DNA from: Microbispora sp. ZYX-F-249
GTDB lineage: Bacteria > Actinomycetota > Actinomycetes > Streptosporangiales > Streptosporangiaceae
Assembly: GCF_039649665.1 (NCBI RefSeq)
Contig: NZ_JBDJAW010000005.1
Span: 186,001 to 250,000, forward strand
DNA length: 64,000 nt
Direction: 5' to 3'
Under the pieces are notes generated by a model. That model was not told the origin of the DNA. It made no database searches and was given only the letters and a program-made list of their open reading frames with translations. Below, piece by piece: positions 1 to 64,000 of this stretch. The number at the start of each line of letters is the position of its first letter. The stretch's first letter is position 1. The translations under genes were made by a program, and so were the position numbers.

Positions 1-1313
1 GCCGTCGGCTTCTGCGTCGGCTTGTCCGTGGGCTTCCCGGTCGGCTTGTCCGTGGGCTTGCCGGTCGGCTTGTCCGTGGGTTTGCCGGTCGGCTTGTCCG
101 TGGGTTTGCCGGTCGGCTTGTCGGTGGCCGTGGGGCTCGGCTGGGTGCTCGCCGTGGCGCCCGGGTCGGGTGAGACGCTCACCGCGACGGTCGCCGCCGG
201 GGTGGCCTGCGGCGTCGCCGCAGCGGTAGCCCCGCTCGGTGTGGGCGCGGGAGCGCCGCTCCCGGCCGGTGCGGGGGTCGCGGTCGCGGTGGGCCCGCTG
301 CTCGCGGTGGGCGCCGGTGTCCCCTCACCGCTCTGGCCGGGAGTCGCCGTGGCTGCGCCGCCGGTCGTCGGCTGGGGAGTCGGGGCGGTGCCCGGCCCGC
401 CGTTCGGCCCCGGCTTTGCCTGTCCGCTTGGCGACGGCTGGGCCTTCGTCAGAGGACCGCTGCCCGGCCGGTCGTCTCTGACGCGGCGATCGTCGCGGTT
501 GTGATAGCGGGACGTCCGATCGCCCCTGTCGCGGCTGTGGCCGCCGGCGTCCCGATCGCGCGGCTCGTGGGCCGTCCGGTCCCGGGTGGAGGCGCCGGCA
601 GAACCGGCGCCGGGGAGGACTCCGCCGGATCCGCCGGAGTCGTGCGACTTCCCTGACGTGCCGCCGGGACCGTCGGCGGAGTCATGGGCGGCGCCGGACG
701 AGCCACCGGGAGAATCGGGGCCGGCCTTGTCCGTCGCTTGGGAGTCCGGCCCGGCGTCGTTCGGCGCGTTCGCACCGGCGCCGGGCCCGTCCTCGCCGTT
801 CGATGCCTTCGCACCGTCACCCGGGGCGTTTCCGGCGCTGTCGGGTGTGTCGGCGGGGGTGTTGCCGGGGGTGTTCCCGGTGCCGTCCGAGGAGTCGTCG
901 TGGGCCGTACCGGACGGGCCATCCGGACCACCGGACGAGTCCTGCGGCGTGTTCGGCACGCCAGTGGAGTCGCCCGACGAGTGATGGGCCGTACCCGGCG
1001 AATCGGGGCCTGCCTTGTTCACCGTCTGCGTGTCGGGCGCGGCCTGGTCCGGTGCGTTGCCGGAGCCGCCCGGGGAGGATTCCGACGCGGAATCCGATGA
1101 GGACGACGAGGACTCCGCGGAGCCGTCCGCGGAGCCGTCGGAGGTGGGCGCGGCAATGGGACCGGCGCCCTCTACCGGTGGAGGGGCGTCCCAGCCGGGC
1201 TCGGCCACGGCGGCCCAGGGCTGCGCGACCACGGCGCCGCCGGTGGCGGAGACCGCGGCCAGGAGCAGGCCGGAGACCAGGGTGGCGCGCCGGGTGGACA
1301 TTCGGGGGGTCAT
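1..1313 (-). CDS. Secreted Pro/Thr/Gly-rich repeat protein (partial, 3' end off window)
   Basis: The frame is open from an ATG at 1313 to the left edge with no stop, so the C-terminus is missing. The ATG follows a GAGGAA ribosome-binding site. The first ~40 residues form a Sec-type signal peptide: Arg-rich start, a hydrophobic LVSGLLLAAVS core and an A-V-A-E cleavage region. The rest is low complexity: a Ser/Asp-rich stretch, then Gly/Asp/Pro-rich sequence, then an Arg/Asp/His-rich patch, then a Pro/Thr/Ala-rich stalk ending in tandem DKPTGKPT units. No enzyme domain is visible. It is probably a wall-spanning or extracellular stalk; an anchor or functional domain may lie beyond the window. 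It starts 19 bp after the preceding membrane-protein gene, so co-transcription is likely. Confidence 0.75.
   Translation of the reverse strand, partial: MTPRMSTRRATLVSGLLLAAVSATGGAVVAQPWAAVAEPGWDAPPPVEGAGPIAAPTSDGSADGSAESSSSSSDSASESSPGGSGNAPDQAAPDTQTVNKAGPDSPGTAHHSSGDSTGVPNTPQDSSGGPDGPSGTAHDDSSDGTGNTPGNTPADTPDSAGNAPGDGAKASNGEDGPGAGANAPNDAGPDSQATDKAGPDSPGGSSGAAHDSADGPGGTSGKSHDSGGSGGVLPGAGSAGASTRDRTAHEPRDRDAGGHSRDRGDRTSRYHNRDDRRVRDDRPGSGPLTKAQPSPSGQAKPGPNGGPGTAPTPQPTTGGAATATPGQSGEGTPAPTASSGPTATATPAPAGSGAPAPTPSGATAAATPQATPAATVAVSVSPDPGATASTQPSPTATDKPTGKPTDKPTGKPTDKPTGKPTDKPTGKPTDKPTQKPT
16..111 (-). repeat. 24-bp tandem repeat encoding (DKPTGKPT)n
   Basis: Four full 24-bp units with partial units on both sides lie inside the secreted-protein gene and continue towards the window edge. 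Units differ only by occasional third-base changes (for example ggcttg versus ggtttg). Such arrays expand and contract by slippage, so copy number probably varies between strains. Confidence 0.85.
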
Positions 1314-1332
1314 TGAGAGGCTCTTCCTCGAT

Positions 1333-2088
1333 CTAGGGAGTGGGCCGGGGACCGATGAGGGACTTCCAGCCCGCCGCGGCGAACTCGGGCGTCCCTGGGA
1401 GAGCGGCTGCGGGCACGGACGGAGGAGTCGGGTCGGGGATGTTGACCCAGTCGCCCTTGTCCGCGCCGCGCATATCGGGTTTCCACGCCATGAGCAGGCT
1501 CATGGCGTAGGGGCTGGAGTAGACGGGGCCGGTGGCGCCGGCGCCCGTGGTCGCCGTCACCTGGACCAGGACGGAAACCTGCACCTGGTCCTCGGAGCGG
1601 ACCTTCCACTGGACGCCGATCGTCTGCGTCCGCAGCGCCGCCCCCGAGGGAAGGTCGCCTTCGGCGGGAAGGCCGAGGGTCTCCCGCCAGCCGCGTACGG
1701 CATCGCGCGCACCCTCGCGTGCCTCCTTGCGCTGGTCCGGCGGGGCGTACAGCGCGGCCGCCTGTTCGGCCTGGCCGACGTCGAGCGTCCAGGCGGCTTC
1801 CAACGCGGCGGCCGCGGCGGACGCCGCCCCGATCTCCGTGTGGGGGAAGCCGACGGGGTAGCCCCCGTCGCCCTCGTGCCCCGCGGGCGCCGCCAGCGCG
1901 ACGGTCGGCGCCGCCACGCGCACCGGCGTGGACGGCGGCGCCTCCGCCTGGCGCGTCTGCAGCACGATCACCGCGACGGCGATCACGGTGACGACCCCCG
2001 CGATGGCGACGACCAGATGCCGGGGATCCCACCGGCGCGGTGGTCCCAGGTCCCAGTCGAGCGCCGGATCGGGGATTACCGGTCCCAC
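1333..2088 (-). CDS. Single-pass membrane protein of the EspI-like gene set
   Basis: 251 residues from a GTG at 2088. That GTG shares its first base with the upstream gene's TAG stop, which indicates translational coupling and decides the start. A short cytoplasmic segment (PDPALDWDLGPPRRW) precedes one membrane helix at about residues 23-45. Next comes an Ala-rich linker and a motif GYPVGFPHTEIGA, followed by an alpha/beta region of about 170 residues. From memory, a 'GFPHT..GA' motif after one helix is common in accessory proteins next to actinobacterial ATPases of conjugation- or secretion-like loci. The extracellular part could be NTF2/TcpC-like, but I cannot show that. No catalytic motif is visible. 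It probably works with the adjacent MinD-like ATPase at the membrane. Confidence 0.7.
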   Translation of the reverse strand: MGPVIPDPALDWDLGPPRRWDPRHLVVAIAGVVTVIAVAVIVLQTRQAEAPPSTPVRVAAPTVALAAPAGHEGDGGYPVGFPHTEIGAASAAAAALEAAWTLDVGQAEQAAALYAPPDQRKEAREGARDAVRGWRETLGLPAEGDLPSGAALRTQTIGVQWKVRSEDQVQVSVLVQVTATTGAGATGPVYSSPYAMSLLMAWKPDMRGADKGDWVNIPDPTPPSVPAAALPGTPEFAAAGWKSLIGPRPTP

Positions 2089-3068
2089 TACTTGCTCCGG
2101 TCCGGCCGCTGCCCGAACGCCTGCCCGGCCGCCGCGGCGAGGCGCAGGTACGCGCCGCGGGTGGTGGGCCGCAGCCGGGCGAGGTCGACCTCCGCGCCCT
2201 CTTTCAGGTGCGGGTCGAACGGCACCCGCACCACCGTGCGGCAACGCCCGGCGAAGTGGCGTTCGAGCAGGTCGACGTCGACGTGCGACTTGGGCTCGAC
2301 CGCGTTCAGCACGACGATGGCGTTCTTGACGAGATGGCCGTGGCCGTGGGCGGTGAGCCAGTCGAGGGTGGCGGCGGCCGAGCTCGCACCGTCCACCGCG
2401 ACCATGGTGACCAGCACGATCTGGTCGGCGAGCTCCAGCGTGGCTCCCATGGCGCCGTGCAGGAGCCCGGTGCCGCAGTCGGTGATGCAGATGGAGTAGT
2501 AGCGCTCGATCAGATTGGCGACCGTACGGTAGTCCTCCGCGTTGAACGCCTCGCTGACTGCCGGGTCGGTGTCGGAGGCGAGCACCTCCAGCCGCGCGGA
2601 CGACTGCGAGGTGAACGCGCGGGCGTCGGCGTACCGCACGATGTGCGGCGCCTCGGCCAGGAGGGTCCGGATGGTCGCCGCGGTCTCCGACTTGACCTTG
2701 ATGCCGAGCGTCCCCCGGTCGGGGTTGGCGTCGATGGCGATCACCCGGTCGCCGCGCAGCGAGGCGAGCGTGTTGCCCAGCGCCGCCGTCGTCGTGGTCT
2801 TCCCCACCCCGCCCTTGAGGCTCATGACCGCGATCCTGTGGTGACCGCTGGCGACGGGCGTCTGGGCGTGCGCGATGAGCGTGCGGCGTTCCATCTCCGC
2901 CGCCGACTCCGAGGGGATGATCCGGCCGCCGGAGAGCTGGTAGACGAGCCGCCGCCAGCCTCCGGTGGGCTCCACACGGCGGTTGGTCAGCAGATGTTCG
3001 GCCGTGAGAGGCACGCTCTCCGGGAACTGCTCGGCGGGAGTAGGCACCGAAGTGTGGATCTCGGTCAT
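2088..3068 (-). CDS. EspI-like MinD/ParA family ATPase
   Basis: 326 residues. The ATG at 3068 sits after GAAAGGA; a GTG 15 bp upstream overlaps that site and is less likely. An N-terminal segment with GGWRRLVYQLSGG resembles the pre-ATPase region of mycobacterial EspI. The deviant Walker A motif SLKGGVGKTTTT lies near residues 83-91, followed by the IDANPDRGTLG switch (about 112-120), ITDCGTG (about 195) and a C-terminal DPHLKEGAEVDL segment. MinD-like ATPases of this type accompany ESX/type VII secretion or conjugation-like loci and dimerise on ATP. No FtsK/EccC motor or WXG100 gene is in the window, so the partner machinery would lie to the left or elsewhere. Confidence 0.8.
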   Translation of the reverse strand: MTEIHTSVPTPAEQFPESVPLTAEHLLTNRRVEPTGGWRRLVYQLSGGRIIPSESAAEMERRTLIAHAQTPVASGHHRIAVMSLKGGVGKTTTTAALGNTLASLRGDRVIAIDANPDRGTLGIKVKSETAATIRTLLAEAPHIVRYADARAFTSQSSARLEVLASDTDPAVSEAFNAEDYRTVANLIERYYSICITDCGTGLLHGAMGATLELADQIVLVTMVAVDGASSAAATLDWLTAHGHGHLVKNAIVVLNAVEPKSHVDVDLLERHFAGRCRTVVRVPFDPHLKEGAEVDLARLRPTTRGAYLRLAAAAGQAFGQRPDRSK

Positions 3069-3111
3069 GTCGGGTCCTTTCACCGAGGACGAGAGGATTC
3101 GGGGGCGGCGG

Positions 3112-5502
3112 TCAGCAGGTGCTCCATCGCACGGTGGCGGTGCCTTTCCTGCCCTTCGGGCCGTGCAGTTCGAGCGGCGCCGTCACGGGCGAGGGGACCC
3201 CGCACCAGTAGCGGACGCGCAGCGCGCGCACGGTGAGCACGTCGGTGTGCCCGGGCTTGAGCGTTCCGCTGGACGGCTCGACCACCAGGCCGGGCGCCGA
3301 TATCCGCCATTTCACGGGCTTTCCGGAGGTTGTCGAGAGAGTGAGGGTGCCTCTCCCGAACGCGTCGAGGGTGATGACGGACGGCGTCTGAACGCCCCAG
3401 GCGCCCATCAGGAAGACGCCCGGGGAGGCGGGGGTGTCCTGAGCGGCGTTCTGGCCGCCGGGTTGCCCGGCGCCCGCGGTTCCGCCGTCTCCGCCGGGCT
3501 GTGCGGCGCTCCCCGCCGTGCTCTGGCCGCCGGGCTGCCCGGTGCTGCCCGCGGTGCTCTGGCCGCCGGGCTGCCCGGCGCTCCCCGCCGTGCTCTGGCC
3601 GCCGGATTGCGCGGCGTCTCCGGTCGCGGCGGTCGCTGTCACCGTGGTTTGCGGCGTGCCCGAGGCCGTACCCGCCCCGGCCCCGCCCGCCGCCGCGGCG
3701 CCGTCCGCCGCGCCGGCTGTCGAGGGGTTCGCGGCCGTTCCCGTCCCCGCTCCTGCGGGGTCGGCGGACGACCGCGCGATGTTCGCCTCCAGCGCCCCTC
3801 TCTGGGACTGGGGGGCGGGGGCGAAGAGGTTGATCCCCGTCACGGTTCCCGCCGCCCCCGCGACGACGACGATGACGATCCGCAGGGCGGTCGCCCGTAA
3901 CAGCGAGCCGACCCGTGCCAGCACCTCGACGATCCTGATCTGCGCGCCGGCGAGCGGCCTGTCGGGAAACTCCACCTCCCCGGGCGCGTCCGCGACGTTG
4001 CCGGCGCCGGCGCGGTCCGCTGGGGCGCGGTCGGCGGGGGCGGGGACCGCCTCGGCGGCGCGTGCCAGGGCCTCCCTGGCCCTGATCTGCGAGAGCAGCG
4101 CGTTGTAGAGAGGCGTGTCCTGCCCCGGCGGCAGTTCGGCGGCCGGTCCGAGAGCCGGGTGCGGCTCGCCGGCCGTCCCAGTCCCAGGTCCAGGTCCAGT
4201 CCCAGTCCCAGTCCCAGTGGTTCTGGGCGTCCCCGTCGTCGCGGCCTCCGGCGACCCCGGCGAGCCGGCAGGACCCGCCCGCCCGGCGGGGCCGGGCGAG
4301 GCCGCTGACGTCGCCGGGCCCTGCGACTGCGGTGAACGCGTGAATCCGGCCGGACCGGCGGCGCCGGAGGAGCCGGGGGACGGCGCGGGCCGTTGCGCGG
4401 CGCGTGACTTCGACCCCCTCGACGGCCACGCCAGGCCCGGCTGGGTGTCCTCCTGGGAGATGGCCCGCACCGGACGCTCCGGCAGCTCGGGGCCGGCCGG
4501 AGCGCCGGAAGAGGCGCCGGAGGGAGCGTCGGCGGGACGTGCCGTTCCCGGCTGCGGGGGCGGGGCCGGGCGGGGCACGGCCGTCGACAGGCCGGAGTCG
4601 GGCGGCACCAGCGGCGGCACCGGTGGCGTCGGGGTCACCGGGGCGACCGTCCGGGGCGGCGGGACGGACGCCGACGGCGATTCCTGCCGCGCGGCCGGGG
4701 CGGGGGCGGTGTTCACGGGAGCGGCGAGCGGCATGCCGAACGACGAGGGGGGCCGGTGTGCCGGCCGCTGCGCCCGGGCGGTGGCCGCCCTGTTCAGCGC
4801 GTCCAGGAGTCGCTGCCTGGTCTCGGTCGTGAGGTCGGCCACCGGGGGACGGGAGAGGATCTGCGGAACGGTGTATCGGATGTTGATGGGCCGCTTGCAG
4901 ACCACGCAGGTCACGATGTGCCGGAGCAGGGCCGTGCGTGCGGCCCCGAAGTCGGCCGCCTCGCCGTGCTCGTCGGGGAAGACGGCGGCGGCCAGCGGAC
5001 CGAGCTCCGGGCAGATCGGACGGCCCCGGGCGAGGCCGTCCAGGCCGCTCACGAGGATCTCCACCACGTCCTGGGTACGCGCGATCAGCCTGCCGGCCTC
5101 CTTGACCGGCAGGGCGAGCACGTACACGAGATCCCGCAGCGGGAGTTCGTGGCGGTAGAGAAGGCGCAGCGCCTCGGCGCCCAGGGGATCCGCCAGGCTC
5201 CAGGCACGCCGTACCGCCCGGGGGTCGGGTCCGCCGGAACCGGGCCCGGGCAGGAATCCCCGTCCCGGGCCGGTGGCGCACTCACGGCGCAGCGCGGACA
5301 GCAGCCAGGCCCGGTCTGAAACGTTCCCGGGCAGTTCCCGGGCGGCGCACGACTCCAGCGCGGCGATCACCGCCGCGAGCATGGGGGCGGGCTCGAGGTG
5401 GCAGGAGGCGTAGTCGACGAGGTGGGCGCCGTGCTCGTCCACCCATGCCATCCCCCGGCCGGGGTCGAGCGTCACATCCCCGGCGGGCGGATTCATGCGC
5501 AC
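3112..5502 (-). CDS. Sigma-region-4-like membrane protein with extracellular C-terminal domain
   Basis: 796 residues from a GTG at 5502; an in-frame ATG at 5496 is equally possible, and neither has a clear ribosome-binding site. Residues about 60-160 resemble sigma region 4-like helices (ADPLGAEALRLLYRHELPLRDL). A zinc-finger-like CVVCKRPINIRY follows near residue 200. A long Pro/Ala/Gly/Ser linker includes (GT)n. A membrane helix LRIVIVVVAGAAGTVTG lies at about 537-557. An external QPGGQSTAGS repeat leads to an about 100-residue beta-rich C-terminus (SSGTLKPGHTDVLTV, ending VRWSTC) that resembles BACON/Ig-like folds. It may transduce an envelope signal to transcription, but the function is unknown. 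It precedes the EspI-like gene by 43 bp on the same strand. Confidence 0.7.
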   Translation of the reverse strand: MRMNPPAGDVTLDPGRGMAWVDEHGAHLVDYASCHLEPAPMLAAVIAALESCAARELPGNVSDRAWLLSALRRECATGPGRGFLPGPGSGGPDPRAVRRAWSLADPLGAEALRLLYRHELPLRDLVYVLALPVKEAGRLIARTQDVVEILVSGLDGLARGRPICPELGPLAAAVFPDEHGEAADFGAARTALLRHIVTCVVCKRPINIRYTVPQILSRPPVADLTTETRQRLLDALNRAATARAQRPAHRPPSSFGMPLAAPVNTAPAPAARQESPSASVPPPRTVAPVTPTPPVPPLVPPDSGLSTAVPRPAPPPQPGTARPADAPSGASSGAPAGPELPERPVRAISQEDTQPGLAWPSRGSKSRAAQRPAPSPGSSGAAGPAGFTRSPQSQGPATSAASPGPAGRAGPAGSPGSPEAATTGTPRTTGTGTGTGPGPGTGTAGEPHPALGPAAELPPGQDTPLYNALLSQIRAREALARAAEAVPAPADRAPADRAGAGNVADAPGEVEFPDRPLAGAQIRIVEVLARVGSLLRATALRIVIVVVAGAAGTVTGINLFAPAPQSQRGALEANIARSSADPAGAGTGTAANPSTAGAADGAAAAGGAGAGTASGTPQTTVTATAATGDAAQSGGQSTAGSAGQPGGQSTAGSTGQPGGQSTAGSAAQPGGDGGTAGAGQPGGQNAAQDTPASPGVFLMGAWGVQTPSVITLDAFGRGTLTLSTTSGKPVKWRISAPGLVVEPSSGTLKPGHTDVLTVRALRVRYWCGVPSPVTAPLELHGPKGRKGTATVRWSTC

Positions 5503-6070
5503 CGGAACAGGGAGAGGGTGGCGACGGCGGCATGTTCGGCCAGAGCATCACTGTGACTTAGGCGTCGCACTTGCCTAACAGGAAATCTTGATGCATACCG
5601 ATACATAGAACGAGATCTTAGACTGACTGCGATGTGTTGGGAAGGAAAAGAACCATAGAAATCACGAGTTGAGGATAAGCCGCAAATAACACCGATATGG
5701 TCATCCGAAAGGGACCCAGAAGAGGTGCCCGTTATCTTCTCTCCGCTTGTCTGGAGAAGTGCCGGATTCCATCTGGCCCGACCGTCCCGACAGCCGGTTG
5801 ACCTGGTGTTTCATTCTGCTTTCACAACATCGGACGCGTCCGGTGGCGCACGGGTTCCCATGCCCGCCTTTCCCCGTCCACCCGATAGACACATCCGATG
5901 TGAATAGCCTTCATATACCCGGGGAATAACCAGCGTTCCGCACTTTTCCGACATTACAGCATGCGTACGACCGGTCTCGGGGTGAAGCAGCCCCGGCCGC
6001 CCGGCGAAACGATCTCGCGATTTACCCGGGAGGCGCAACCGCGGGCGTGATCGGCCGCGAAGAGGTACGC
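5503..6070. other. Low-GC intergenic region upstream of photolyase
   Basis: About 570 bp with visibly lower GC than its surroundings, rich in AT runs around 5560-5760. Short open frames on both strands have no ribosome-binding site or recognisable product. It contains two short palindromes: CGGACGCGTCCG at 5831-5842 and CACATC-C-GATGTG at 5890-5902. It probably holds divergent promoters for the sigma-like gene and the photolyase. No RNA gene was recognised. Confidence 0.5.
5890..5902. promoter_or_regulatory. Palindrome CACATC-C-GATGTG, possible operator
   Basis: A perfect 6-bp inverted repeat around one base, about 170 bp upstream of the photolyase start in AT-richer sequence. It could be a regulator site, but no regulator gene is adjacent, so the assignment is speculative. 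Confidence 0.3.
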
Positions 6071-7360
6071 GTGGAGACCGTCGTCGTGCTGTTCAACCGG
6101 GACCTGCGAATTCACGATCACCCGGCGCTCTGCGAGGCGTCCGCCGTGGCCCGGCACGTCGTTCCGATGTTCGTGTTCGACTCCGCGATCGCGGCCCGGC
6201 ACCGCCGCGACTTCCTCCACGCGTCGCTCCACGACCTGCGGTCGTCCCTGCGCTCGCTCGGCGGCGACCTCGTCGTGCGGCACGGCGATCCCGTGGCCCA
6301 TGCCGTACGCGCGGCCGCGGCGGCGGGCGCGTCGGCGATCTGGGCGAGTGAGGACGTCAGCCCGCTGGCCCGGCGCCGGGAGCGGCGCCTCGCGGACGAG
6401 TGCCGGGCCCACCGGCTGGAGTTCCGCCTCTTCCCCGGCGTGACCGTGGTGCCCCCCGGCGCGCTGCGGCCCGGCGGCGGGAGCCACTACCGGGTCTTCT
6501 CGCCGTACTGGCGGGCCTGGTCGGGCACCGCGAGACGACCGGTCCTCGGCGCGCCCCACCGCATGCGCCTGCCGCCCGGCATCGACCCCGGCGTCCTCCC
6601 CGAGGCGTCCCCCGAGCCGTACGGGGTCGTGCGTGGCGGGGAGAGCGAGGCCCGGCGACGGCTGCTGCGGTGGGTGGGCGACGGGCTCGCCGCCTACGCC
6701 GAGACGCGCGACCGGATGGCGGGGCGCACCTCGATGCTCAGCGCCTATCTCCACTTCGGCTGCGTGTCGCCCCTGGAGGTGGTGGACCGCTCCTGCCGGC
6801 GGCCGGACGGCGAGGAGTACGTCAGGCAGCTGTGCTGGCGCGACTTCCACTACCAGGTGGTGAACGCCTTCCCCGAGATGGGCCGGCGCGACTACCGGCC
6901 GGGAGACGTGGAGTGGCGGCGCGACGAGGAGGCGGAGGCCGCCTGGCGGGAGGGCCTGACCGGGGTTCCCATCGTGGACGCGGGCATGCGCCAGCTTCTC
7001 GCCGAGGGCTGGATGCACAACCGGGTGCGCCTGGTGACCGGCTCCTACCTGACCAAGCGGCTCGGCATCGACTGGCGGGCCGGGCTCGAGCACTTCGCCG
7101 AATGGCTGCTCGACGGCGACATGCCCAACAACTGCGGCAACTGGCAATGGGTCGCCGGGACGGGCAACGACACCCGGCCCTACCGCAAACTCAACCCCCT
7201 CCGGCAGGCCAAGAAGTTCGACCCCGAGGGCGAGTACGTGCGGCGCTACGTCCCCGAACTGGCGTCCCTTCCCGGCGACCTGGTCCACGAGCCGTGGAGG
7301 GCCCGCGGCGGGGTCCCCGGCTACCCCGCCTCGCCCCTCGGCGGCGAGCTCAAAGCCTGA
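6071..7360 (+). CDS. phr: Deoxyribodipyrimidine photolyase
   Basis: 429 residues. The GTG at 6071 gives METVVVLFNRDLRIHDHPAL, which matches the family start, and follows GAAGAGG by five bases; a GTG 24 bp upstream is less well placed. An N-terminal Rossmann antenna-binding domain covers about residues 5-130. The all-helical FAD domain is typical: GRTSMLSAYLHFGCVSP, then CWRDFHYQV, TGVPIVDAGMRQL, GWMHNRVRL and DGDMPNNCGNWQWVAGTGND. The enzyme repairs cyclobutane pyrimidine dimers with visible light using reduced FAD. The NCGNWQW segment contains Trp residues of the electron-transfer chain. The length is typical for class I CPD photolyases. The gene stands alone. Confidence 0.95.
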   Translation: METVVVLFNRDLRIHDHPALCEASAVARHVVPMFVFDSAIAARHRRDFLHASLHDLRSSLRSLGGDLVVRHGDPVAHAVRAAAAAGASAIWASEDVSPLARRRERRLADECRAHRLEFRLFPGVTVVPPGALRPGGGSHYRVFSPYWRAWSGTARRPVLGAPHRMRLPPGIDPGVLPEASPEPYGVVRGGESEARRRLLRWVGDGLAAYAETRDRMAGRTSMLSAYLHFGCVSPLEVVDRSCRRPDGEEYVRQLCWRDFHYQVVNAFPEMGRRDYRPGDVEWRRDEEAEAAWREGLTGVPIVDAGMRQLLAEGWMHNRVRLVTGSYLTKRLGIDWRAGLEHFAEWLLDGDMPNNCGNWQWVAGTGNDTRPYRKLNPLRQAKKFDPEGEYVRRYVPELASLPGDLVHEPWRARGGVPGYPASPLGGELKA

Positions 7361-7450
7361 CGCGCCGGGCCCGCGGATGCGGCGTAGAGACCGTCCTGTG
7401 CACGCGCCCGTCCGGTGGAGAGCGACGGCGCGCGACCCGAGGAGGTCTGC

Positions 7451-8365
7451 TCAGAAGACCAGGACGAGCTTGCCGGTGGTGTGGCCGGACTCGATCAGCG
7501 TGTGCGCCCGCGCCGCCTCCTCGACCGGGATCGCCTCCTGGATCCTCACCTTCAGGTCGCCCTTCTCGTACAACGCGGTCAGCCCACCGAGCCGGGCGGT
7601 CGAGCGCTCGGCGCCGAGCCGCTGGACGCCGATCCGATCGGCGGCGGGCTGGTAGGCGATGGTGCCGACGCGCGTGCGGTCGGCCACGAGTGCCGCCGAG
7701 ACCTCCAGCGCCTCCACGGTCCCGGCCGCGTCGAGCGCGGCGTGCACGCCGTCCGGGGCGGCGGCCCGCACCCGCTCGGCCAGCCCCTCGCCGTACGCCA
7801 CCGGGATCACGCCGAGGTCGCGCAGGTGGGAGTGGTTGCGTTCGCTCGCGGTGCCGACGACCGTCGCCCCGAGCGCCCGGGCGATCTGCACGGCGAACGT
7901 GCCGACCCCACCGGCCGCCGCGTGCACGAGGACGGTGTCCCCGGCGCCGACCCGCAGCTTCTCCAGCGCGGTGTCGGCGGTCTGCCCCGACGCGGACAGC
8001 ACCCCGGCCTCCGGCCACGGCATCGACGCGGGCTTCGGCGCCACCTGGTCCGGCGGGACGACGACGTGCTCGGCGTACGACGCGAGCATCGCCCAGCCGA
8101 GGACCTCGTCGCCGACGGCCACACCGGTGACGCCCTCCCCGACGGCGTCGACCACGCCCGCGAACTCGTTGCCCAGCCGCTGCGGGAACGTCGCGGGCAC
8201 ATGGGCGTGGGCTCCCCCACCGCGGAACAGCGCGTCGAAGGGCTGCACGCCCGCCGCCCTCACGCGGACCCTGATCGTCCCCGCTCCGGGCTCGTCCGGC
8301 TCCAGGTCGACGATGTGCAGCACCTCCGGGCCGCCGTAGGCGGAGAACACGACCGTCCTGCTCAT
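7451..8365 (-). CDS. NADPH:quinone oxidoreductase-type MDR dehydrogenase
   Basis: 304 residues from an ATG at 8365. Medium-chain dehydrogenase/reductase without zinc ligands. The N-terminal GroES-like fold has SAYGGPEVLHIVDL and NEFAGVVDAVGEGVTG. The Rossmann domain has [23 protein letters not shown], the AAGGVG dinucleotide motif. The C-terminus ends ESGHTTGKLVLVF, a standard ending of this family. It is expected to reduce quinones or enones with NADPH. The start overlaps the TetR stop codon (ATGA), so the two form one operon and the regulator probably controls this gene. Confidence 0.9.
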   Translation of the reverse strand: MSRTVVFSAYGGPEVLHIVDLEPDEPGAGTIRVRVRAAGVQPFDALFRGGGAHAHVPATFPQRLGNEFAGVVDAVGEGVTGVAVGDEVLGWAMLASYAEHVVVPPDQVAPKPASMPWPEAGVLSASGQTADTALEKLRVGAGDTVLVHAAAGGVGTFAVQIARALGATVVGTASERNHSHLRDLGVIPVAYGEGLAERVRAAAPDGVHAALDAAGTVEALEVSAALVADRTRVGTIAYQPAADRIGVQRLGAERSTARLGGLTALYEKGDLKVRIQEAIPVEEAARAHTLIESGHTTGKLVLVF

Positions 8366-8997
8366 GAGCGTCTCCTCGTCATCGCGGCGAGCTGGCCGGC
8401 GACCCACTCGCGGTAGTCCTTCGACAGCGGATCGGCGCCGACGATCCCCTCGACCATCCGGGGCAGCGCGATGGGCGCGAAAGCCAGGGCGTAGGCGACC
8501 AGCAGGACGAACTCCGCGTCCAGCTCGCCGGTGATCTCGCCCTCCTCCTGGCGCCTGCGGGTCCGCTCGACGGCCTCGCGCAGCCGGGCCCGCTGCGCCT
8601 GCGCCCACTCGTCGTCGCTGTCGGCGCCCGGGCCGTCTCCCAGCGCCTGCCAGATGACCAGCCGGGACCAGTCCGGGTTGTCCAGCGTCGCGTCGAGGTG
8701 GGCCGCCACGCTCTCGGCGTACGTCGCGGCCGGCGGCGTCCTGCTTTCCTGCGCCCGCGCCCACCTGCGGCGCAGCTCTTCGACGAGCCCCTGCTTGCCG
8801 CCGAAGTAGTACGAGATGAGCTGCTGGTTGACCCCGGCCCCGGCCGCGATGGCGGCCGTCCGGGCCCCGGCGTAGCCCTTCGCGCCGAACTCCTCGACCG
8901 CCGCCTTCAGGATCCGCTCGCGGGTCTGTTCGGCCGCCTTCCCACGTTCCTGTGGCGCGCGCCGTGCTGAAGAAACCATGCGCCGGACTCTAGCCAT
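8362..8997 (-). CDS. TetR/AcrR family transcriptional regulator
   Basis: 211 residues from the ATG at 8997. A second ATG at 8979 is possible and neither has a good ribosome-binding site. The N-terminal TetR helix-turn-helix is clear: TRERILKAAVEEFGAKGYAGARTAAIAAGAGVNQQLISYYFGGKQGL. The C-terminal ligand domain is helical. It overlaps the oxidoreductase start by four bases. An inverted-repeat site lies immediately upstream in the divergent promoter (8998-9035), so it probably represses itself, the oxidoreductase and perhaps the divergent flavoprotein gene. The inducer is unknown. Confidence 0.9.
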   Translation of the reverse strand: MARVRRMVSSARRAPQERGKAAEQTRERILKAAVEEFGAKGYAGARTAAIAAGAGVNQQLISYYFGGKQGLVEELRRRWARAQESRTPPAATYAESVAAHLDATLDNPDWSRLVIWQALGDGPGADSDDEWAQAQRARLREAVERTRRRQEEGEITGELDAEFVLLVAYALAFAPIALPRMVEGIVGADPLSKDYREWVAGQLAAMTRRRS

Positions 8998-9035
8998 TCA
9001 AGTGCTTGAGTGACAAACATCAATCAGCCACTTGA
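8998..9035. promoter_or_regulatory. Candidate TetR operator in divergent promoter
   Basis: TCAAGTGCTTGA (8998-9009) is an inverted repeat with arms TCAAG/CTTGA. A further CACTTGA at 9029-9035 is the exact reverse complement of the TCAAGTG at 8998-9004. The 51-bp gap between the divergent regulator and flavoprotein genes is almost filled by these elements, as expected for an autoregulated TetR site. Confidence 0.5.
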
Positions 9036-9048
9036 TTATCATGAGGTC

Positions 9049-9456
9049 ATGATCTTCACAGAGCGCGAAATCGAGTACCTCGACGGTCAGCGGATCGGGC
9101 GGCTCGCCACACTCCAGCCGGACGGCACGCTCCAGGTGAGTCCGGTCGGGTTCCGCTACAACCGTGAGCTGGGAACGATCGACATCGGCGGGCGCGACAT
9201 GGCGGCCAGCCGCAAGTTCCGCAACGTGCTGGCCAACGGCAAGGTGGCGTTCGTCGTGGATGACGTCCCGTCCGTCGACCCCTGGCAGGTGCGCTGCCTG
9301 GAGATACGCGGGTACGGCGAGGCGCTCACCGACCCCGCCGACTCGAAGGCCCCGCTTTCCGGCCCGATCATCCGCGTGCATCCGCGGCGGATCATCAGCT
9401 TCGGTGTCGACCCCGGCAACCCCGCCGCCGGCAAGCGCGACGTCGCCTCACGATGA
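9049..9456 (+). CDS. PPOX-class F420/FMN-dependent oxidoreductase
   Basis: 135 residues. The ATG at 9049 (MIFTEREIEYL) is preceded by GAGG and matches the family; an in-frame ATG at 9010 would overlap the operator. It is a split-barrel flavin fold: RIGRLATLQPDGTLQVSPVGFRYN, then an IDIGGRDMAASRKFRN phosphate-contact segment, and RVHPRRIISFGVD near the end. Members reduce small substrates with F420H2 or bind FMN; the substrate is unknown. It is divergent from the TetR gene, and its last nine bases overlap the end of selB on the other strand. Confidence 0.85.
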   Translation: MIFTEREIEYLDGQRIGRLATLQPDGTLQVSPVGFRYNRELGTIDIGGRDMAASRKFRNVLANGKVAFVVDDVPSVDPWQVRCLEIRGYGEALTDPADSKAPLSGPIIRVHPRRIISFGVDPGNPAAGKRDVASR

Positions 9457-11232
9457 CCTCGACCGGCGGTGGACCTCGTCCACCCGCTCGGTGAGGCCTC
9501 CGCGGTCGAGATGCTCAAGCAGCGGCACCGCGACCCGGCGGCTGGTGCCGAGCGCGCTCCTGGCCTGGCTGACCGTGAACGGCTGCGGCAGCCGGGCCAG
9601 CAGCGCCGCCGCCCGCGCGTCGGCCCCGGGCGCGAGGACCACTCCGTCGGCCACGCGCAGCAGCGCCCCGGCGCGTACGGCGGCGGCGAGCTCCCGCGGC
9701 CCGAGCCCCAGCTCGGCCAGCCGCCCGGCCTCCGGCGCCTTGAAGGGAGCCCCGGCCAGGTCGTCCAGCAGGGTCCGCACCGCGCGGGCGACCGGAGCGG
9801 GCAGCCCCGCCGCCCCCGCCGGGACGCGGCCCGTCGTGGTGATCCGCCCGTCGGCCACCGCCAGCGGCGGCCGTACGAGCGCCGCCACGAGCCTGCGGTC
9901 GGGCAGGCGGAGCTCGTGGCGGGCGGCCTCCACCGGCATCCCGGGCTCCAGCGGGTGATCGGCCGCGTACCGCCGTACGACCTCCGGGAGCCGGGCGGAC
10001 AGCGCCGACCAGTGATCGGGGTCGACGTGCCAACCGGCGGCCACCGGCCGTCCCCCGGGCGGGCAGCCCATCGCGACCAGCTCGCCCTCGCGCAGCAGCA
10101 GGTGCGTACGCAGCAGGGAGGCGGCGTCCACCGACGCGTCCGCCAGCGCCCTGGCCCGCTCCCTGGCCGCCCCCCGGCGGCGCAGCTCCGGAGGTCGCAC
10201 GTCGAGGACGGTCGCCCGCGCGAGCACCCGCAGCTCGCCGTGCCCGCGGCCCGGGTCCCGCAGCAGCAGCGCGTCTCCCAGGTGCAGGGGAAGCGGCCGG
10301 GCCAGGCGCAGCCGGGCCGCCGTCCCCTCGGCCTCGGCGGCGAGGGGCCGCACCTCGCACGGCACCGACGCCGAGCCGATGTGGGCGGTGAGCCGCGCGG
10401 GAAGCGGCCCGCGGGCGCCCACCGCCATCGTCACGCGCACGTCGACCAGGTCCGTCGCCGTCCAGGCGCCGGGCGTGACGAGGGCGCGGCCGCGTTCCGG
10501 CGCGACCCGCCCGCGCAGGTTGAGCGCCACCCTCGCGACCCCGGTGACCGACTCGACGTGCTCCTTCAGCGACTCCAGGGCGCGCACCCGCACCGGCTCC
10601 CCGTCCAGCTCCAGCTCGTCGCCGGCCTCGACGCGACCGGCGGGCAGCGTGCCGGTCACGACGGTCCCGCTGCCGCGCACGCTGAACACCCGGTCGATCC
10701 ACAGCCGCACGGGAGCGTGCGGATCGGGCGCGGGCAGCGCCGCCACCAGCCGGTCGAGGGCGGCGCGCAGCCCGTCCAGGCCCTCGCCGGTGCGCCCGCT
10801 CACCGCCAGGGCCTCCACCGGGCCCAGCCCGGCCTCCGCCAGCCGATCCCGCGCGTCCTTCAGCGCGGGCGCGGGGTCACCGAGGTCCGCGCGGGTGACG
10901 GCGAGCAGGCCGTGCCGTACGCCGAGGGTGCGCAGCGCGACCAGGTGCTCCTCCGACTGGGGCATCCACCCCTCGTCGGCGGCGACGACGAACATCACGG
11001 CGGGCACCGGGCCGACCCCGGCGAGCATCGTGCCGAGAAACCGCTCGTGCCCGGGCACGTCGACGAACACCACCCGTTCCCCGGAGGGCAGCGCCGTCCA
11101 GGCGTAGCCCAGCTCGATCGTGAGGCCGCGCCGCCGCTCCTCCTCCAGCCGGTCGGGCTCCATCCCGGTCAGCGCACGCACCAGCGTCGACTTGCCGTGA
11201 TCGACGTGCCCCGCCGTGGCCACGACGTGCAT
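9448..11232 (-). CDS. selB: Selenocysteine-specific elongation factor SelB
   Basis: 594 residues. The protein opens with the GTPase: MHVVATAGHVDHGKSTLVRAL (G1), LTIELGYAW (switch region) and DVPGHERFL (G3). EF-Tu-like beta barrels follow (SVRGSGTVVTGTLPAGRVEAGDELEL). The C-terminal ~250 residues contain winged-helix repeats that in SelB bind the SECIS hairpin (for example FTVSQARSALGTSRRVAVPLLEHLDRGGLTER). It delivers Sec-tRNA to UGA codons on the ribosome. The ATG shares its A with the selA stop (TGATG), so selA-selB is translationally coupled. tRNA-Sec, selD and a Sec-containing formate dehydrogenase nearby support the assignment. Confidence 0.97.
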   Translation of the reverse strand: MHVVATAGHVDHGKSTLVRALTGMEPDRLEEERRRGLTIELGYAWTALPSGERVVFVDVPGHERFLGTMLAGVGPVPAVMFVVAADEGWMPQSEEHLVALRTLGVRHGLLAVTRADLGDPAPALKDARDRLAEAGLGPVEALAVSGRTGEGLDGLRAALDRLVAALPAPDPHAPVRLWIDRVFSVRGSGTVVTGTLPAGRVEAGDELELDGEPVRVRALESLKEHVESVTGVARVALNLRGRVAPERGRALVTPGAWTATDLVDVRVTMAVGARGPLPARLTAHIGSASVPCEVRPLAAEAEGTAARLRLARPLPLHLGDALLLRDPGRGHGELRVLARATVLDVRPPELRRRGAARERARALADASVDAASLLRTHLLLREGELVAMGCPPGGRPVAAGWHVDPDHWSALSARLPEVVRRYAADHPLEPGMPVEAARHELRLPDRRLVAALVRPPLAVADGRITTTGRVPAGAAGLPAPVARAVRTLLDDLAGAPFKAPEAGRLAELGLGPRELAAAVRAGALLRVADGVVLAPGADARAAALLARLPQPFTVSQARSALGTSRRVAVPLLEHLDRGGLTERVDEVHRRSRSS

Positions 11233-12521
11233 CAGCCGGCCGCCCTCAGGACGGCCTCCAGGACCTCGCCGTCCCGCTCCGGCGGCACGGCGCGCAGATC
11301 GAGCAGCAGGCGGCCGCCCTCGACCCGGCCGACGACCGGCGGCTCGCCCCGCCGCAGCGGTACGGCCAGCCGCTCCGGCAGGCTCACGGCCACGCTCGGC
11401 AGGCGCACGCCGGGGGCCCCGCCCCCGCCCACGGTCGCGTCCGCGGGCACGGCCGCCGCGTCCACGCGCGCCTGGCACATCGCCTTCGCCAGCGCCTCGG
11501 CCCGCTCGCCGAGGATGAGCGGATCGGCGTGGAGCGCCTGCCGTACGGGAGGCTCCGGGCCCCGCAGCGTCGCCTCGAGCGCGGCCAGCGTCAGCTTGTC
11601 CACCCGCAGCGCCCGCGCGAGCGGGTGCCGCCTGAGCCGTTCGACGAGGTCGCGGCGGCCGAGCAGGAGGCCCGCCTGCGGACCGCCGAGCAGCTTGTCG
11701 CCGCTCGCGGTGACCAGGTCGGCGCCGGCCCGCAGCACGCTCGTCGCGTCGGGCTCCTCGGGCAGCAGCGGATCACGGTCGAGCAGGCCGGACCCGATGT
11801 CGACGACCACGGGCACGCCCAGCCCGGTCAGCTCGGCCACCTCGACCGAGCCGGTGAAGCCCTCGACGCGGAAGTTCGACGGGTGGACCTTCAGCACGAA
11901 CCCCGTGTGCGGCCCGATCACGTCCCGGTAATCGGCCAGGGCGGTGCGGTTGGTCGTGCCCACCTCGCGCAGGCGCGCGCCGGTGGACACGAGCAGGTCG
12001 GGGATGCGGAAACCGTCGCCGATCTCGACCAGCTCACCCCTGCTGATCACGATCTCCCGCCCGGCGGCGAGCGCGGTGGCGGCCAGCACGAGGGCGGCGG
12101 CGTTGTTGTTGACCACGTGCACGCCCTCGGCGGCGGGCACGGCCCGCGCGAGCGCCTCGACCGCGCCGCGCCCGCGGCGTGCCCGTGCCCCCGTGGCCAG
12201 GTCGAACTCCACGTCCGTCGCCCCCGCCGCCACCGTCACCGCCTCGACGGCGGCCGGGGACAGCGGCGCACGGCCCAGGTTCGTGTGGAGCAGCACGCCG
12301 GTCATGTTGAGCACGGGACGCAGGCTCGTGGCGTGACGTGGCAGCGCCGCAAGCGCGACGCCGGCGACGTCCTCCGGTTCGATCTCGCCCTGCCGTACCC
12401 GCTGCTGCGCCCGCGCGACCGCGTCCTTGACCACCGGGCGGCCGAGCCGCCCGATGGCGGCGGCCAGCCGCGGATCGGCCAGCACGGCGTCGGTGCGCGG
12501 CACCCGCCTCCGTGGATCCAC
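11232..12521 (-). CDS. selA: L-seryl-tRNA(Sec) selenium transferase SelA
   Basis: 429 residues from a GTG at 12521; an alternative GTG lies 18 bp inside. PLP-dependent enzyme that converts Ser-tRNA(Sec) to Sec-tRNA(Sec) using selenophosphate. Visible are the N-terminal segment VVKDAVARAQQRVRQGE, then VLNMTGVLLHTNLGRAPLS, the VVNNNAAALVLAA substrate region and the PLP lysine in SGDKLLGGPQAG (K276). The length is typical of bacterial SelA. It is the first gene of selAB. A strong hairpin lies 20-53 bp upstream of the start (12541-12574). Confidence 0.97.
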   Translation of the reverse strand: MDPRRRVPRTDAVLADPRLAAAIGRLGRPVVKDAVARAQQRVRQGEIEPEDVAGVALAALPRHATSLRPVLNMTGVLLHTNLGRAPLSPAAVEAVTVAAGATDVEFDLATGARARRGRGAVEALARAVPAAEGVHVVNNNAAALVLAATALAAGREIVISRGELVEIGDGFRIPDLLVSTGARLREVGTTNRTALADYRDVIGPHTGFVLKVHPSNFRVEGFTGSVEVAELTGLGVPVVVDIGSGLLDRDPLLPEEPDATSVLRAGADLVTASGDKLLGGPQAGLLLGRRDLVERLRRHPLARALRVDKLTLAALEATLRGPEPPVRQALHADPLILGERAEALAKAMCQARVDAAAVPADATVGGGGAPGVRLPSVAVSLPERLAVPLRRGEPPVVGRVEGGRLLLDLRAVPPERDGEVLEAVLRAAG

Positions 12522-12540
12522 ACTTCAAATTACAGCGACG

Positions 12541-12574
12541 GCGCACGGCCCGCCCCGCAGGGCGGGCCGTGCGC
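12541..12574 (-). promoter_or_regulatory. Perfect 15-bp hairpin in the selA leader
   Basis: The arms GCGCACGGCCCGCCC and GGGCGGGCCGTGCGC pair perfectly around a 4-base loop, just upstream of the selA GTG. No T-run follows on either strand and no upstream gene needs terminating, so a leader RNA structure is plausible. A SECIS-like element in the selAB leader is known in E. coli, but this loop does not show GGUCU. Confidence 0.5.
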
Positions 12575-12766
12575 GTCGGGCGCGCCGACCGGGGGCACGA
12601 CGGCGCGCCGGCTTGTCGGCTCTGGCAGCGGACGGGAGACGTGGCCTGCACCGCCGGCTTGTCCGTCCGGCGCCCCTTTCGTCGTTCGTGAACGACGCGG
12701 TCATGCTGTCCGGTCCGGCTTGGAGATCGCTTGACATCGTCTTGCAACTCGGGCCACAGCACGTCA

Positions 12767-12795
12767 TTGACACGACCCGAGGCGGATCTTACGGT
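12767..12795 (+). promoter_or_regulatory. Sigma70-type promoter for the pectinesterase gene
   Basis: TTGACA at 12767-12772, a 17-bp spacer and TACGGT at 12790-12795, about 55 bp upstream of the ATG at 12851. This is the best -35/-10 pair I saw in the window. Confidence 0.6.
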
Positions 12796-12850
12796 GCTGA
12801 TGTTCGCATGTGAGGAAGCAGTTCATATATGTGACCGATAGGAGTCCGCG

Positions 12851-13990
12851 ATGTCGCCCCTGCCCCCCTTGATCGGCCGACGGCAGGCGCTGGCCGGCGC
12901 CGCCGCGATCCTCGGCCTCGTGGTCGCGTCACCCGCGCGCGCCGCGCACGTGCCCCCCTTCGGCCGGTACGGCTCGCCCCGCCGCCGGCTGAACGACCGG
13001 ACCCTCTACGTGGACGGCCGGGGCCGGGGGGACCACACCACCGTCCAGGCCGCCGTCGACGCGACGCCGGACTCGCCGGCCGGGGGCTGGACACTGGTGA
13101 TCGCGGCCGGGACGTACCGGGAGACGGTCCTCGTGCCGCAGGCCAAGACCGGCCTGTGCTTCCTCGGGGCGACCGGCGACGCGCGCGACGTCGTGATCGT
13201 CTACGGCAACGCGGCCGGCACGCCCAAACCGGAGGGCGGCACGTACGGCACCAGCGGCAGCGCCACCACCACGATCCAGGCCGACGGCTTCACCGCCGCC
13301 CACGTCACGTTCGCCAACGACTGGCTGCGGGCCGACCACCCGGAGATCACGGCCACCCAGGCGGTGGCGGCGAAGGTCATGGGCGACCGGTCGTACTTCG
13401 AAAGGTGCCGGTTCCTCGGCCACCAGGACACGTTGTACGCCGACACCCGCACCCTGGCGTCCTTCGCCCGGCAGTACTTCCGCGAGTGCCACATCGAGGG
13501 GGACGTCGACTTCGTCTTCGGCCGCGCGACCGCCGTCTTCGAGCGGTGCGAGCTGACCACTCTGGCCAGGGACGCGACGTTCCGTCCGTACGGCTTCGTG
13601 TTCGCGCCGAGCACGGCGGCCGCCAACCCCCACGGCTATCTGGCGGTGCACTGCGTGATCGACGGGACGGCGGCCGACGCGTCCTTCGGCCTGGCCCGGC
13701 CGTGGCGGCCAAGCAGCGACCCGACCGCCCTCCCGTCACTGGTCGTCCGCGAGACCCGGATGGGGCCCTCGATCGACGCGGCCACGCCGTACGTGGACAT
13801 GAGCTCGGGCTACCACTGGCAGGACGCGCGGTTCGGCGAGTTCCACAACACCGGCCCGGGCGCCGCGGTCCCCGTCCCCGGGAACCGTCCCCAGCTCACT
13901 CCTCGGCAGGCCGCCGAGCACACCCCCCGCGCCTACCTCGGCGACTGGCGCCCCGGCCCCGCCCTGCTCCCCCGCCCGTCCGGACGCTGA
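12851..13990 (+). CDS. Secreted pectinesterase
   Basis: 379 residues. The ATG at 12851 follows AGGAG at 12840-12844. The signal peptide carries IGRRQALAGAAAILGLVVASPARA, a possible twin-arginine signal. The CE8 beta-helix motifs are present: GHQDTLYAD with the catalytic Asp near residue 193, DVDFVFGRA with the nucleophilic Asp near residue 220, and LARPWRP carrying the Arg/Trp pair near residue 284. It removes methyl esters from pectin, so the organism probably uses plant debris. It sits inside the selenocysteine island without an obvious functional link and has its own promoter. Confidence 0.93.
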   Translation: MSPLPPLIGRRQALAGAAAILGLVVASPARAAHVPPFGRYGSPRRRLNDRTLYVDGRGRGDHTTVQAAVDATPDSPAGGWTLVIAAGTYRETVLVPQAKTGLCFLGATGDARDVVIVYGNAAGTPKPEGGTYGTSGSATTTIQADGFTAAHVTFANDWLRADHPEITATQAVAAKVMGDRSYFERCRFLGHQDTLYADTRTLASFARQYFRECHIEGDVDFVFGRATAVFERCELTTLARDATFRPYGFVFAPSTAAANPHGYLAVHCVIDGTAADASFGLARPWRPSSDPTALPSLVVRETRMGPSIDAATPYVDMSSGYHWQDARFGEFHNTGPGAAVPVPGNRPQLTPRQAAEHTPRAYLGDWRPGPALLPRPSGR

Positions 13991-14076
13991 CCTCGCGCCG
14001 ACGCGTCGGAGGGCGGCGACCCGTCACTTCGCTGTCAGCGCCCCCGGAGCGGCCCTCCGCTTATCGGCCGAGCGCC

Positions 14077-14773
14077 TCAGCCGTCGGACTGCTCGGACTC
14101 TCGCGGCTCGACGAACAGGTCGTCGGTACGGGTGACGGTCAGGGCGCGCCGCATCCATTCGTCGAGCAGAGCGAGGTCCGTGCACGTCTCGATGAAGACG
14201 CGGTCGTAGTCGGAGACGGCGATCCCCCGGGCTTCCAGGACGGTCAGCACCGCCCTCGCCTCGCCCTCTGCCCGTCCCCGTCTGCGACCTTCCTCGCGAC
14301 CTTCCTCGCGCCCCTCCTCGCGACCGGCTTCGAGACCGGCTTCGAGGCCCTTCCCGTAATGCTGACGGGCGAAAGGGCTGTAGACCGGCCAAGTGGTGGT
14401 CTCCATGATTTTCTCCATGATGTGTCTGGCGGCCTGCGAAGCGAGTCGGTATTCGTATTCATAGTGTTGCGCAGCGTGATCGTCCGGCAGCTCGCGTCCG
14501 CTGCTTGCCCGAGTCCTCGCGCTGCTGGACCTCCACGATGATCGCGTGTAGAGGATCATGCTGGGCCCCTACCGTGATCACCGTGTCCGGATACAGATCG
14601 GTCGAGGGACGATCGTTCAATTCGTTGCCCACCAGCTGCACCGGCAGCCCACCCGGCAGATCAAGGTCCAGCCGGTCGCGAAGCATCTCCACCGCGAACT
14701 GCGGCCTGTGCCGGAACAGCGCGTTGAGTGTGTCATGCAGGGGGACGGCATGACACGGTATGTCATCAATCAA
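14077..14773 (-). pseudogene. Decayed Rpn/PD-(D/E)XK-type transposase-like gene
   Basis: Two out-of-frame pieces form one broken gene. The 5' piece (14773 to about 14490) encodes LNALFRHRPQFAVEMLRDRL and AIIVEVQ, the N-terminal part of the Rpn-like nuclease family common in actinomycetes. The 3' piece (to 14077) encodes the family C-terminus: an HYEYEYRLASQAARHIMEKIME helix, a Glu/Arg/Gly coiled stretch (GREEGREEGREEG) and LDEWMRRALTVTRTDDLF. The middle of the nuclease domain is missing and the frame shifts near 14480-14500. It is a non-functional remnant, about half the normal length. Confidence 0.7.
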
Positions 14774-14873
14774 TCACGAATAGTAAACACGGAACTAACC
14801 CGGCCGCCCCCGGGTGAACGCTCCGGCGGTGCCAGCGGAATCGGGCGAAGTGACGTGTCGAGGCCGGGGCGAG

Positions 14874-14966
14874 CGGAGGTGGACGGGAATCGAACCCGCC
14901 AGGCCGAGGACCTCGGCCTCGTCGGTTTTGAAGACCGCGGGGACCACCAGGCGCCCACACACCTCC
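14874..14966 (-). tRNA. selC: tRNA-Sec (anticodon TCA)
   Basis: 93 nt without an encoded CCA. The 5' acceptor strand GGAGGTGT pairs with CCACCTCC (seven pairs and one mismatch). The anticodon loop is CTTCAAA, giving anticodon TCA for UGA. The variable arm is long, with arms AGGCCGA and TCGGCCT pairing around GGTCC. The T arm is GCGGG-TTCGATT-CCCGT. The long acceptor/T stack and extra arm are diagnostic of bacterial tRNA-Sec. It is divergent from selD and close to selAB and fdhA. Confidence 0.95.
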
Positions 14967-15056
14967 AGGGAGAAACCTAGCCGCAACGGGGTAGGGAACC
15001 TCCCGACGCCCCCGGTGTGGCGCGGCGGACGAACGACGACCCGGAGCGGGGGCGGC

Positions 15057-16070
15057 ATGACCGAGACGGCGGAGCGGGCCGAGATCCGGCTGACCCAGCA
15101 GGCGCACGGCGGCGGCTGCGCCTGCAAGATTCCGCCGGGCGAGCTGGAGAGCATCGTGGCCGGGCTCGTGGCTCCCGGCCCGTCCGCGTACGGGAACGAG
15201 CTGATCATCGGCTTGGACGACGGCGACGACGCGGCCGTGGTCAGGATCGAGGGCGGCCGGGCGGTCGTCGCCACAGCGGATTTCTTCACCCCCGTCGTGG
15301 ACGACCCGTACGACTGGGGACGGATCGCGGCCGCCAACGCGCTCTCCGACGTGTACGCGGTGGGCGGCGAACCCGTCGTGGCGGTGAACCTGCTGGGGTG
15401 GCCCAGGGAGAAGCTGTCCATGGACCTCGCCGGGCAGGTGCTGCGCGGGGGCCTGGACGTGGCGCGGGCGGCGGGCTGCCACGTCGCGGGCGGTCACAGC
15501 GTGGACGACCCCGAGCCGAAGTACGGCATGGCGGTAACCGGCCTGGCCGACCCGGACCGGCTGCTGCGCATCGACGCCGGCCGGCCCGGCGTGCCGATCT
15601 CCCTCACCAAACCGCTCGGCGTCGGTGTGCTCAACACCAGGCACAAGGCGACCGGCGAGGTGTTCCCGCAGGCGATCGAGGTGATGACGACGCTCAACCG
15701 GGACGCCTCCCGGGCGGCGCTGGCGGCCGGGGCCCGGTGCGCGACCGACGTGACCGGCTTCGGTCTGCTCGGCCATCTGTACAAGCTGGCCAGGGCGAGC
15801 GGCGTCACGGCGGTGGTCGACGTGGCGGCCGTGCCCTACCTGGAGGGGGCGCGGCAGGCGGTGCACGACGGCTACGTCAGCGGCGGTACGCGCCGCAACC
15901 TGGAGTGGGTGCGTCCCCACCTCGACCCGGCCGGGTACGCGGAGGAGGATCTGCTCCTGCTGGCCGACGCCCAGACCTCGGGCGGCCTGCTGGTCGCCGG
16001 TGTGGTTCCCGGCGCGCCCGTCGTCGGCGAGCTCGTCCCGGCAGAGGCCACCGCGATCCGCCTCGCCTGA
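15057..16070 (+). CDS. selD: Selenide, water dikinase SelD
   Basis: 337 residues. The ATG at 15057 follows GGAG about ten bases upstream. The protein makes selenophosphate from selenide and ATP. The N-terminal glycine/cysteine loop is HGGGCACKIPPGEL, whose first Cys aligns with the catalytic Cys of E. coli SelD. Next are ATADFFTPVVDDPYDWG and AANALSDVYAVGGEP, the metal and ATP ligands typical of the PurM-like fold, then GGHSVDDPEPKYG and CATDVTGFGLLGHLYKLA. It is Cys-type rather than Sec-type. It is transcribed away from tRNA-Sec and feeds SelA. Confidence 0.97.
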   Translation: MTETAERAEIRLTQQAHGGGCACKIPPGELESIVAGLVAPGPSAYGNELIIGLDDGDDAAVVRIEGGRAVVATADFFTPVVDDPYDWGRIAAANALSDVYAVGGEPVVAVNLLGWPREKLSMDLAGQVLRGGLDVARAAGCHVAGGHSVDDPEPKYGMAVTGLADPDRLLRIDAGRPGVPISLTKPLGVGVLNTRHKATGEVFPQAIEVMTTLNRDASRAALAAGARCATDVTGFGLLGHLYKLARASGVTAVVDVAAVPYLEGARQAVHDGYVSGGTRRNLEWVRPHLDPAGYAEEDLLLLADAQTSGGLLVAGVVPGAPVVGELVPAEATAIRLA

Positions 16071-16115
16071 CAGCTCCCGATGTCCGGGGCGGTGGTGAGG
16101 TGGTAGACCCGGGAC

Positions 16116-16673
16116 ATGCGACCTGAGCCCGGTGAGGTGCTGCATTTCTCCGAGGACCCCGGAATCACGCGGTTCGTCCCGCATGTGGCGGCCACCGCGC
16201 GGCAACCGGAGGCCTACGTCTGGGCGGTTCCGGCCGAGCGCTGCCCCGACTACTGGTTTCCCCGCCGATGTCCACGCGCCATGGCCTGGACGACCCCGGC
16301 GACCACGGACGACGACCGGGAACGCGTCATCGGCCCGGGCTGCGGCGAGCGGGTGCACGCCATCGAGTACGGCTGGCTGGAGGCGTTCCTGACCGTCCGC
16401 TTGTACGCCTACCGCTTCCCGGCGGAGCGGTTCGTCCCGTTCGGCGAGCCGGTGCCGAACGCGGTGGTCGCGACCGAGCCGGTCGAGCCGCTCGGGCCGC
16501 CGGAGCCCGTCGGCGACCTGCTGCGGCTGCACGAGGAGGCCGGCATCCAGCTCAGGCTGCTGGACAACCTGTGGCCGTTCTGGGACGCGGTGACCGGCGG
16601 TTCCCTGGGCTGGAGCGGCATCCGCCTCCGCAACGCCCGTCCCCGGCCCGCGTCACGCCGACCCGCCGGCTAG
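16116..16673 (+). CDS. DUF6886-like hypothetical protein
   Basis: 185 residues from an ATG at 16116. The start LHFSEDPGITRFVPHVAATA and the later YWFPRRCPRAMAW resemble, from memory, a conserved uncharacterised family (DUF6886) of about this size. No catalytic motif, signal or membrane segment is visible. It lies 45 bp after selD on the same strand, and its last four bases overlap the nrfD-like gene on the other strand. There is no evidence for a role in selenium metabolism beyond position. Confidence 0.7.
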   Translation: MRPEPGEVLHFSEDPGITRFVPHVAATARQPEAYVWAVPAERCPDYWFPRRCPRAMAWTTPATTDDDRERVIGPGCGERVHAIEYGWLEAFLTVRLYAYRFPAERFVPFGEPVPNAVVATEPVEPLGPPEPVGDLLRLHEEAGIQLRLLDNLWPFWDAVTGGSLGWSGIRLRNARPRPASRRPAG

Positions 16674-17605
16674 CGGCCGGGGACGGAGGCGGGGCGGCCG
16701 GCGTCCACCCGCTCACGCTGCGGGACGACGGTGTACCTGGGGTCCTCGGCGGAGGCCCGGCCCGCCTCCAGCACGCCGAACCGGGTGCACAGGGCCCCGG
16801 CCGTGATGGCGAGCCCGGACAGGGCGGTGAGGGCCCGGCTGCGCCCGGCGACCGTGGCGAGCAGGCCGCCGCCCAGCGTGAGCACGCGGGACGCCCGCAT
16901 GAGCCTGCCCGCCCTGCCCCGCCGGTACGGCTCGCCGACGAGCCCGAGACGGCGCTCCAGCAGCCCGCCCGCGACGATCTCGGCCATCGCGCCCGCCGCC
17001 GCGGCCGCGCGGGCGGGCGCCGCCTGCGCCCGGGGTGTCGTCAGCATCAGGGCCGCGCCCGCGGAGGCGAGCGCGCTCCCCGAGAACAGGAACGGCAGCT
17101 CACGCCTCCCCTCGTGCCAGGCGGGAACGGCGGTGTCGGCCAGCAGGACGGCCGTGTAGGTGGCCATCGCCACGCCGCTCAGGCCGCTCGCCACCGACGC
17201 GGTGCCACCCGCGAGGGGCAGCAGGCCGGTCACCGCGGAGCCCACCGCGATGCCGGTCAGCCCACTGTGGGCGGCCAGCGTCCAGGACCCGACGCTCATC
17301 GGCGAGGTGAACTTGAACACCCGCAGCATGTTGAGGAAGCGCATGGGACGACCCAGCTCGGCCACCAGGAAGACGGTTCCGGCGCCCGCCCCGGCGAAGG
17401 CGGCCATCCGGGCGGCCAGTTCCAGCCGGTCCCGACCGGTGAGGCGGGCGGCCGCCGCCATCGCGCCCGCCGCGCCGGACAGCCCGCCCAGGTAGAGGTA
17501 CGCCGGCATGTGCGGCTCGTGCCAGATGGGCCGCTTGACGACCGGCTGGCCGTAGTACGACCGGAACTCGGCGTCCGGCACCATCTCGTCCCGGCGCCTC
17601 GGCAT
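16670..17605 (-). CDS. NrfD/PsrC-like membrane subunit of formate dehydrogenase
   Basis: 311 residues. The ATG at 17605 is four bases after GGGGAGGA. It is an integral membrane protein with about eight hydrophobic helices beginning at PAYLYLGGLSGAAGAMAAAARLT, followed by FLVAELGRPMRFLNMLRVFKFTSPMSVGSW, a hallmark of the NrfD/PsrC quinone-interacting family. The cytoplasmic start (YYGQPVVKRPIWHEPHMP) is also typical. It probably anchors FdhA/FdhB and passes electrons to or from the quinone pool in place of a cytochrome b subunit. It is the third gene of the fdhA-fdhB operon, 22 bp after fdhB. Confidence 0.85.
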   Translation of the reverse strand: MPRRRDEMVPDAEFRSYYGQPVVKRPIWHEPHMPAYLYLGGLSGAAGAMAAAARLTGRDRLELAARMAAFAGAGAGTVFLVAELGRPMRFLNMLRVFKFTSPMSVGSWTLAAHSGLTGIAVGSAVTGLLPLAGGTASVASGLSGVAMATYTAVLLADTAVPAWHEGRRELPFLFSGSALASAGAALMLTTPRAQAAPARAAAAAGAMAEIVAGGLLERRLGLVGEPYRRGRAGRLMRASRVLTLGGGLLATVAGRSRALTALSGLAITAGALCTRFGVLEAGRASAEDPRYTVVPQRERVDAGRPASVPGR

Positions 17606-17627
17606 CAGATCCTCCCCACTGAAGCGG

Positions 17628-18377
17628 TCACGTCCTTGTCCGTACGAAACAGGCGGCGACGCCGGCGGCGAGGGCGAGCGCCGCGCCGCCCGCCCAGCGC
17701 CACATCGCCGGCAGGTCGCGCGTGGTCACCACGGGATCCGGCGGCAGGCCGTACGTCTCCGGCTCGTCGAGCAGGAGGAAGAACGCGCCCGTGCCGCCCA
17801 CCCCGTTGTCCGGGCTCTCGCCGTACAGCCGGGCCTCGGTCACGCCCTCGGCGTGCAGCCGCTCGACCCTCGCCTCGGCCCGCTCCCGCAGCTCGTCCAG
17901 CGGCCCGAACTGGATCGACTTCGTCGGGCACGCCTTGGCGCAGGCGGGCTCCATTCCGCCGCGCAGCCGGTCGTAGCAGAGCGTGCACTTCCAGGCCCTG
18001 CCGTCGTCCTGTCTGCGGTCGATCACGCCGTACGGGCAGGCGGGCACGCAGTAGCCGCAGCCGTTGCAGACGTCGGACTGGACGACGACGGTGTCGAACT
18101 CGGTGCGGAACAACGCGCCGGTCGGGCAGACGTCGAGGCAGGCGGCATGCGTGCAGTGCTTGCACACGTCCGACATCATCAGCCAGCGGCCGTCCTGCTC
18201 GACGAACGCGACGTGCCTCCAGGTGCTCGCGCCGAGCGCGCCCGTGTTGTCGTAGGAGGTGGCCCGGAACACGAACCCGTCGTCGGGCACGTCGTTCCAC
18301 TCCTTGCACGCCACCTCGCAGGCCTTGCAGCCGATGCAGATGGACGTGTCGGTGAAGAACCCCACCCTCTCAGCCAT
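17628..18377 (-). CDS. fdhB: Formate dehydrogenase iron-sulfur subunit
   Basis: 249 residues. The ATG at 18377 overlaps the end of fdhA by eight bases. There are four ferredoxin-type cysteine clusters: CIGCKACEVAC (residues 14-24), CKHCTHAACLDVC, CNGCGYCVPACP and CTLCYDRLRGGMEPACAKACP. These should bind four [4Fe-4S] clusters and wire the Mo/W site to the membrane subunit. A C-terminal hydrophobic helix (WAGGAALALAAGVAACF) ends in RTRT and probably anchors the protein. It belongs to the FdhB/HybA family. Confidence 0.93.
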   Translation of the reverse strand: MAERVGFFTDTSICIGCKACEVACKEWNDVPDDGFVFRATSYDNTGALGASTWRHVAFVEQDGRWLMMSDVCKHCTHAACLDVCPTGALFRTEFDTVVVQSDVCNGCGYCVPACPYGVIDRRQDDGRAWKCTLCYDRLRGGMEPACAKACPTKSIQFGPLDELRERAEARVERLHAEGVTEARLYGESPDNGVGGTGAFFLLLDEPETYGLPPDPVVTTRDLPAMWRWAGGAALALAAGVAACFVRTRT

Positions 18378-21300
18378 CGCGATACCTCTCGATCAGGTCG
18401 AGCAGGGCCCTGCCCCGCGGACGGCGGCCCGGCAGGACGTCGCAGGTGCCGGCCTTGCTCTCCTGGATGTAGACGTTCGGGTCGAGCACGATCGACGACA
18501 GGTCGTTGACGACGTCCCCGGTGATCACGCCGCCGCTGCTGTACCCCCAGTGGTACGGCATGATCACCTGGTGGACGGCCTTCCCGTTCAGGCGCAGCGG
18601 GCGCACCCGGCCGGTCACGAGCACCCGCAGCTCGATCGCGGTCCGCGCGGTGACGATCGTCGCCCAGTCGCCGTTCTCCAGCCCGACCTCCTCGGCCATC
18701 TCCCGCGACACCTCGCAGAACGCCTCCGGCTGGAGCTCCGCGAGGTACGGCAGGGGCCTGCTCATGGCGCCCGTCGTGTGGTGCTCGGTGAGCCGGCTCG
18801 TGGTGTAGACGTACGGGAACCGGGGCGACAGCGCCGGGTTGTACGGGTTCTCCGGCCGGTCGACGGTCCGGCGGGCCGGGTTGGCCTGCTGCCCGTACAA
18901 CGCGTTGCGCACCGGCGACTCGTGCGGCTCGTAGTGGGCGGGCAGCGGCCCGTCGGACAGACCGGACGGCACGTACAGCCAGCCCTTGCCGTCCGACTGC
19001 ATGATGAACGGGTCGGTGCCGGCCAGCGCGTGCTCGGCCTTGGCCCCCTCCGGCGGCCGGTAGTCCGGCGCCTTGTCCTCCTCGAAGTCCGGCACGTCGG
19101 GTCCGGTCCACCGGCCCTTGTCCGCGTCCCAGTAGACGTACTTCTTCCGCTCGCTCCACGGGCGGCCCTGCGGGTCGGCCGAGGCGCGGTTGTAGAGGAT
19201 GCGCCGGTTGGCCGGCCAGGCCCAGCCCCATTCGAGCGCGACCGGTCCCTGCTCGGTGTGCGGCGTGCGGCGCGCCGCCATGTTGACGCCGTCGGCGTAC
19301 ACCCCGCAGTAGATCCAGCAGCCGCAGCTCGTCGAGCCGTCGGGCTTCAGCTCGCGCAGCGACGCCAGCAGGCGGCCGTCGGCGGCCGTACCGTTGATCT
19401 CGCGCAGGACGGCCTCGGCGTCGGGATCGCGCTGCTCGCCGATCTCCGGGTAGTCCCAGGTCAGCTCCATCACCGGCCGGTCGATCTCGTCGCCGCCGAG
19501 GCGCTGCCTGATCCGCTTGCCGAGGTGGTGGTAGAACCACAGGTCGCTGCGGCAGTCGCCCGGCGGGTCGAGGGCCTTCTCCCGCCACTGCAGCAGCCGC
19601 TGCGTGTTGGTGAAGGTCCCCTCCTTCTCCACGTGGCTCGCGGCCGGCATGAAGAAGACCTCGGTGCCGATCTCCTCGGTGCGCAGCTCGCCCGTCTCGA
19701 TCTCGGGCGCGTCCTTCCAGAACGTCGCGGTCTCCACCAGCATGAGATCGCGGACCACCAGCCAGTCGAGGTTGGCCAGGCCCAGCCGCTGCGCCTTGCC
19801 GTTGGCCGAGCCGACGGCCGGGTTCTCGCCCACGACGAAGTAGCCCTTGACCGTGCCGTCGATCTGGCCCATCACGGTCGCGTAGTGACCGTGGTCGCCG
19901 GTCAGGCGCGGCAGGTAGTCGAAGCAGTAGTCGTTGTCCTCGGTCGCCGCGTCGCCCCACCACGCCTTGAGCAGGCTCACCATGTACGCGCGGCGGTTGC
20001 CCCACCAGCCGGTGTCGGCGCCCTCCTGCTCCAGGTAGTGGTCGAGGCCGTCGTGCCGGTGGGCGTGCGGCATCGCGATGTAACCCGGCAGCAGGTTGAA
20101 CAGCGTCGGGATGTCGGTGGAGCCCTGGATGCTGGCGTGGCCGCGCAGGGCCATGATCCCGCCGCCCGGCCGGCCCATGTTGCCCAGCAGGAGCTGCAGG
20201 ATCGAGGCCGCCCTGATGTACTGCACGCCGACCGAGTGCTGCGTCCAGCCCACCGAGTAGACCCACGCCGTGGTCCGCTCCCGGCCCGAGTTGGCCGTGA
20301 TCGCCTCGGCCAGCTCGTGGAACCGCTCCGGCGGGATGCCGCACAGTTCCTCGACCATCTCCGGTGTGTAGCGGGAGTAGTGCCGCTTGAGGATCTGGTA
20401 GACGCAGCGCGGATGGGTCAGCGTCGGGTCGCTCGGCGGAGACGCGCTCGCGCCCGCGCCGCGCGCGCCGTAGGAGTCGGACCCCGCCGCCTCCGCATGA
20501 CGCTTGCCGCCCTCGGTCAGCTCCTTCTCCTCCGGCACGTCCCCCTCGTACGCCCAGGTCGACGGGTCGTACCTGCCGGTCTCCTCGTCGAAGCCGGAGA
20601 ACAGGCCGTCGAGGTCCTCGGTGTCGCGGAAGTCCCGGTTCACCAGGGTCGCGGCGTTCGTGTACGCGAGGACGTACTCCCGGAAGTCGAGCCCGTTCGA
20701 CAGCACGTAGTTGATCAGCGCGCCGAGCAGCACGATGTCGGTGCCGGCGCGGATCGCCAGGTACCTGTCCACGGTCGCGCTGGTCCGGCTGAAGCGCGGG
20801 TCGATGTGGAAGACCTTCGCGCCGCGCTCGCGTGCCTCCATCACCCACTGGTACCCCACCGGATGGCACTCGGCCATGTTGGAGCCCTGGATGACGATGC
20901 AGTCAGCGTTGGCCAGGTCCTGCTGGTACTGGGTCGCGCCGCCACGCCCGAAGCTGGTCCCCAGACCGGGGACGGTGGAGGAGTGTCATATGCGCGCCTG
21001 GTTCTCGACCTGGATCGCGCCGAGGGCGGTGTAGAGCTTCTTCATCAGGTAGTTCTCTTCGTTGTCGAGCGTCGCCCCGCCCAGGCTGGCGATGCCCAGA
21101 GTCCTCCTGACCTCGTGCCCCTCGTGCGTCTGCTGCCAGGTCTCCCGCCGGGTCCGCACGACCCGGTCGGCGATCATGTCCATCGCGGTCTCGAGGTCGA
21201 GCGGCTCCCACTCGGTGCCGTACGGCCGGCGGTAGAGGACCTTCGTCTGGCGGCCGGGATGGGTCACGAGCTGCTTGCTGGCCGATCCCTTCGGGCAGAG

Positions 21301-21543
21301 CCGCCCACGGGAGATCGGCGAGCCGGGGTCGCCCTCGATCTGGGTGACCTTGCCGTCCTTGACGTAGACGAGCTGGCCGCAGCCCACGGCGCAGTACGGG
21401 CAGACGGAACGCGCGACGGTCTCGGCGTCCTCGACCCGGGGCCGCAGGGCGTCCGTACGCGCCGAGCGCGCCGCCCGCCCCCTGCCGTCCTCTCCCTTGA
21501 GCTGCCGGATCACCGGCCAGCGGGAGAGCCATCCACCACCCAC
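18370..21543 (-). CDS. fdhA: Selenocysteine-containing formate dehydrogenase, catalytic subunit
   Basis: 1057 residues when the in-frame UGA at 20988-20986 is read as selenocysteine (U186). The start is a GTG at 21543 with AGGA upstream. The N-terminal [4Fe-4S] ligands are C48, C51, C55 and C83 (SVCPYCAVGCGQ...LCPKG). The UGA falls in ENQARI-U-HSSTVPGLGTSFGRGG, the position of the Mo/W-ligating Sec in bacterial formate dehydrogenases. After it come NADCIVIQGSNMAECHPVG and the molybdopterin domains, then a C-terminal beta barrel. A SECIS-like hairpin follows the UGA (20957-20973). No Tat signal is visible, so it is probably cytoplasmic-facing. A SARP-type regulator ends 33 bp upstream. Confidence 0.93.
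20957..20988 (-). promoter_or_regulatory. UGA Sec codon with bacterial SECIS hairpin
   Basis: In mRNA sense, UGA (20988-20986) is followed by 12 nt and then a GUCCCC/GGGGAC stem (20957-20973) that closes a GGUCU loop. The loop starts 19 nt after the UGA. GGUCU is also the loop of the E. coli fdhF SECIS recognised by SelB, at what I recall as the same spacing. selB, selA, selD and tRNA-Sec all lie within 12 kb. Confidence 0.9.
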
Positions 21544-21576
21544 GACGGCTGTCCTGCCCCGGCCGCCGCGCCCTAA

Positions 21577-24543
21577 TCACGGGAAATCGCCGGTTTGGCG
21601 AGTGGTGACCGCCCGCAGGTAGCCGCGGGCGAGGGCGCGCCGTCCCGACGAACGGTGCAGCTCTCCGAGCAGCCGGCGGGTGGCGGCCTCCCCGCTCCTG
21701 TCGCCGAGCTGCCGGAAGATCGCCAGCGAGCTCTCCAGCCGGGCCGAGCCGTGCCGCCAGTCGCCTCTGGCCGCCTGGAGCCCGCCCAGGCCCTGCATCG
21801 CGTACGCCGCGCAGTGCCGGTCGCCGAACCCCTCGAATATGGTCAGCGCGCGGCCCTGGGCGCGCATCGCCCGGCCGGTCTCGCCCGCGAGGTCGTGCAG
21901 GCGGCCCATCTGCAGCGACACGCAGCCCTCCCGGTGGGCGTCGCCGAGCTCCCGCGCCATGCGCAGCGCGCCGCCGAGCCAGTCCGCGGCGCCGGTCAGG
22001 TCGCCCGTGCTCAGGCAGGTGCGCCCGAGCGCCTGCCTCGCGTACGCCTCGCCCGACCGGTCGTCCAGCGACACGAACATCCCGAGGGCCCTGCGGAAGT
22101 GCCGGGACGCGGCGGCCGGATCGCCCCGGAACTGGCCGACCGCGCCCAGCCCGCAGACCGACACGGCCTCACCCCTGACGTCCCCGAGCGCGCGGAAGAT
22201 CACCCGGGAGCGGCGGAACATGTTCGCCGCCTGGGCGTACCTGTCCCGGTAGAGGGCCACCTGGCCGAGCCCCCGCAGCATCGCGGCCTCACCCGCCCGG
22301 TCTCCGGCGGCGCGGGCGGCCTCCAGGGCGACGCGGTGGGTCTCCTCCCAGGCCCCGGGGTGACAGCGCAGGTCGAAATACGGCACGAGCGCCGCCGCCA
22401 GGCCCCAGGCGGCGCCGGCCAGCCCCGCGTCCGCGGCCAGCCGTACGGCCTCGACCAGGGTCTCGTGCTCGGCGCCGAACCAGGAGACCGGGTCGGCGGC
22501 GACCCGGCGCAGGGCGTCCTCGGGCAGCCGCCAGCGCCGGGCGGCGGGCGAGGCCAGGCGGAAGACCGTGGTGGGCAGCCGGGCCGTGGCGTGTTCGGCG
22601 GCGGCCGTCCAGCCCGCGAGCACGCGTGCCAGCGCGGGCATGTCCACCTCCCCCGCCTTGTCCCTGGCGCCGACGCGCAGCAGGTCGGGCAGCCGGTAGC
22701 GGGGCTGGCCGAGGGGGTCGGTCCCGACCGGGCGCAGCAGGTTCGCGTCGACCAGCTCGTCGGTCACGTCGTCGCTGCGGTGCCGGTCGAGCACGGCGTC
22801 GACCACCCAGCCGGGCAGCGGGCGGGTGCCGAGCAGGCCGAGCGCGCGGAACGTGCGCGCGGCGTCGTCCGGCAGCAGGCGGTAGCTGCGGTCGAAGGAC
22901 TCCCGCACCTCCAGGTCGCCGGCGCGCAGCTCGGCGAGCCTGGCCGTCTCGTCGTCGAGCCGCTGGCGCAGCACGGCCGGGGACCAGCCGGGGCGGGCCG
23001 CCAGCCGGGCCCCGGCCACCCGGATCGCGAGCGGCAGCCGGCCGCAGGCCCGCACGATGGCGGCGGCCTCCTCCGGCTCCCGCCTCAGCCGCTCCGCGCC
23101 GACGATGGCCGTCAGCAGCCGCAGCCCCTCGGCCTGCGGCAGGACGTCCAGGTCGATCCGGGCGGCGCCGGGCAGTTCGGTGACGCGCCGCCTGCCGGTC
23201 ACGACGACGGCACTGGCGCCGCCCGGCAGCAGCGGCCGCACCTGAGCGGCTCCGGCCGCGTCGTCGAGCACGACGAGCATCGGCCGTTCGGCGAGCAGCG
23301 TGCGGTAGAGCGCGGCGCGCTCGTGGACGGTGGGCGGCGGCGGCTCGGCCGCGCCCAGCGCGCGCAGCGCCTCGGCCAGCAGCTCCCCCGGCCCGGGCGG
23401 CGACCCGGCGGCGTCGTCGGGCGGCGCGGTGCCGCCCAGCGACAGGAAGAGCTGGCCGTGGGGATACGCCTCGCGGACGGCGTGCGCGCACCGCACCGCG
23501 AGCGCGGTCTTGCCGACGCCCGGCGGCCCGGTGACGACCGCGACCCCGCCGGGGGCGAGCGCCCGGGTCAGCGCCGCGACCTCGGCGGCCCGCCCGGTGA
23601 AGTCCACCAGGTCCGGCGGCAGCTGGCGCGGCACGACCAGGGCCCTGCCGTCCGGCGGGCCGGGGACCGCCGGCAGCACCGGGCCGGCGGGCGAACCGGC
23701 CTCGCCGGGAGACCACGTGGCGCCGGGAGAAGCCGGAGCGGCTGCGAGCGCGGGGGCGGTGAGGAAACCGGGCGGCGCGGGCGGGCGCGGGGGCGGCTCC
23801 CCGGCGAGCACGGCCTCGTGGGCGCGGCGCAGCTCGGGCCCCGGCTCGATGCCGAGCTCGTTCACGAGCTGCTCGCGGATCGCCGTGAAGGCGTGCAGCG
23901 CCTCGCCCTGCCGCCCCGACCAGTGCAGGGCCAGCATGAGCCGGCGCCACAGGTCCTCGCGGAACGGGTGGTCGGCGAGCAGTGCGCGCAGCTCCCCGGC
24001 CGCCTCGCCGTACTCCCCGGCCGCCATGCGCAGCTCGACCAGGTCCTCGGCGGCGCGCAGCCGGGCCTGGGCGAGCCGGTCGAGCCGGCGGTCCCACAGC
24101 GGGCTGCCGGGCAGGTCGGCCAGCGGGACGCCCTGCCACAGCGCGAGCGCCCGCGCCAGCAGTTCCGCCGCCTCGTCCGGCCGCCCCCGCGCCCGGCACT
24201 CCCGGGCGGCGGTCACCCGCTCCTCGAACAGCAGCAGGTCGAGCTCCTGCGGCGGCAGCTCGATGGCGTACCCCGCGCCGACGGCCCGGATGCGGGCCGG
24301 GGTCCTCGCGAGCTCGGCGCGCAGGGCGCTCGCGTACGTGCGGAGGTTGGCCGCCGTCGAGCGCGGCGGATGGTCCGGCCACAGCACCTCGGCGAGCTCG
24401 CCGCCGCCGACCGTGTGACCGGTGTGGAGGAGGAGGGTGGCCAGGAGCATGCGGGGTTTCCGGCCACCGAGCCGTGGTGACGCCCCCGGCAGGCGGACCT
24501 CCAGCGGACCGAGCACGCTGAACATGGGCTGATCGACTGTCAT
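21577..24543 (-). CDS. AfsR/SARP-family regulator with NB-ARC and TPR domains
   Basis: 988 residues. The ATG at 24543 follows GAGGAG. The OmpR-like DNA-binding domain (about 1-95) contains GGRKPRMLLATLLLHTGHTVGGGELAEVLWP. The bacterial transcriptional activation domain (about 100-245) ends ELGIEPGPELRRAHEAVL. The NB-ARC ATPase has the P-loop VVTGPPGVGKTALAVRCA near residue 341 and VLDDAAGAAQVRPLLPG. From about 680 a series of TPR-like repeats runs to the end. Such proteins activate antibiotic or stress genes, with ATP hydrolysis as a switch. Here it sits 33 bp upstream of fdhA on the same strand, so it may control or be co-transcribed with the formate dehydrogenase; this is inference. Confidence 0.93.
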   Translation of the reverse strand: MTVDQPMFSVLGPLEVRLPGASPRLGGRKPRMLLATLLLHTGHTVGGGELAEVLWPDHPPRSTAANLRTYASALRAELARTPARIRAVGAGYAIELPPQELDLLLFEERVTAARECRARGRPDEAAELLARALALWQGVPLADLPGSPLWDRRLDRLAQARLRAAEDLVELRMAAGEYGEAAGELRALLADHPFREDLWRRLMLALHWSGRQGEALHAFTAIREQLVNELGIEPGPELRRAHEAVLAGEPPPRPPAPPGFLTAPALAAAPASPGATWSPGEAGSPAGPVLPAVPGPPDGRALVVPRQLPPDLVDFTGRAAEVAALTRALAPGGVAVVTGPPGVGKTALAVRCAHAVREAYPHGQLFLSLGGTAPPDDAAGSPPGPGELLAEALRALGAAEPPPPTVHERAALYRTLLAERPMLVVLDDAAGAAQVRPLLPGGASAVVVTGRRRVTELPGAARIDLDVLPQAEGLRLLTAIVGAERLRREPEEAAAIVRACGRLPLAIRVAGARLAARPGWSPAVLRQRLDDETARLAELRAGDLEVRESFDRSYRLLPDDAARTFRALGLLGTRPLPGWVVDAVLDRHRSDDVTDELVDANLLRPVGTDPLGQPRYRLPDLLRVGARDKAGEVDMPALARVLAGWTAAAEHATARLPTTVFRLASPAARRWRLPEDALRRVAADPVSWFGAEHETLVEAVRLAADAGLAGAAWGLAAALVPYFDLRCHPGAWEETHRVALEAARAAGDRAGEAAMLRGLGQVALYRDRYAQAANMFRRSRVIFRALGDVRGEAVSVCGLGAVGQFRGDPAAASRHFRRALGMFVSLDDRSGEAYARQALGRTCLSTGDLTGAADWLGGALRMARELGDAHREGCVSLQMGRLHDLAGETGRAMRAQGRALTIFEGFGDRHCAAYAMQGLGGLQAARGDWRHGSARLESSLAIFRQLGDRSGEAATRRLLGELHRSSGRRALARGYLRAVTTRQTGDFP

Positions 24544-24643
24544 GACCGCGTTGCTCCTCGAAGGACCGGTTCGCCATGACTCGCCCACCCTTTGTACCGA
24601 CTCTTGATGTTTTTTGTGCGGTGGATTCCGACTCTTTTGGGTC

Positions 24644-25543
24644 ATGAGACTCAAATCGCTTGTCACGACGGGCCTCGCGGTGGTCCTCGGCCTCGCGTTC
24701 GGCGCCGCCACCGCCCCGGCGGCCTCCGCGGCGGGTCCGCGCCCGGACTTCCAGATGCCGTTCCCCTGCGGCCAGGTGTGGACCGGCAACTCCAGCGCCA
24801 GCAGCGCCCACCAGTCGTACGAGATCGACTTCAACCGGGGCGGCACGGCCGACGCGGACCTCGGCGACACGGTCGTGGCGGCGGCGGCCGGCACGGTCGT
24901 CATCTCGGCCCACCAGGGCTCGACCAACGGCTTCGGCAACCTCGTGAAGATCGACCACGGCGGCGGGTGGTCCACCTACTACGCCCACCTGCGCGTCCGT
25001 TCGGTGAGCCAGGGAGCGCACGTCTCCCAGGGCCAGAAGATCGGCGAGGTCGGCAACACCAGCAAGCCCGGCAACAACATCGCGCCGCACCTGCACTACG
25101 AGGTACGCACGACCGACACGTCCTACCCCGCCAACATCCAGAAGGCGGTCTTCAACGGGGTCACCTTCGGGTACCCCGCGCAGACCGTCACCTCGCACAA
25201 CTGCGGCGGCGGCTCGGCCAACCCCTACACCCCGCAGGAGGTCTGCGGAAGCGGCTACTCGGTGATCGACTCGGCCGCCCTCGGCACGGCGGGCACGGTC
25301 TACCTGCTCTACAACTCCGGCAACGGCTACAACTGCGTGGTCACGCTGAAGAAGACCTCCCTCGGGACCGCCACCGCGACCAGCGCCTACCTGGAGGTCC
25401 AGGGCAGGAGCCGGGTGACCGACTCCGGCGACTACGGCTACTACGCCGGACCGGTCCGCGCCTCGGCCGCCGACACCTGCGTCAAGTGGGGCGGCAGGGC
25501 GGGCTCGGCCGGCTACGACAGCCCCTTCGAGCACTGCGGCTGA
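24644..25543 (+). CDS. Secreted M23 (LytM) peptidase
   Basis: 299 residues from an ATG at 24644 with a 29-residue signal peptide ending ASAA. The zinc ligands of the LytM fold are visible: H56 and D62 in HQSYEIDF, and H149/H151 in PHLHYEV, with H115 in YYAHLRV. These enzymes cut peptide cross-links in peptidoglycan. The C-terminal ~95 residues (from NPYTPQEVCGSGYSV) form a separate Cys-containing domain. Its DNA is almost identical to the end of the next gene. It is divergent from the SARP gene and only 5 bp from the downstream amidase, so they are an operon. Confidence 0.92.
   Translation: MRLKSLVTTGLAVVLGLAFGAATAPAASAAGPRPDFQMPFPCGQVWTGNSSASSAHQSYEIDFNRGGTADADLGDTVVAAAAGTVVISAHQGSTNGFGNLVKIDHGGGWSTYYAHLRVRSVSQGAHVSQGQKIGEVGNTSKPGNNIAPHLHYEVRTTDTSYPANIQKAVFNGVTFGYPAQTVTSHNCGGGSANPYTPQEVCGSGYSVIDSAALGTAGTVYLLYNSGNGYNCVVTLKKTSLGTATATSAYLEVQGRSRVTDSGDYGYYAGPVRASAADTCVKWGGRAGSAGYDSPFEHCG
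25262..25543 (+). repeat. Duplicated C-terminal domain sequence, copy 1
   Basis: Direct repeat with 26761-27042 at an offset of 1499 bp. Bases 25262-25356 and 25370-25458 are identical to their partners. The few differences lie mostly towards the end, which suggests recent duplication or gene conversion. Confidence 0.9.
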
Positions 25544-25548
25544 CCGCC

Positions 25549-27042
25549 ATGACCGAACCCCTGGTCGTCCGCGTGTCCCGACGCACGGCCCTGACCGCCG
25601 CCGGCGTCGTGACGTTCCTGCTGTGCCTTGCCGGGTTCGTTCCTGCCGGGTTCGTCCCGGCCGGGCCGGCCTCGGCCGCCGAGGGCCCGCTCGCCACCGC
25701 CTTCACGCGGGCGGCGGCGGACCACGGCGTCCCCCGCGACCTGCTCGTCGCGCTCGCCTACGCCGAGACCCACCTCGACGGCCACGACGGCAGGCCGAGC
25801 GCGAGCGGCGGGTACGGCGTGGCGCACCTGGTCAGCAACCCCACGCAGCACACCCTGGAGGAGGCGGCGCGGCTCACCGGCGTCCCGGTCGCCTCGCTGA
25901 GAACCGACGACGCGGCCAACGTCGCGGGCGCGGCGGCCGTCCTGCGGGCCAGGGCCGACGCCCTGGGCCTGGACGCCGCCGCCCGCGCCGACGCCGGACG
26001 TTGGTACACCGCCGTCGCGCGGTACGGCGGGGCGAGCGCGCCCGAGGTCGCCCGGTTGTACGCGGACGCCGTCTACGAACTGCTGTCGGCCGGGTTCACC
26101 GCGCGGACGCCGGCGGGTGAGACGATCACCGTCGCCGCCCGCCCGGTCGCCCCGGACCGGGGAGCCCTCGCGGGCGCCCGCGACCTGGACCGGCCGGACA
26201 ACCGCACGCTCGCCACGGCGGCCGTCGACTACCCCGGCGCGACGTGGGTGGCGGCGAGCACCGCCAACTACGCGGTGTCCGACCGGCCGGCGAGCGACTC
26301 GATCGACCGCATCGTCATCCACGTCACTCAGGGCTCGTACGCCGGGACGATCTCCTGGTTCCAGAACCCCGCCGCGCAGGTGTCGGCGCACTACGTCGTA
26401 CGGTCCTCCGACGGCGCGGTCACCCAGATGGTGCGGGAGAAGGACCGGGCCTGGCACGCGGGCAACTCCGACTACAACCACCACTCGGTCGGCATCGAGC
26501 ACGAGGGCTACGTGGACGACGCGTCCTGGTTCACCGACGCGATGTACCGCTCCTCGGCCGCCCTCGTCCGCTCCATCGCCAATCGGTACGGCATCCCCAA
26601 GGACCGGTCGCACATCGTGGGACACAACCAGGTCCCCGGGAGCAACCACACCGATCCCGGGCCGCACTGGGACTGGAACACGTACATGCGGTACGTCACG
26701 GGCGGCGGCGGGACCGGCAACCCGTACACGCCGGAGCAGGTGTGCGGCGCGGGCTACTCCGTGATCGACTCGGCCGCCCTCGGCACGGCGGGCACGGTCT
26801 ACCTGCTCTACAACTCCGGCAACGGCTACAACTGCGTGGTCACGCTGAAGAAGACGTCGCTGGGCACGGCCACCGCGACCAGCGCCTACCTGGAGGTCCA
26901 GGGCAGGAGCCGGGTGACCGACTCCGGCGACTACGGCTACTACGCCGGACCGGTCCGGGCGGCCGCGGCCGACAAGTGCGTGAAGTGGGGCGGCAAGGCC
27001 GGGTCGTCCGGCTACGACAGCCCCTTCGAGCACTGCGGCTGA
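25549..27042 (+). CDS. Secreted lytic transglycosylase-like / N-acetylmuramoyl-L-alanine amidase
   Basis: 497 residues. The ATG lies 5 bp after the M23 gene. An N-terminal twin-arginine-like segment (VSRRTALTAAGVVTFLL) acts as signal or anchor. Residues about 50-175 resemble an SLT-type lysozyme fold (PRDLLVALAYAETHLDG, SGGYGVAHL). Residues about 230-385 are an Amidase_2/PGRP domain: RIVIHVTQGSYAGTISWFQ, AHYVVRSSDGAVTQMV, WHAGNSDYNHHSVGIEHEG and HTDPGPHWDW, carrying the zinc histidines. The last ~100 residues repeat the C-terminal domain of the upstream peptidase. The pair would cut glycan stems and peptide bridges together during growth, sporulation or attack on other cells. Confidence 0.92.
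   Translation: MTEPLVVRVSRRTALTAAGVVTFLLCLAGFVPAGFVPAGPASAAEGPLATAFTRAAADHGVPRDLLVALAYAETHLDGHDGRPSASGGYGVAHLVSNPTQHTLEEAARLTGVPVASLRTDDAANVAGAAAVLRARADALGLDAAARADAGRWYTAVARYGGASAPEVARLYADAVYELLSAGFTARTPAGETITVAARPVAPDRGALAGARDLDRPDNRTLATAAVDYPGATWVAASTANYAVSDRPASDSIDRIVIHVTQGSYAGTISWFQNPAAQVSAHYVVRSSDGAVTQMVREKDRAWHAGNSDYNHHSVGIEHEGYVDDASWFTDAMYRSSAALVRSIANRYGIPKDRSHIVGHNQVPGSNHTDPGPHWDWNTYMRYVTGGGGTGNPYTPEQVCGAGYSVIDSAALGTAGTVYLLYNSGNGYNCVVTLKKTSLGTATATSAYLEVQGRSRVTDSGDYGYYAGPVRAAAADKCVKWGGKAGSSGYDSPFEHCG
26761..27042 (+). repeat. Duplicated C-terminal domain sequence, copy 2
   Basis: Partner of 25262-25543. The encoded domain (VIDSAALGTAGTVYLLYNSG to FEHCG) probably targets the enzymes to the wall. 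Confidence 0.9.
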
Positions 27043-27062
27043 CCGCTTCCGGCGGCGTCCCG

Positions 27063-27094
27063 GGGCCCTCGCGCGCCGCACCGCGCGGGGGCCC
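27063..27094 (+). terminator. Hairpin after the cell-wall hydrolase operon
   Basis: The arms GGGCCCTCGCGCG and CGCGCGGGGGCCC pair with one wobble around a 6-base loop, 20 bp after the amidase stop. There is no strong T-run, as is common in actinomycete terminators. Confidence 0.6.
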
Positions 27095-27232
27095 TCCCGC
27101 ATGGACTGGGAGATTTCTGAGAGCTTGGGCTCCGCGGGGTGTAGAGCCCGCAGGGCGGGCATTAAGGGCCTGATCCGGCACCTTCGTGGGCGGCTCATGC
27201 CCGCGGGGCCCACCCTCACCCAGAGGACATCG

Positions 27233-27523
27233 ATGAGCGACCAGCCGCCCGAGTGGGCGAGAAATCTTGAGAAAGCGGCGATCGAGGCGGCCAGGGCCGT
27301 CGAACGCGCCGGCCGTGCCCTCGGTAAGGCGGTGGAGCAGGCACAGCGCACCGCCAAGGCCCAGGCGGCGATGGCGGCCGCCTACCAGGCGGACCTCGAG
27401 GCGCTGGAGAAGGTGCTTCGGGCCCTTCCCGCCGAGCAGGTCAGGGACATCTCGGCGGCCGCGGCGGTGGTGACGGCGACCGCCGACCAGGTGCTCACCC
27501 AGACGCCGAAGGACGACCGGTAG
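27233..27523 (+). CDS. Small helical protein of unknown function
   Basis: 96 residues. The ATG at 27233 follows AGAGGA. I do not recognise the family. The sequence is Ala/Glu/Gln-rich and should be almost entirely alpha-helical, with coiled-coil character (WARNLEKAAIEAARAVERAGRALGKAVEQAQRTAKAQAAMAAAYQ is the central stretch, given here only as its ends WARNLEKA and AAAYQ). It has no signal or membrane segment and no cysteine. It stands alone between the hydrolase terminator and a DnaA-box-like palindrome. Confidence 0.65.
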   Translation: MSDQPPEWARNLEKAAIEAARAVERAGRALGKAVEQAQRTAKAQAAMAAAYQADLEALEKVLRALPAEQVRDISAAAAVVTATADQVLTQTPKDDR

Positions 27524-27563
27524 GGCGTACGGCCCGCAGGCGTTCTCGCGGAACCGGCGCCGG

Positions 27564-27584
27564 TTGTCCACAGCCTGTGGACGA
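27564..27584. promoter_or_regulatory. Inverted pair of DnaA-box-like sequences
   Basis: TTGTCCACA (27564-27572) matches the high-GC actinobacterial DnaA box, and TGTGGACGA (27576-27584) is a second box (TCGTCCACA) in the opposite direction. The core GTCCACAG-C-CTGTGGAC is a perfect palindrome. It lies in a 165-bp gap upstream of dedA; there is no dnaA or dnaN gene, so this is not oriC. Confidence 0.45.
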
Positions 27585-27688
27585 CCGTACGGCCCCTCGA
27601 CCAGGCCCGCAGAGGTGGGCCGCCCCGGCGCGCGGGCCCGGTGGCGCACCTCACGCGGGTGGCCCTTCCGGCTTTTAGTGTCACTCCC

Positions 27689-28327
27689 ATGAACACGCCA
27701 GAACTCGGAGGAATCGCCGGGTGGGCGATGGAGCTCACCGAAAGCCTGGGCGCGCCGGGCGCCGGTGTGGCGATCGCCCTGGAGAACCTGTTCCCGCCGC
27801 TGCCCAGCGAGATCATCCTGCCGCTGGCGGGGTTCACCGCGTCGCGCGGGGACATGAGCCTGGTCGCCGCCCTCCTGTGGACGACCGCGGGCTCCGTCGT
27901 GGGCGCGCTCGCGCTGTACTGCGTGGGCGCGCTGCTCGGCCGGGAACGCACGCTGGCCCTCGCGCGGCGCCTGCCGCTGGTCAAGACCGCCGACATCGAG
28001 AAGGCGGAGGCGTGGTTCGCCCGGCACGGTGTCAAGGCGGTGTTCTTCGGGCGCATGGTCCCGGTCGTCCGCAGCCTGATATCGGTCCCCGCCGGCGTGG
28101 AACGCATGCCGATCGGCACCTTCCTCCTGTTCACCACGCTCGGCAGCCTGATCTGGAACACCGTGTTCGTGCTGGCGGGTTACCTGCTCGGCGAGAACTG
28201 GCACCTCGTCGAGGAGTACATGGGCATCGTGTCCAAGGTGGTCGTGGCGGCCGTCGTGCTCGTCGTCGTCCGGTTCGTGGCCGTACGGCTGCGAGAACGG
28301 CGTGGCCGGCACCACGACGTCCGCTGA
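27689..28327 (+). CDS. DedA family membrane protein
   Basis: 212 residues from an ATG at 27689. It has the DedA/SNARE-associated fold: ENLFPPLPSEIILPLAGF near residue 30, a glycine-rich second helix, FFGRMVPVVRSLISVPAGVERMP with the conserved Arg/Pro motif, and four to five membrane helices. DedA proteins act in lipid flipping (undecaprenyl phosphate, phosphatidylethanolamine) and membrane potential maintenance. The C-terminus is short and basic (RLRERRGRHHDVR). It appears to be monocistronic. Confidence 0.9.
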   Translation: MNTPELGGIAGWAMELTESLGAPGAGVAIALENLFPPLPSEIILPLAGFTASRGDMSLVAALLWTTAGSVVGALALYCVGALLGRERTLALARRLPLVKTADIEKAEAWFARHGVKAVFFGRMVPVVRSLISVPAGVERMPIGTFLLFTTLGSLIWNTVFVLAGYLLGENWHLVEEYMGIVSKVVVAAVVLVVVRFVAVRLRERRGRHHDVR

Positions 28328-28408
28328 CCGGCCGCTTCCCGCCCGGGGACGGGCCGGCGCGCCGGCCGGGCACGAGACTCGGCCGGCGCGGCGCGTCGGC
28401 GGGGTGTG

Positions 28409-29140
28409 CTAACCCAGGTGCCGTGCGAAGAACCGCAGCGAGCTGCCGGTCTCGAACTCGGGTATCTCCCCGTGCTTGCCGGGGTTGGCGTGCAGCGTCT
28501 TGCCTGCCGACCCCAGAGCGTCGAACAGTGCCAGGCCCCGGGCCCGGGGCACCTGGTCGTCGTCCCACTGGAGCAGGAACCGCACCGGGACGGTGACCCG
28601 GGCGGCGGCCTCTGCCAGCCCGTCCACGCCGAGCAGGCCCAGCACCGCCGCGCGGACCCGGGGCTCCGCGGCGACGAAGGGGAGACCGAGCCCGCAGCCC
28701 ATCGACATGCCCCAGTAACCCACGGGGCCGGCGCCGACGACATCGAGTTCCCGCACCGCGGTCAGGACCGCCTGCCATTCCGGGACGGCCTGACCGGCCA
28801 GGAACGTGTGCATGGCGGCGAGGCGCGGAGCGACGTCCCCACCCTCGGCCATGGCGGCCCGCAGTTCGGCCAGGACCCGGATGAATTCCTCGGTCTTCGG
28901 CCGGTCGCCGTGGCCCGGCGCGTCCACCGCGACGACCGCGAAGCCGCCCTCGGTGACGAAGCGGTGCGCGCGGGCCACGATGCCCGGGGCTTTCTTGTGC
29001 TGCCCGCCGCCGTGACCCATCAGGATCAGGGGCCGAGCCCCGGCGGCGCCTTCCGGCGTCCACAGCACACCGGGGATCTCGCCGAGGATGAACAGCTGTT
29101 CGGTGACGCCGTCGGACGACGTCCGGGAGATGAAGCGCAA
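28409..29140 (-). CDS. Alpha/beta hydrolase (dienelactone hydrolase-like)
   Basis: 243 residues. The only possible start is a TTG at 29140 because a TAA lies just upstream. The alpha/beta-hydrolase fold shows ILMGHGGGQHKKAPGI (oxyanion region), the nucleophile elbow GYWGMSMGCG with Ser, an acid in LLQWDDDQVPRARG and the catalytic His in NPGKHGEIPEFE. From memory it resembles uncharacterised dienelactone-hydrolase-type esterases found in actinomycetes. The substrate is unknown. It is convergent with dedA. Confidence 0.8.
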   Translation of the reverse strand: MRFISRTSSDGVTEQLFILGEIPGVLWTPEGAAGARPLILMGHGGGQHKKAPGIVARAHRFVTEGGFAVVAVDAPGHGDRPKTEEFIRVLAELRAAMAEGGDVAPRLAAMHTFLAGQAVPEWQAVLTAVRELDVVGAGPVGYWGMSMGCGLGLPFVAAEPRVRAAVLGLLGVDGLAEAAARVTVPVRFLLQWDDDQVPRARGLALFDALGSAGKTLHANPGKHGEIPEFETGSSLRFFARHLG

Positions 29141-29349
29141 AGCGTTACACGCCTTTCGGGATGCCTTCTTCGGGCGCTCCCTAGACCATGCGACGGAGGG
29201 AGCCCCGACCTGTCACAGCGTTGATCGGTCTCACCTCCTCGGATCGCAGCGGCGCACGGCGACGCCGAACGTACCACCGGGCCTCGCGGATCTCCCAGTG
29301 ATTTTCGGCCGGCCCGCGTACGGCTCCGGTGGTTCCCCTGCCGAGAGGG

Positions 29350-30258
29350 TCAGCGTCGCGGGGCGAGGTCCGCGCGCCCGGCCGCGGCGACCACCGAGAC
29401 CCAGGCCATGGCGACCAGCACGCCGGCGCACAGGGTGAGGGAGCCGGCCCGGCCGCCGGACATGGCCCAGGCGTTGCCGAGCAGCAGAGCCAGGCCGCTG
29501 AGACGGGAGACGACGGCGTGCCCGCCACGCCCCGCGCGGGCGAAGTGCCGGCCGAGGACGAAGCAGGCCGCGATGAGCGCGGTGAAGGCCACCGATCCGG
29601 CCGCCATGTGCAGCATCGCGTGCCAGCTCATCCCGCCCGGGGCTCCCAGCGGGGTGCCCGCGGGGAAGCCGTCCCCCGGGTCCATGACGAAGACCCCGGC
29701 CGCCGCGAGCCCGGCGCCCTCGACGAGCAGCAGCCGTGGCGCCCAGGTCCCTCCGGGGGTGCCGCGCATGGCCCTGCGCAGTCCGATCGCCCCGGCGACC
29801 GTCAGCACGGCGGTGATCCAGAAGTTGCCGATCTGCAGCCAGCCGAGGTCACCGGTGCTCAGCATGCTCAGCGGGTGACGGAGCAGGTCGAACCCCTCCC
29901 GGGTCAACGCCTGCGCCAGCGAGACGATCCCGAAGACGGGCGTGCTGAGCACGGCGCAGGTGAGCAGCGCACGCGTCGACCTCGTCGAGGCCGGCGCGGC
30001 GCGCCGTGCGGCCGCCGTGCCCCCGTCGCCGCCGCGGGAATCCGGGCCCGCCGGCGCGGCGACGCCGCCGGTCGCCCCCACCCCGCGACGGCCGGTGGCG
30101 GTCGCGGCCCGGGCGGCGGTGGGCGGCGCGTCCGGCTGCGGCGTGGCCTGGAGCATGGGCTGAGCGGTGGGCTGCGCGGTGGGCTGAGCGGTGGGCTGCG
30201 CGGTGGGCTGAGCGGTGGGCTGCGCGGTGGGCTGCGCGGTGGGCTGCGCGGTGGTCAT
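29350..30258 (-). CDS. DUF998 family membrane protein with N-terminal TAQP repeats
   Basis: 302 residues. The ATG at 30258 follows AAGGGA. Residues about 3-35 are eight TAQP tetrapeptides from a 12-bp DNA repeat, then a Pro/Ala/Gly-rich linker to about residue 95. The rest has six hydrophobic helices typical of DUF998: ALLTCAVLSTPVFGIVSLAQALTREGFD, HPLSMLSTGDLGWLQIGNF, FVMDPGDGFPAGTP and MSWHAMLHMAAGSVAF are its marks (each shown as separate motifs). The function of DUF998 is unknown. It is divergent from the YciI/ECF42 operon, a common neighbourhood in my memory. Confidence 0.8.
   Translation of the reverse strand: MTTAQPTAQPTAQPTAQPTAQPTAQPTAQPTAQPMLQATPQPDAPPTAARAATATGRRGVGATGGVAAPAGPDSRGGDGGTAAARRAAPASTRSTRALLTCAVLSTPVFGIVSLAQALTREGFDLLRHPLSMLSTGDLGWLQIGNFWITAVLTVAGAIGLRRAMRGTPGGTWAPRLLLVEGAGLAAAGVFVMDPGDGFPAGTPLGAPGGMSWHAMLHMAAGSVAFTALIAACFVLGRHFARAGRGGHAVVSRLSGLALLLGNAWAMSGGRAGSLTLCAGVLVAMAWVSVVAAAGRADLAPRR
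30157..30252 (-). repeat. Eight-copy 12-bp tandem repeat (TAQP)
   Basis: Eight units of gggctg(a/c)gcggt in the coding start of the DUF998 gene. Alternating a/c at the seventh base in the first six units suggests doubling of a 24-bp unit. Confidence 0.9.
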
Positions 30259-30595
30259 GGCCGTTCCCTTCGTCGGTGTCCGGTCCTCGTGCCGGCTCGG
30301 GTGTCCCGGCCGGTGTGTCGTCCGGCCTCGCTTACGCGTCGAACGGCCGCCGCGCGCTTCGACCACCTGCCGGATCCGCCTCCTGCTCTCCCCCGCCGAC
30401 CTGCGGCGCGAGCGGGGGGACGCGCATTCCCTGTCACCTGCGCATTCCCTGTCACATCGCGGCGAAGGCCCTGGTCAGGGCGTGTCAGGATCGGAGTCCG
30501 TCGATCACTGCCCCTCCCGTACGACGTGTAGGTGACGGCGGGCACCGGCGACCGGCCCCCGCCGGCCACAGGATCAGGAAGAAGGAGAACGACCG
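30259..30595. other. Divergent intergenic region with an 18-bp-period repeat
   Basis: About 340 bp without a gene. GCATTCCCTGTCAC occurs at 30424-30437 and again at 30442-30455, about 140-170 bp upstream of the YciI gene. It may bind a regulator twice on one face of the helix. No clear promoter was found. Confidence 0.5.
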
Positions 30596-30943
30596 ATGCG
30601 GTTTCTGATGACCACCAAGGGCACCGACCCGAACCCGGACGCGGCGATGCTGGCCGAGATGGGCGCCTTCATCGAGGAGATGACCAGGGCCGGCGTGCTG
30701 CTGGCCACGGGCGGGCTGGAGCCGGGCGTGCGGATGGTCTCCTCGGCCGGAGAGGTCACCGTGACCGACGGCCCCTTCACCGAGGCCAAGGAGGCGATCG
30801 TCAGCTTCGCCCTGATCGAGGCGCGGTCCCGTGAGGAGGCCGTGGAGCTGGCCCGCCGCTTCTGGCGGATCGTCGGCGACGGCGAGGGCATGGTCCAGCA
30901 GGTGTTCGGCCCCGAGGACGTGCCCGGGCCCGGCCCCCGCTGA
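30596..30943 (+). CDS. YciI/DGPF-domain protein
   Basis: 115 residues. The ATG at 30596 is preceded by AAGGAG. It is a ferredoxin-like fold of the YCII family: MRFLMTTKGTD, MGAFIEEMTRAGVLLATGGL and the DGPF signature in VTVTDGPFTEAKEAIVSFALIE. Genes for DGPF proteins are regularly linked to ECF42 sigma factors, as here, 48 bp upstream. The biochemical role is unclear; a catalytic or ligand-binding role has been proposed for the family. Confidence 0.92.
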   Translation: MRFLMTTKGTDPNPDAAMLAEMGAFIEEMTRAGVLLATGGLEPGVRMVSSAGEVTVTDGPFTEAKEAIVSFALIEARSREEAVELARRFWRIVGDGEGMVQQVFGPEDVPGPGPR

Positions 30944-30991
30944 CCTACGCGCCGGGTTGCGCGGCGGGCGGGCCGGTGCTGTCATCGACCG

Positions 30992-33313
30992 ATGACGTCC
31001 CTGGACGCCCATCGCGTCGTGGACGCGGTCTGGAAGATGGAGTCCGCGAGGATCGTCGCTGGCCTCGTACGGATGGTCGGCGACGTGGGCCGGGCGGAGG
31101 AACTGGCCCAGGACGCGGTCCTCGCCGCACTGGAACAGTGGCCGGAGGCGGGCGTCCCGGACAACCCGGGCGCCTGGCTCATGGCCATCGCCAAGCGGCG
31201 CGCCGTCGACCACCTGCGCCGGGAGGAGCGGCGCGACCGCGGTCAGGAGCGGCTCGCCCACGATCTCGTCACCCACGCGGACGACGGCGCCCGGGACGTG
31301 GACGGCGTGCTGGGCGCGCTCGACGGCGAGGTCGGCGACGACGTCCTCCGGCTGATGTTCGTCTCCTGTCATCCGGTGCTGTCCACCGAGGCCCGGGTGG
31401 CGCTCACGCTGCGCCTGATCGGCGGTCTGCGGACCGACGAGATCGCGCGTGCCTTCCTCGTCGCCGAGAGCGCCGTCGCCCAGCGGATCGTGCGGGCCAA
31501 GCGGGCTCTCGCCGGCGCGCGGGTCCCCTTCGAGGTTCCGTCGGGGCCGGAACGGGCGGCCCGGCTGGCGTCGGTACTCGAAGTGATCTATCTGGTGTTC
31601 AACGAGGGATACGCGGCCACGGCGGGCGCCGACCTGATGCGGCCGTCCCTCTGCCTGGAGGCGCTGCGCCTGGGCCGCGTCCTGGCCGAGCTGACCCCGG
31701 GCGAGGCCGAGGTGCACGGCCTGGTCGCGCTGATGGAGTTGCAGCAGTCGCGCGCGGCCGCGCGCACCGGCCCGTCGGGAGAGCCAGTGCCGCTGCACGA
31801 GCAGAACCGCGGGCGCTGGGACCCGCTGCTCATCCGGCGCGGCTTCGCGGCGCTGCTGCGGGCCCGGGAGTCCGGCGGCCCCCTCGGCCCGTACGTGCTG
31901 CAGGCGGCCATCGCGGCCTGCCACGCGCGGGCCGCCACGCCGGAGGAGACCGACTGGCCGCAGGTCGCGGCGCTGTACGAGGCCCTCGTGAGGGTGCTGC
32001 CCACACCCGTCGTCCAGCTCAACCGCGCGGTCGCGCTCGCCATGGCCTACGGGCCGCGCGCCGGTCTCACGCTGGTGGAGACGCTGACCGGGGAGCCCGC
32101 GCTCAAGGGGTATCACCTGCTGCCCGCCGTACGCGGGGACCTGCTGGCCCGGCTCGGGCGGCACGGCGAGGCCCGGGCGGAGTTCGACCGCGCGGCGTCC
32201 CTCACCCGCAACGCCGCGGAACGGGCGGTGCTGCTGCGCCGGGCCGCGGCCTGCGCCGGGGACGCCGGACCTGCGGAGGCGGTAAAGGCCGGTCGGACCG
32301 GGCAGGCCGGCCCCGCGAGGACCGCGGACACCAGGGGCGCCGGAGAGGCCGGGGAGGTCGTGAAGGCCGGTCGGACCGGGCAGGCCGGCCCCGCGAGGAC
32401 CGCGCGGGTCACCGCGGCCACGCCGGGCGGCCGGCGGTCGGCGGGTGCGGGAGTCACGCTCGGCGACGCCATGCGGCTTTTCCTCGCGCGCCCCGGCCTG
32501 AGCGCCGGCACCGTCCGCTCCTACGACCAGACCCTGTCACGGCTGTGCCGGCACCTCGGCGGGGAATTCCCGCTGCGGGACGTGACGTCCCACCTGGTCG
32601 CCGAGGTCTTCGCCGCCGCCTGGGGCACGGCGGCGGGCGCGACCTGGAACCGCCACCGCGCGGCGCTGCGGTCGTTCGCCTCGTGGGCGGCCGAGCACGG
32701 CTGGGCCGTCGCCGGCCTCGCCGCCGCGCTCGACCGGCGGCCCGAACCCCGCACCCGCACGCGCCCCATCGACCGGTCGCTGCTGCGGGCCCTGTGGGAG
32801 CGGCCGGAGACCCCGCTGCGCGAGCGCACGCTGTGGCTGCTGCTGTACGAGAGCGCGGCCCCGGCCGAATGGGCGCTCTCGCTCGACGTGGAGGACCTCG
32901 ACCTGCCGGGCATGCGCGGCGAGGTGAGGGCCAGGGCACACCGGCTGCGCTGGCAGTCCGGGACGGCGGCGCTCCTGCCCCTCCTCGTCGGGGACCGCCG
33001 CCGGGGACCGTTGTTCCTCGCCGACCGCAGACCGGGGCCGGGCCGCATGCCGCCGGCGGCCGACCTCTGCCCGCACACCGGCCGGGGCCGCCTTTCGTAC
33101 GAACGGGCGGAGTACCTGTTCAAACGGGCCACCAGGGACCTCGACCCGGAGAGCGGCGGCTACACGCTCCACCGCCTGCGCCACTCGCGCCTGGCGCATC
33201 TCGGCGAGGACGGCTGGTCCGCCCCGATGCTGATGTCCCTGTCCGGCCACACCGGCGCCCGGACCCTGCACGGGTTCGTCCGGGTGCCGCGACCTGCGGA
33301 TACCGTTTCCTGA
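30992..33313 (+). CDS. ECF42 sigma factor fused to a degenerate tyrosine-recombinase domain
   Basis: 773 residues from an ATG at 30992, one open frame. Residues about 10-75 are sigma region 2 (GRAEELAQDAVLAALEQWP, PGAWLMAIAKRRAVDHLRR). Residues about 125-165 are region 4 (LRTDEIARAFLVAESAVAQRIVRAKR). Then comes the long helical ECF42 extension (DUF6596 type, YLVFNEGYAA, HEQNRGRWD) to about 425. After a linker with a 42-bp DNA repeat, residues about 488-773 match a phage-type integrase: an SAM-like N-domain and HRLRHSRL (H727, R730), SGHTG (H753). The catalytic Tyr is Phe762 and the first Arg is Pro624, so strand cleavage is not expected. The domain may add DNA binding. Confidence 0.88.
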   Translation: MTSLDAHRVVDAVWKMESARIVAGLVRMVGDVGRAEELAQDAVLAALEQWPEAGVPDNPGAWLMAIAKRRAVDHLRREERRDRGQERLAHDLVTHADDGARDVDGVLGALDGEVGDDVLRLMFVSCHPVLSTEARVALTLRLIGGLRTDEIARAFLVAESAVAQRIVRAKRALAGARVPFEVPSGPERAARLASVLEVIYLVFNEGYAATAGADLMRPSLCLEALRLGRVLAELTPGEAEVHGLVALMELQQSRAAARTGPSGEPVPLHEQNRGRWDPLLIRRGFAALLRARESGGPLGPYVLQAAIAACHARAATPEETDWPQVAALYEALVRVLPTPVVQLNRAVALAMAYGPRAGLTLVETLTGEPALKGYHLLPAVRGDLLARLGRHGEARAEFDRAASLTRNAAERAVLLRRAAACAGDAGPAEAVKAGRTGQAGPARTADTRGAGEAGEVVKAGRTGQAGPARTARVTAATPGGRRSAGAGVTLGDAMRLFLARPGLSAGTVRSYDQTLSRLCRHLGGEFPLRDVTSHLVAEVFAAAWGTAAGATWNRHRAALRSFASWAAEHGWAVAGLAAALDRRPEPRTRTRPIDRSLLRALWERPETPLRERTLWLLLYESAAPAEWALSLDVEDLDLPGMRGEVRARAHRLRWQSGTAALLPLLVGDRRRGPLFLADRRPGPGRMPPAADLCPHTGRGRLSYERAEYLFKRATRDLDPESGGYTLHRLRHSRLAHLGEDGWSAPMLMSLSGHTGARTLHGFVRVPRPADTVS
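32285..32404 (+). repeat. 42-bp direct repeat in the sigma-integrase linker
   Basis: Bases 32285-32326 and 32363-32404 are identical, with a period of 78 bp (26 codons), so the frame is kept. They encode KAGRTGQAGPARTA twice. The duplication lies exactly at the junction between the sigma part and the integrase-like part. Confidence 0.9.
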
Positions 33314-35203
33314 GTGGGGAGGAAAGCGGCATATCTCAAGGACGTCCTACTGTGGGCCGTCCTCGGTGTACCGGTGGTGTGGGCGGGCCTCACCCACACC
33401 CTGGCCGACGCCTACACCTGGCCGGAGGTGATCGCCGGGCTGGCGGTGATCGGCTCCGCCGTCGCGCTCGCCCGGCCCCGGCCGCTGGGGGCGATGCTCG
33501 TGACGGCCGCCCTGTGGGCGGGCTCGGTCGCCGTACGCGGCGACCCCACCGTCTTCTTCCCGGCCCTGGTGGTGATGAGCTACCTGGCGGGGGTGCGCAT
33601 GCCCCGCGCCCGGCCCGCCCTGCTCGGCCTGTCCGCCGCCGCCGTGATCGCCGCCGCCGTCGTCCCGCTCCTGCGGTGGCTTCTCGCGGCCCAGTGGGAC
33701 CTGGGCGCGTGGTTCTTCGCCGTCATGGGCATCGGGCTGTTCGGCCTCGTCCCCTGGCTCGCCGGCCACGCGCGGCACCAGAGCCTGGCCCTGACCAGGG
33801 CGGGCTGGGCACGCGCCGGGCATCTGGAGCGTGAGCGGCGCATGCTCGCCGAGCAGGCGAGGCTGCGCGAGCGGGCCGCCATCGCGAGGGACATGCACGA
33901 CCTGCTCGGTCACGACCTGAGCCTGGTCGCGCTGCGGATCGGCGCTCTGGAGGTCGCCGCCGGCCTGCCCGAGACGCACCGCCGGGCGGCGGGCGAGGCC
34001 CGCGAGGCGGTCACGGCCGCGGCGGAGCGATTGCGCGACATCGTCGCCGTGCTCAGAGACGGCGACGGTCCCGGCCCGGCACACGCGGACCTCCCCCGCG
34101 AGAACACGGCATACGAGAACACGGCACACGCGGACACGACGCACGGGGACGCCGGGCGCGCGGGTCCGGGCGGAGAGAGCGTGGGCGACCTGGTCCGGCG
34201 CGCCTCGGCGGCCGGGATGCCGGTCACGCTCGACGGCGCGCAGGAGGAGGCGCGGATCCCCGCGCCCGTGCTCGTCACCGTGCGGCGGGTCGTCCGGGAG
34301 GGGCTCACCAACGCGGCCAAGCACGCGCCCGGCGCGCCGGTCACCGTACGGCTCGCGCACGCGCCGGGCGAGACGGTGGTGACCGTCGTGACGGCGGCGA
34401 ACGAGGCCACGGAGCAGCCCGGACCGGGCGTCTCGGGCGGATACGGGCTGCGCGCGCTCGCGGAGCGAGTCCGCCTGCAGGGCGGGTCCCTGCGGAGCGG
34501 CCGCGCCGACGGCGGATTCGCGCTCACCGTCCGTCTGCCCCACGACGTGTCCTGTCGCGACGCCCCCTCGCGGACCGGCCTTCCGTCCGCCGGGCATGCT
34601 CCGGGTCCGTCGTCATGGTCGGCTTCCCCCGGGAGGCGGTCGCGTTTTCGCGGGAGGCGGTCGCGGCGGCCGAGGCCGGAACCGACGCCGTGGTGGTCCA
34701 GGGCCCCGGCGGCCGCCGTGGACGTCCCCGGAGCGAGCGACACCGGGGGAACCGGCCTCGCCGTCGCCGCGGGCAGGCCCGGCGGTGCGGACCCGGGTGT
34801 GCCGGACGACCTGCCGACGGAAGCGCGGCCAGTCGAGCTGGATCTGGCGCTGGCCCGGCGGCGGGTGCGCCGTACACGGCTGGCCGCGGCGCTGGTCGCC
34901 CTGGCCGCGGCGGCCGGCGTGGCGGCGTTCGTGCTGGGGTTCACGGTCTACGACGCGGCCACCTCGGTCCTGCCGCCGGCCGAGTTCGCGAAGCTGCGAA
35001 CCGGTCAGGCCGAGTCCGAGGTCGCGGCGGTGCTGCCGGTCAGGACCCGGATCGACGACCCGTCCTGGCCCGAGCCGCCGATCCCTCCCGGCGCGCGGTG
35101 CCGCTACTACGGCACCAATCCCGACCCGTTCCGCGAGCTGGAGCTCTACCGGCTGTGCTTCGCCGCAGGCCGGCTGGTGAGCAAGGCGCACCTGCCCGCC
35201 TGA
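33314..35203 (+). CDS. NarL-type sensor histidine kinase with extra C-terminal membrane segment
   Basis: 629 residues from a GTG directly after the sigma-factor stop. Four to five membrane helices cover residues about 10-140. The HisKA_3 dimerisation motif AIARDMHDLLGHDLSLVALRIG carries the phosphoacceptor H195. The HATPase part has REGLTNAAKHAPGAPV and GYGLRALAERVRLQGGSL (to about 395). Unusually the protein continues: a low-complexity linker, a further membrane helix (about 522-548) and an about 80-residue external domain (FAKLRTGQAESEVAAVLPV, CRYYGTNPDPFRELELYRLCF). The tail could be a ligand sensor or a fused separate gene. The response regulator follows after 95 bp. Confidence 0.85.
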   Translation: MGRKAAYLKDVLLWAVLGVPVVWAGLTHTLADAYTWPEVIAGLAVIGSAVALARPRPLGAMLVTAALWAGSVAVRGDPTVFFPALVVMSYLAGVRMPRARPALLGLSAAAVIAAAVVPLLRWLLAAQWDLGAWFFAVMGIGLFGLVPWLAGHARHQSLALTRAGWARAGHLERERRMLAEQARLRERAAIARDMHDLLGHDLSLVALRIGALEVAAGLPETHRRAAGEAREAVTAAAERLRDIVAVLRDGDGPGPAHADLPRENTAYENTAHADTTHGDAGRAGPGGESVGDLVRRASAAGMPVTLDGAQEEARIPAPVLVTVRRVVREGLTNAAKHAPGAPVTVRLAHAPGETVVTVVTAANEATEQPGPGVSGGYGLRALAERVRLQGGSLRSGRADGGFALTVRLPHDVSCRDAPSRTGLPSAGHAPGPSSWSASPGRRSRFRGRRSRRPRPEPTPWWSRAPAAAVDVPGASDTGGTGLAVAAGRPGGADPGVPDDLPTEARPVELDLALARRRVRRTRLAAALVALAAAAGVAAFVLGFTVYDAATSVLPPAEFAKLRTGQAESEVAAVLPVRTRIDDPSWPEPPIPPGARCRYYGTNPDPFRELELYRLCFAAGRLVSKAHLPA

Positions 35204-35298
35204 GCCCCGGCCGCGCCGGTGCCTCGAACGGCAGAACCAGGCCCGAAGGCGGAGCACCGCGGACGATCCCGGTGGCAGCGGTTCCGTAGCATCGGGGC

Positions 35299-35961
35299 GT
35301 GCACGTCATCCGGGTGGTCCTCGCCGACGACGAACCGGTGATCCGCGCCGGGGTCCGGGCGATCCTGGCGGCGGACCCGGGCATCGACGTGGTCGCCGAG
35401 GCCGCCGACGGGCATGAGCTGGTGGACGCCGTCCTGGCGCACCGGCCCGACGTCGCGCTGGTCGACATCCGGATGCCCGGCCTGGACGGGCTGGCCGCCG
35501 CGGCCGAGGTGCGCAGGACCGCCCCGGGCACGGCCGTACTGATCATGACGTCCTTCGGCGAGGACGCCTACGTCGCCCGGGCCCTGGGCGACGGCGCCGC
35601 GGGGTTCCTGCTGAAGACCGGGGATCCGCGCGAGTTCCCCCTCGGGGTGCGGGCGGCGGCCGAGGGCGGGGCGTACCTGTCGCCGCCGGTGGCCGCGCGG
35701 GTCATCCGGGGGCTCGCCGGAGACCGGCTGACGCGCTCGGCCGCGGCCCGCGAGCGCGTCGCGGCGCTGACGAACCGGGAGCGCGAGGTGCTCGCCCTGG
35801 TCGGCGAGGGCATGTCGAACGCGGGCATCGCCGCCCGCCTGCACCTCGCCGAGGGCAGCGTGAAGACCTACGTGAGCACGATCATGGCCAAGCTGGGCGT
35901 GCCCAACCGGGTGCGGGCGGCGGTCATCGCCCACGAGGCGGGGCTGGCGGGCGCGCCGTAG
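35299..35961 (+). CDS. LuxR-family response regulator
   Basis: 220 residues from a GTG at 35299. The receiver domain has VVLADDEPVIRAGV, the phosphorylatable D56 in VALVDIRMPGLDG, and a conserved Lys in GFLLKTGDP. A C-terminal LuxR helix-turn-helix covers about residues 155-205 (LTNREREVLALVGEGMSNAGIAARLHLAEGSVKTYVSTIMAKLGV shown by its ends LTNRERE and MAKLGV). It pairs with the histidine kinase upstream. Its end overlaps the convergent PAP2 gene by 38 bp. Targets are unknown. Confidence 0.92.
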   Translation: MHVIRVVLADDEPVIRAGVRAILAADPGIDVVAEAADGHELVDAVLAHRPDVALVDIRMPGLDGLAAAAEVRRTAPGTAVLIMTSFGEDAYVARALGDGAAGFLLKTGDPREFPLGVRAAAEGGAYLSPPVAARVIRGLAGDRLTRSAAARERVAALTNREREVLALVGEGMSNAGIAARLHLAEGSVKTYVSTIMAKLGVPNRVRAAVIAHEAGLAGAP

Positions 35962-36565
35962 CGAGCAGCGCCGTCAGCGCGGGCCGCCGCCGCATCGCGG
36001 CGACCAGGGCGGTCGCCGGGTTCCGCAGGGCCAGCAGGACCACCGGCGCCGTCACCGCGCCGAGCAGCAGCCCCGCCGCCACGTCGTGGGGATAGTGGAC
36101 GCCGACGAAGACCCGCGAGAACGCCTCCAGCAGCGCGAGCACGGGCGCCGCCACCGCCGTGCCGCGCCACAGGGCGACCAGCGCGACGGCCCCCGCCGCG
36201 GCGAAGGTCGCGTGGTTGCTCGGCAGCGACCAGTCGCCGTACGGCGGGCAGGGCGCCACCGTGACCACGTCGGCCAGGTCCCAGCAGGGGCGCCGCAGCC
36301 GCATCAGGCTCTTGATTCCCTCGCTCGTGAGGTACGCCACCACCACCGCGACCGGCGCGAGCAACGCGAGCGCCATCCGGCGGTCGTCCCCACGCCGCGC
36401 CCGCCACCACCCGAAGACGAGGAGAGCGAAGAGGATCGCGGGGACGGCGTCCGTCGCGACCTCCGCGGCGTCGCGCACCCACTCCGGGGTGTCCCGGGCG
36501 AACGCGGTGACCTCCCGGTACCACTCGGCGCTGATGTCCGGGACGTCCTCGATCTCGGTGCCCAC
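35924..36565 (-). CDS. PAP2 family phosphatase
   Basis: 213 residues. The GTG at 36565 follows GGAGGGGAAACG. The three acid-phosphatase motifs are present: KSLMRLRRP, the PSNH in SLPSNHATFA, and SRVFVGVHYPHD with the catalytic His. About five membrane helices. Members dephosphorylate phosphatidate or undecaprenyl diphosphate; the latter would support cell-wall synthesis. The substrate cannot be told from sequence alone. It overlaps the response-regulator gene tail to tail. Confidence 0.9.
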   Translation of the reverse strand: MGTEIEDVPDISAEWYREVTAFARDTPEWVRDAAEVATDAVPAILFALLVFGWWRARRGDDRRMALALLAPVAVVVAYLTSEGIKSLMRLRRPCWDLADVVTVAPCPPYGDWSLPSNHATFAAAGAVALVALWRGTAVAAPVLALLEAFSRVFVGVHYPHDVAAGLLLGAVTAPVVLLALRNPATALVAAMRRRPALTALLATARPPAPPRGR

Positions 36566-36673
36566 CGTTTCCCCTCCGTGCCGTGTTCCGCCGGTCCGTC
36601 CGGCCCCTCGACCCTAGGGACCGGACGGATCGGCGCGCAGTCACGGAAAGTCGCCGGTGACCCTCCACTTTCG

Positions 36674-38044
36674 TCAATGGTCCGCCGGCACGGTCTCCTT
36701 CTCCCGGACCCCGGCGGGGACGGCCGCCTCCCGGCGGGTGAACCGCGCGTACGCCAGGGCGGCGCCGCCGACCAGCAGCGGCCAGACGAGGTAGACCCCC
36801 GACGCGGCGACGAGCAGGGCGACCGCCACGAGCGCGAGCAGAGCGGCGGCCCTGGCCCGGCCGCGCGGCAGCAGCCGGATGGCGGCCGCCACGCCGATCG
36901 CGTAGACCACCACGAACGACCCGTTGGTCATCAGCACCAGGGGACGGATGCCCGTGCCCGCCGCGTACACGACGGCGAGGGACAGGAAGGACAGCACGGC
37001 GACGACCCCGAGGCTGCGGCGGGGCACCTCCCCGGCGACGCTGCCGCGGGAGAGCCACGCGGGCAGGGCCCCGTCGCGGCCGAGGGCCGCGCCGAGCTTG
37101 GCCGCCCCGGCCCAGTACGCGTTCATCGCGCCGAGCGTCAGCAGCAGCGCGGCCACGGCGGCGAGCAGCCGGGCGTTGCCGCCGAGGCCGAGGGCCAGCA
37201 GGTCGCCGAGGGGCGCCCGCGCGGCTCCGGCGGCCGGTCCGAGGACGGCGACGGTGGCGAAGGCGACCGACAGGTACAGCACGCCGACCAGTACGACGGC
37301 GGCCGCGGCGGCCCGGGGCAGGTCCCTGGCGGGCCTGCGGAAGTCGGCGGCGAGGTGCGTGATCGCCTCCCAGCCGGCGAAGCTCCACACCAGCAGGGCC
37401 GCCGCCGGGGCGATGGCCGTCCAGCCGTGCGGGGCGAACGGCCGGAGGTTGGCCACATCGGCGTGCGGGAGCGACAGCGCGACGGCGACGACGAGCAGCG
37501 CGACGAGCAGCCCGGCCAGCCCGAGCTGGACCCGGCCGGTCACCCGGAGGCCGGAGGCGTTCGACACGGTCACGACCGCCATCAGCCCCGCCGCCGTCAG
37601 CGTCGCGGTGCCGGTTCCGCCGCCCACCGCCGCCGCGACGTACTCGCCGCCGAACAGCGCCGCGGCGGCGGCGCTGGGCGGTATCGCGAAGTAGAAGCAC
37701 CAGCCGACGACGACGGCGGCCCGGTCCCCGAAGGCGAGACGGGCGTAGGTCGACACGCCCCCGGAGTCGGGGTGGCGGGCGCCGAGCGCGGCGAACGCCG
37801 CGGCCAGCGGGGCGGACAGCACGACCAGGCCGAGCCAGGCCAGCAGCGACGCCGGCCCGGCCGCCTGGGCCGCGAGCGCGGGCAGGGCGATGACGCCCGT
37901 GCCGAGCACCGCGCCGACGTACATGGCGGTGCCCTGCATCGCCGTGAGCCGGCCCGCCGGGGCGGCACCGGGCGTGACGGCACGGCTGACGGCACCGGGT
38001 GTGACGGCAGGGGTGACGCCGGATGTGACGCTCGTCCGAGCCAT
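36674..38044 (-). CDS. APC-superfamily amino acid permease
   Basis: 456 residues from an ATG at 38044 with GGAAGG upstream. After a Thr/Val/Pro-rich N-terminus there are about 11-12 membrane helices: MQGTAMYVGAVLGTGVIALPALA matches the first-helix substrate motif of APC transporters, and FAGWEAITHLAADFRRPARDLPRA is the sixth-helix consensus. It probably takes up or exports amino acids or amines. It lies next to the metabolite cluster and downstream of the LAL regulator; membership of the cluster is uncertain. Confidence 0.88.
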   Translation of the reverse strand: MARTSVTSGVTPAVTPGAVSRAVTPGAAPAGRLTAMQGTAMYVGAVLGTGVIALPALAAQAAGPASLLAWLGLVVLSAPLAAAFAALGARHPDSGGVSTYARLAFGDRAAVVVGWCFYFAIPPSAAAAALFGGEYVAAAVGGGTGTATLTAAGLMAVVTVSNASGLRVTGRVQLGLAGLLVALLVVAVALSLPHADVANLRPFAPHGWTAIAPAAALLVWSFAGWEAITHLAADFRRPARDLPRAAAAAVVLVGVLYLSVAFATVAVLGPAAGAARAPLGDLLALGLGGNARLLAAVAALLLTLGAMNAYWAGAAKLGAALGRDGALPAWLSRGSVAGEVPRRSLGVVAVLSFLSLAVVYAAGTGIRPLVLMTNGSFVVVYAIGVAAAIRLLPRGRARAAALLALVAVALLVAASGVYLVWPLLVGGAALAYARFTRREAAVPAGVREKETVPADH

Positions 38045-38070
38045 TCGCGTACACCTTCCAGTCGGGGAAT

Positions 38071-38105
38071 CGTGACCGGTCAAGGGAGTCGTGACCGGTC
38101 AGGGA
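38071..38105. promoter_or_regulatory. Two direct GTGACCGGTC repeats upstream of the permease
   Basis: CGTGACCGGTCAAGGGA (38071-38087) and CGTGACCGGTCAGGGA (38090-38105) start 19 bp apart, 27-61 bp upstream of the permease ATG. They could be an operator. Confidence 0.4.
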
Positions 38106-38157
38106 GACGGCCGGCCGGGCGGATACCGGCCGGCGTTGCGCTTCGCGGGACACCACG

Positions 38158-38182
38158 GGCCGGCCGGGGTGACCGGCCGGCC
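38158..38182 (-). terminator. GC-rich hairpin after the LAL regulator gene
   Basis: GGCCGGCCGG and CCGGCCGGCC pair perfectly around GGTGA, 18 bp past the stop of the LAL gene. There is no T-run. It separates the regulator from the permease gene downstream. Confidence 0.5.
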
Positions 38183-38200
38183 GGGGTGGTCACGCCCGTC

Positions 38201-41011
38201 TCAGCCGGAGGTGCTGAACTCGAGGCTGGCGGGCAGGTCGGACCGCCGGGTGACGTTGAGCTTGCGGTAGATCCGGGTCAGGTGCTGCTCGACCGTGCTG
38301 ACCGTGATGTACAGCTTGTCGGCGATCTCGCGGTTGGTGTAGCCGACGGCGGCGAGCGAGGCCACCCTGCGCTCGGCCTCGCTCAGCGCCCCCGAGCCGC
38401 TCTCGGCCCTGGGCGGCTCGGCGGGCTGCCCGGGACCGCCCTGGGTGAGCGCGTTGACCAGCGGGACGGCCTCGCACTCCTCCGCGATCCGCTGTGCCTG
38501 CCTGGCGACCGTACGGGCGCGGCGCAGCTCCCCCACCGCCTGGTAGGCGTCGGCCAGGTCGACCAGGGCCCTGGCCAGCTCGTACTGGTCGCCGCTCGCC
38601 TGCAGCATGTCGGCGGCGCGGCGCAGCAGCGGGGGACGCTGCCGAGGCTCGCTCGCGGCGGCCGTCAGCCGCAGCCCGATCCCCCGGGCGCGGACCGGGC
38701 CGGGGGCGCAGCGGGTCACGTGCTCGTCCAGCAGCGGCCGGGCCCGTTCCGGGCGGCCCATGCCGATCAGCGCCTCGGCCGCGCCCGTCCGCCACGAGAT
38801 GAGCCCCGGCGTGTCGAGGCTCCAGGAGCCCATCAGCTCGCCGCAGGTCTGGAAGTCGCGCAGGGCCATGCCGAGGTCGCCCGTCGCCAGGTGGTAGCGG
38901 CCCCGCGCGTGCAGGTAGTGCAGGCCGTACCTGGTCTGGAGCATGGCCTCGGGCACGGGCTGGTTGACCAGCTGCACGGCCTCGTCGAGCCGGCCCATCG
39001 CGGTCACCGACGTCAGCAGCACCGACAGCGGCCCGCCGATCGCGACCCCCCAACTCGTCGGCGGGATGAGCCGTACGGCCATCTGGGCGAGGCCCTCGGC
39101 GCCCTCCAGGTCGCCCTGCCGCAGGCTGATCTCGGCGCGCAGCGCCGCCAGGCGGGCCTGCCTGCTCGGGGCCCGCCGGCTGGCGGCCTCCTCGAAGAAC
39201 AGGTCGCACCAGGGCGCCGCGAGGTCGGACCGCTCGCCGTAGATGAGCGCGAGCAGGGCGCACTCGACGGCGTCCATCGACATGTCGTCCAGGCGGGAGC
39301 CGCGCAGGATGCGTTCCACGTCGGCCAGCGTCTGCGGGTGCGGGCCCTTGGTCAGCACCGCCGCGAGCGCGGTGGCGGCCTCCAGCCGGCCGATGACCGG
39401 CGCGGACGGCGGCGCCTGCGTGCTCACGTCGGTGACCCTCGGGATGTGCGCCAGGAACGGCGTGTAGGAGCAGCGCAGCCACGGCCGGGCGGCGCGGATC
39501 TCGGCGACGGTCTCCGCGTCCATGATCGTGCCGATCCTGCCCAGGTGGTCGAGCACGTCGCGGGCGTCGTCGAAGCGGCCGTGCCACAGCAGCGCCTTTG
39601 CCAGCACGACCGCGTCGGAGCCGCGCAGGTGGCCGCGGTGCATGGCGTCGGTGAGCTCGTCGAGGTGGGCCGCGGGGGCGCTCGGGTTGAGCCGCCACTC
39701 CGCGCGCACCAGCGTCGTCTTGATGGTGGCCCGGCGCTGGTCGTCCGTGCACGCGCCGTCGGCCAGCCGCAGGTAGTCGACGGCGGGCTCGACGCGTCCC
39801 TCGCTGAGCGCCTGCCGGGCCGCCTCCTCCAGGATCGGTACGGCCCACGGGCCCCCGTTGTGCGAGGCGGCCAGCAGGTGCTCGGCGATCACGGCGGCCG
39901 GGGCGCCCTGGCCGTACGCCAGTTCCGCGGCCCTGCGGTGCAGGTCGGTCCGCTCGTGCCGTTCGAGGTCGGCGAGCACGGCGGCGCGCGCCTGGGGGTG
40001 GCGCAGGTGCAGGTCGGCGCCGACCAGCCCGGCGTTGTGCAGCGCGTTGAGCGCCTGGACGACGACGCCGGCGTCGAGGTCGAGCAGCCGGTCGAGGTGG
40101 CCGGGGTCGCCGGCCACCGCCAGGCCCCGCGCGACGCGGGCCGCGAGCGGGTGCCCGCGGCGCAGGCACGCCTGCACCGCCTGACGGTAGGCGTCGCCCG
40201 CGGCGATCTCGTCCGGATCCGCCACCGGGTCGCTGCCGGCCGGGGCGCCCGCGGTGCCGGTCGCGGTGTCGGCCGCCGCGAGGTGGTCCTCGATCAGCGC
40301 GCCCACGAGCAGCGGGTTGCCGCCGCTGACCGCGTGCCAGTCCGCGGTGAACCGCCGGGCGACCTCGTCGCCCACGATGTCGGCCGCCATGATCTCGACG
40401 CCCTCGCGGGACAGGGCCGACAGCGGCAGGCGGCGGCAGTGCGGCTGGCGCAGCAGCTCGGTCTGGAACAGCGACGGGGCGTTCCACGTCTCCTCGGACT
40501 GACTGAAGATCGCCAGGATGTGGGCGAAGCGCAGCCTGCGGGCGAGGTAGGCCAGGCAGAGCTGCGAGGCGCGGTCGGCGTGCTGGACGTCGTCCACCAC
40601 GATCATCAGCGGATGCCGCTCGGCGAGTTCGAGCAGCACCATGCACAGGGCGTGCACGATGTGGGCGTCCACCTGGTCGACGTAGTCGGCCAGCGGGTCG
40701 GCCGACATGGCGCAGCGGGCGCCCTCGTGCAGCAGGTTGCGGGTCCGCTCCTCCTCCTCGGGCGTGAGCGGCGCGTTGTGCAGGATCTGCGACAGCACGG
40801 CCAGGGCCAGCCCCGACTCCGCCTGCGAGCAGGTGGCGGTCAGCGGCAGTGCGCCGTGCTCCAGCGCGTCCTCGACGAGCGTGTTGAGCAGTGCGGTCTT
40901 CCCCGTCGCGACGGGGCCTCCGACGATCGCGATCTTTCCTCTGCCGGTGACGGCGTCGGCCAGCATGTCCTCGAGGGAGGCCAACACCTCTTCCCGCTCC
41001 ACCAGGGCCAT
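38201..41011 (-). CDS. Large ATP-binding LuxR-family (LAL) regulator
   Basis: 936 residues. The ATG at 41011 follows GGGAGG. The N-terminal AAA-type ATPase has Walker A GGPVATGKTALLNTL (about 31-45) and Walker B LMIVVDDVQHAD. The middle ~500 residues are helical, TPR-like. The C-terminal LuxR helix-turn-helix is SEAERRVASLAAVGYTNREI...STVEQHLTRIYRKL (about 870-920). LAL proteins are typical pathway-specific activators of actinomycete metabolite clusters. It lies at the edge of the aminophenylalanine/ATP-grasp cluster and is the best candidate activator. Target boxes may be the ACCCCTA motifs described at 43047, 47006, 62373 and 62476. Confidence 0.92.
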   Translation of the reverse strand: MALVEREEVLASLEDMLADAVTGRGKIAIVGGPVATGKTALLNTLVEDALEHGALPLTATCSQAESGLALAVLSQILHNAPLTPEEEERTRNLLHEGARCAMSADPLADYVDQVDAHIVHALCMVLLELAERHPLMIVVDDVQHADRASQLCLAYLARRLRFAHILAIFSQSEETWNAPSLFQTELLRQPHCRRLPLSALSREGVEIMAADIVGDEVARRFTADWHAVSGGNPLLVGALIEDHLAAADTATGTAGAPAGSDPVADPDEIAAGDAYRQAVQACLRRGHPLAARVARGLAVAGDPGHLDRLLDLDAGVVVQALNALHNAGLVGADLHLRHPQARAAVLADLERHERTDLHRRAAELAYGQGAPAAVIAEHLLAASHNGGPWAVPILEEAARQALSEGRVEPAVDYLRLADGACTDDQRRATIKTTLVRAEWRLNPSAPAAHLDELTDAMHRGHLRGSDAVVLAKALLWHGRFDDARDVLDHLGRIGTIMDAETVAEIRAARPWLRCSYTPFLAHIPRVTDVSTQAPPSAPVIGRLEAATALAAVLTKGPHPQTLADVERILRGSRLDDMSMDAVECALLALIYGERSDLAAPWCDLFFEEAASRRAPSRQARLAALRAEISLRQGDLEGAEGLAQMAVRLIPPTSWGVAIGGPLSVLLTSVTAMGRLDEAVQLVNQPVPEAMLQTRYGLHYLHARGRYHLATGDLGMALRDFQTCGELMGSWSLDTPGLISWRTGAAEALIGMGRPERARPLLDEHVTRCAPGPVRARGIGLRLTAAASEPRQRPPLLRRAADMLQASGDQYELARALVDLADAYQAVGELRRARTVARQAQRIAEECEAVPLVNALTQGGPGQPAEPPRAESGSGALSEAERRVASLAAVGYTNREIADKLYITVSTVEQHLTRIYRKLNVTRRSDLPASLEFSTSG

Positions 41012-41103
41012 AATGAGCCTCCCGAATTCCGTTCGATACGCGGCCGCGCGGCCGGATTCACAATTGCCGTGACTTTAGGTAAAGATCGTGCGTTGAGCGG
41101 CGT

Positions 41104-42834
41104 TCAGCCGACCAGTGACATTCGCGGGGAAACGGCGTCGCCGGCCCGCTCCTGCGCTCCGTCCGCGCTCGTTTCGCCCGAGCGGGCCAGCGCCGAGCGG
41201 ACGGCCGCGAACGACGCGGTGACCACGTCGCGGTCGAGGCCCACGCCCCAGACCTGCCGCCCGTCGATCACGCACTCGGCGTAGACCGCCACCTCCCGGT
41301 CCCCCGCGCCGCCGGCGGCCTCGACGCCGGTGCGGTGGACCATCTGCACGTCCACGTTCCAGACCGCCAGACGGGCGCCGAGGGTGCGGATGGCGTCGGC
41401 CCGCGAACCCGCGATGTCGAAGCGGGCGCCGTCGACGTACAACGTGGTCTGCAGCGGCCGGCCGCCGAGCCCGAGGGGGACGGTGATCTCGGTCCGCGAC
41501 AGGTACTCCTCGTCGAACAGGTCGCGGACGACCGCCGGGGTGATCTCCCCGCCGGAGCCGTCCGCGTGGGCCTGCACGACGCGGGCGAACTCCGCCTGCA
41601 GGGCCTTGGGCGGGTTCAGCCCGTGCCAGGCGCTCAGGATGTAGGCCACGCCGCCCTTGCCCGACTGGCTGTTGATGCGCACCACCGCCTCGTACGTGCG
41701 GCCGACGTCCTTGGGGTCGAGCGGCAGGTACGGCATGCGCCACGGCAGGTCGTCCACGCTGACGTCCGCCTCGGCGGCCTCCACGGCCAGGGCGTCGAAA
41801 CCCTTCTTGATGGCGTCCTGGTGGGAGCCGGAGAAGGCGGTGTAGACGAGGTCGCCGCCGTACGGGTGGCGGGGGCTGACCTGCATCTCGTTGCAGTACT
41901 CGACGGTGCGGCGGATCTCGGTGATGTCGGAGAAGTCGATGCCGGGGTCGACGCCCTGGGTGTACATGTTCAGGCCGAGCGTGACCAGGCAGACGTTGCC
42001 GGCCCGCTCGCCGTTGCCGAACAGGCAGCCCTCGATCCGCTGGGCGCCGGCCAGCAGCGCCAGCTCGGAGGCGGCCACGCCGGTGCCGCGGTCGTTGTGC
42101 GGGTGGATCGACAGGCAGACGTGCTCCCGGTGGGACAGGTTGCGGTCGAGCCACTCGATCTGGTCGGCGAAGACGTGCGGGAGCGACCGCTCCACCGTGG
42201 TCGGGAAGTTGAGGATGATCTCCCGGCCCTCCTCCGGCTGCCACACGTCCATGACCGCCTCGCAGACCTCCAGCGCGAACTCGGGCTCGGTCTCGTTGAA
42301 CAGCTCGGGCGAGTACTGGAACCCGAGGTCGCAGTCGCCCAGGGTCGCCTCGGCGTACTTCATCATCAGCCGGGTGCCCGCGACGGCGAGGTCCCGGCAC
42401 TCGTCGCGGGTCATGCCGAAGACGACCCGGCGAAAGAGCGGTGCGGTCGCGTTGTAAAGGTGGATGTTGGCCCGGGGCGCGCCGGCCAGGCTCTCCACGG
42501 TCCGCCGGATCAGCTCGTCCCGCGCCTGGACGAGAACCGAGATCCGCACGTCGTCGGGGATCCGGTCCTCCTCGATGAGCATGCGCACGAAGTCGTGGTC
42601 GTCCTGGCTCGCCACCGGGAACCCGACCTCGATCTCCTTGTAACCCATCCGTACGAGCAGATCGAACATCGCGAGCTTGCGCTCCGGGCTCATCGGGTTG
42701 ACCAGCGACTGGTTGCCGTCGCGCAGGTCGGTGGACAGCCATCGCGGTGCGGCCTCGATCGTCCGGTCCGGCCAGCGCCGGTCCGCCAGGCGGACGGGGG
42801 TGAAGGCCGAGTAACGGGAAGGAGAGCTGCTCAT
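41104..42834 (-). CDS. 2-isopropylmalate synthase-like enzyme (LeuA family)
   Basis: 576 residues. The ATG at 42834 follows AAAGGAA. It is a complete LeuA: a TIM barrel with STDLRDGNQSLVNPMSPERKL, metal ligands in SIHPHNDRGTG, GCLFGNGERAGNVCLVTLG, and VNSQSGKGGVAYIL, followed by a C-terminal regulatory domain. The family condenses acetyl-CoA with a 2-oxoacid. It may be the housekeeping leucine enzyme. Its place in a metabolite cluster and no leuBCD nearby allow a second role, for example chain extension of 4-aminophenylpyruvate. It is divergent from the UbiA gene across a region with several regulatory motifs. Confidence 0.88.
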   Translation of the reverse strand: MSSSPSRYSAFTPVRLADRRWPDRTIEAAPRWLSTDLRDGNQSLVNPMSPERKLAMFDLLVRMGYKEIEVGFPVASQDDHDFVRMLIEEDRIPDDVRISVLVQARDELIRRTVESLAGAPRANIHLYNATAPLFRRVVFGMTRDECRDLAVAGTRLMMKYAEATLGDCDLGFQYSPELFNETEPEFALEVCEAVMDVWQPEEGREIILNFPTTVERSLPHVFADQIEWLDRNLSHREHVCLSIHPHNDRGTGVAASELALLAGAQRIEGCLFGNGERAGNVCLVTLGLNMYTQGVDPGIDFSDITEIRRTVEYCNEMQVSPRHPYGGDLVYTAFSGSHQDAIKKGFDALAVEAAEADVSVDDLPWRMPYLPLDPKDVGRTYEAVVRINSQSGKGGVAYILSAWHGLNPPKALQAEFARVVQAHADGSGGEITPAVVRDLFDEEYLSRTEITVPLGLGGRPLQTTLYVDGARFDIAGSRADAIRTLGARLAVWNVDVQMVHRTGVEAAGGAGDREVAVYAECVIDGRQVWGVGLDRDVVTASFAAVRSALARSGETSADGAQERAGDAVSPRMSLVG

Positions 42835-43046
42835 GAGGAATTCCTTTCTCATCGGCGACCATGTCACCGAATTCGCGACCGACCGTTTTCCGAGAAGCTG
42901 TCCGCGAATCGCGCCGACTACCTTCCGGAAGGCCGCCGAAATTCCTGGTGATTCGCTGACCGGTACGTTGCCGAAGCTACAAGCGCGCTGGTCAAGGGGC
43001 AAGAGACAAGCAACTAGAGTGCGGCCGGGATCACCCGGACGATCGG

Positions 43047-43106
43047 TAGGGGTATCGAAAGTTGTAGATCCGGTACAACCTCCCGGGCGGCCCCCTTAAC
43101 GCCCCC
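43047..43106. promoter_or_regulatory. Motif cluster between leuA-like and UbiA genes
   Basis: TAGGGGT (43047-43053, reverse of ACCCCTA), a perfect inverted repeat GTTGTA-N7-TACAAC (43061-43079) and TTAACGCCCCC (43096-43106). The same ACCCCTA and TAACGCCCCC strings occur together upstream of the chorismate-mutase/ATP-grasp pair at 62373-62387. This suggests a shared activator. Confidence 0.5.
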
Positions 43107-43131
43107 CTGAATCGGACACATACTCCGGATC

Positions 43132-44079
43132 ATGTCGATCAATAGAGCAGTATTCCCGGCTATTTCGATTTCGCCTTTCCGAATCCTCGGAATGTGCGTG
43201 ACCGAGGCACGCCCGTCCGTTCTCGCCATCTTCTTCCTGCGGTTCGCCGCGGGAGCGGCGCTGGACGCCGGCCTCGCCCCCGCCGACCCGTTCCGCTTCG
43301 TGGCGGGGGCCGTGGTGTGGCAGTGCGCGATCTTCTTCGTCTACCTGTTCAACGGCGTGACGGACATGCGGGAGGACCGCGTGAACGGCTCACACCGGCC
43401 CATCGCCCGCGGCGACCTCGACGCCGGCCTGGCCCTGATCGTCGCCTGGACCGCCGCCGCGGCCGCCCTGCTCGGCGCGCTGCTGCTGGGCGGAGCGATG
43501 ATCTGGCTGGTCACGGCGGTGCTCGTGCTGGGCTACCTCTACTCGGCGCCGCCCTTCCCGCTGAAGAGATGGTCGAGCGCCACCGTCGTGGTCGGCGGCG
43601 TTGCCGGTCTGCTCTCCTACTGCGCGGGCTACACCTCCTGCGGGACCGCCCCCACCGGGCGTGAGGCGATCGCGCTGCCCGCGTTCGCCCTCGCGGCCTC
43701 GCTGTGGATGGGGCTGGTCGGCACGCCGGCGAAGGACCTGCCCGACATCGCGGGAGACCGCTCCGCCGGACGGGCCTCGTTCGCGGTGAGCCACGGAGAA
43801 TGGCCGGTCAGGCTGCTGTTGTCGGCCGTCGCCGCCTCCGTCGCGATCGCTTTCTGCGCGGTCGCGCTGCTAATGCGGGTGCCGCTCGGCATGGCGCCGG
43901 CCGCGATGCTCTCCGGCGCCACGCTGCTCGCCGTCGTCACCCTTACGCCGCTTTCCCGGGGGTCCCGGGTGCGCCGCCGCCTGCCCTACCGGGCGTTCAT
44001 GACGACGCAATACGCTGTGCATTTGGCTGTTCTTCTCCCGCTGGTGTCACAATTCTTATTGTCTGGGCGTGCGGCTTAG
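43132..44079 (+). CDS. UbiA-family membrane prenyltransferase
   Basis: 315 residues from an ATG at 43132; an ATG at 43192 is an alternative. About eight membrane helices. Both prenyl-diphosphate/Mg sites are visible: NGVTDMREDRVNGSHRP (first Asp-rich motif) and DLPDIAGDRSAGR (second). UbiA enzymes attach a prenyl group to an aromatic or similar acceptor. There is no quinone-biosynthesis context here, so a cluster-specific acceptor such as an aminophenylalanine derivative is possible. The histidine-kinase gene follows after 6 bp, so the three genes to 45919 are one operon. Confidence 0.88.
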   Translation: MSINRAVFPAISISPFRILGMCVTEARPSVLAIFFLRFAAGAALDAGLAPADPFRFVAGAVVWQCAIFFVYLFNGVTDMREDRVNGSHRPIARGDLDAGLALIVAWTAAAAALLGALLLGGAMIWLVTAVLVLGYLYSAPPFPLKRWSSATVVVGGVAGLLSYCAGYTSCGTAPTGREAIALPAFALAASLWMGLVGTPAKDLPDIAGDRSAGRASFAVSHGEWPVRLLLSAVAASVAIAFCAVALLMRVPLGMAPAAMLSGATLLAVVTLTPLSRGSRVRRRLPYRAFMTTQYAVHLAVLLPLVSQFLLSGRAA

Positions 44080-44085
44080 TCCAGG

Positions 44086-45210
44086 ATGGAGGCACTCGTC
44101 CGCTTCCTCTCGGAGGGTCCATTGGCGGGAGATGGAGAACTGGGACCGGAGGTCCCGGACTTCGAGGGTTTCCTCGAAGCGCATCGCTCCGAGATTCTGG
44201 AAGCGTACGCACGGAACCTGGCGGCACTGGACAGCCCGATCAGCCGCGACCCGACCGCCCTGCGGCAGGCGCTGGCGAACGCCGAGCAGATCCTCGACGA
44301 CGTCGCGGAGACGCTGCGGTCCGGCAGCATCAGGGTGGGCGACTCCCACAAGATCATCGCCTGGGAGGTGGGGGCGACCAGGGCGGCGAACGGGGTCCAC
44401 CCGGACGAGTCGCTCCGCGCGGCGTCGGTGTGGTTCCAGGCGGTCGTGACCTGCCTGCTGGAGCGCATGCCCGGCGACGGCGAGTCGATGCGGCTGCTCA
44501 CGCTGGTCGTGCTGGGGCTGGAGCGCAGCATCACGTCACGGATCAGGGAGGCCTCGGCCAGCTACTCGAGCTTCCTGCTGGACAAGGTCCACGAGGCCCA
44601 GATCGAGGAGCGCCGCCGGATCGCCCGCGAACTGCACGACCGTATCGGGCACGGCCTCAGCGTCGCCAACAAGCAGCTCGAGCTGTACGACGTGCACCGG
44701 GCGAACAAGCCCGCGACGGCGACCGCCAAGGTGGAGACCGCCCAGCAGGCCATCCTGGAGACCATGCACAACCTGCGCGCGGTCACCAGCGAGCTGCACC
44801 CGCAGGAGCCGCTGAACAGCCTGGAGAAGGCCCTGCTGTACTACCTCGAGACCGTGGACATGGACGAGGTGGACATCCGCCTGCGGGTCAGCGGGGACGA
44901 GACGTGGGCCTCTCCGACCGTCCGCGACGAGTCCTTCCTCATCCTGCGCGAGGCGGCCAGGAACGCGCTCAGCCACGGCAACCCCAGCAAGGTGCTGATC
45001 CGGGTCGACTTCGCCCCGCACGAGCTGCGCGCGTCCGTGGACGACGACGGCCTCGGGTTCGCGGAGGGCTGCGGCCGGTCGGACGGCGTGGGCCTGCTGT
45101 CGATGCAGGAGCGCGCCGCGATCATCGGCGGGACGACCACCATCACGAGCAGGCCGGGCCACGGCACGCACGTCGAACTGTACGTGCCCTTCTCAGGGCT
45201 CACCGCATGA
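44086..45210 (+). CDS. Soluble NarL-type sensor histidine kinase
   Basis: 374 residues from an ATG at 44086. No membrane helix. The N-terminal ~170 residues are helical, with a four-helix sensor-like pattern (DDVAETLRSGSIRVGDSHK, ESMRLLTLVVLGLERSI). HisKA_3 follows (RRRIARELHDRIGHGLSVANKQLELYDV by its ends RRRIAREL and LELYDV; phosphoacceptor H184), then the HATPase (REAARNALSHGNPSK, DDDGLGF, GVGLLSMQERAAIIGG). It would sense a cytoplasmic signal. Its stop is 16 bp before the response regulator. Confidence 0.9.
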   Translation: MEALVRFLSEGPLAGDGELGPEVPDFEGFLEAHRSEILEAYARNLAALDSPISRDPTALRQALANAEQILDDVAETLRSGSIRVGDSHKIIAWEVGATRAANGVHPDESLRAASVWFQAVVTCLLERMPGDGESMRLLTLVVLGLERSITSRIREASASYSSFLLDKVHEAQIEERRRIARELHDRIGHGLSVANKQLELYDVHRANKPATATAKVETAQQAILETMHNLRAVTSELHPQEPLNSLEKALLYYLETVDMDEVDIRLRVSGDETWASPTVRDESFLILREAARNALSHGNPSKVLIRVDFAPHELRASVDDDGLGFAEGCGRSDGVGLLSMQERAAIIGGTTTITSRPGHGTHVELYVPFSGLTA

Positions 45211-45226
45211 CCCGATCGGGGACAAC

Positions 45227-45919
45227 ATGATCACTATCGCCGTCATCGACGACCACGCGCTCTTCCGCGAGGGCCTGCGCGAGATCCTGGAGGCCCAGGA
45301 TGACTTCGAGGTCGTCGGCGAGGCGGGCGACTCGCACGGGGCCGTGGCCCTGGTCGAGCGGGAGCGGCCCGACGTGGTCCTCCTGGACGTCGAGATCCCC
45401 GGCGACGACGCCACGCAGACCGTGGCCCGCATGCGTCAGATCTCGCCCGAGTCGCAGATCATCATCCTCAGCATGTACGACGGCCCCCAGCTGCTCAGCC
45501 GCCTGCTGGCGGCGGGCATCCGCGGCTACCTGCTCAAGAGCGTGCACCGCCAGGAGCTGGTCTCGGCCGTCAGGAGCGTCAGGGACGAGCCCGACCGGCT
45601 CGTGCTCGCCGTCTCGCGCGACTCCTTCGCCCAGGTGCAGGGGGGCGGGTCGAAGGTGGTGCTGACCGACAGGGAGCGGGAGATCCTCGAGCTCGCCGCC
45701 CAGGCGCTGAGCAACTACCAGATCGCCACCCGGCTCACGCTCACCGAGGCGACGATCAAGCGGCACCTGCACAACATCTTCACCAAGCTCGGCGCCGTCT
45801 CCCGGATCGACGCGGTCAACAAGGCACTGGCCGCCTCGCTCATCACGCCGCGCCGCGACCAGCCGGCGCCCCGGCCCCGCCCCAACCCGGGCATGCGGGG
45901 GCAGCGGTCGTTCCCCTGA
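45227..45919 (+). CDS. LuxR-family response regulator
   Basis: 230 residues. The ATG at 45227 follows GGGGA. Receiver: IAVIDDHALFREGL, phosphorylatable D54 in VVLLDVEIPGDD, and Lys in GYLLKSVHRQE. LuxR helix-turn-helix near residues 145-200 (LTDREREILELAAQALSNYQ...ATIKRHLHNIFTKLGA). The C-terminus is basic and proline-rich (PAPRPRPNPGMRGQRSFP). It is the partner of the soluble kinase. Being co-transcribed with a prenyltransferase in the cluster, it probably regulates cluster genes. Confidence 0.92.
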   Translation: MITIAVIDDHALFREGLREILEAQDDFEVVGEAGDSHGAVALVERERPDVVLLDVEIPGDDATQTVARMRQISPESQIIILSMYDGPQLLSRLLAAGIRGYLLKSVHRQELVSAVRSVRDEPDRLVLAVSRDSFAQVQGGGSKVVLTDREREILELAAQALSNYQIATRLTLTEATIKRHLHNIFTKLGAVSRIDAVNKALAASLITPRRDQPAPRPRPNPGMRGQRSFP

Positions 45920-45939
45920 CCCGCGGACGCCGGAGATCC

Positions 45940-46857
45940 TCAGTCGTCGTGCAGGGGAAACGTCCCGGCGAGGCGGGCCTTGACCGGCTCGGGCAGCAGG
46001 ATGCCGGTCGCGGTGAGGTTCATCTCCAGGTGGACCAGGTCACGCGTGCTCGGCACCGGCACGATGTCGTCGCCCTGCGCCAGCAGCCAGGCGATGGCCA
46101 GCCGGCCCATGCCGACGTCCATGTCGGCCGCCACCCGCTGGGCGTCGCGCAGCCGCAGCAGCTCGGTCTCCAGGCTCTGCGGTGAGAAGCGCGGGTCGCG
46201 GCGGCGCACGTCTCCCGTGCCGAGCTGAACCGGCGAGGTGATCCTGCCGGTCAGGAAGCCCCGGCCGAGCGGCCGGCCGGCGATGACGCCCATCCCCAGC
46301 TCCCGCGCCACCGGCAGCAGCTCCCGCTCCGCCCGGCGCCGCCACAGGGAGTACTCCACCGCGACCGCGGCGACGGGGCGCGCCGCGTGCGCGCGCCGCA
46401 ACCGCTTTCCGTCCAGCCCGCGGACGCCGATGTGCGCGATCTTCCCGGCGTCCTGGAGACGGCCGGCGGCCCCCATCGTCTCCTCGATCGGCGCGTCGCC
46501 GGCGCCGGGGTCCACCACGAACAGGTCGATCCGCTCGACGCCCAGGCGGGACAGCGAGGCGTCGCAGGCCCTGTCGAGGTCCTCGGGGCGGCAGAGGCGG
46601 CCGCTCGGGCCCGGACCGGGGCCGGTCGCGATCAGGGCCTCGTCACGCCGGTGCGCGACGGCCTTGCCCACCAGGCGCTCGGCCTCGCCTCCGCCGTCGG
46701 TCAGGTCAATCAGGGACACGCCGCCGTCGAGCGCGCGCCGGACGACCCGCATCGCCTCGTCGGGGTCGGCGGGGCCGTACGCGCCGGTCAGCGCGGTGCA
46801 GCCGAGCCCGAGGCTCGCGGCGACGAGTCCCTGCCCGCCGAGGCTCACGCTCCGCAT
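45940..46857 (-). CDS. Aldo/keto reductase-family protein lacking catalytic residues
   Basis: 305 residues from an ATG at 46857. The TIM-barrel AKR pattern is clear: LGLGCTALTGAYGPADPDEAMRVVRRALDGGVSLID (ends LGLGCTAL and GVSLID), PIEETMGAAGRLQDAGKIAHIGV, and the C-terminal VPVPSTRDLVHLEMNL NADPH region. The catalytic tetrad is broken. Asp51 is present, but the Tyr site reads DLTDGGGEAE with no Tyr. The Lys site is ATG instead of ATK (Gly79). The usual His is Asp116. It is probably a pseudoenzyme, a binding protein, or an enzyme with another chemistry. It is convergent with the response regulator, with a separate upstream region containing an ACCCCTA motif. Confidence 0.8.
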   Translation of the reverse strand: MRSVSLGGQGLVAASLGLGCTALTGAYGPADPDEAMRVVRRALDGGVSLIDLTDGGGEAERLVGKAVAHRRDEALIATGPGPGPSGRLCRPEDLDRACDASLSRLGVERIDLFVVDPGAGDAPIEETMGAAGRLQDAGKIAHIGVRGLDGKRLRRAHAARPVAAVAVEYSLWRRRAERELLPVARELGMGVIAGRPLGRGFLTGRITSPVQLGTGDVRRRDPRFSPQSLETELLRLRDAQRVAADMDVGMGRLAIAWLLAQGDDIVPVPSTRDLVHLEMNLTATGILLPEPVKARLAGTFPLHDD

Positions 46858-47005
46858 GACGCCGCCCGCGACCGGCGTGGCCGTGACTGCTTGAAGGGCT
46901 TCGATATCGCTTCGTCATTCACGTGGACACCGCTGGAAGTAATGGAGGTATGAGAAACGCGAGGATGCACCCGATAACTCTCGGATCGCACGAGGCGGAT
47001 TTTCC

Positions 47006-47012
47006 ACCCCTA
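47006..47012. promoter_or_regulatory. ACCCCTA motif upstream of the AKR gene
   Basis: Lies in an AT-rich stretch (ACCCCTATTTTTCCCC) between the cupin and AKR genes. It is one of four ACCCCTA occurrences I found in the cluster's intergenic regions. Confidence 0.4.
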
Positions 47013-47040
47013 TTTTTCCCCACCGCTACGACCGGTCGTG

Positions 47041-47820
47041 CTACAAATCCGGCAAATCATCGGTCAGATATGCCGGCATTCCGGCGACGGAACCGCCGAA
47101 CACGACGAAGCGGCTGGCGAGGTGGCCCGAGTGGGGGTTGCGGGCGCCGTGCCGGACACCCGGCGGCGCGAAGACGCCGTCGCCCGGCCCCAGGTCCACC
47201 CAGCGGTCGTGCAGGTAGAACTGTCCCTCGCCCTCGAAGACGAAGTACACCGCCTCGTTCTCCTCGTGCGGGCGGACGCCGAGCGTCTCCCCCGGCTGCA
47301 TGATGCCGCAGCGCAGGCAGAGTCCCGCACGGCCGGCCCCCGGCCGGAACAGGACGTTCGCGGCGGGCGGGGTCAGCCAGGTCTCGCCGTTCCACAGCGA
47401 GCGGAACGGGGCCGGGCCGGTGCCGGGCCGGACGGCGCCCGCCGTGCCGCCTCCCGACGGCACGGCGCTCCAGACGTAGACGGTCATCTCCCGGTCGCCG
47501 GCCGACAGGGAGTACGTGCTGCCGGCGGGCGAGTGCAGCGCCGAGGCGGCGCGCATCCGGCTGATCTCGTAGCCGACGGTGCCGACGCCCGCCCCGGCCA
47601 GCACGACCGCGATCTGCTCGGCGGCCGCCGCGCCGGGCGGTGACCACTGACGTCCCGCGGGGATGCGGACGGCGTCGACGGCGGCGTGCCGCGCGCCGGT
47701 GTGCGGGCCGGTCACCGGGCTCACGAAGCAGTCGCCGTGGCGCCGATACTCCAGCTCCGCGGCCCGCAGCACGGCGCCGGTCTTTTTCCTGGCGCCGGTC
47801 TCTTGCCTGGTCAGGTTCAT
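47041..47820 (-). CDS. Bicupin protein
   Basis: 259 residues. The ATG at 47820 follows GGGAGAG, 14 bp after the MFS gene. Two beta-barrel cupin halves: an N-terminal one with PHTGARHAAVDAVRIPAG and AEQIAVVLAGAG, and a C-terminal one with metal ligands in RPHEENEAVYFVFEGEGQFYLHD (ends RPHEENE and FYLHD) and APPGVRHGARNP. The bacilysin cluster also has a bicupin (BacB) beside an ATP-grasp ligase and MFS exporter, so a tailoring isomerase or oxygenase role is plausible. The reaction is unknown. It is last in the minus-strand operon. Confidence 0.8.
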   Translation of the reverse strand: MNLTRQETGARKKTGAVLRAAELEYRRHGDCFVSPVTGPHTGARHAAVDAVRIPAGRQWSPPGAAAAEQIAVVLAGAGVGTVGYEISRMRAASALHSPAGSTYSLSAGDREMTVYVWSAVPSGGGTAGAVRPGTGPAPFRSLWNGETWLTPPAANVLFRPGAGRAGLCLRCGIMQPGETLGVRPHEENEAVYFVFEGEGQFYLHDRWVDLGPGDGVFAPPGVRHGARNPHSGHLASRFVVFGGSVAGMPAYLTDDLPDL

Positions 47821-47834
47821 CGGGCTCTCCCGGG

Positions 47835-49109
47835 TCACGCCCGCGCGAGTTCGGCGCGGGCGGCGGAGGGGGTGAGGATCGCGCGGTACTGCCAGATGAT
47901 CACCAGGCCGAAGACCCCGTACAGCGCGGCCATGCCCCACGGCGGGAGGACCGAGCCGACCGTGATGCACAGCGACGCGACGACCAGGGCCACCCGGATG
48001 TTGAGGTTGTAGACCGCCATGTAGCGGGTGCGCGACGCGGCCGGGACCATGTCGGCGAGCAGCGCCTGCCTGACCGGCACGTCCATGAGCTCGCCCACGG
48101 TGAGCACCAGCGCGGCCACGAGCAGGACCCAGCCGGTGTCGCTGACGGCCAGCACCATGTATCCGGCCGTGAACAGCCCGGCACCGGCGTACATCCGGAC
48201 GCGGTCCGGCACCCGGCGCAGCACCAGATGCGCGACGAGCGCGAGCGCCACGACGAGGACGGTGTTCTCCGCGCGGAGGATGCCGAGCATCTCCACCCCG
48301 TCCACCCGGACCGCCCAGGACCCGATCGCCAGCAGGTTCTGCTCCGGCAGGTCCCTGGCCAGCCGTACGCCGATGTAGTTGATCAGTTGCAGCTCGATGG
48401 ACATGAACAGCGTGGCGGCCACCAGCAGCCGGCCGAAGGCCCGGTCCTGGAGCACCAGCCGGTAGCCGGAGGCGAAGTCCCGCAGGATGGAGCCGCGTGG
48501 CCGGGCCGGTGCGCCGCTTTCCTCCTCGGTCTGGTCCGGCTTGGTCTCCGCGATCAGGAAGTACGTGACCGCGGCGATCACGACCGTGCCCGCGGCGGCC
48601 AGGGCGAGCAGCAGCGTGAAGTGGCCGTTGTAGAGGAAACCGCCGAGCAACGCGCCGAAGGCCAGCGCGAGGTTGATCGACCAGTAGTTGATCGTGTAGA
48701 CGAGCTTGCGGCTCTCGGGGGTCGTGACGTCGAGGATCATCGCGTCGTTGGCCGGCATCGCGAAGCTCGCGGCGAACTTGTTGACGAGGTAGCCGCAGTA
48801 GACGAGCGCCGGGCTGTGCCAGGCGGGCGAGTCGGCGACCGCCATCAGCGCGAACGTCAGGCAGACGCCGGTCTCGCCGAGCAGCAGCGTGCGCCGCCGC
48901 CCGCGGGTGTCGGACATGTGCCCGCCCGCCAGCGTGCCGACGACGCCGAGCACCATGACGGTCACGACCAGCACGCCCGCGACCGCCACGCCGTACTCGA
49001 AGGCGAGGTAGATGGCCATGAACGACATGACCATCGAGTCGAGCAGGCGCTGCAGGAACCCGACCGCGATGCGGATCCTCAGATTGGGATGGAGCCCGGC
49101 CAGGTTCAC
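47835..49109 (-). CDS. MFS exporter
   Basis: 424 residues. The GTG at 49109 overlaps the ATP-grasp stop by four bases (GTGA). Twelve hydrophobic helices. The MFS loop-2/3 motif is GGHMSDTRGRRRTLLLGE, and a further conserved motif is MPANDAMILDVTTPESRK. A central cytoplasmic loop is charged (ETKPDQTEEESGAPARPRG). It is translationally coupled to the ligase, which suggests export of the ligated product and self-protection. Confidence 0.9.
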   Translation of the reverse strand: MNLAGLHPNLRIRIAVGFLQRLLDSMVMSFMAIYLAFEYGVAVAGVLVVTVMVLGVVGTLAGGHMSDTRGRRRTLLLGETGVCLTFALMAVADSPAWHSPALVYCGYLVNKFAASFAMPANDAMILDVTTPESRKLVYTINYWSINLALAFGALLGGFLYNGHFTLLLALAAAGTVVIAAVTYFLIAETKPDQTEEESGAPARPRGSILRDFASGYRLVLQDRAFGRLLVAATLFMSIELQLINYIGVRLARDLPEQNLLAIGSWAVRVDGVEMLGILRAENTVLVVALALVAHLVLRRVPDRVRMYAGAGLFTAGYMVLAVSDTGWVLLVAALVLTVGELMDVPVRQALLADMVPAASRTRYMAVYNLNIRVALVVASLCITVGSVLPPWGMAALYGVFGLVIIWQYRAILTPSAARAELARA

Positions 49110-50332
49110 GACGGCACGCCCGCCCCGGCCGCGACGGGCTCGGCCACCTCGGCGCGTACGAGCGAGTGGACGTGCCGCGCCCGCGCGACGGCCTGCTCCT
49201 CGGTCTCCCCGGTCACCACGACGAAGCCGTGCCGGGTGCGCCAGTCGACCGTCTCCGGGATCCGGTCGCCGGGCCGGAAGGGGAACTCCAGCATGTCCAC
49301 GAAGTCGAGCGCCCTGGCCTCCTCCACGCCCGCGACGGCGCGGACCTCGCCGGGGGTCAGGCTGAAGTAGGAGATGTGGGCGACCGCCCGGCGCTCCACC
49401 GTGCCCGGCGGCCTGCCGCCGAGGATCCGGAAGACGGCCCGCTCGATGTCGAGCCCGGTGGCGAGCTGCACCAGACGCGGGATCTGGTCGCCGCCGAGCC
49501 GCGCCTGCGACTCGACGATGCGGGGGCCGGCCGCGGTCCAGATGATCTCGGTGTGGGCCGGGCCGGTCTGGTATCCGGTCAGCCGCAGCATCTCGGCCGT
49601 CAGCTCGGCCATCGCCGCCGTGTCGGGCCCGGCCTGCGCGGGATGCACGTGCCCGGCCTCGACGAACAGCGGCGGCGGGCCGAGCACCTTGCGGGTGACG
49701 CCCACGATCTGGTGGCGGCCGTGGTCGCTGAGCGACTCCACGCTGTATTCGGGGCCGCGCAGATACTCCTCCACCAGGACCGGGCCGCGATAGCCGTAGG
49801 AGTCGAGCAGCGCGCCCCATTCGGCGACCTGGCCGGGCTCGCGCAGCAGGTACACGCCCCGGCTGCCGGCCAGCTCGGTCGGCTTGACGACCACGGGGAG
49901 CTCGAAGCCGCCGAGCAGGCCGGGCACGTCCTGCCAGCGCGCCGCGTGGGCGAACCGCACCGGGGACACGCCGTGCTCGGCGAGCAGCCGGCGCAGCTGG
50001 AGCTTGTCGTTGAGCAGTTCGACCGACCTGGCCGGGTTGACCGCCTTACCCAGGTCCTCCGCGATGCGGTAGGTGGCGAGCATGCTCTCCTCGGCCCCGA
50101 TGTGGTAGACGAGGTCGGCGCCGAAGTCGCGCACGGCCTGCCGTACGGACCGGTCGAACGCGACGGGGTCGGCGAAGTCGGTCAGCACGAGGGCGTCGGC
50201 GAGGTCGGCGATGCCGGCCAGGTAGTCCGGCGTCTGCAGGGTGGGATCCCAGATCGCGCAGATCCGGTGCCCCTCCTCACGGGCCTTGATGACGAACGCC
50301 CGGTAGGGCATGACCATCACGAGGTCGCTCAT
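49106..50332 (-). CDS. ATP-grasp carboxylate-amine ligase
   Basis: 408 residues. The ATG at 50332 follows GAGAGGAGG. An N-terminal Rossmann-like lid, then the ATP-grasp core: a LPVVVKPTELAGSRGVYLL glycine-rich loop, LVEEYLRGPEYSVESLS, and Mg ligands in GPAHTEIIWTAAGPRIVESQARLGGDQ (ends GPAHTEI and LGGDQ). Such ligases (BacD, L-amino-acid ligases, PGM1 of pheganomycin) activate a carboxylate as acyl phosphate and couple it to an amine. A 31-codon gene with its own ribosome-binding site lies 37 bp upstream, and an exporter is overlapped downstream. The natural substrates could be an aminophenylalanine-derived acid plus a free amino acid or a peptide. Confidence 0.92.
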   Translation of the reverse strand: MSDLVMVMPYRAFVIKAREEGHRICAIWDPTLQTPDYLAGIADLADALVLTDFADPVAFDRSVRQAVRDFGADLVYHIGAEESMLATYRIAEDLGKAVNPARSVELLNDKLQLRRLLAEHGVSPVRFAHAARWQDVPGLLGGFELPVVVKPTELAGSRGVYLLREPGQVAEWGALLDSYGYRGPVLVEEYLRGPEYSVESLSDHGRHQIVGVTRKVLGPPPLFVEAGHVHPAQAGPDTAAMAELTAEMLRLTGYQTGPAHTEIIWTAAGPRIVESQARLGGDQIPRLVQLATGLDIERAVFRILGGRPPGTVERRAVAHISYFSLTPGEVRAVAGVEEARALDFVDMLEFPFRPGDRIPETVDWRTRHGFVVVTGETEEQAVARARHVHSLVRAEVAEPVAAGAGVPS

Positions 50333-50369
50333 CCGGGATCCTCCTCTCTTGCTGTGGCGGCGGTCGGGG

Positions 50370-50465
50370 TCAGTAGGGCAGCTCGCGGCCGGACGGCGTG
50401 CGGAGGTCGGGCGAGTTCGGCTGGGGTTTGCCTGCCGGCTTTCTCACGCGGATGCGACGTGTCAT
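50370..50465 (-). CDS. 31-residue peptide, candidate ATP-grasp substrate
   Basis: The ATG at 50465 is preceded by GGAGGG with a six-base spacing, one of the strongest ribosome-binding sites in the window. The frame ends in TGA at 50372-50370. The ATP-grasp start follows after 37 bp on the same strand. The peptide begins MTRRIRVRKP and ends SGRELPY. It is basic at the N-terminus, rich in Pro, Arg and Ser, and has no Cys. In the pheganomycin pathway a ribosomal peptide is joined to a nonproteinogenic amino acid by an ATP-grasp ligase, so this may be a precursor. Chance translation or a leader role are alternatives. I do not recognise the sequence. Confidence 0.55.
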   Translation of the reverse strand: MTRRIRVRKPAGKPQPNSPDLRTPSGRELPY

Positions 50466-50645
50466 CGAAATCCCTCCGAATCCCCGTAGGAGCCTGTTTC
50501 GCCGGCCCTGTGACCAGCACGCTGGCACGCGTCCAGGGCCGCCACAACGGCCGCGCACCCTAATGACCGGGCCGGATGACGGAAGGGGCACACGGCCTAC
50601 AACTTTGGTTACGCCGCAGTGCTACGAAAATGGTGCTGCGAAAAT

Positions 50646-52139
50646 TCACACGCGCGCGTAGGCGAAGCTCGGCGCGTGGCTCGGCCCGCGCCGCAGGTAG
50701 GCCCACCACGTGAGCCCGGCGAGCAGCACGTAGGAGCCGATGAATATCCACAGGGCGGGCAGCGACCACCCCGCGTGCTCCTGGGCGACTCGGGCCGCGG
50801 CGGCGCCGGTCGCGCCCTTCATCGCGCTCGCCGCGTCGGTGCTCGCCAGGCGGAACACCTGCTGGATCAGGAACCCGCCGAACGCGCCGATCGCGCCGGC
50901 GATGCCGATCACGGCCGCGGCCCTGCGCTTGTAGTCCGGCGCGGTCAGCGCCGGGTCGAGGCCGCGTGCGGCCGCCTCCCTGCGCCCCAGCTCGCCGAAG
51001 ATCACCGGGATCATCCGGTACGTCGAGCCGTTGCCCACGCCGGAGCAGGCGAAGACGACCAGGTAGGCGCAGAAGAACAGGCCGAAGTCGTGGCGGAGCA
51101 CCCCGCCCGCCGCCGCGACCGTCGCCACCACCATTCCGGCGAAGACGGCCAGCGTGACCCGGGCCCCGCCGTACCGGTCGGACAGCCGGCCCCCGAGCGG
51201 CCGGGCGACCGACCCGGCCAGCGCCCCGACGAAGCCGAGCCCGGCGAGGTAGTCGCGCACGAACGCATGCTGGGCGAGGAACTCCGGGAACGTCGTCCTG
51301 ATCACCAGCGGCAGCGCGAAGGAGAACCCGATGAACGAGCCGAACGTGCCGACGTAGAGCAGCGACACGATCCAGGTCTGCCCGTGCCGCAGCGCGGCGG
51401 CGTACGACCTGGGGTCGGCCCTGGCCTCGGCGAGGCCGTCCATGAACAGCCAGGCGCAGACCGCGGCCACCACGATGAACGGCATCCAGACCAGCCCGGC
51501 GTAGGCGAGGTGGACCCGCGTGCCCGACGCCGCCACCGGCACCCCGGCGACGACCACGAGCGGCACCAGGAGCTGGACGACCGCGACGCCGAGGTTGCCG
51601 CCCGCCGCGTTGAGGCCGAGCGCGAAGCCCTTGCGCCGCTCGGGATAGAAGAACGAGATGTTCGCCATCGAGGAGGAGAAGTTGCCGCCGCCGACGCCGG
51701 CCACGGCGGCGCAGGCGAGCAGGATCCAGAACCTCGTGTCGTGGTCCTGCGCGGCCAGCCAGCCGCTCGGCACGACGAACGCCAGCAGCGAGGACGGGAC
51801 CAGCAGCAGGACCGCCGAGATCGTCGTCCACACCCGGCCGCCGAAGCGCGGCACCGCGAACGTGTACGGGATCCGGATCGCCGCGCCCACCAGGTTGGGC
51901 GCGGAGACGAGCCAGAACGACTCCGAAACGCTCATCGGCAGTCCCGCGGCGGGCAGGCTCAGCACCACCACCGACCACAGCACCCAGATCGCGAAGCCCA
52001 GGTGCTCGGTGAAGACCGACAGGATCAGGTTGCGCCGGGCCACCCGGCGTCCGGTGGTCTCCCAGAACTCCTCGTCCTCCGGGTTCCAGTGCTCGATCCA
52101 GCCGCGGCCGCGCCGGGCGGCCCTGGTTCGCGCGCTCAT
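50646..52139 (-). CDS. narK: NarK-type nitrate/nitrite transporter
   Basis: 497 residues from an ATG at 52139. A long MFS protein with the nitrate signature GVGGGNFSSSMANISFFYPE and a second one in FACSGVGNGSTYRMIPVIF. The N-terminal WNPEDEEFWETTGRRVARRNL is typical of actinomycete NarK. It imports nitrate or exchanges it for nitrite. It is in line with the two nitrate-reductase genes, which end 93 bp upstream, and with aromatic biosynthesis genes beyond. It is followed by a 180-bp gap and the small-peptide gene. Confidence 0.93.
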   Translation of the reverse strand: MSARTRAARRGRGWIEHWNPEDEEFWETTGRRVARRNLILSVFTEHLGFAIWVLWSVVVLSLPAAGLPMSVSESFWLVSAPNLVGAAIRIPYTFAVPRFGGRVWTTISAVLLLVPSSLLAFVVPSGWLAAQDHDTRFWILLACAAVAGVGGGNFSSSMANISFFYPERRKGFALGLNAAGGNLGVAVVQLLVPLVVVAGVPVAASGTRVHLAYAGLVWMPFIVVAAVCAWLFMDGLAEARADPRSYAAALRHGQTWIVSLLYVGTFGSFIGFSFALPLVIRTTFPEFLAQHAFVRDYLAGLGFVGALAGSVARPLGGRLSDRYGGARVTLAVFAGMVVATVAAAGGVLRHDFGLFFCAYLVVFACSGVGNGSTYRMIPVIFGELGRREAAARGLDPALTAPDYKRRAAAVIGIAGAIGAFGGFLIQQVFRLASTDAASAMKGATGAAAARVAQEHAGWSLPALWIFIGSYVLLAGLTWWAYLRRGPSHAPSFAYARV

Positions 52140-52232
52140 GTGCGTCTCCTCGTCAGGCGGTTCTCGGGAGCCGGGCGTTTACGGGTCAGGTGGTCATCGG
52201 GTCAGGCGTTTTCCGGGTCAGGCGTTTCTCGC

Positions 52233-53684
52233 TCAGGCGTTCTCGGACTCGGCGAGCCAGCGGGCGATGCCGCACACCGCGTCGGCGCAGGTGCCGCACC
52301 CCGTGGTCGCCCGGGTGGCCGAGGCGAGCGCGGTCACGTCGCGGGCTCCCGACCGCCACGCTGCGGCCAGGGCGTCCTTGCTGACCGCGTTGCAGCGGCA
52401 CACCACGCTCGTGCCCGGCAGCGCCGCCGCGTTGCCGTCTCCGGGGGCGGCGCCCTCGCCGTACGGCATGGCCCGGCCGAGCAGCAACGCGAGCCGGTCG
52501 GGCGGCACGGGCAGGCCGCGGTCGTAGAACTGCGTGATCGCGGCGGCGGCGTCGGGCACGCCGATCGCGATGGCCCCCGCCACCCGCTCGTCGCGGACGA
52601 CGAGCTTGGCGTAGCGGCCCCGGGCCGGTTCGCTCAGCCACAGCACCTCGGCGCGGGGGTCGTCCGGCGCGGCGTGCACGTCGCCCAGCGCCGCCAGGTC
52701 CACCCCGCTCGCCTTGAGCCGGGTGACCACCTTCGTGCCGCGGTACGGCGACCGCGTGCCGGTGAGCAGCGCGGCCAGCGCGGCGGCCTGCTCCCAGGCG
52801 GGCTGCACCAGGCCGGGCACCGTGCCGGGGTGCCGCGCGCAGTCGCCGATCGCGTGGATCAGCGGGTCGCTCGTGCGCAGGTCGTCGTCGACCAGCACCC
52901 CGCCGTCGACGGCGAGCCCGGCGGCGGACGCCTGCGCGGTCTGCGGGCGCACCCCGGCCGCCACGACGAGGAGGTCGGCGGCGACCAGCCGGCCGTCGTC
53001 CAGCTTGAGCCCGTCGCCCGGCAGGTAGCGGGCCGCCCGCGAGTTCAGCAGCACCCGCACGCCGAGGCCGCCCAGGACCCGGGCGAGCACCTGGCCCGCG
53101 CCGTAGTCGAGCTGGCGCTCCATGAGGTGGCCGGTGTGGTGGACGACGGTGACCGCGTTGCCGCGCGCCGCCAGGCCCCTGGCCGCCTCCAGGCCGAGCA
53201 GGCCGCCGCCGAGCACGGCCACCCGTACGCCGCCCCGCGCGCCGGCCGTGATCGCGGCGCAGTCGTCCAGCGTGCGGAACGTCGCCACGCCGGGGGCGAG
53301 ACCCCCGTCGTCGCCGAGCAGGCCCTCCACCGGCGGCACCCACGCGCGGGCGCCGGTGGCCAGCACGAGCACGTCGTAGCCGACCCGTGTGCCGTCGTCG
53401 AGCACGACGCCGCGCCCGGCGCGGTCGATCGACACGACCTCGCGGCCCCGCCGCACCTCGACTCGGTGCCCGGCGCCCCAGCCCTCCTCCTGCAGCCGCA
53501 CCGACTCGGCGGACATCGCGCCCGCCAGCACGTTCGACAGCAGGACCCGGTTGTACGGCGGGTGCGTCTCCTCCCCGATCGCGACGATCGCGACGCGCTC
53601 CCCCGCCGGGTCCCTGCGGCGGATCTCCTCCGCCAGCCGGGCGCCGGCCATGCCGTAGCCGGCGATCACGACCCTGGTTTTCAC
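52233..53684 (-). CDS. nasB: NasB-like FAD/[2Fe-2S] electron-transfer subunit of nitrate reductase
   Basis: 483 residues. The GTG at 53684 overlaps the catalytic-subunit stop (GTGA). The FAD-binding fold starts VVIAGYGMAGARLAEEI, with HPPYNRVLLSNVLAG and an NAD-binding VAVLGGGLLGLEAARGL. A BFD-like [2Fe-2S] domain closes the protein (VVCRCNAVSKDAL, TTGCGTCADAVCG). No sulfite/nitrite-reductase siroheme domain is present, so it is an electron-transfer partner like B. subtilis NasB and not a nitrite reductase. It would pass NAD(P)H electrons to the Mo subunit. Confidence 0.85.
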   Translation of the reverse strand: MKTRVVIAGYGMAGARLAEEIRRRDPAGERVAIVAIGEETHPPYNRVLLSNVLAGAMSAESVRLQEEGWGAGHRVEVRRGREVVSIDRAGRGVVLDDGTRVGYDVLVLATGARAWVPPVEGLLGDDGGLAPGVATFRTLDDCAAITAGARGGVRVAVLGGGLLGLEAARGLAARGNAVTVVHHTGHLMERQLDYGAGQVLARVLGGLGVRVLLNSRAARYLPGDGLKLDDGRLVAADLLVVAAGVRPQTAQASAAGLAVDGGVLVDDDLRTSDPLIHAIGDCARHPGTVPGLVQPAWEQAAALAALLTGTRSPYRGTKVVTRLKASGVDLAALGDVHAAPDDPRAEVLWLSEPARGRYAKLVVRDERVAGAIAIGVPDAAAAITQFYDRGLPVPPDRLALLLGRAMPYGEGAAPGDGNAAALPGTSVVCRCNAVSKDALAAAWRSGARDVTALASATRATTGCGTCADAVCGIARWLAESENA

Positions 53685-55798
53685 TGCGCCTCCCGTTCAC
53701 CCGCCGGCGCCAGCCGTACGGCGCAGACCTTGAATTCGGGCATCCGGCTGACGGGGTCGAGCGCCGGATTGGTCACGAGGTTGGCGCGCTGGGCGCCCGG
53801 GAAGTGGAACGGCAGGAAGACCACGTCGGGCCGCATCGACGGCACGCAGCGCACCGTCGCGAGGGCCCGCCCGCGCCTGCCGACGACCTGCGCCGCCGCG
53901 CCGTCCCGCAGCCCGGCCCGCCGCGCCGTGTCCGGGTGCACCTCGACGTACGCCTCGGGCACGGCCGCGCGGAGCTCCTCCACGCGGCGGGTCTGCGCGC
54001 CCGACTGGTAGTGCTGGAGCACCCGGCCGGTGATCGCGTACAGGGGGAAGTCCTCGTCCGGCGGCTCGGCCGGCCCTTTGTGGTCCACGGCGGCGAACCT
54101 GGCCCGCCCGCCGGGATGGGCGAACCGGTCCAGGAACAGCCGCGGCGTCCCCCGATGTCCAGGCGTTCGCGGCACCGGCCAGTGGAGCCGCTCCCCGGCC
54201 CGCAGCCGGTCCCAGGTCACGCCCGAGTAGTCGGCGGGGCCGCCCTCCGAGGCCGCCCGCAGCTCGGTGAAGACCGTCTCCGGGTCGGCGGGGAAGCGCT
54301 CAGGCGGCTGCCCGAGCCGTACGGCGAGGTCGTGCAGGATCTCCAGGTCGGTGCGCACCCCGGGCGGCGGGGCGAGCGCACGGCGGCGCAGCAGCACGCG
54401 CCCTTCGAGGTTGGTCATCGTGCCGTCCTCCTCGGCCCACTGCGTGATCGGCAGCACCACGTCGGCGGCCCCGGCGGTCTCCGACAGCACGAGGTCGGCG
54501 ACCACGAGGAGGTCGAGCGCGGCCAGCCGTCCGGCCACCCGGGCCGAATGCGGCGCCGACACCACCGGGTTGCTGCCGAAGACCAGCAGCGCGGACGGGC
54601 CGTCCGGCGTGCCGAGCGCGTCGAGCAGCTCGAACGCCGACCGCCCCGGGCCGGGCAGCGCGGACGGCTCGACCCCCCACACCCGCGCCACGTGCGCGCG
54701 GGCCGCCGGGTCGTCGATCCGCCGGTAGCCGGGGAGCTGGTCGGCCTTCTGCCCGTGCTCGCGCCCGCCCTGCCCGTTGCCCTGGCCGGTCAGGCAGCCC
54801 CAGCCCGAGCCCCGGCGGCCGGGCAGGCCCAGCGCGAGCGCCAGGTTGATCCAGGCCCCGACCGTGTCCACACCCGTGGCGTGCTGCTCGGTGCCGCGCC
54901 CGGTCAGCACGTACGCGCTCGCGGCCCCGGCCAGGATCGCGGCGGCCCTGCGCTGGTCGGCGGCGGCGACGCCGGTCACCCGCTCCACCCGCTCGGGCCA
55001 CCAGCCGGCGGCCACCCGCCAGGCCTCCTCGAACCCCGTCGTACGGTCGCCGACGTACGCGTGGTCGAGGTGCCCGTCGGCCACGGCGGCGTGCAGGATG
55101 CCGAGCGCCAGCGCGAGGTCGGTGCCGGGGGCCGGCGCGAGGTGCAGCGCGGCGCGCTCGGCCGTGGGGGTGCGCCGGGGATCGACCACGATCAGCCCGC
55201 CGGCGTCCACGGCCCGGCGCAGGTGCGACAGGAAGGGCGGCATCGTCTCGGCCGGGTTGCCCCCGGCGAGCAGCACCGCGTCCGCGCCGTCCAGGTCGGC
55301 CAGGGGGAACGGCAGCCCCCGGTCGAGCCCGAAGGCGCGGTGCGCCGCGGCCGCCGCCGACGACATGCAGAACCTGCCGTTGTAGTCCACCTGGGAGGTG
55401 CCGAGCGCCACCCGGGCGAACTTGCCGAGCAGATAGGCCTTCTCGTTGGTGAGCCCGCCGCCGCCGAAGACCGCGACGGCGTCCGGCCCCCGCGCCGCGA
55501 CGATCTCCTCGATCCTGCGGGCGACCAGGCCGAGGGCCTCGTCCCAGCTCGCCGGGCGCAGCGTCCCGCCGTCCCGGACGAGCGGCGTGGTGAGCCGGGC
55601 CGGCGAGCCGAGCAGGGCCGCGGCGGTCCAGCCCTTCTGGCACAGGCCGCCCGCGGACGGGTCGCGGGGCCGCACCCGGACCGAGGCGCGGCCCGCCGGG
55701 CTGAGGGTCATGCCGCACTGCAACGCGCAGTACGGGCAGTGAGTGTCGACGGCACCGACAGCGGCGTCCGCCGGGCGCGTGCTCGTCGCCGCGCGCAT
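53681..55798 (-). CDS. nasC: Assimilatory nitrate reductase, molybdopterin catalytic subunit
   Basis: 705 residues. The ATG at 55798 follows GAGGAGG. The N-terminal [4Fe-4S] ligands are in DTHCPYCALQCGMTL and GGLCQKGW. The Mo-ligating Cys is in DYNGRFCMSSAAAA. Molybdopterin-guanine-dinucleotide contacts include LTGRGTEQHATGVDTV, GQGGREHGQKADQLPGYR and DVVLPITQWAEEDGTMTNLEGR (motifs given separately). The C-terminal barrel has FHFPGAQRANLVTNPALDP. It reduces nitrate to nitrite in the cytoplasm. DAHP synthase ends only 38 bp upstream on the same strand, so nitrate reduction and aromatic supply are co-transcribed. Confidence 0.92.
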   Translation of the reverse strand: MRAATSTRPADAAVGAVDTHCPYCALQCGMTLSPAGRASVRVRPRDPSAGGLCQKGWTAAALLGSPARLTTPLVRDGGTLRPASWDEALGLVARRIEEIVAARGPDAVAVFGGGGLTNEKAYLLGKFARVALGTSQVDYNGRFCMSSAAAAAHRAFGLDRGLPFPLADLDGADAVLLAGGNPAETMPPFLSHLRRAVDAGGLIVVDPRRTPTAERAALHLAPAPGTDLALALGILHAAVADGHLDHAYVGDRTTGFEEAWRVAAGWWPERVERVTGVAAADQRRAAAILAGAASAYVLTGRGTEQHATGVDTVGAWINLALALGLPGRRGSGWGCLTGQGNGQGGREHGQKADQLPGYRRIDDPAARAHVARVWGVEPSALPGPGRSAFELLDALGTPDGPSALLVFGSNPVVSAPHSARVAGRLAALDLLVVADLVLSETAGAADVVLPITQWAEEDGTMTNLEGRVLLRRRALAPPPGVRTDLEILHDLAVRLGQPPERFPADPETVFTELRAASEGGPADYSGVTWDRLRAGERLHWPVPRTPGHRGTPRLFLDRFAHPGGRARFAAVDHKGPAEPPDEDFPLYAITGRVLQHYQSGAQTRRVEELRAAVPEAYVEVHPDTARRAGLRDGAAAQVVGRRGRALATVRCVPSMRPDVVFLPFHFPGAQRANLVTNPALDPVSRMPEFKVCAVRLAPAGEREAQ

Positions 55799-55836
55799 CG
55801 CTCCACCTCCTCGACCGGCACTCGTACGCAGCGGGA

Positions 55837-56919
55837 CTAGACGACGTCGGGGGTGAGGGCGTCGTGGATCCCGGAGTAGTCGGCGGCCGGTGCGGGGGCC
55901 ATCCGGCGGCCGACGCCGAGCGCCAGCATCTCCAGCCGGTTCATCAGCCGGGCGAAGTCCTCGGGCAGCAGCGCCTGCTTGCCGTCGCACAGCGCCTGCT
56001 CGGGCTGGACGTGCACGTCGACCAGCAGGGCGTCCGCGCCCGCGGCCACGGCGGCCAGCGTGAGCGGCTCGATGAGCTCGGGGATGCCGAGCGAGTGGCT
56101 GGGGTCGACCATCACCGGCAGGTGGGTGCGCCGCTTGAGCAGTGCCACCGCCGACAGGTCGAGGGTGAAGCGGGTGGCCCCCTCGAACGTCCTGATCCCC
56201 CGCTCGCACAGCACGACCTGGTCGTTGCCCTCGGCCAGGAGATACTCGGCCGCGGTGAGCAGTTCGTCGACCGTGCAGCCGAAGCCACGCTTGAGCACGA
56301 CCGGCATGCCGCTGCGGCCCACCTCGATCAGCAGCTCGAAGTTCTGCATGTTGCGGGTGCCGATCTGGAAGCCGTCCACCACCTCGGCCATCCGGTCGAC
56401 GTGCCGGGGGTCGACGACCTCGGTGAGGATCGGCAGGCCGGTCTCCTCCCTGGCCTTCGCCAGGAGCTCCAGACCCGCCCACTTGAGGCCCTGGAAGGAG
56501 TACGGCGTGGTGCGCGGCTTGAAGGCGCCGCCGCGCAGGCCGACCGCGCCGTGCCGGGCGACGGCGGCGGCCGTGGACATCATCTGCCCGGGGTTCTCCA
56601 CCGCGCAGGGGCCGGCGAAGACCGCGATGTCCCCGTCCCCGATCAGGGTGGAACCGATGGACACGACCGTGCCCGAGGGGAACAGCTCGCGCCGGCCGAG
56701 CCGGAAGCCGCCGCCCGCCCGTACGGTCTGCCGCGGCTGGGGCAGGCCGGCCGGGGCGGGCAGCACCGTGGCGGGCCCCTGGGCCACTATCACGTCCGCC
56801 CCGCCCAGCCGGTAGGTCCTGGCGGTGGTTCCGGTGGAGTCGAAGTGCCGGGCCCACCCGGCGAAGCCGGACGGATCGATCGTCGAGTCGAACACCAGCA
56901 ACAGCTCGGCGTCAGTCAT
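55837..56919 (-). CDS. DAHP synthase (3-deoxy-7-phosphoheptulonate synthase)
   Basis: 360 residues. The ATG at 56919 follows GAGAGGA. First enzyme of the shikimate pathway, of the AroG/KdsA-like type I-beta. An N-terminal ~75-residue segment resembles the ferredoxin-like regulatory domain. The barrel has AVFAGPCAVENPGQM, RGGAFKPRTTPYSFQGL, GTRNMQNFELL, LKRGFGCTVDELL, VDPSHSLG and VDVHVQPEQALCDGKQAL. A cluster-encoded copy suggests extra flux to chorismate for aminophenylalanine synthesis. It lies between the AMP-ligase and nitrate-reductase genes. Confidence 0.93.
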   Translation of the reverse strand: MTDAELLLVFDSTIDPSGFAGWARHFDSTGTTARTYRLGGADVIVAQGPATVLPAPAGLPQPRQTVRAGGGFRLGRRELFPSGTVVSIGSTLIGDGDIAVFAGPCAVENPGQMMSTAAAVARHGAVGLRGGAFKPRTTPYSFQGLKWAGLELLAKAREETGLPILTEVVDPRHVDRMAEVVDGFQIGTRNMQNFELLIEVGRSGMPVVLKRGFGCTVDELLTAAEYLLAEGNDQVVLCERGIRTFEGATRFTLDLSAVALLKRRTHLPVMVDPSHSLGIPELIEPLTLAAVAAGADALLVDVHVQPEQALCDGKQALLPEDFARLMNRLEMLALGVGRRMAPAPAADYSGIHDALTPDVV

Positions 56920-56989
56920 GGGAATCCTCTCCACATCCGTGTGGTCGGGTCTGTCATGGGGGTCGGGCCGGCGGTCGCTTCCGCGTGCA

Positions 56990-57034
56990 CGCCGCCGGGC
57001 CGGGCCTTGGGGGGGAACCTCCGGCCCGGCGGCG
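56990..57034 (-). terminator. Strong hairpin between AMP-ligase and DAHP synthase genes
   Basis: CGCCGCCGGGCCGG and CCGGCCCGGCGGCG pair perfectly around a 17-base loop. It lies 94 bp past the ligase stop and 71 bp before the DAHP synthase start. It may be a partial terminator, attenuator or mRNA-stability element within the operon. Confidence 0.55.
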
Positions 57035-57036
57035 CG

Positions 57037-57100
57037 GATCAGGTGCGGATCGAATGCGGATCGCGTGCCGATCGCGTGCCGATCGCGTGCCGATCGCGGG
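57037..57100. repeat. 11-bp tandem repeat GATCGCGTGCC
   Basis: Three exact units (57059-57091) are preceded by two variants (GATCAGGTGCG, GATCGAATGCG) and followed by a partial one. The array directly abuts the hairpin. It is not CRISPR-like because there are no spacers. Confidence 0.85.
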
Positions 57101-57127
57101 ATCGGGCGTCGGGTGGGTGCGGGGGGA

Positions 57128-58813
57128 TCAGACGAAGACGTCGGTGAGGATGGTGCCGAGCGACTTGCCGCCGTTCTCGCGGATGTAGGTCGACAGCGAG
57201 CTGTACTTCTCCCGCAGCCGGCGCTTGAGGACCTTTCCGGTGACGCCGACCGGGAAGTCCTCGTCGGTGCGCGCGACCTCCAGCATGGTCAGCTCGGGGT
57301 GGCCGGCGGCCTTCAGCTTCTCGTTCGCCTCGTTGAGCAACCTCTGCGCGTCCGGCCTGGCGGCGCTGGACGTCACGACCGCCACCGGGACGGTGCGTCC
57401 GCGGTGGATGGCGGCCACCACGGCGCAGTCGAGGACCTCGGGCAGGTCGTTGAGCAGCAGCTCCTCCATGAAGACCGAGTAGCCGGTGCCGCTCGGGGTC
57501 TCGATGGCGTCCACCGCCCGGTCGACCTGGAAGTAGTTGCCCGCCTCGTCGCGGTAGGCCATGTCGCCGGTCAGCCAGTAGCCCGACAGCTTGCTGCGGT
57601 AGGTGGTGTCGGAGTCGCTCCAGTATCCGGCGGTGATCGCCGGGCCCTTCGCGCCGAGCAGCCCGACCTCGTTGACGTCGGCGACCGTGCCGTCCCTGCG
57701 CAGCACCGCGACCTCGGCGACGCCGACCGGCTTGCCCACGCACCGGTCGTTGCGCTCGTCGGCCAGCGTGCGGACCTTCAGCAGCACGCCCCAGCCCAGC
57801 TCGGTGGTGCCGAGGCGGTCGAAGAACGCGGCCGGCGGCAGCGACGGGTCGCGCATGGCCAGGATGCCCTTGATGTGCTTCTCGTGGACCGCGTCGCCGA
57901 TGGAGATCCAGACGTTGACCGAGTCGATCGCCCCGGCCGGCAGGTCCGCGCCCGCCAGCTCGGCGTACGCGTGACCGAAGGCCATGACGGTCGTCGGGCG
58001 GTACTTCTCGACGGCCTTGGCCAGCTCGGGGCCGCTGGTGTCGAACCAGGGCACGAGGGGCGTGCCGCCCAGCACGGCGTACGTCGTGTAGGCGATGCAG
58101 CCGAGGTGCGACTGCGGCAGCGCGGTCATCATCACGGCGCCGGGCTGCTCGTGGTGGTCCACGAGGCGGAAGCGGGGCCCGGCCACACACGAGCGGTGGG
58201 TCTGGATGACCGGCTTGGGCCGCCCGGTGGTGCCGGAGGAGTGCAGGATCGAGACCGGGTCCTCGCCGACGTGGCGGAAGCGGGCCTCCTCGGGCAGCGC
58301 GGCGTGCGGCGGCGCCGGCAGTTCCTCGGCCACCTGCGTCCACCGCAGGCCGGGCAGCAGGTGGAACTCCTCGCCGAGGATCTCCAGGTGGGCGATGTCG
58401 GTGTACATGCCGACCGGGTTGGTCTGGCGGCACAGCTCGGTGGCGATGTACCGCGACGCCTTGCTGTTGACCAGCACCGCCACCGCGCCGATCTGGGCCA
58501 GCGCGTAGAAGTGCAGGGAGTAGGCGAAGGAGTCCTCCAGGTAGATGGCCACGCGGTCGCGGGGGCGTACGCCCTGGCGCAGGTACCACACCGACCAGCT
58601 CTGGGCCAGCTCGTCCAGCTCCAGCAGGCTGAACTCGGTCTGCTGCTCACCCCGGGTGTTGGTCAGCGGCCGGCCCAGGTGGATGAACGGCAGCTCCGGG
58701 TGCGGGTTCGCCTCGATGGCCTTCGTCAGCAGGTTGCCGCCGCCGAGGTCCGGGTCCGCGGCGAACCTGGCGCGCTGCTCCGGCGTGAGGACGGTCTCGT
58801 GGGAGATGGTCAT
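57128..58813 (-). CDS. AMP-forming ligase (acyl-CoA synthetase superfamily)
   Basis: 561 residues. The ATG at 58813 follows AAAGGTG and lies 5 bp after papC. ANL superfamily: ATP-binding loop ILHSSGTTGRPKPVIQ, FDRLGTTELGWG, GYWLTGDMAYRDEAGNYFQVDR (hinge region), and the C-terminal catalytic Lys in VGVTGKVLKRRL. It would adenylate a carboxylic acid, forming a thioester, or in diazotase-like relatives activate nitrite. No carrier protein or NRPS gene is present to accept an acyl group. Its place beside PapA/B/C and nitrate reductase makes the substrate the key question of the cluster. Confidence 0.9.
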   Translation of the reverse strand: MTISHETVLTPEQRARFAADPDLGGGNLLTKAIEANPHPELPFIHLGRPLTNTRGEQQTEFSLLELDELAQSWSVWYLRQGVRPRDRVAIYLEDSFAYSLHFYALAQIGAVAVLVNSKASRYIATELCRQTNPVGMYTDIAHLEILGEEFHLLPGLRWTQVAEELPAPPHAALPEEARFRHVGEDPVSILHSSGTTGRPKPVIQTHRSCVAGPRFRLVDHHEQPGAVMMTALPQSHLGCIAYTTYAVLGGTPLVPWFDTSGPELAKAVEKYRPTTVMAFGHAYAELAGADLPAGAIDSVNVWISIGDAVHEKHIKGILAMRDPSLPPAAFFDRLGTTELGWGVLLKVRTLADERNDRCVGKPVGVAEVAVLRRDGTVADVNEVGLLGAKGPAITAGYWSDSDTTYRSKLSGYWLTGDMAYRDEAGNYFQVDRAVDAIETPSGTGYSVFMEELLLNDLPEVLDCAVVAAIHRGRTVPVAVVTSSAARPDAQRLLNEANEKLKAAGHPELTMLEVARTDEDFPVGVTGKVLKRRLREKYSSLSTYIRENGGKSLGTILTDVFV

Positions 58814-58818
58814 CGGTC

Positions 58819-59847
58819 TCACCTTTCATTCGTGACGGGGCGTGACGTGCTCGTAGAGGGGTCGGGCTGGTACGGGCCCGGGGCGTGCTCAGGGGGGCGC
58901 AGTGCGCCGAACATCTCGGCGCAGGTGTCGCGGTAGAAGCCGAGATCGGGACCGAGGAGATCGCGCAGCCCGCCCAGGGCCGCCGCGAACTCCGCCTCCC
59001 CGTCCGACGGGCCGTCCGCCGGGCCGTCGAGGAGGGCGGCGAGTGTGCGTACGCCTTCCGCGAGCGCCGCGCGGGCGGCGGCGGCCTGCGGGTTGGCCGA
59101 CTGGACGTCCCAGTAGACCTCCGGGGTGCCCGAGGCGATCCGGGCCAGCAGCGCGAGCAGCGTGGCGTGCGGCGGCGGGGCGACGGCGGCCAGTTCGGCG
59201 ACCCCGACGCCGAGGCGGGCCAGCGCGAAGCCGAACGACAGCACCGCCGCGTGGGTGAGCGCCTGCGTCGCCGCGGCCAGCCGGTCGTGCTCGTGCGCGC
59301 CGAGCCGTACGGCACGGCCGCCCCAGCTGTCGACCAGCCGCAGCAGCGCCCGGGTCCGGGGGCCGTCGTGGACCACGACGGCGGCGACCGGCCGCCCGGC
59401 GAAGCCGAGCGAGGGGGCGAACATCGGGTTGAGACCGGCCGCCTCGACGTCCCCGGCGTGCGCCCGGACCGCCTCGGCGATCGGGCCCTTGACCGAGAGC
59501 GTGTCGGCGAGCAGCGCGCCCGGGCGCATCGCGGCGGCGACCTGTTTCACCGCCGCCAGGGCCACCGGCTCGGGCACCGCGAGCAGGACGAGGTCGGCCC
59601 GCCCGATCTCCTCGGCGAGATCGGGCCCGATGTCCGTGATGTCGCCGCGCAGGAACCTCGGCCCCCCGGCACTGGGCTGGTCGGCACTGGGCTGGTCGGC
59701 GCTGGGCCGGCCGGCGCTGGGTGCGGGGTCGACGACGACCACCTCGGCGCCGGACCGCAGCAGGTGCCCGGCGAACAGGCCGCCCACCGCGCCCGCGCCG
59801 CCCACGACGACACAGCGCCGCAGCAGGTCCGTCTCCCCGCGGGTCAT
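58819..59847 (-). CDS. papC: Prephenate dehydrogenase-like enzyme, PapC type
   Basis: 342 residues from an ATG at 59847, two bases after the pabAB stop. The NAD-binding fold is [22 protein letters not shown] Pro/Ser/Ala repeat (PSADQ twice) interrupts the Rossmann part. [27 protein letters not shown] and [20 protein letters not shown] match the TyrA/PapC helical half. With fused pabAB and a mutase in the same operon the likely reaction is oxidative decarboxylation of 4-amino-4-deoxyprephenate to 4-aminophenylpyruvate. An ordinary prephenate dehydrogenase is a less likely alternative. Confidence 0.88.
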
Positions 59848-59849
59848 GG

Positions 59850-62286
<2,437 letters not shown>

Positions 62287-62372
62287 GTGAACAGCCCTCC
62301 AATCGGGGGTGCACGGGATGTTCCGGCCCTGTCGGGCTAATTCAGGATTCGATCCGGCGGGCATTTCTCACA

Positions 62373-62550
62373 ACCCCTAACGCCCCCACAGCGCGGCCGG
62401 GAGATCCGGGGTGACCTCGGACTTCTCGATGCCCCCGGTCCGCCGAGGCGGACGAGTCGCCGGCGACCCCGGTTCACCCCTATCGGGAAACGACTCGTCC
62501 CGAATTATCGGGAAATTTTATTGACCGGTCCGAAACGCCGGAACTAGCCT
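62373..62550. promoter_or_regulatory. Divergent control region of papB operon and second ATP-grasp gene
   Basis: Contains ACCCCTA at 62373-62379 (joined to ACGCCCCC) and at 62476-62482, direct repeats TATCGGGAAA at 62481-62490 and 62506-62515, and a palindrome TCCCGA-ATTA-TCGGGA at 62498-62513. A promoter reads towards the ATP-grasp gene: TTGACC at 62521-62526, 18-bp spacer, TAGCCT at 62545-62550. The 280-bp gap is AT-richer near the promoter. Confidence 0.6.
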
Positions 62551-62566
62551 CCGGTCGCGTGAACAT

Positions 62567-63916
62567 GTGAGAGAAACGGCGGTGGCGAAAGTGAAACCTC
62601 GGGCATTCGTTCTTACCGGATCATTCCTGGTGATCTGCCGGGCCCCTCTTTATCTGCGCGAACTGTCCCGCCGGGGGCTGCGGATCCTCGTGGTCACACC
62701 GGCGTCCTGGCGGGAGCAGGCGCTGGCCCAGATGCGCGACCCCGCGCATCCGGCCTCGGTCATCGAGGAGATCGCCTTCACCGACGGCGACGTCAACACG
62801 GAGAACTCGTTCACCGCGGGCGTGATCTCCGGCGTCCGGGCCTGGCGGGACCGCTACGACATCACCGGCGTCTACGCGCTCGGCGAGACGCTGGTCGAGC
62901 CGACCGGCCTGCTCGCCGACGCCCTGGGGCTGCCCTCCCCCGGCCTGCGGGCCACCCGCGCCTGCCGCAGCAAGTATCTGCAGCGGTGGTACCTGCCGGA
63001 GTTCAGCCCGGCCTCGGCGGTCGTCCCGCCGGCCGCGCGCGCCGCGTTCGCCGCGGACGGCGTGTCGTTCCCCGCCGTGGTCAAGCCCACCGGCCGCCAC
63101 TCCAGCTCCGGCGTGGAGACCGTGCGCGACGCGGCCGAGCTGCGCGCCCAGCTCGACACGTACCTGCCGCACGAGACGGTGCTGGTGGAGGAGAAGGTGG
63201 CGGGCCAGGAGTTCTCCGTGGAGAGCCTCGTGCAGGACGGCCGGATCGTCTTCGCCTCGGTGACCCGCAAGGAGACCACAGAGTCGGGCGCCCGCACCTT
63301 CGTCGAGCTGTCCCACTCGGTCCCGAACGAGCTCGACGGCGTGGACGGCGTCATCCTCGACGCCAACCGGCGCATGCTCGAACGGCTGGCCTTCGCATGC
63401 GGCATCGCGCACGCCGAGTGGCGGGTGGACGGCACGGGCCGGCCGTACCTGATGGAGGTCGCCGCGCGCACCCCCGGTGACGGCCTGTCGATCCTCTACT
63501 CGCTCGCGACCGGCACCCCGATGGAGCCGGAGATCGTCCGCATCGCCCTCGGGGAGCCCGCGGCCTACCCCGCACCGCGCCGGTACGCACGGCAGGTCTA
63601 CCTGGAGCACGAGCCCGGCCGGCTCGGCGACGTGACGGTGGAGTGGCCGGGGATCTCGCCGGCCTGGGTGGGCGAGGGCGGCCTGTGGCCCGAGATCGCG
63701 CCCGGCGCCCCGGACGACCCGCCCACGCTGCGGGCCGTGCTCGTGCTGAAGGACCGCGGCGCGGAGCTCGGGCCGCTGCACAGCTCCGACGACCGTGCGG
63801 TGACGTTCCTCATCGACGCGCCCACCCCGGCCGAGCTGGACGAGCTCGAGATGCGCGTACGGCACGCCCTGCGGATCCACACGCTCGCGCCCGAGCCCAC
63901 CGGCGTGCGGATGTGA
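62567..63916 (+). CDS. Second ATP-grasp ligase
   Basis: 449 residues from a GTG at 62567; in-frame GTGs at 62582 (after GAGAGAAA) and 62591 are alternatives, and the promoter leaves a very short leader. The protein has an N-terminal Rossmann-like part, then the ATP-grasp core: FPAVVKPTGRHSSSGVETV, VLVEEKVAGQEFSVESLV, and HAEWRVDGTGRPYLMEVAARTPGDG with the Mg ligands (ends HAEWRV and PGDG). The biotin-carboxylase/CarB-like end is followed by an about 80-residue C-terminal domain. It is divergent from the papB operon under a shared control region. With the first ligase it could make two successive amide bonds. Confidence 0.9.
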   Translation: MRETAVAKVKPRAFVLTGSFLVICRAPLYLRELSRRGLRILVVTPASWREQALAQMRDPAHPASVIEEIAFTDGDVNTENSFTAGVISGVRAWRDRYDITGVYALGETLVEPTGLLADALGLPSPGLRATRACRSKYLQRWYLPEFSPASAVVPPAARAAFAADGVSFPAVVKPTGRHSSSGVETVRDAAELRAQLDTYLPHETVLVEEKVAGQEFSVESLVQDGRIVFASVTRKETTESGARTFVELSHSVPNELDGVDGVILDANRRMLERLAFACGIAHAEWRVDGTGRPYLMEVAARTPGDGLSILYSLATGTPMEPEIVRIALGEPAAYPAPRRYARQVYLEHEPGRLGDVTVEWPGISPAWVGEGGLWPEIAPGAPDDPPTLRAVLVLKDRGAELGPLHSSDDRAVTFLIDAPTPAELDELEMRVRHALRIHTLAPEPTGVRM

Positions 63917-63951
63917 GCCCGGCGAACGCGCGGCTTTTCCGGGGATACGGG

Positions 63952-63984
63952 GCGCGGCGGGAGGCGATGAGCCTCCCGCCGCGC
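63952..63984 (+). terminator. Intrinsic terminator after the second ATP-grasp gene
   Basis: GCGCGGCGGGAGGC and GCCTCCCGCCGCGC pair perfectly around GATGA, followed by CTTTTCC. The 14-bp string CGGCTTTTCCGGGG stands on both sides of the hairpin (63931-63944 and 63986-63999). It probably marks the end of the cluster. Confidence 0.8.
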
Positions 63985-64000
63985 TCGGCTTTTCCGGGGG

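Follow-up and report, generated by a model that had tools for sequence, protein, structure and literature searches.

Why should a locus that appears to build an arylamine also carry genes for reducing nitrate? The locus lies in a 64,000-nucleotide stretch of a Microbispora contig (the window). Nitrate reduction, which the title of the initial annotation named without giving it any role in the reasoning, is in our view its most telling feature. Judged from its gene families, the locus appears to be a diazotase cluster with an added, dedicated nitrate-to-nitrite supply, and the supply would be the new element.

Families were assigned by Pfam and NCBIfam profile scans of the 18 proteins encoded at 38201–63916, which recovered every gene named in the initial annotation. 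The locus is best divided, on these assignments, into a biosynthetic right block (47041–63916) and an adjacent, separable left block (38201–46857). The left block encodes a LAL-type LuxR regulator (38201–41011, minus strand), LeuA (41104–42852, minus; TIGR00970, 718 bits, cut-off 697), UbiA (43132–44079, plus), a histidine kinase (44086–45210, plus), a response regulator (45227–45919, plus) and an aldo/keto reductase missing from the initial list (45940–46857, minus). The same order recurs in the Microbispora genome G465, where the block stands alone without diazotase or arylamine genes; we therefore treat it as a separable neighbour and rejected it as an integral part of the pathway. Thus the regulator, LeuA, UbiA and two-component system initially placed in one cluster with the arylamine genes do exist, but their membership in the pathway is not upheld. 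LeuA was also rejected as the sole leucine enzyme, as the genome contains four LeuA-like matches.

All genes of the right block but the last lie on the minus strand. Its arylamine core comprises a PapB-like 4-amino-4-deoxychorismate mutase (61978–62364; TIGR01803 CM-like, 99 bits, cut-off 73; Pfam CM_2), a PapA-type PabA–PabB fusion (aminodeoxychorismate synthase, 59850–61922, with an alternative start at 61994; TIGR00553, 350 bits, cut-off 328; GATase and chorismate-binding domains) and a PapC-like 4-amino-4-deoxyprephenate dehydrogenase (58819–59847). The PapC-like protein belongs to the prephenate dehydrogenase family and scores below every equivalog cut-off for it. At the position of the aligned His of 2pv7, which we take to be catalytic, it has Asn (LNPMF) in 17/17 alignment rows from 17 genomes. 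A type I DAHP synthase (DAHPS, 55837–56934; TIGR01361, 353 bits, cut-off 268) would feed the shikimate pathway, and together the four enzymes would lead to a 4-aminophenylpyruvate/4-aminophenylalanine-type skeleton. The PAPA-type route initially predicted from papB, pabAB and papC is thus supported, the synthase and the mutase both scoring above their cut-offs. The scan of the 18 proteins at 38201–63916 detected no aminotransferase, so the amino acid form would need a host enzyme. The chloramphenicol and pristinamycin clusters also carry the PAPA genes PabAB, PapB and PapC; compared with them, the Microbispora locus lacks an NRPS and a local aminotransferase and adds the DAHPS and a putative diazotase.

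The remainder of the block encodes two ATP-grasp ligases and export. The first ligase, LAL1 (49106–50332), is an L-amino-acid-ligase-like enzyme with LAL_C2 and ATP-grasp_4 above cut-off and PDB matches to L-amino acid ligases; it reaches 19 bits on the alanine-anticapsin ligase equivalog (cut-off 850) and so is not classed as a bacilysin-type BacD. The second, LAL2 (62567–63916, plus strand), matches ATP-grasp_4 with 54.8 bits. These ligases would add one or more amino acids, and an MFS pump (47835–49109; MFS_1, 120 bits) would export the product. The adjoining protein (47041–47838), initially called a bicupin, has a single Cupin_2 stretch (50.8 bits) and no assigned role. The same 18 proteins yielded no match to an NRPS, PKS or carrier domain, in keeping with the initial picture of two ATP-grasp ligases working without an NRPS. 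Gene pairs overlap by 4 nt (NasC/NirB-N-like reductase, MFS/LAL1 and cupin/MFS), and the order from LAL2 to the MFS gene is kept in eight named Microbispora records, seven of which also have the cupin; the grouping is therefore not due to chance. A promoter and terminator scan gave no promoter-like site and one terminator-like site, no more than in shuffled sequences.

The enzyme on which the interpretation turns is an AMP-binding protein (57128–58813). Its best match among 82 NCBIfam families is NF058622, the AvaA6 model for 3-aminoavenalumate diazotase, at 356 bits, with the next family at 146 bits. Its PDB matches are 9xb8 (1179 bits), CmaA6 (292), Tri17 (265) and then a drop to 80, making CmaA6 and then Tri17 the nearest characterised structures; no publication naming 9XB8 or 9XBS was found in the literature searched. 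The AlphaFold model is poor (mean pLDDT 53.8), so that Foldseek TM-scores carry no weight and entry names alone were used. We best read the protein as a relative of the ANL-type ATP-dependent diazotases. Its score lies far below the equivalog cut-off (356 versus 975 bits), so it is not classed as an AvaA6 equivalog, and its substrate, even its reaction, may differ. On this reading the arylamine is probably the substrate of diazotisation rather than an end group: the enzyme would activate nitrite with ATP and convert the arylamine to an aryl diazonium.

Such an enzyme needs nitrite, and one candidate source lies just outside the window. The cluster does not stop at the window edge: CreD/CreE-type nitrite-forming genes follow 5–9 kb beyond the interval initially annotated. 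CreD (L005:15306–16721) scores 693 bits on the nitrosuccinate lyase model NF052556 (cut-off 650) and 350 bits on the PcaB model, just under its cut-off of 356. The adjoining CreE-type protein matches no NCBIfam family at 1e-20 and aligns over residues 135–762 of its 797-aa open reading frame, with 721 bits, to the aspartate N-hydroxylase structures 8cp2/8cp5 (8cp2, PMC10404684). By these matches, both CreD and CreE of the ANS nitrite pathway appear to be present. A CreD paralogue elsewhere in the genome (C20) was rejected as a second nitrosuccinate lyase: it falls below cut-off on NF052556 (484 bits), passes only PcaB (390 bits) and adjoins protocatechuate dioxygenase alpha.

Of the 15 Microbispora genomes, the same 10 carry the diazotase (E ≤ 1e-120), cluster-type CreD (at least 83%), NasC (at least 85%) and LAL1 (at least 81%), and the other five lack all four. 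Of the two aspartate-route genes, this genus-wide search covered CreD, and the ten genomes are close relatives whose co-distribution represents few evolutionary events. Related mycobacterial loci carry PapB–PabAB–PapC–diazotase–ATP-grasp–DAHPS–CreE–CreD; all six distinct loci read, about 20 kb each, contain CreE and CreD and lack the nitrate genes. These observations bear on whether the AMP-binding enzyme is instead an ordinary acid-activating ligase, with an ATP-grasp-built arylamine amide as product, no N–N chemistry, and the nitrate and ANS genes as unrelated neighbours. Membership of the ANL superfamily, the sub-cut-off diazotase score and the presence of ATP-grasp LAL enzymes would all fit such a ligase. 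We nevertheless think it decidedly unlikely, since the only close characterised relatives are diazotases or N-nitrosating enzymes and the enzyme travels with CreD in Microbispora and with CreE and CreD in mycobacteria. The initial proposal that an AMP ligase helps to make an arylamine peptide or amide is accordingly not supported as it was put; the enzyme is better read as a diazotase.

The nitrate module lies between DAHPS and LAL1. It consists of a NasC-like molybdopterin nitrate reductase (53681–55798; NF047855, 730 bits, cut-off 1100), a NirB-N-terminal-like FAD/[2Fe-2S] reductase (52233–53684; positions 1–464 of 794 of the nirB model TIGR02374 only), which is likely the electron partner of NasC, and a NarK-type nitrate/nitrite transporter (50646–52139; NF011608, 292 bits; TIGR00886, 280 bits). 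All three score below their NCBIfam cut-offs, as do their counterparts in a complete assimilatory operon, NarK–NasC–NirBN–nirB–nirD, elsewhere in the genome at C15 (NasC there, 783 bits). The cluster NasC is thus the genome's second copy, 69% identical to that at C15, and the NarK proteins share 51% identity over 433 columns. No NIR_SIR or Rieske_2 protein, the marks of nitrite reductase nirBD, was found in the block, whereas both are present at C15; the cluster nasC therefore lacks the nirBD that accompanies it in an assimilatory operon. NarK would import nitrate, and NasC with the NirB-N-like reductase would convert it to nitrite. Because the module lacks nirBD, we infer that its nitrite would become available to the diazotase and not be taken further to ammonium. 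A candidate start of the NirB-N-like gene overlaps NasC by 4 nt in 9/9 loci, and the first NasC start lies 34–200 nt past the DAHPS stop across the nine. An overlap of DAHPS with NasC was rejected, the NasC start here being placed 39 nt beyond the DAHPS stop.

Two cluster-linked nitrite sources are thus predicted, L-aspartate via CreE/CreD and nitrate via the NarK–NasC–NirBN module. CreE/CreD alone could supply the nitrite in Microbispora, making the module redundant, and the three genes might then be a second nitrogen-assimilation module feeding the housekeeping NirBD. The matching distribution of CreD in the ten genomes, the nirBD genes at C15 and the mycobacterial loci without nitrate genes are consistent with aspartate as the only source. 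The module nonetheless sits inside the biosynthetic block and is missing from the five Microbispora genomes without diazotase, and it recurs in a second Streptosporangiaceae genus (g292). There, DAHPS–NasC–NirBN–NarK is present in 3/3 diazotase-bearing genomes, on the diazotase contig in two and, in the third, whose assembly is fragmented, on a different contig (module families checked for the G687 copy), and no CreE or CreD was found within 80 and 87 kb around the two diazotase loci with the module. We therefore regard the aspartate-only explanation as unlikely. We lean slightly towards the view that a nitrate importer and reductase were duplicated, lost their nitrite reductase and became a dedicated nitrite generator for diazotase-dependent biosynthesis. 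This generator would have moved between unrelated scaffolds, of PAPA/ATP-grasp type in Microbispora and of PKS/NRPS type in g292, and would take the place of the aspartate route in the second genus. In a NasC tree rebuilt without a distant outgroup and with seven of the nine Microbispora cluster rows, a shared ancestry of the NasCs from the clusters receives a support of only 80/79.

Taking the evidence together, we consider it fairly probable that the right block and the CreE/CreD-type genes beyond the window form a specialised-metabolite cluster, in which an arylamine of the 4-aminophenylpyruvate/4-aminophenylalanine type is made and then diazotised with nitrite from nitrate, aspartate or both. 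The diazonium group might be retained, enter an azo coupling, give rise to a triazene or a hydrazine, or leave as N2. In the last case hydride or hydroxyl would replace a transient diazonium and the product would have no N–N bond, as in the AvaA7/CmaA7 chemistry downstream of this enzyme's relatives in the avenalumic and p-coumaric acid pathways (PMC10777205). Such a replacement on a PAPA skeleton would lead to compounds resembling phenylalanine or tyrosine, which cells produce in any case, and we hold this outcome to be very improbable. For the favoured cluster, the pairing of PapABC with a diazotase predicts a 4-aminophenylalanine-type aryl diazonium; no natural product of this kind was found in the literature searched, which excludes most subscription journals.

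The ava and cma clusters (AvaA6/CmaA6) share an ANL-type diazotase and CreE/CreD-type genes with the locus, but where the locus has PapABC and ATP-grasp ligases they have a type II PKS and draw on 3,4-AHBA. Their gene table (PMC10777205) has no nitrate module, unlike the Microbispora locus. The cremeomycin system (CreM, CreE, CreD) is similar in its nitrosuccinate lyase (here above cut-off), aspartate N-hydroxylase relative and ANL N–N enzyme, but the Microbispora amine is of PAPA type and a nitrate reductase module lies within the operon. Tri17 of triacsin biosynthesis is likewise an ANL N-nitrosating enzyme; its natural substrate is given as a hydrazone (PMC11705231), and no hydrazine synthetase gene came to notice at the Microbispora locus. 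For L-alanosine (aln) clusters, PMC11705231 and PMC12154649 suggest nitrate/nitrite reductases as the source of N–N nitrogen and describe them as non-dedicated, whereas the Microbispora module is embedded in the cluster. According to PMC10777205, 72 of 134 ava-like diazotase clusters surveyed lack CreE/CreD homologues, and the origin of their nitrite is a standing question; much the same is said of a different N–N enzyme family in a 2025 preprint (PMC12154649). A cluster-embedded nitrate importer and reductase offers a concrete, testable answer. If correct, a dedicated nitrite generator would explain some of these clusters and tie N–N natural products directly to environmental nitrate. A dedicated nitrate-to-nitrite supply in a diazotase cluster was not found in print within the literature searched. 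The initial statement that no described pathway has this combination holds for the full gene set, which matched nothing in that literature, but not for the pathway logic, which the mycobacterial relatives share.

The diazotase loci of G600 and G422 have neither nitrite source in the 60 kb examined around each. A Lyase_1 protein at the G422 locus (L061:5905–7422) was rejected as a nitrite supplier; its best NCBIfam match is argininosuccinate lyase (230 bits, below cut-off) and it has no CreD match. LAL2 has relatives (59–65%) at each of the six distinct loci read from mycobacteria, as well as in G687, G688 and G600, placing this type of ligase at many diazotase loci.

Every gene named in the initial annotation was recovered by Pfam and NCBIfam searches of the window (C5:186001–250000 of the 8.78 Mb genome), and an aldo/keto reductase is present in addition. 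On the minus strand, from 62364 to 47041, lie PapB, PabAB, PapC, an AMP-binding enzyme, a DAHP synthase (DAHPS), NasC, a NirB-N-like reductase (NirBN), NarK, the ATP-grasp ligase LAL1, an MFS protein and a cupin, with intergenic gaps of −4 to 313 nt; a second ATP-grasp ligase, LAL2 (62567–63916), diverges from this run. What the data show directly is which genes are present, their order, their co-distribution, their recurrence in a second genus and the kinship of their families. From this we infer a pathway with diazotisation of an arylamine substrate, nitrate as the nitrogen donor and ATP-grasp coupling.

The AMP-binding enzyme (57128–58813), originally read as an AMP ligase, is instead a diazotase relative by its NCBIfam and PDB matches. 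Its top NCBIfam match of 82 is 3-aminoavenalumate diazotase at 356 bits (the runner-up scores 146), well under the cut-off of 975 for that family, which counts against the proposed pathway. Against the PDB it scores 1179 bits with 9xb8/9xbs, followed by CmaA6 (292), Tri17 (265) and then FadD8 (80). The 9xb8 protein is identical across 561 residues to the orthologue of M. corallina NBRC 16416 (L021), so a solved structure of this enzyme already exists, from a sister species; the PDB record names it FadD only, and our literature search found no paper on 9xb8/9xbs. An aminotransferase III–AMP ligase–diazotase trio is found in Sphaerimonospora mesophila (L022:71–5576) and at four other Streptosporangiaceae loci (L060, L062, L063 and L064), and is a different cluster type using the same enzyme.

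PabAB and PapB exceed their curated cut-offs. In PapC, the motif facing GLHPMF of 2pv7, a prephenate dehydrogenase, is LNPMF in 17 of 17 rows (the window and 16 other genomes). The histidine of this motif in 2pv7 is catalytic and reads the 4-hydroxyl; its loss from PapC would fit a 4-amino substrate, an alignment argument that is suggestive only. The scanned proteins of the block include no aminotransferase.

The nitrate module of the cluster comprises NarK, NasC and NirBN, without nirBD. An assimilatory operon on contig C15 of the same genome holds NarK, NasC, NirBN, a nirB that carries a NIR_SIR domain, and nirD; its NarK and NasC are 51% and 69% identical to the cluster copies. Cluster-type NasC (at least 85% identity; in two genomes matched solely over residues 1–552 or 1–549) and LAL1 (at least 81%) occur in just those 10 of the 15 Microbispora genomes that have the diazotase. 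NirBN gave 13 matches at E ≤ 1e-150 among 345 genomes of the order: these 10, two genomes of a second genus (g292) that also bear a diazotase, and G977, a genome outside the diazotase search, where the gene shares its operon with nirB and nirD. A further molybdopterin oxidoreductase gene lies at 18370–20877, some 33 kb away from NasC of the cluster.

The module recurs in g292. DAHPS–NasC–NirBN–NarK lies on the diazotase contig, within about 28 kb, in G687 and G688, and on a different contig in G686, a 960-contig assembly. Family assignments of the G687 copies are concordant, and both G687 and G688 carry a LAL2 relative (61–63%). Within 87 kb of G687 and 80 kb of G688, PapABC, nirD and CreE/CreD (aspartate N-hydroxylase and nitrosuccinate lyase) gave no matches, and a nirB query matched solely the NirBN gene itself. 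The G687 locus, the one scanned, additionally holds PKS and NRPS-type proteins and a PPTase. In trees of NasC and NirBN the Microbispora cluster and g292 copies fall on one side and the assimilatory copies apart; support is modest (80/79 and 82/82), which together with the few independent events weighs against the proposal. Shortly upstream of DAHPS–NasC in g292 is a gene (L086:4004–4633) of the mycothiol-dependent nitroreductase (Rv2466c-like) family.

A second potential nitrite source lies past the window edge. In L005 (C5:240001–260000; window positions are these plus 54000), an F5/8-type protein and a ROK regulator are followed by a nitronate monooxygenase family gene (14148–15296), the directly adjoining nitrosuccinate lyase CreD (15306–16721; 693 bits against a cut-off of 650) and an ORF of 797 aa (16718–19111), a CreE relative whose residues 135–762 match 8cp2, an aspartate N-hydroxylase according to an excerpt of PMC10404684. 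The lyase and hydroxylase are some 5–9 kb beyond the right edge originally drawn. Cluster-type CreD (at least 83% identity) occurs in 10 of 15 Microbispora genomes, exactly those with the diazotase; the remaining five have a CreD paralogue alone (62–66%), the own-genome copy of which was identified as PcaB. CreD shares the diazotase contig in nine of the ten, whereas in G466 it is on another contig, close to its beginning, and CreE adjoins it in all three genomes read there (own, G468 and M. corallina). In Microbispora CreE/CreD could make the nitrate module redundant, a further point against the proposal. The nitronate monooxygenase family gene, which adjoins CreD/CreE in G468 and M. corallina too, may handle nitronate side products.

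The nitrate module is absent from other diazotase loci read. Six distinct mycobacterial loci (L023/L074, L024, L025/L071, L070, L072 and L073, read with flanks; nine matches in all, the flanks of three being left out) hold PabAB, PapC, a BioF/Kbl-like PLP enzyme (family assigned from L023 only), diazotase, MFS, LAL2, DAHPS, CreE and CreD; PapB was read in five and in L072 falls beyond the end of the stretch. G422 has PapB, PabAB, PapC and diazotase with a fused protein, and G600 has diazotase, DAHPS and LAL2; a nitrite source was absent from the 60 kb read in each. The G422 fusion, a single 1035-aa ORF (L061:1875–4982) adjoining the Pap set and diazotase, combines a PLP-dependent (PALP) domain with an ATP-grasp ligase of the LAL type and a DAHP synthase. 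Diazotase relatives at 48% occur in G532, G551 and G553, and other cluster genes were not found at the two of these loci read. G607, with too short a main locus, was left out of this comparison.

According to PMC10777205, 72 of 134 ava-like clusters lack genes of the ANS route from aspartate to nitrite, and the explanations offered are genes located elsewhere, some other route or nitrous acid from outside; excerpts of PMC12154649 likewise describe most KinJ clusters as without CreDE. For alanosine, nitrate and nitrite reductases appear as a suggestion in part of PMC11705231 and are termed non-dedicated in the PMC12154649 excerpts, whereas in Microbispora NarK–NasC–NirBN lies inside the cluster. 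The literature searched, which excluded most subscription journals, yielded no description of a diazotase cluster with an embedded nitrate reductase.

The left block is separable from the arylamine block, yet the two co-travel in Microbispora. Its order, LAL regulator–LeuA–UbiA–HK–RR–AKR, recurs at 41–70% identity in G465, which is without the diazotase, while UbiA (at least 72%) and LeuA (at least 89%) of this type occur in the same 10 Microbispora genomes, and hence the blocks travel together here. A paralogous LAL regulator–LeuA pair on contig C17 of the same genome (L077:6403–10920; 55% and 68%) suggests that regulator and isopropylmalate synthase form a recurring unit. Further left, an amino acid permease (36674) is matched in all 15 genomes, at least 88% in the ten and 73–76% in the five, a distribution fitting a boundary. 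An ORF at 30992–33313 combines ECF sigma factor domains with a C-terminal phage integrase-like domain, possibly a fusion or a frame artefact.
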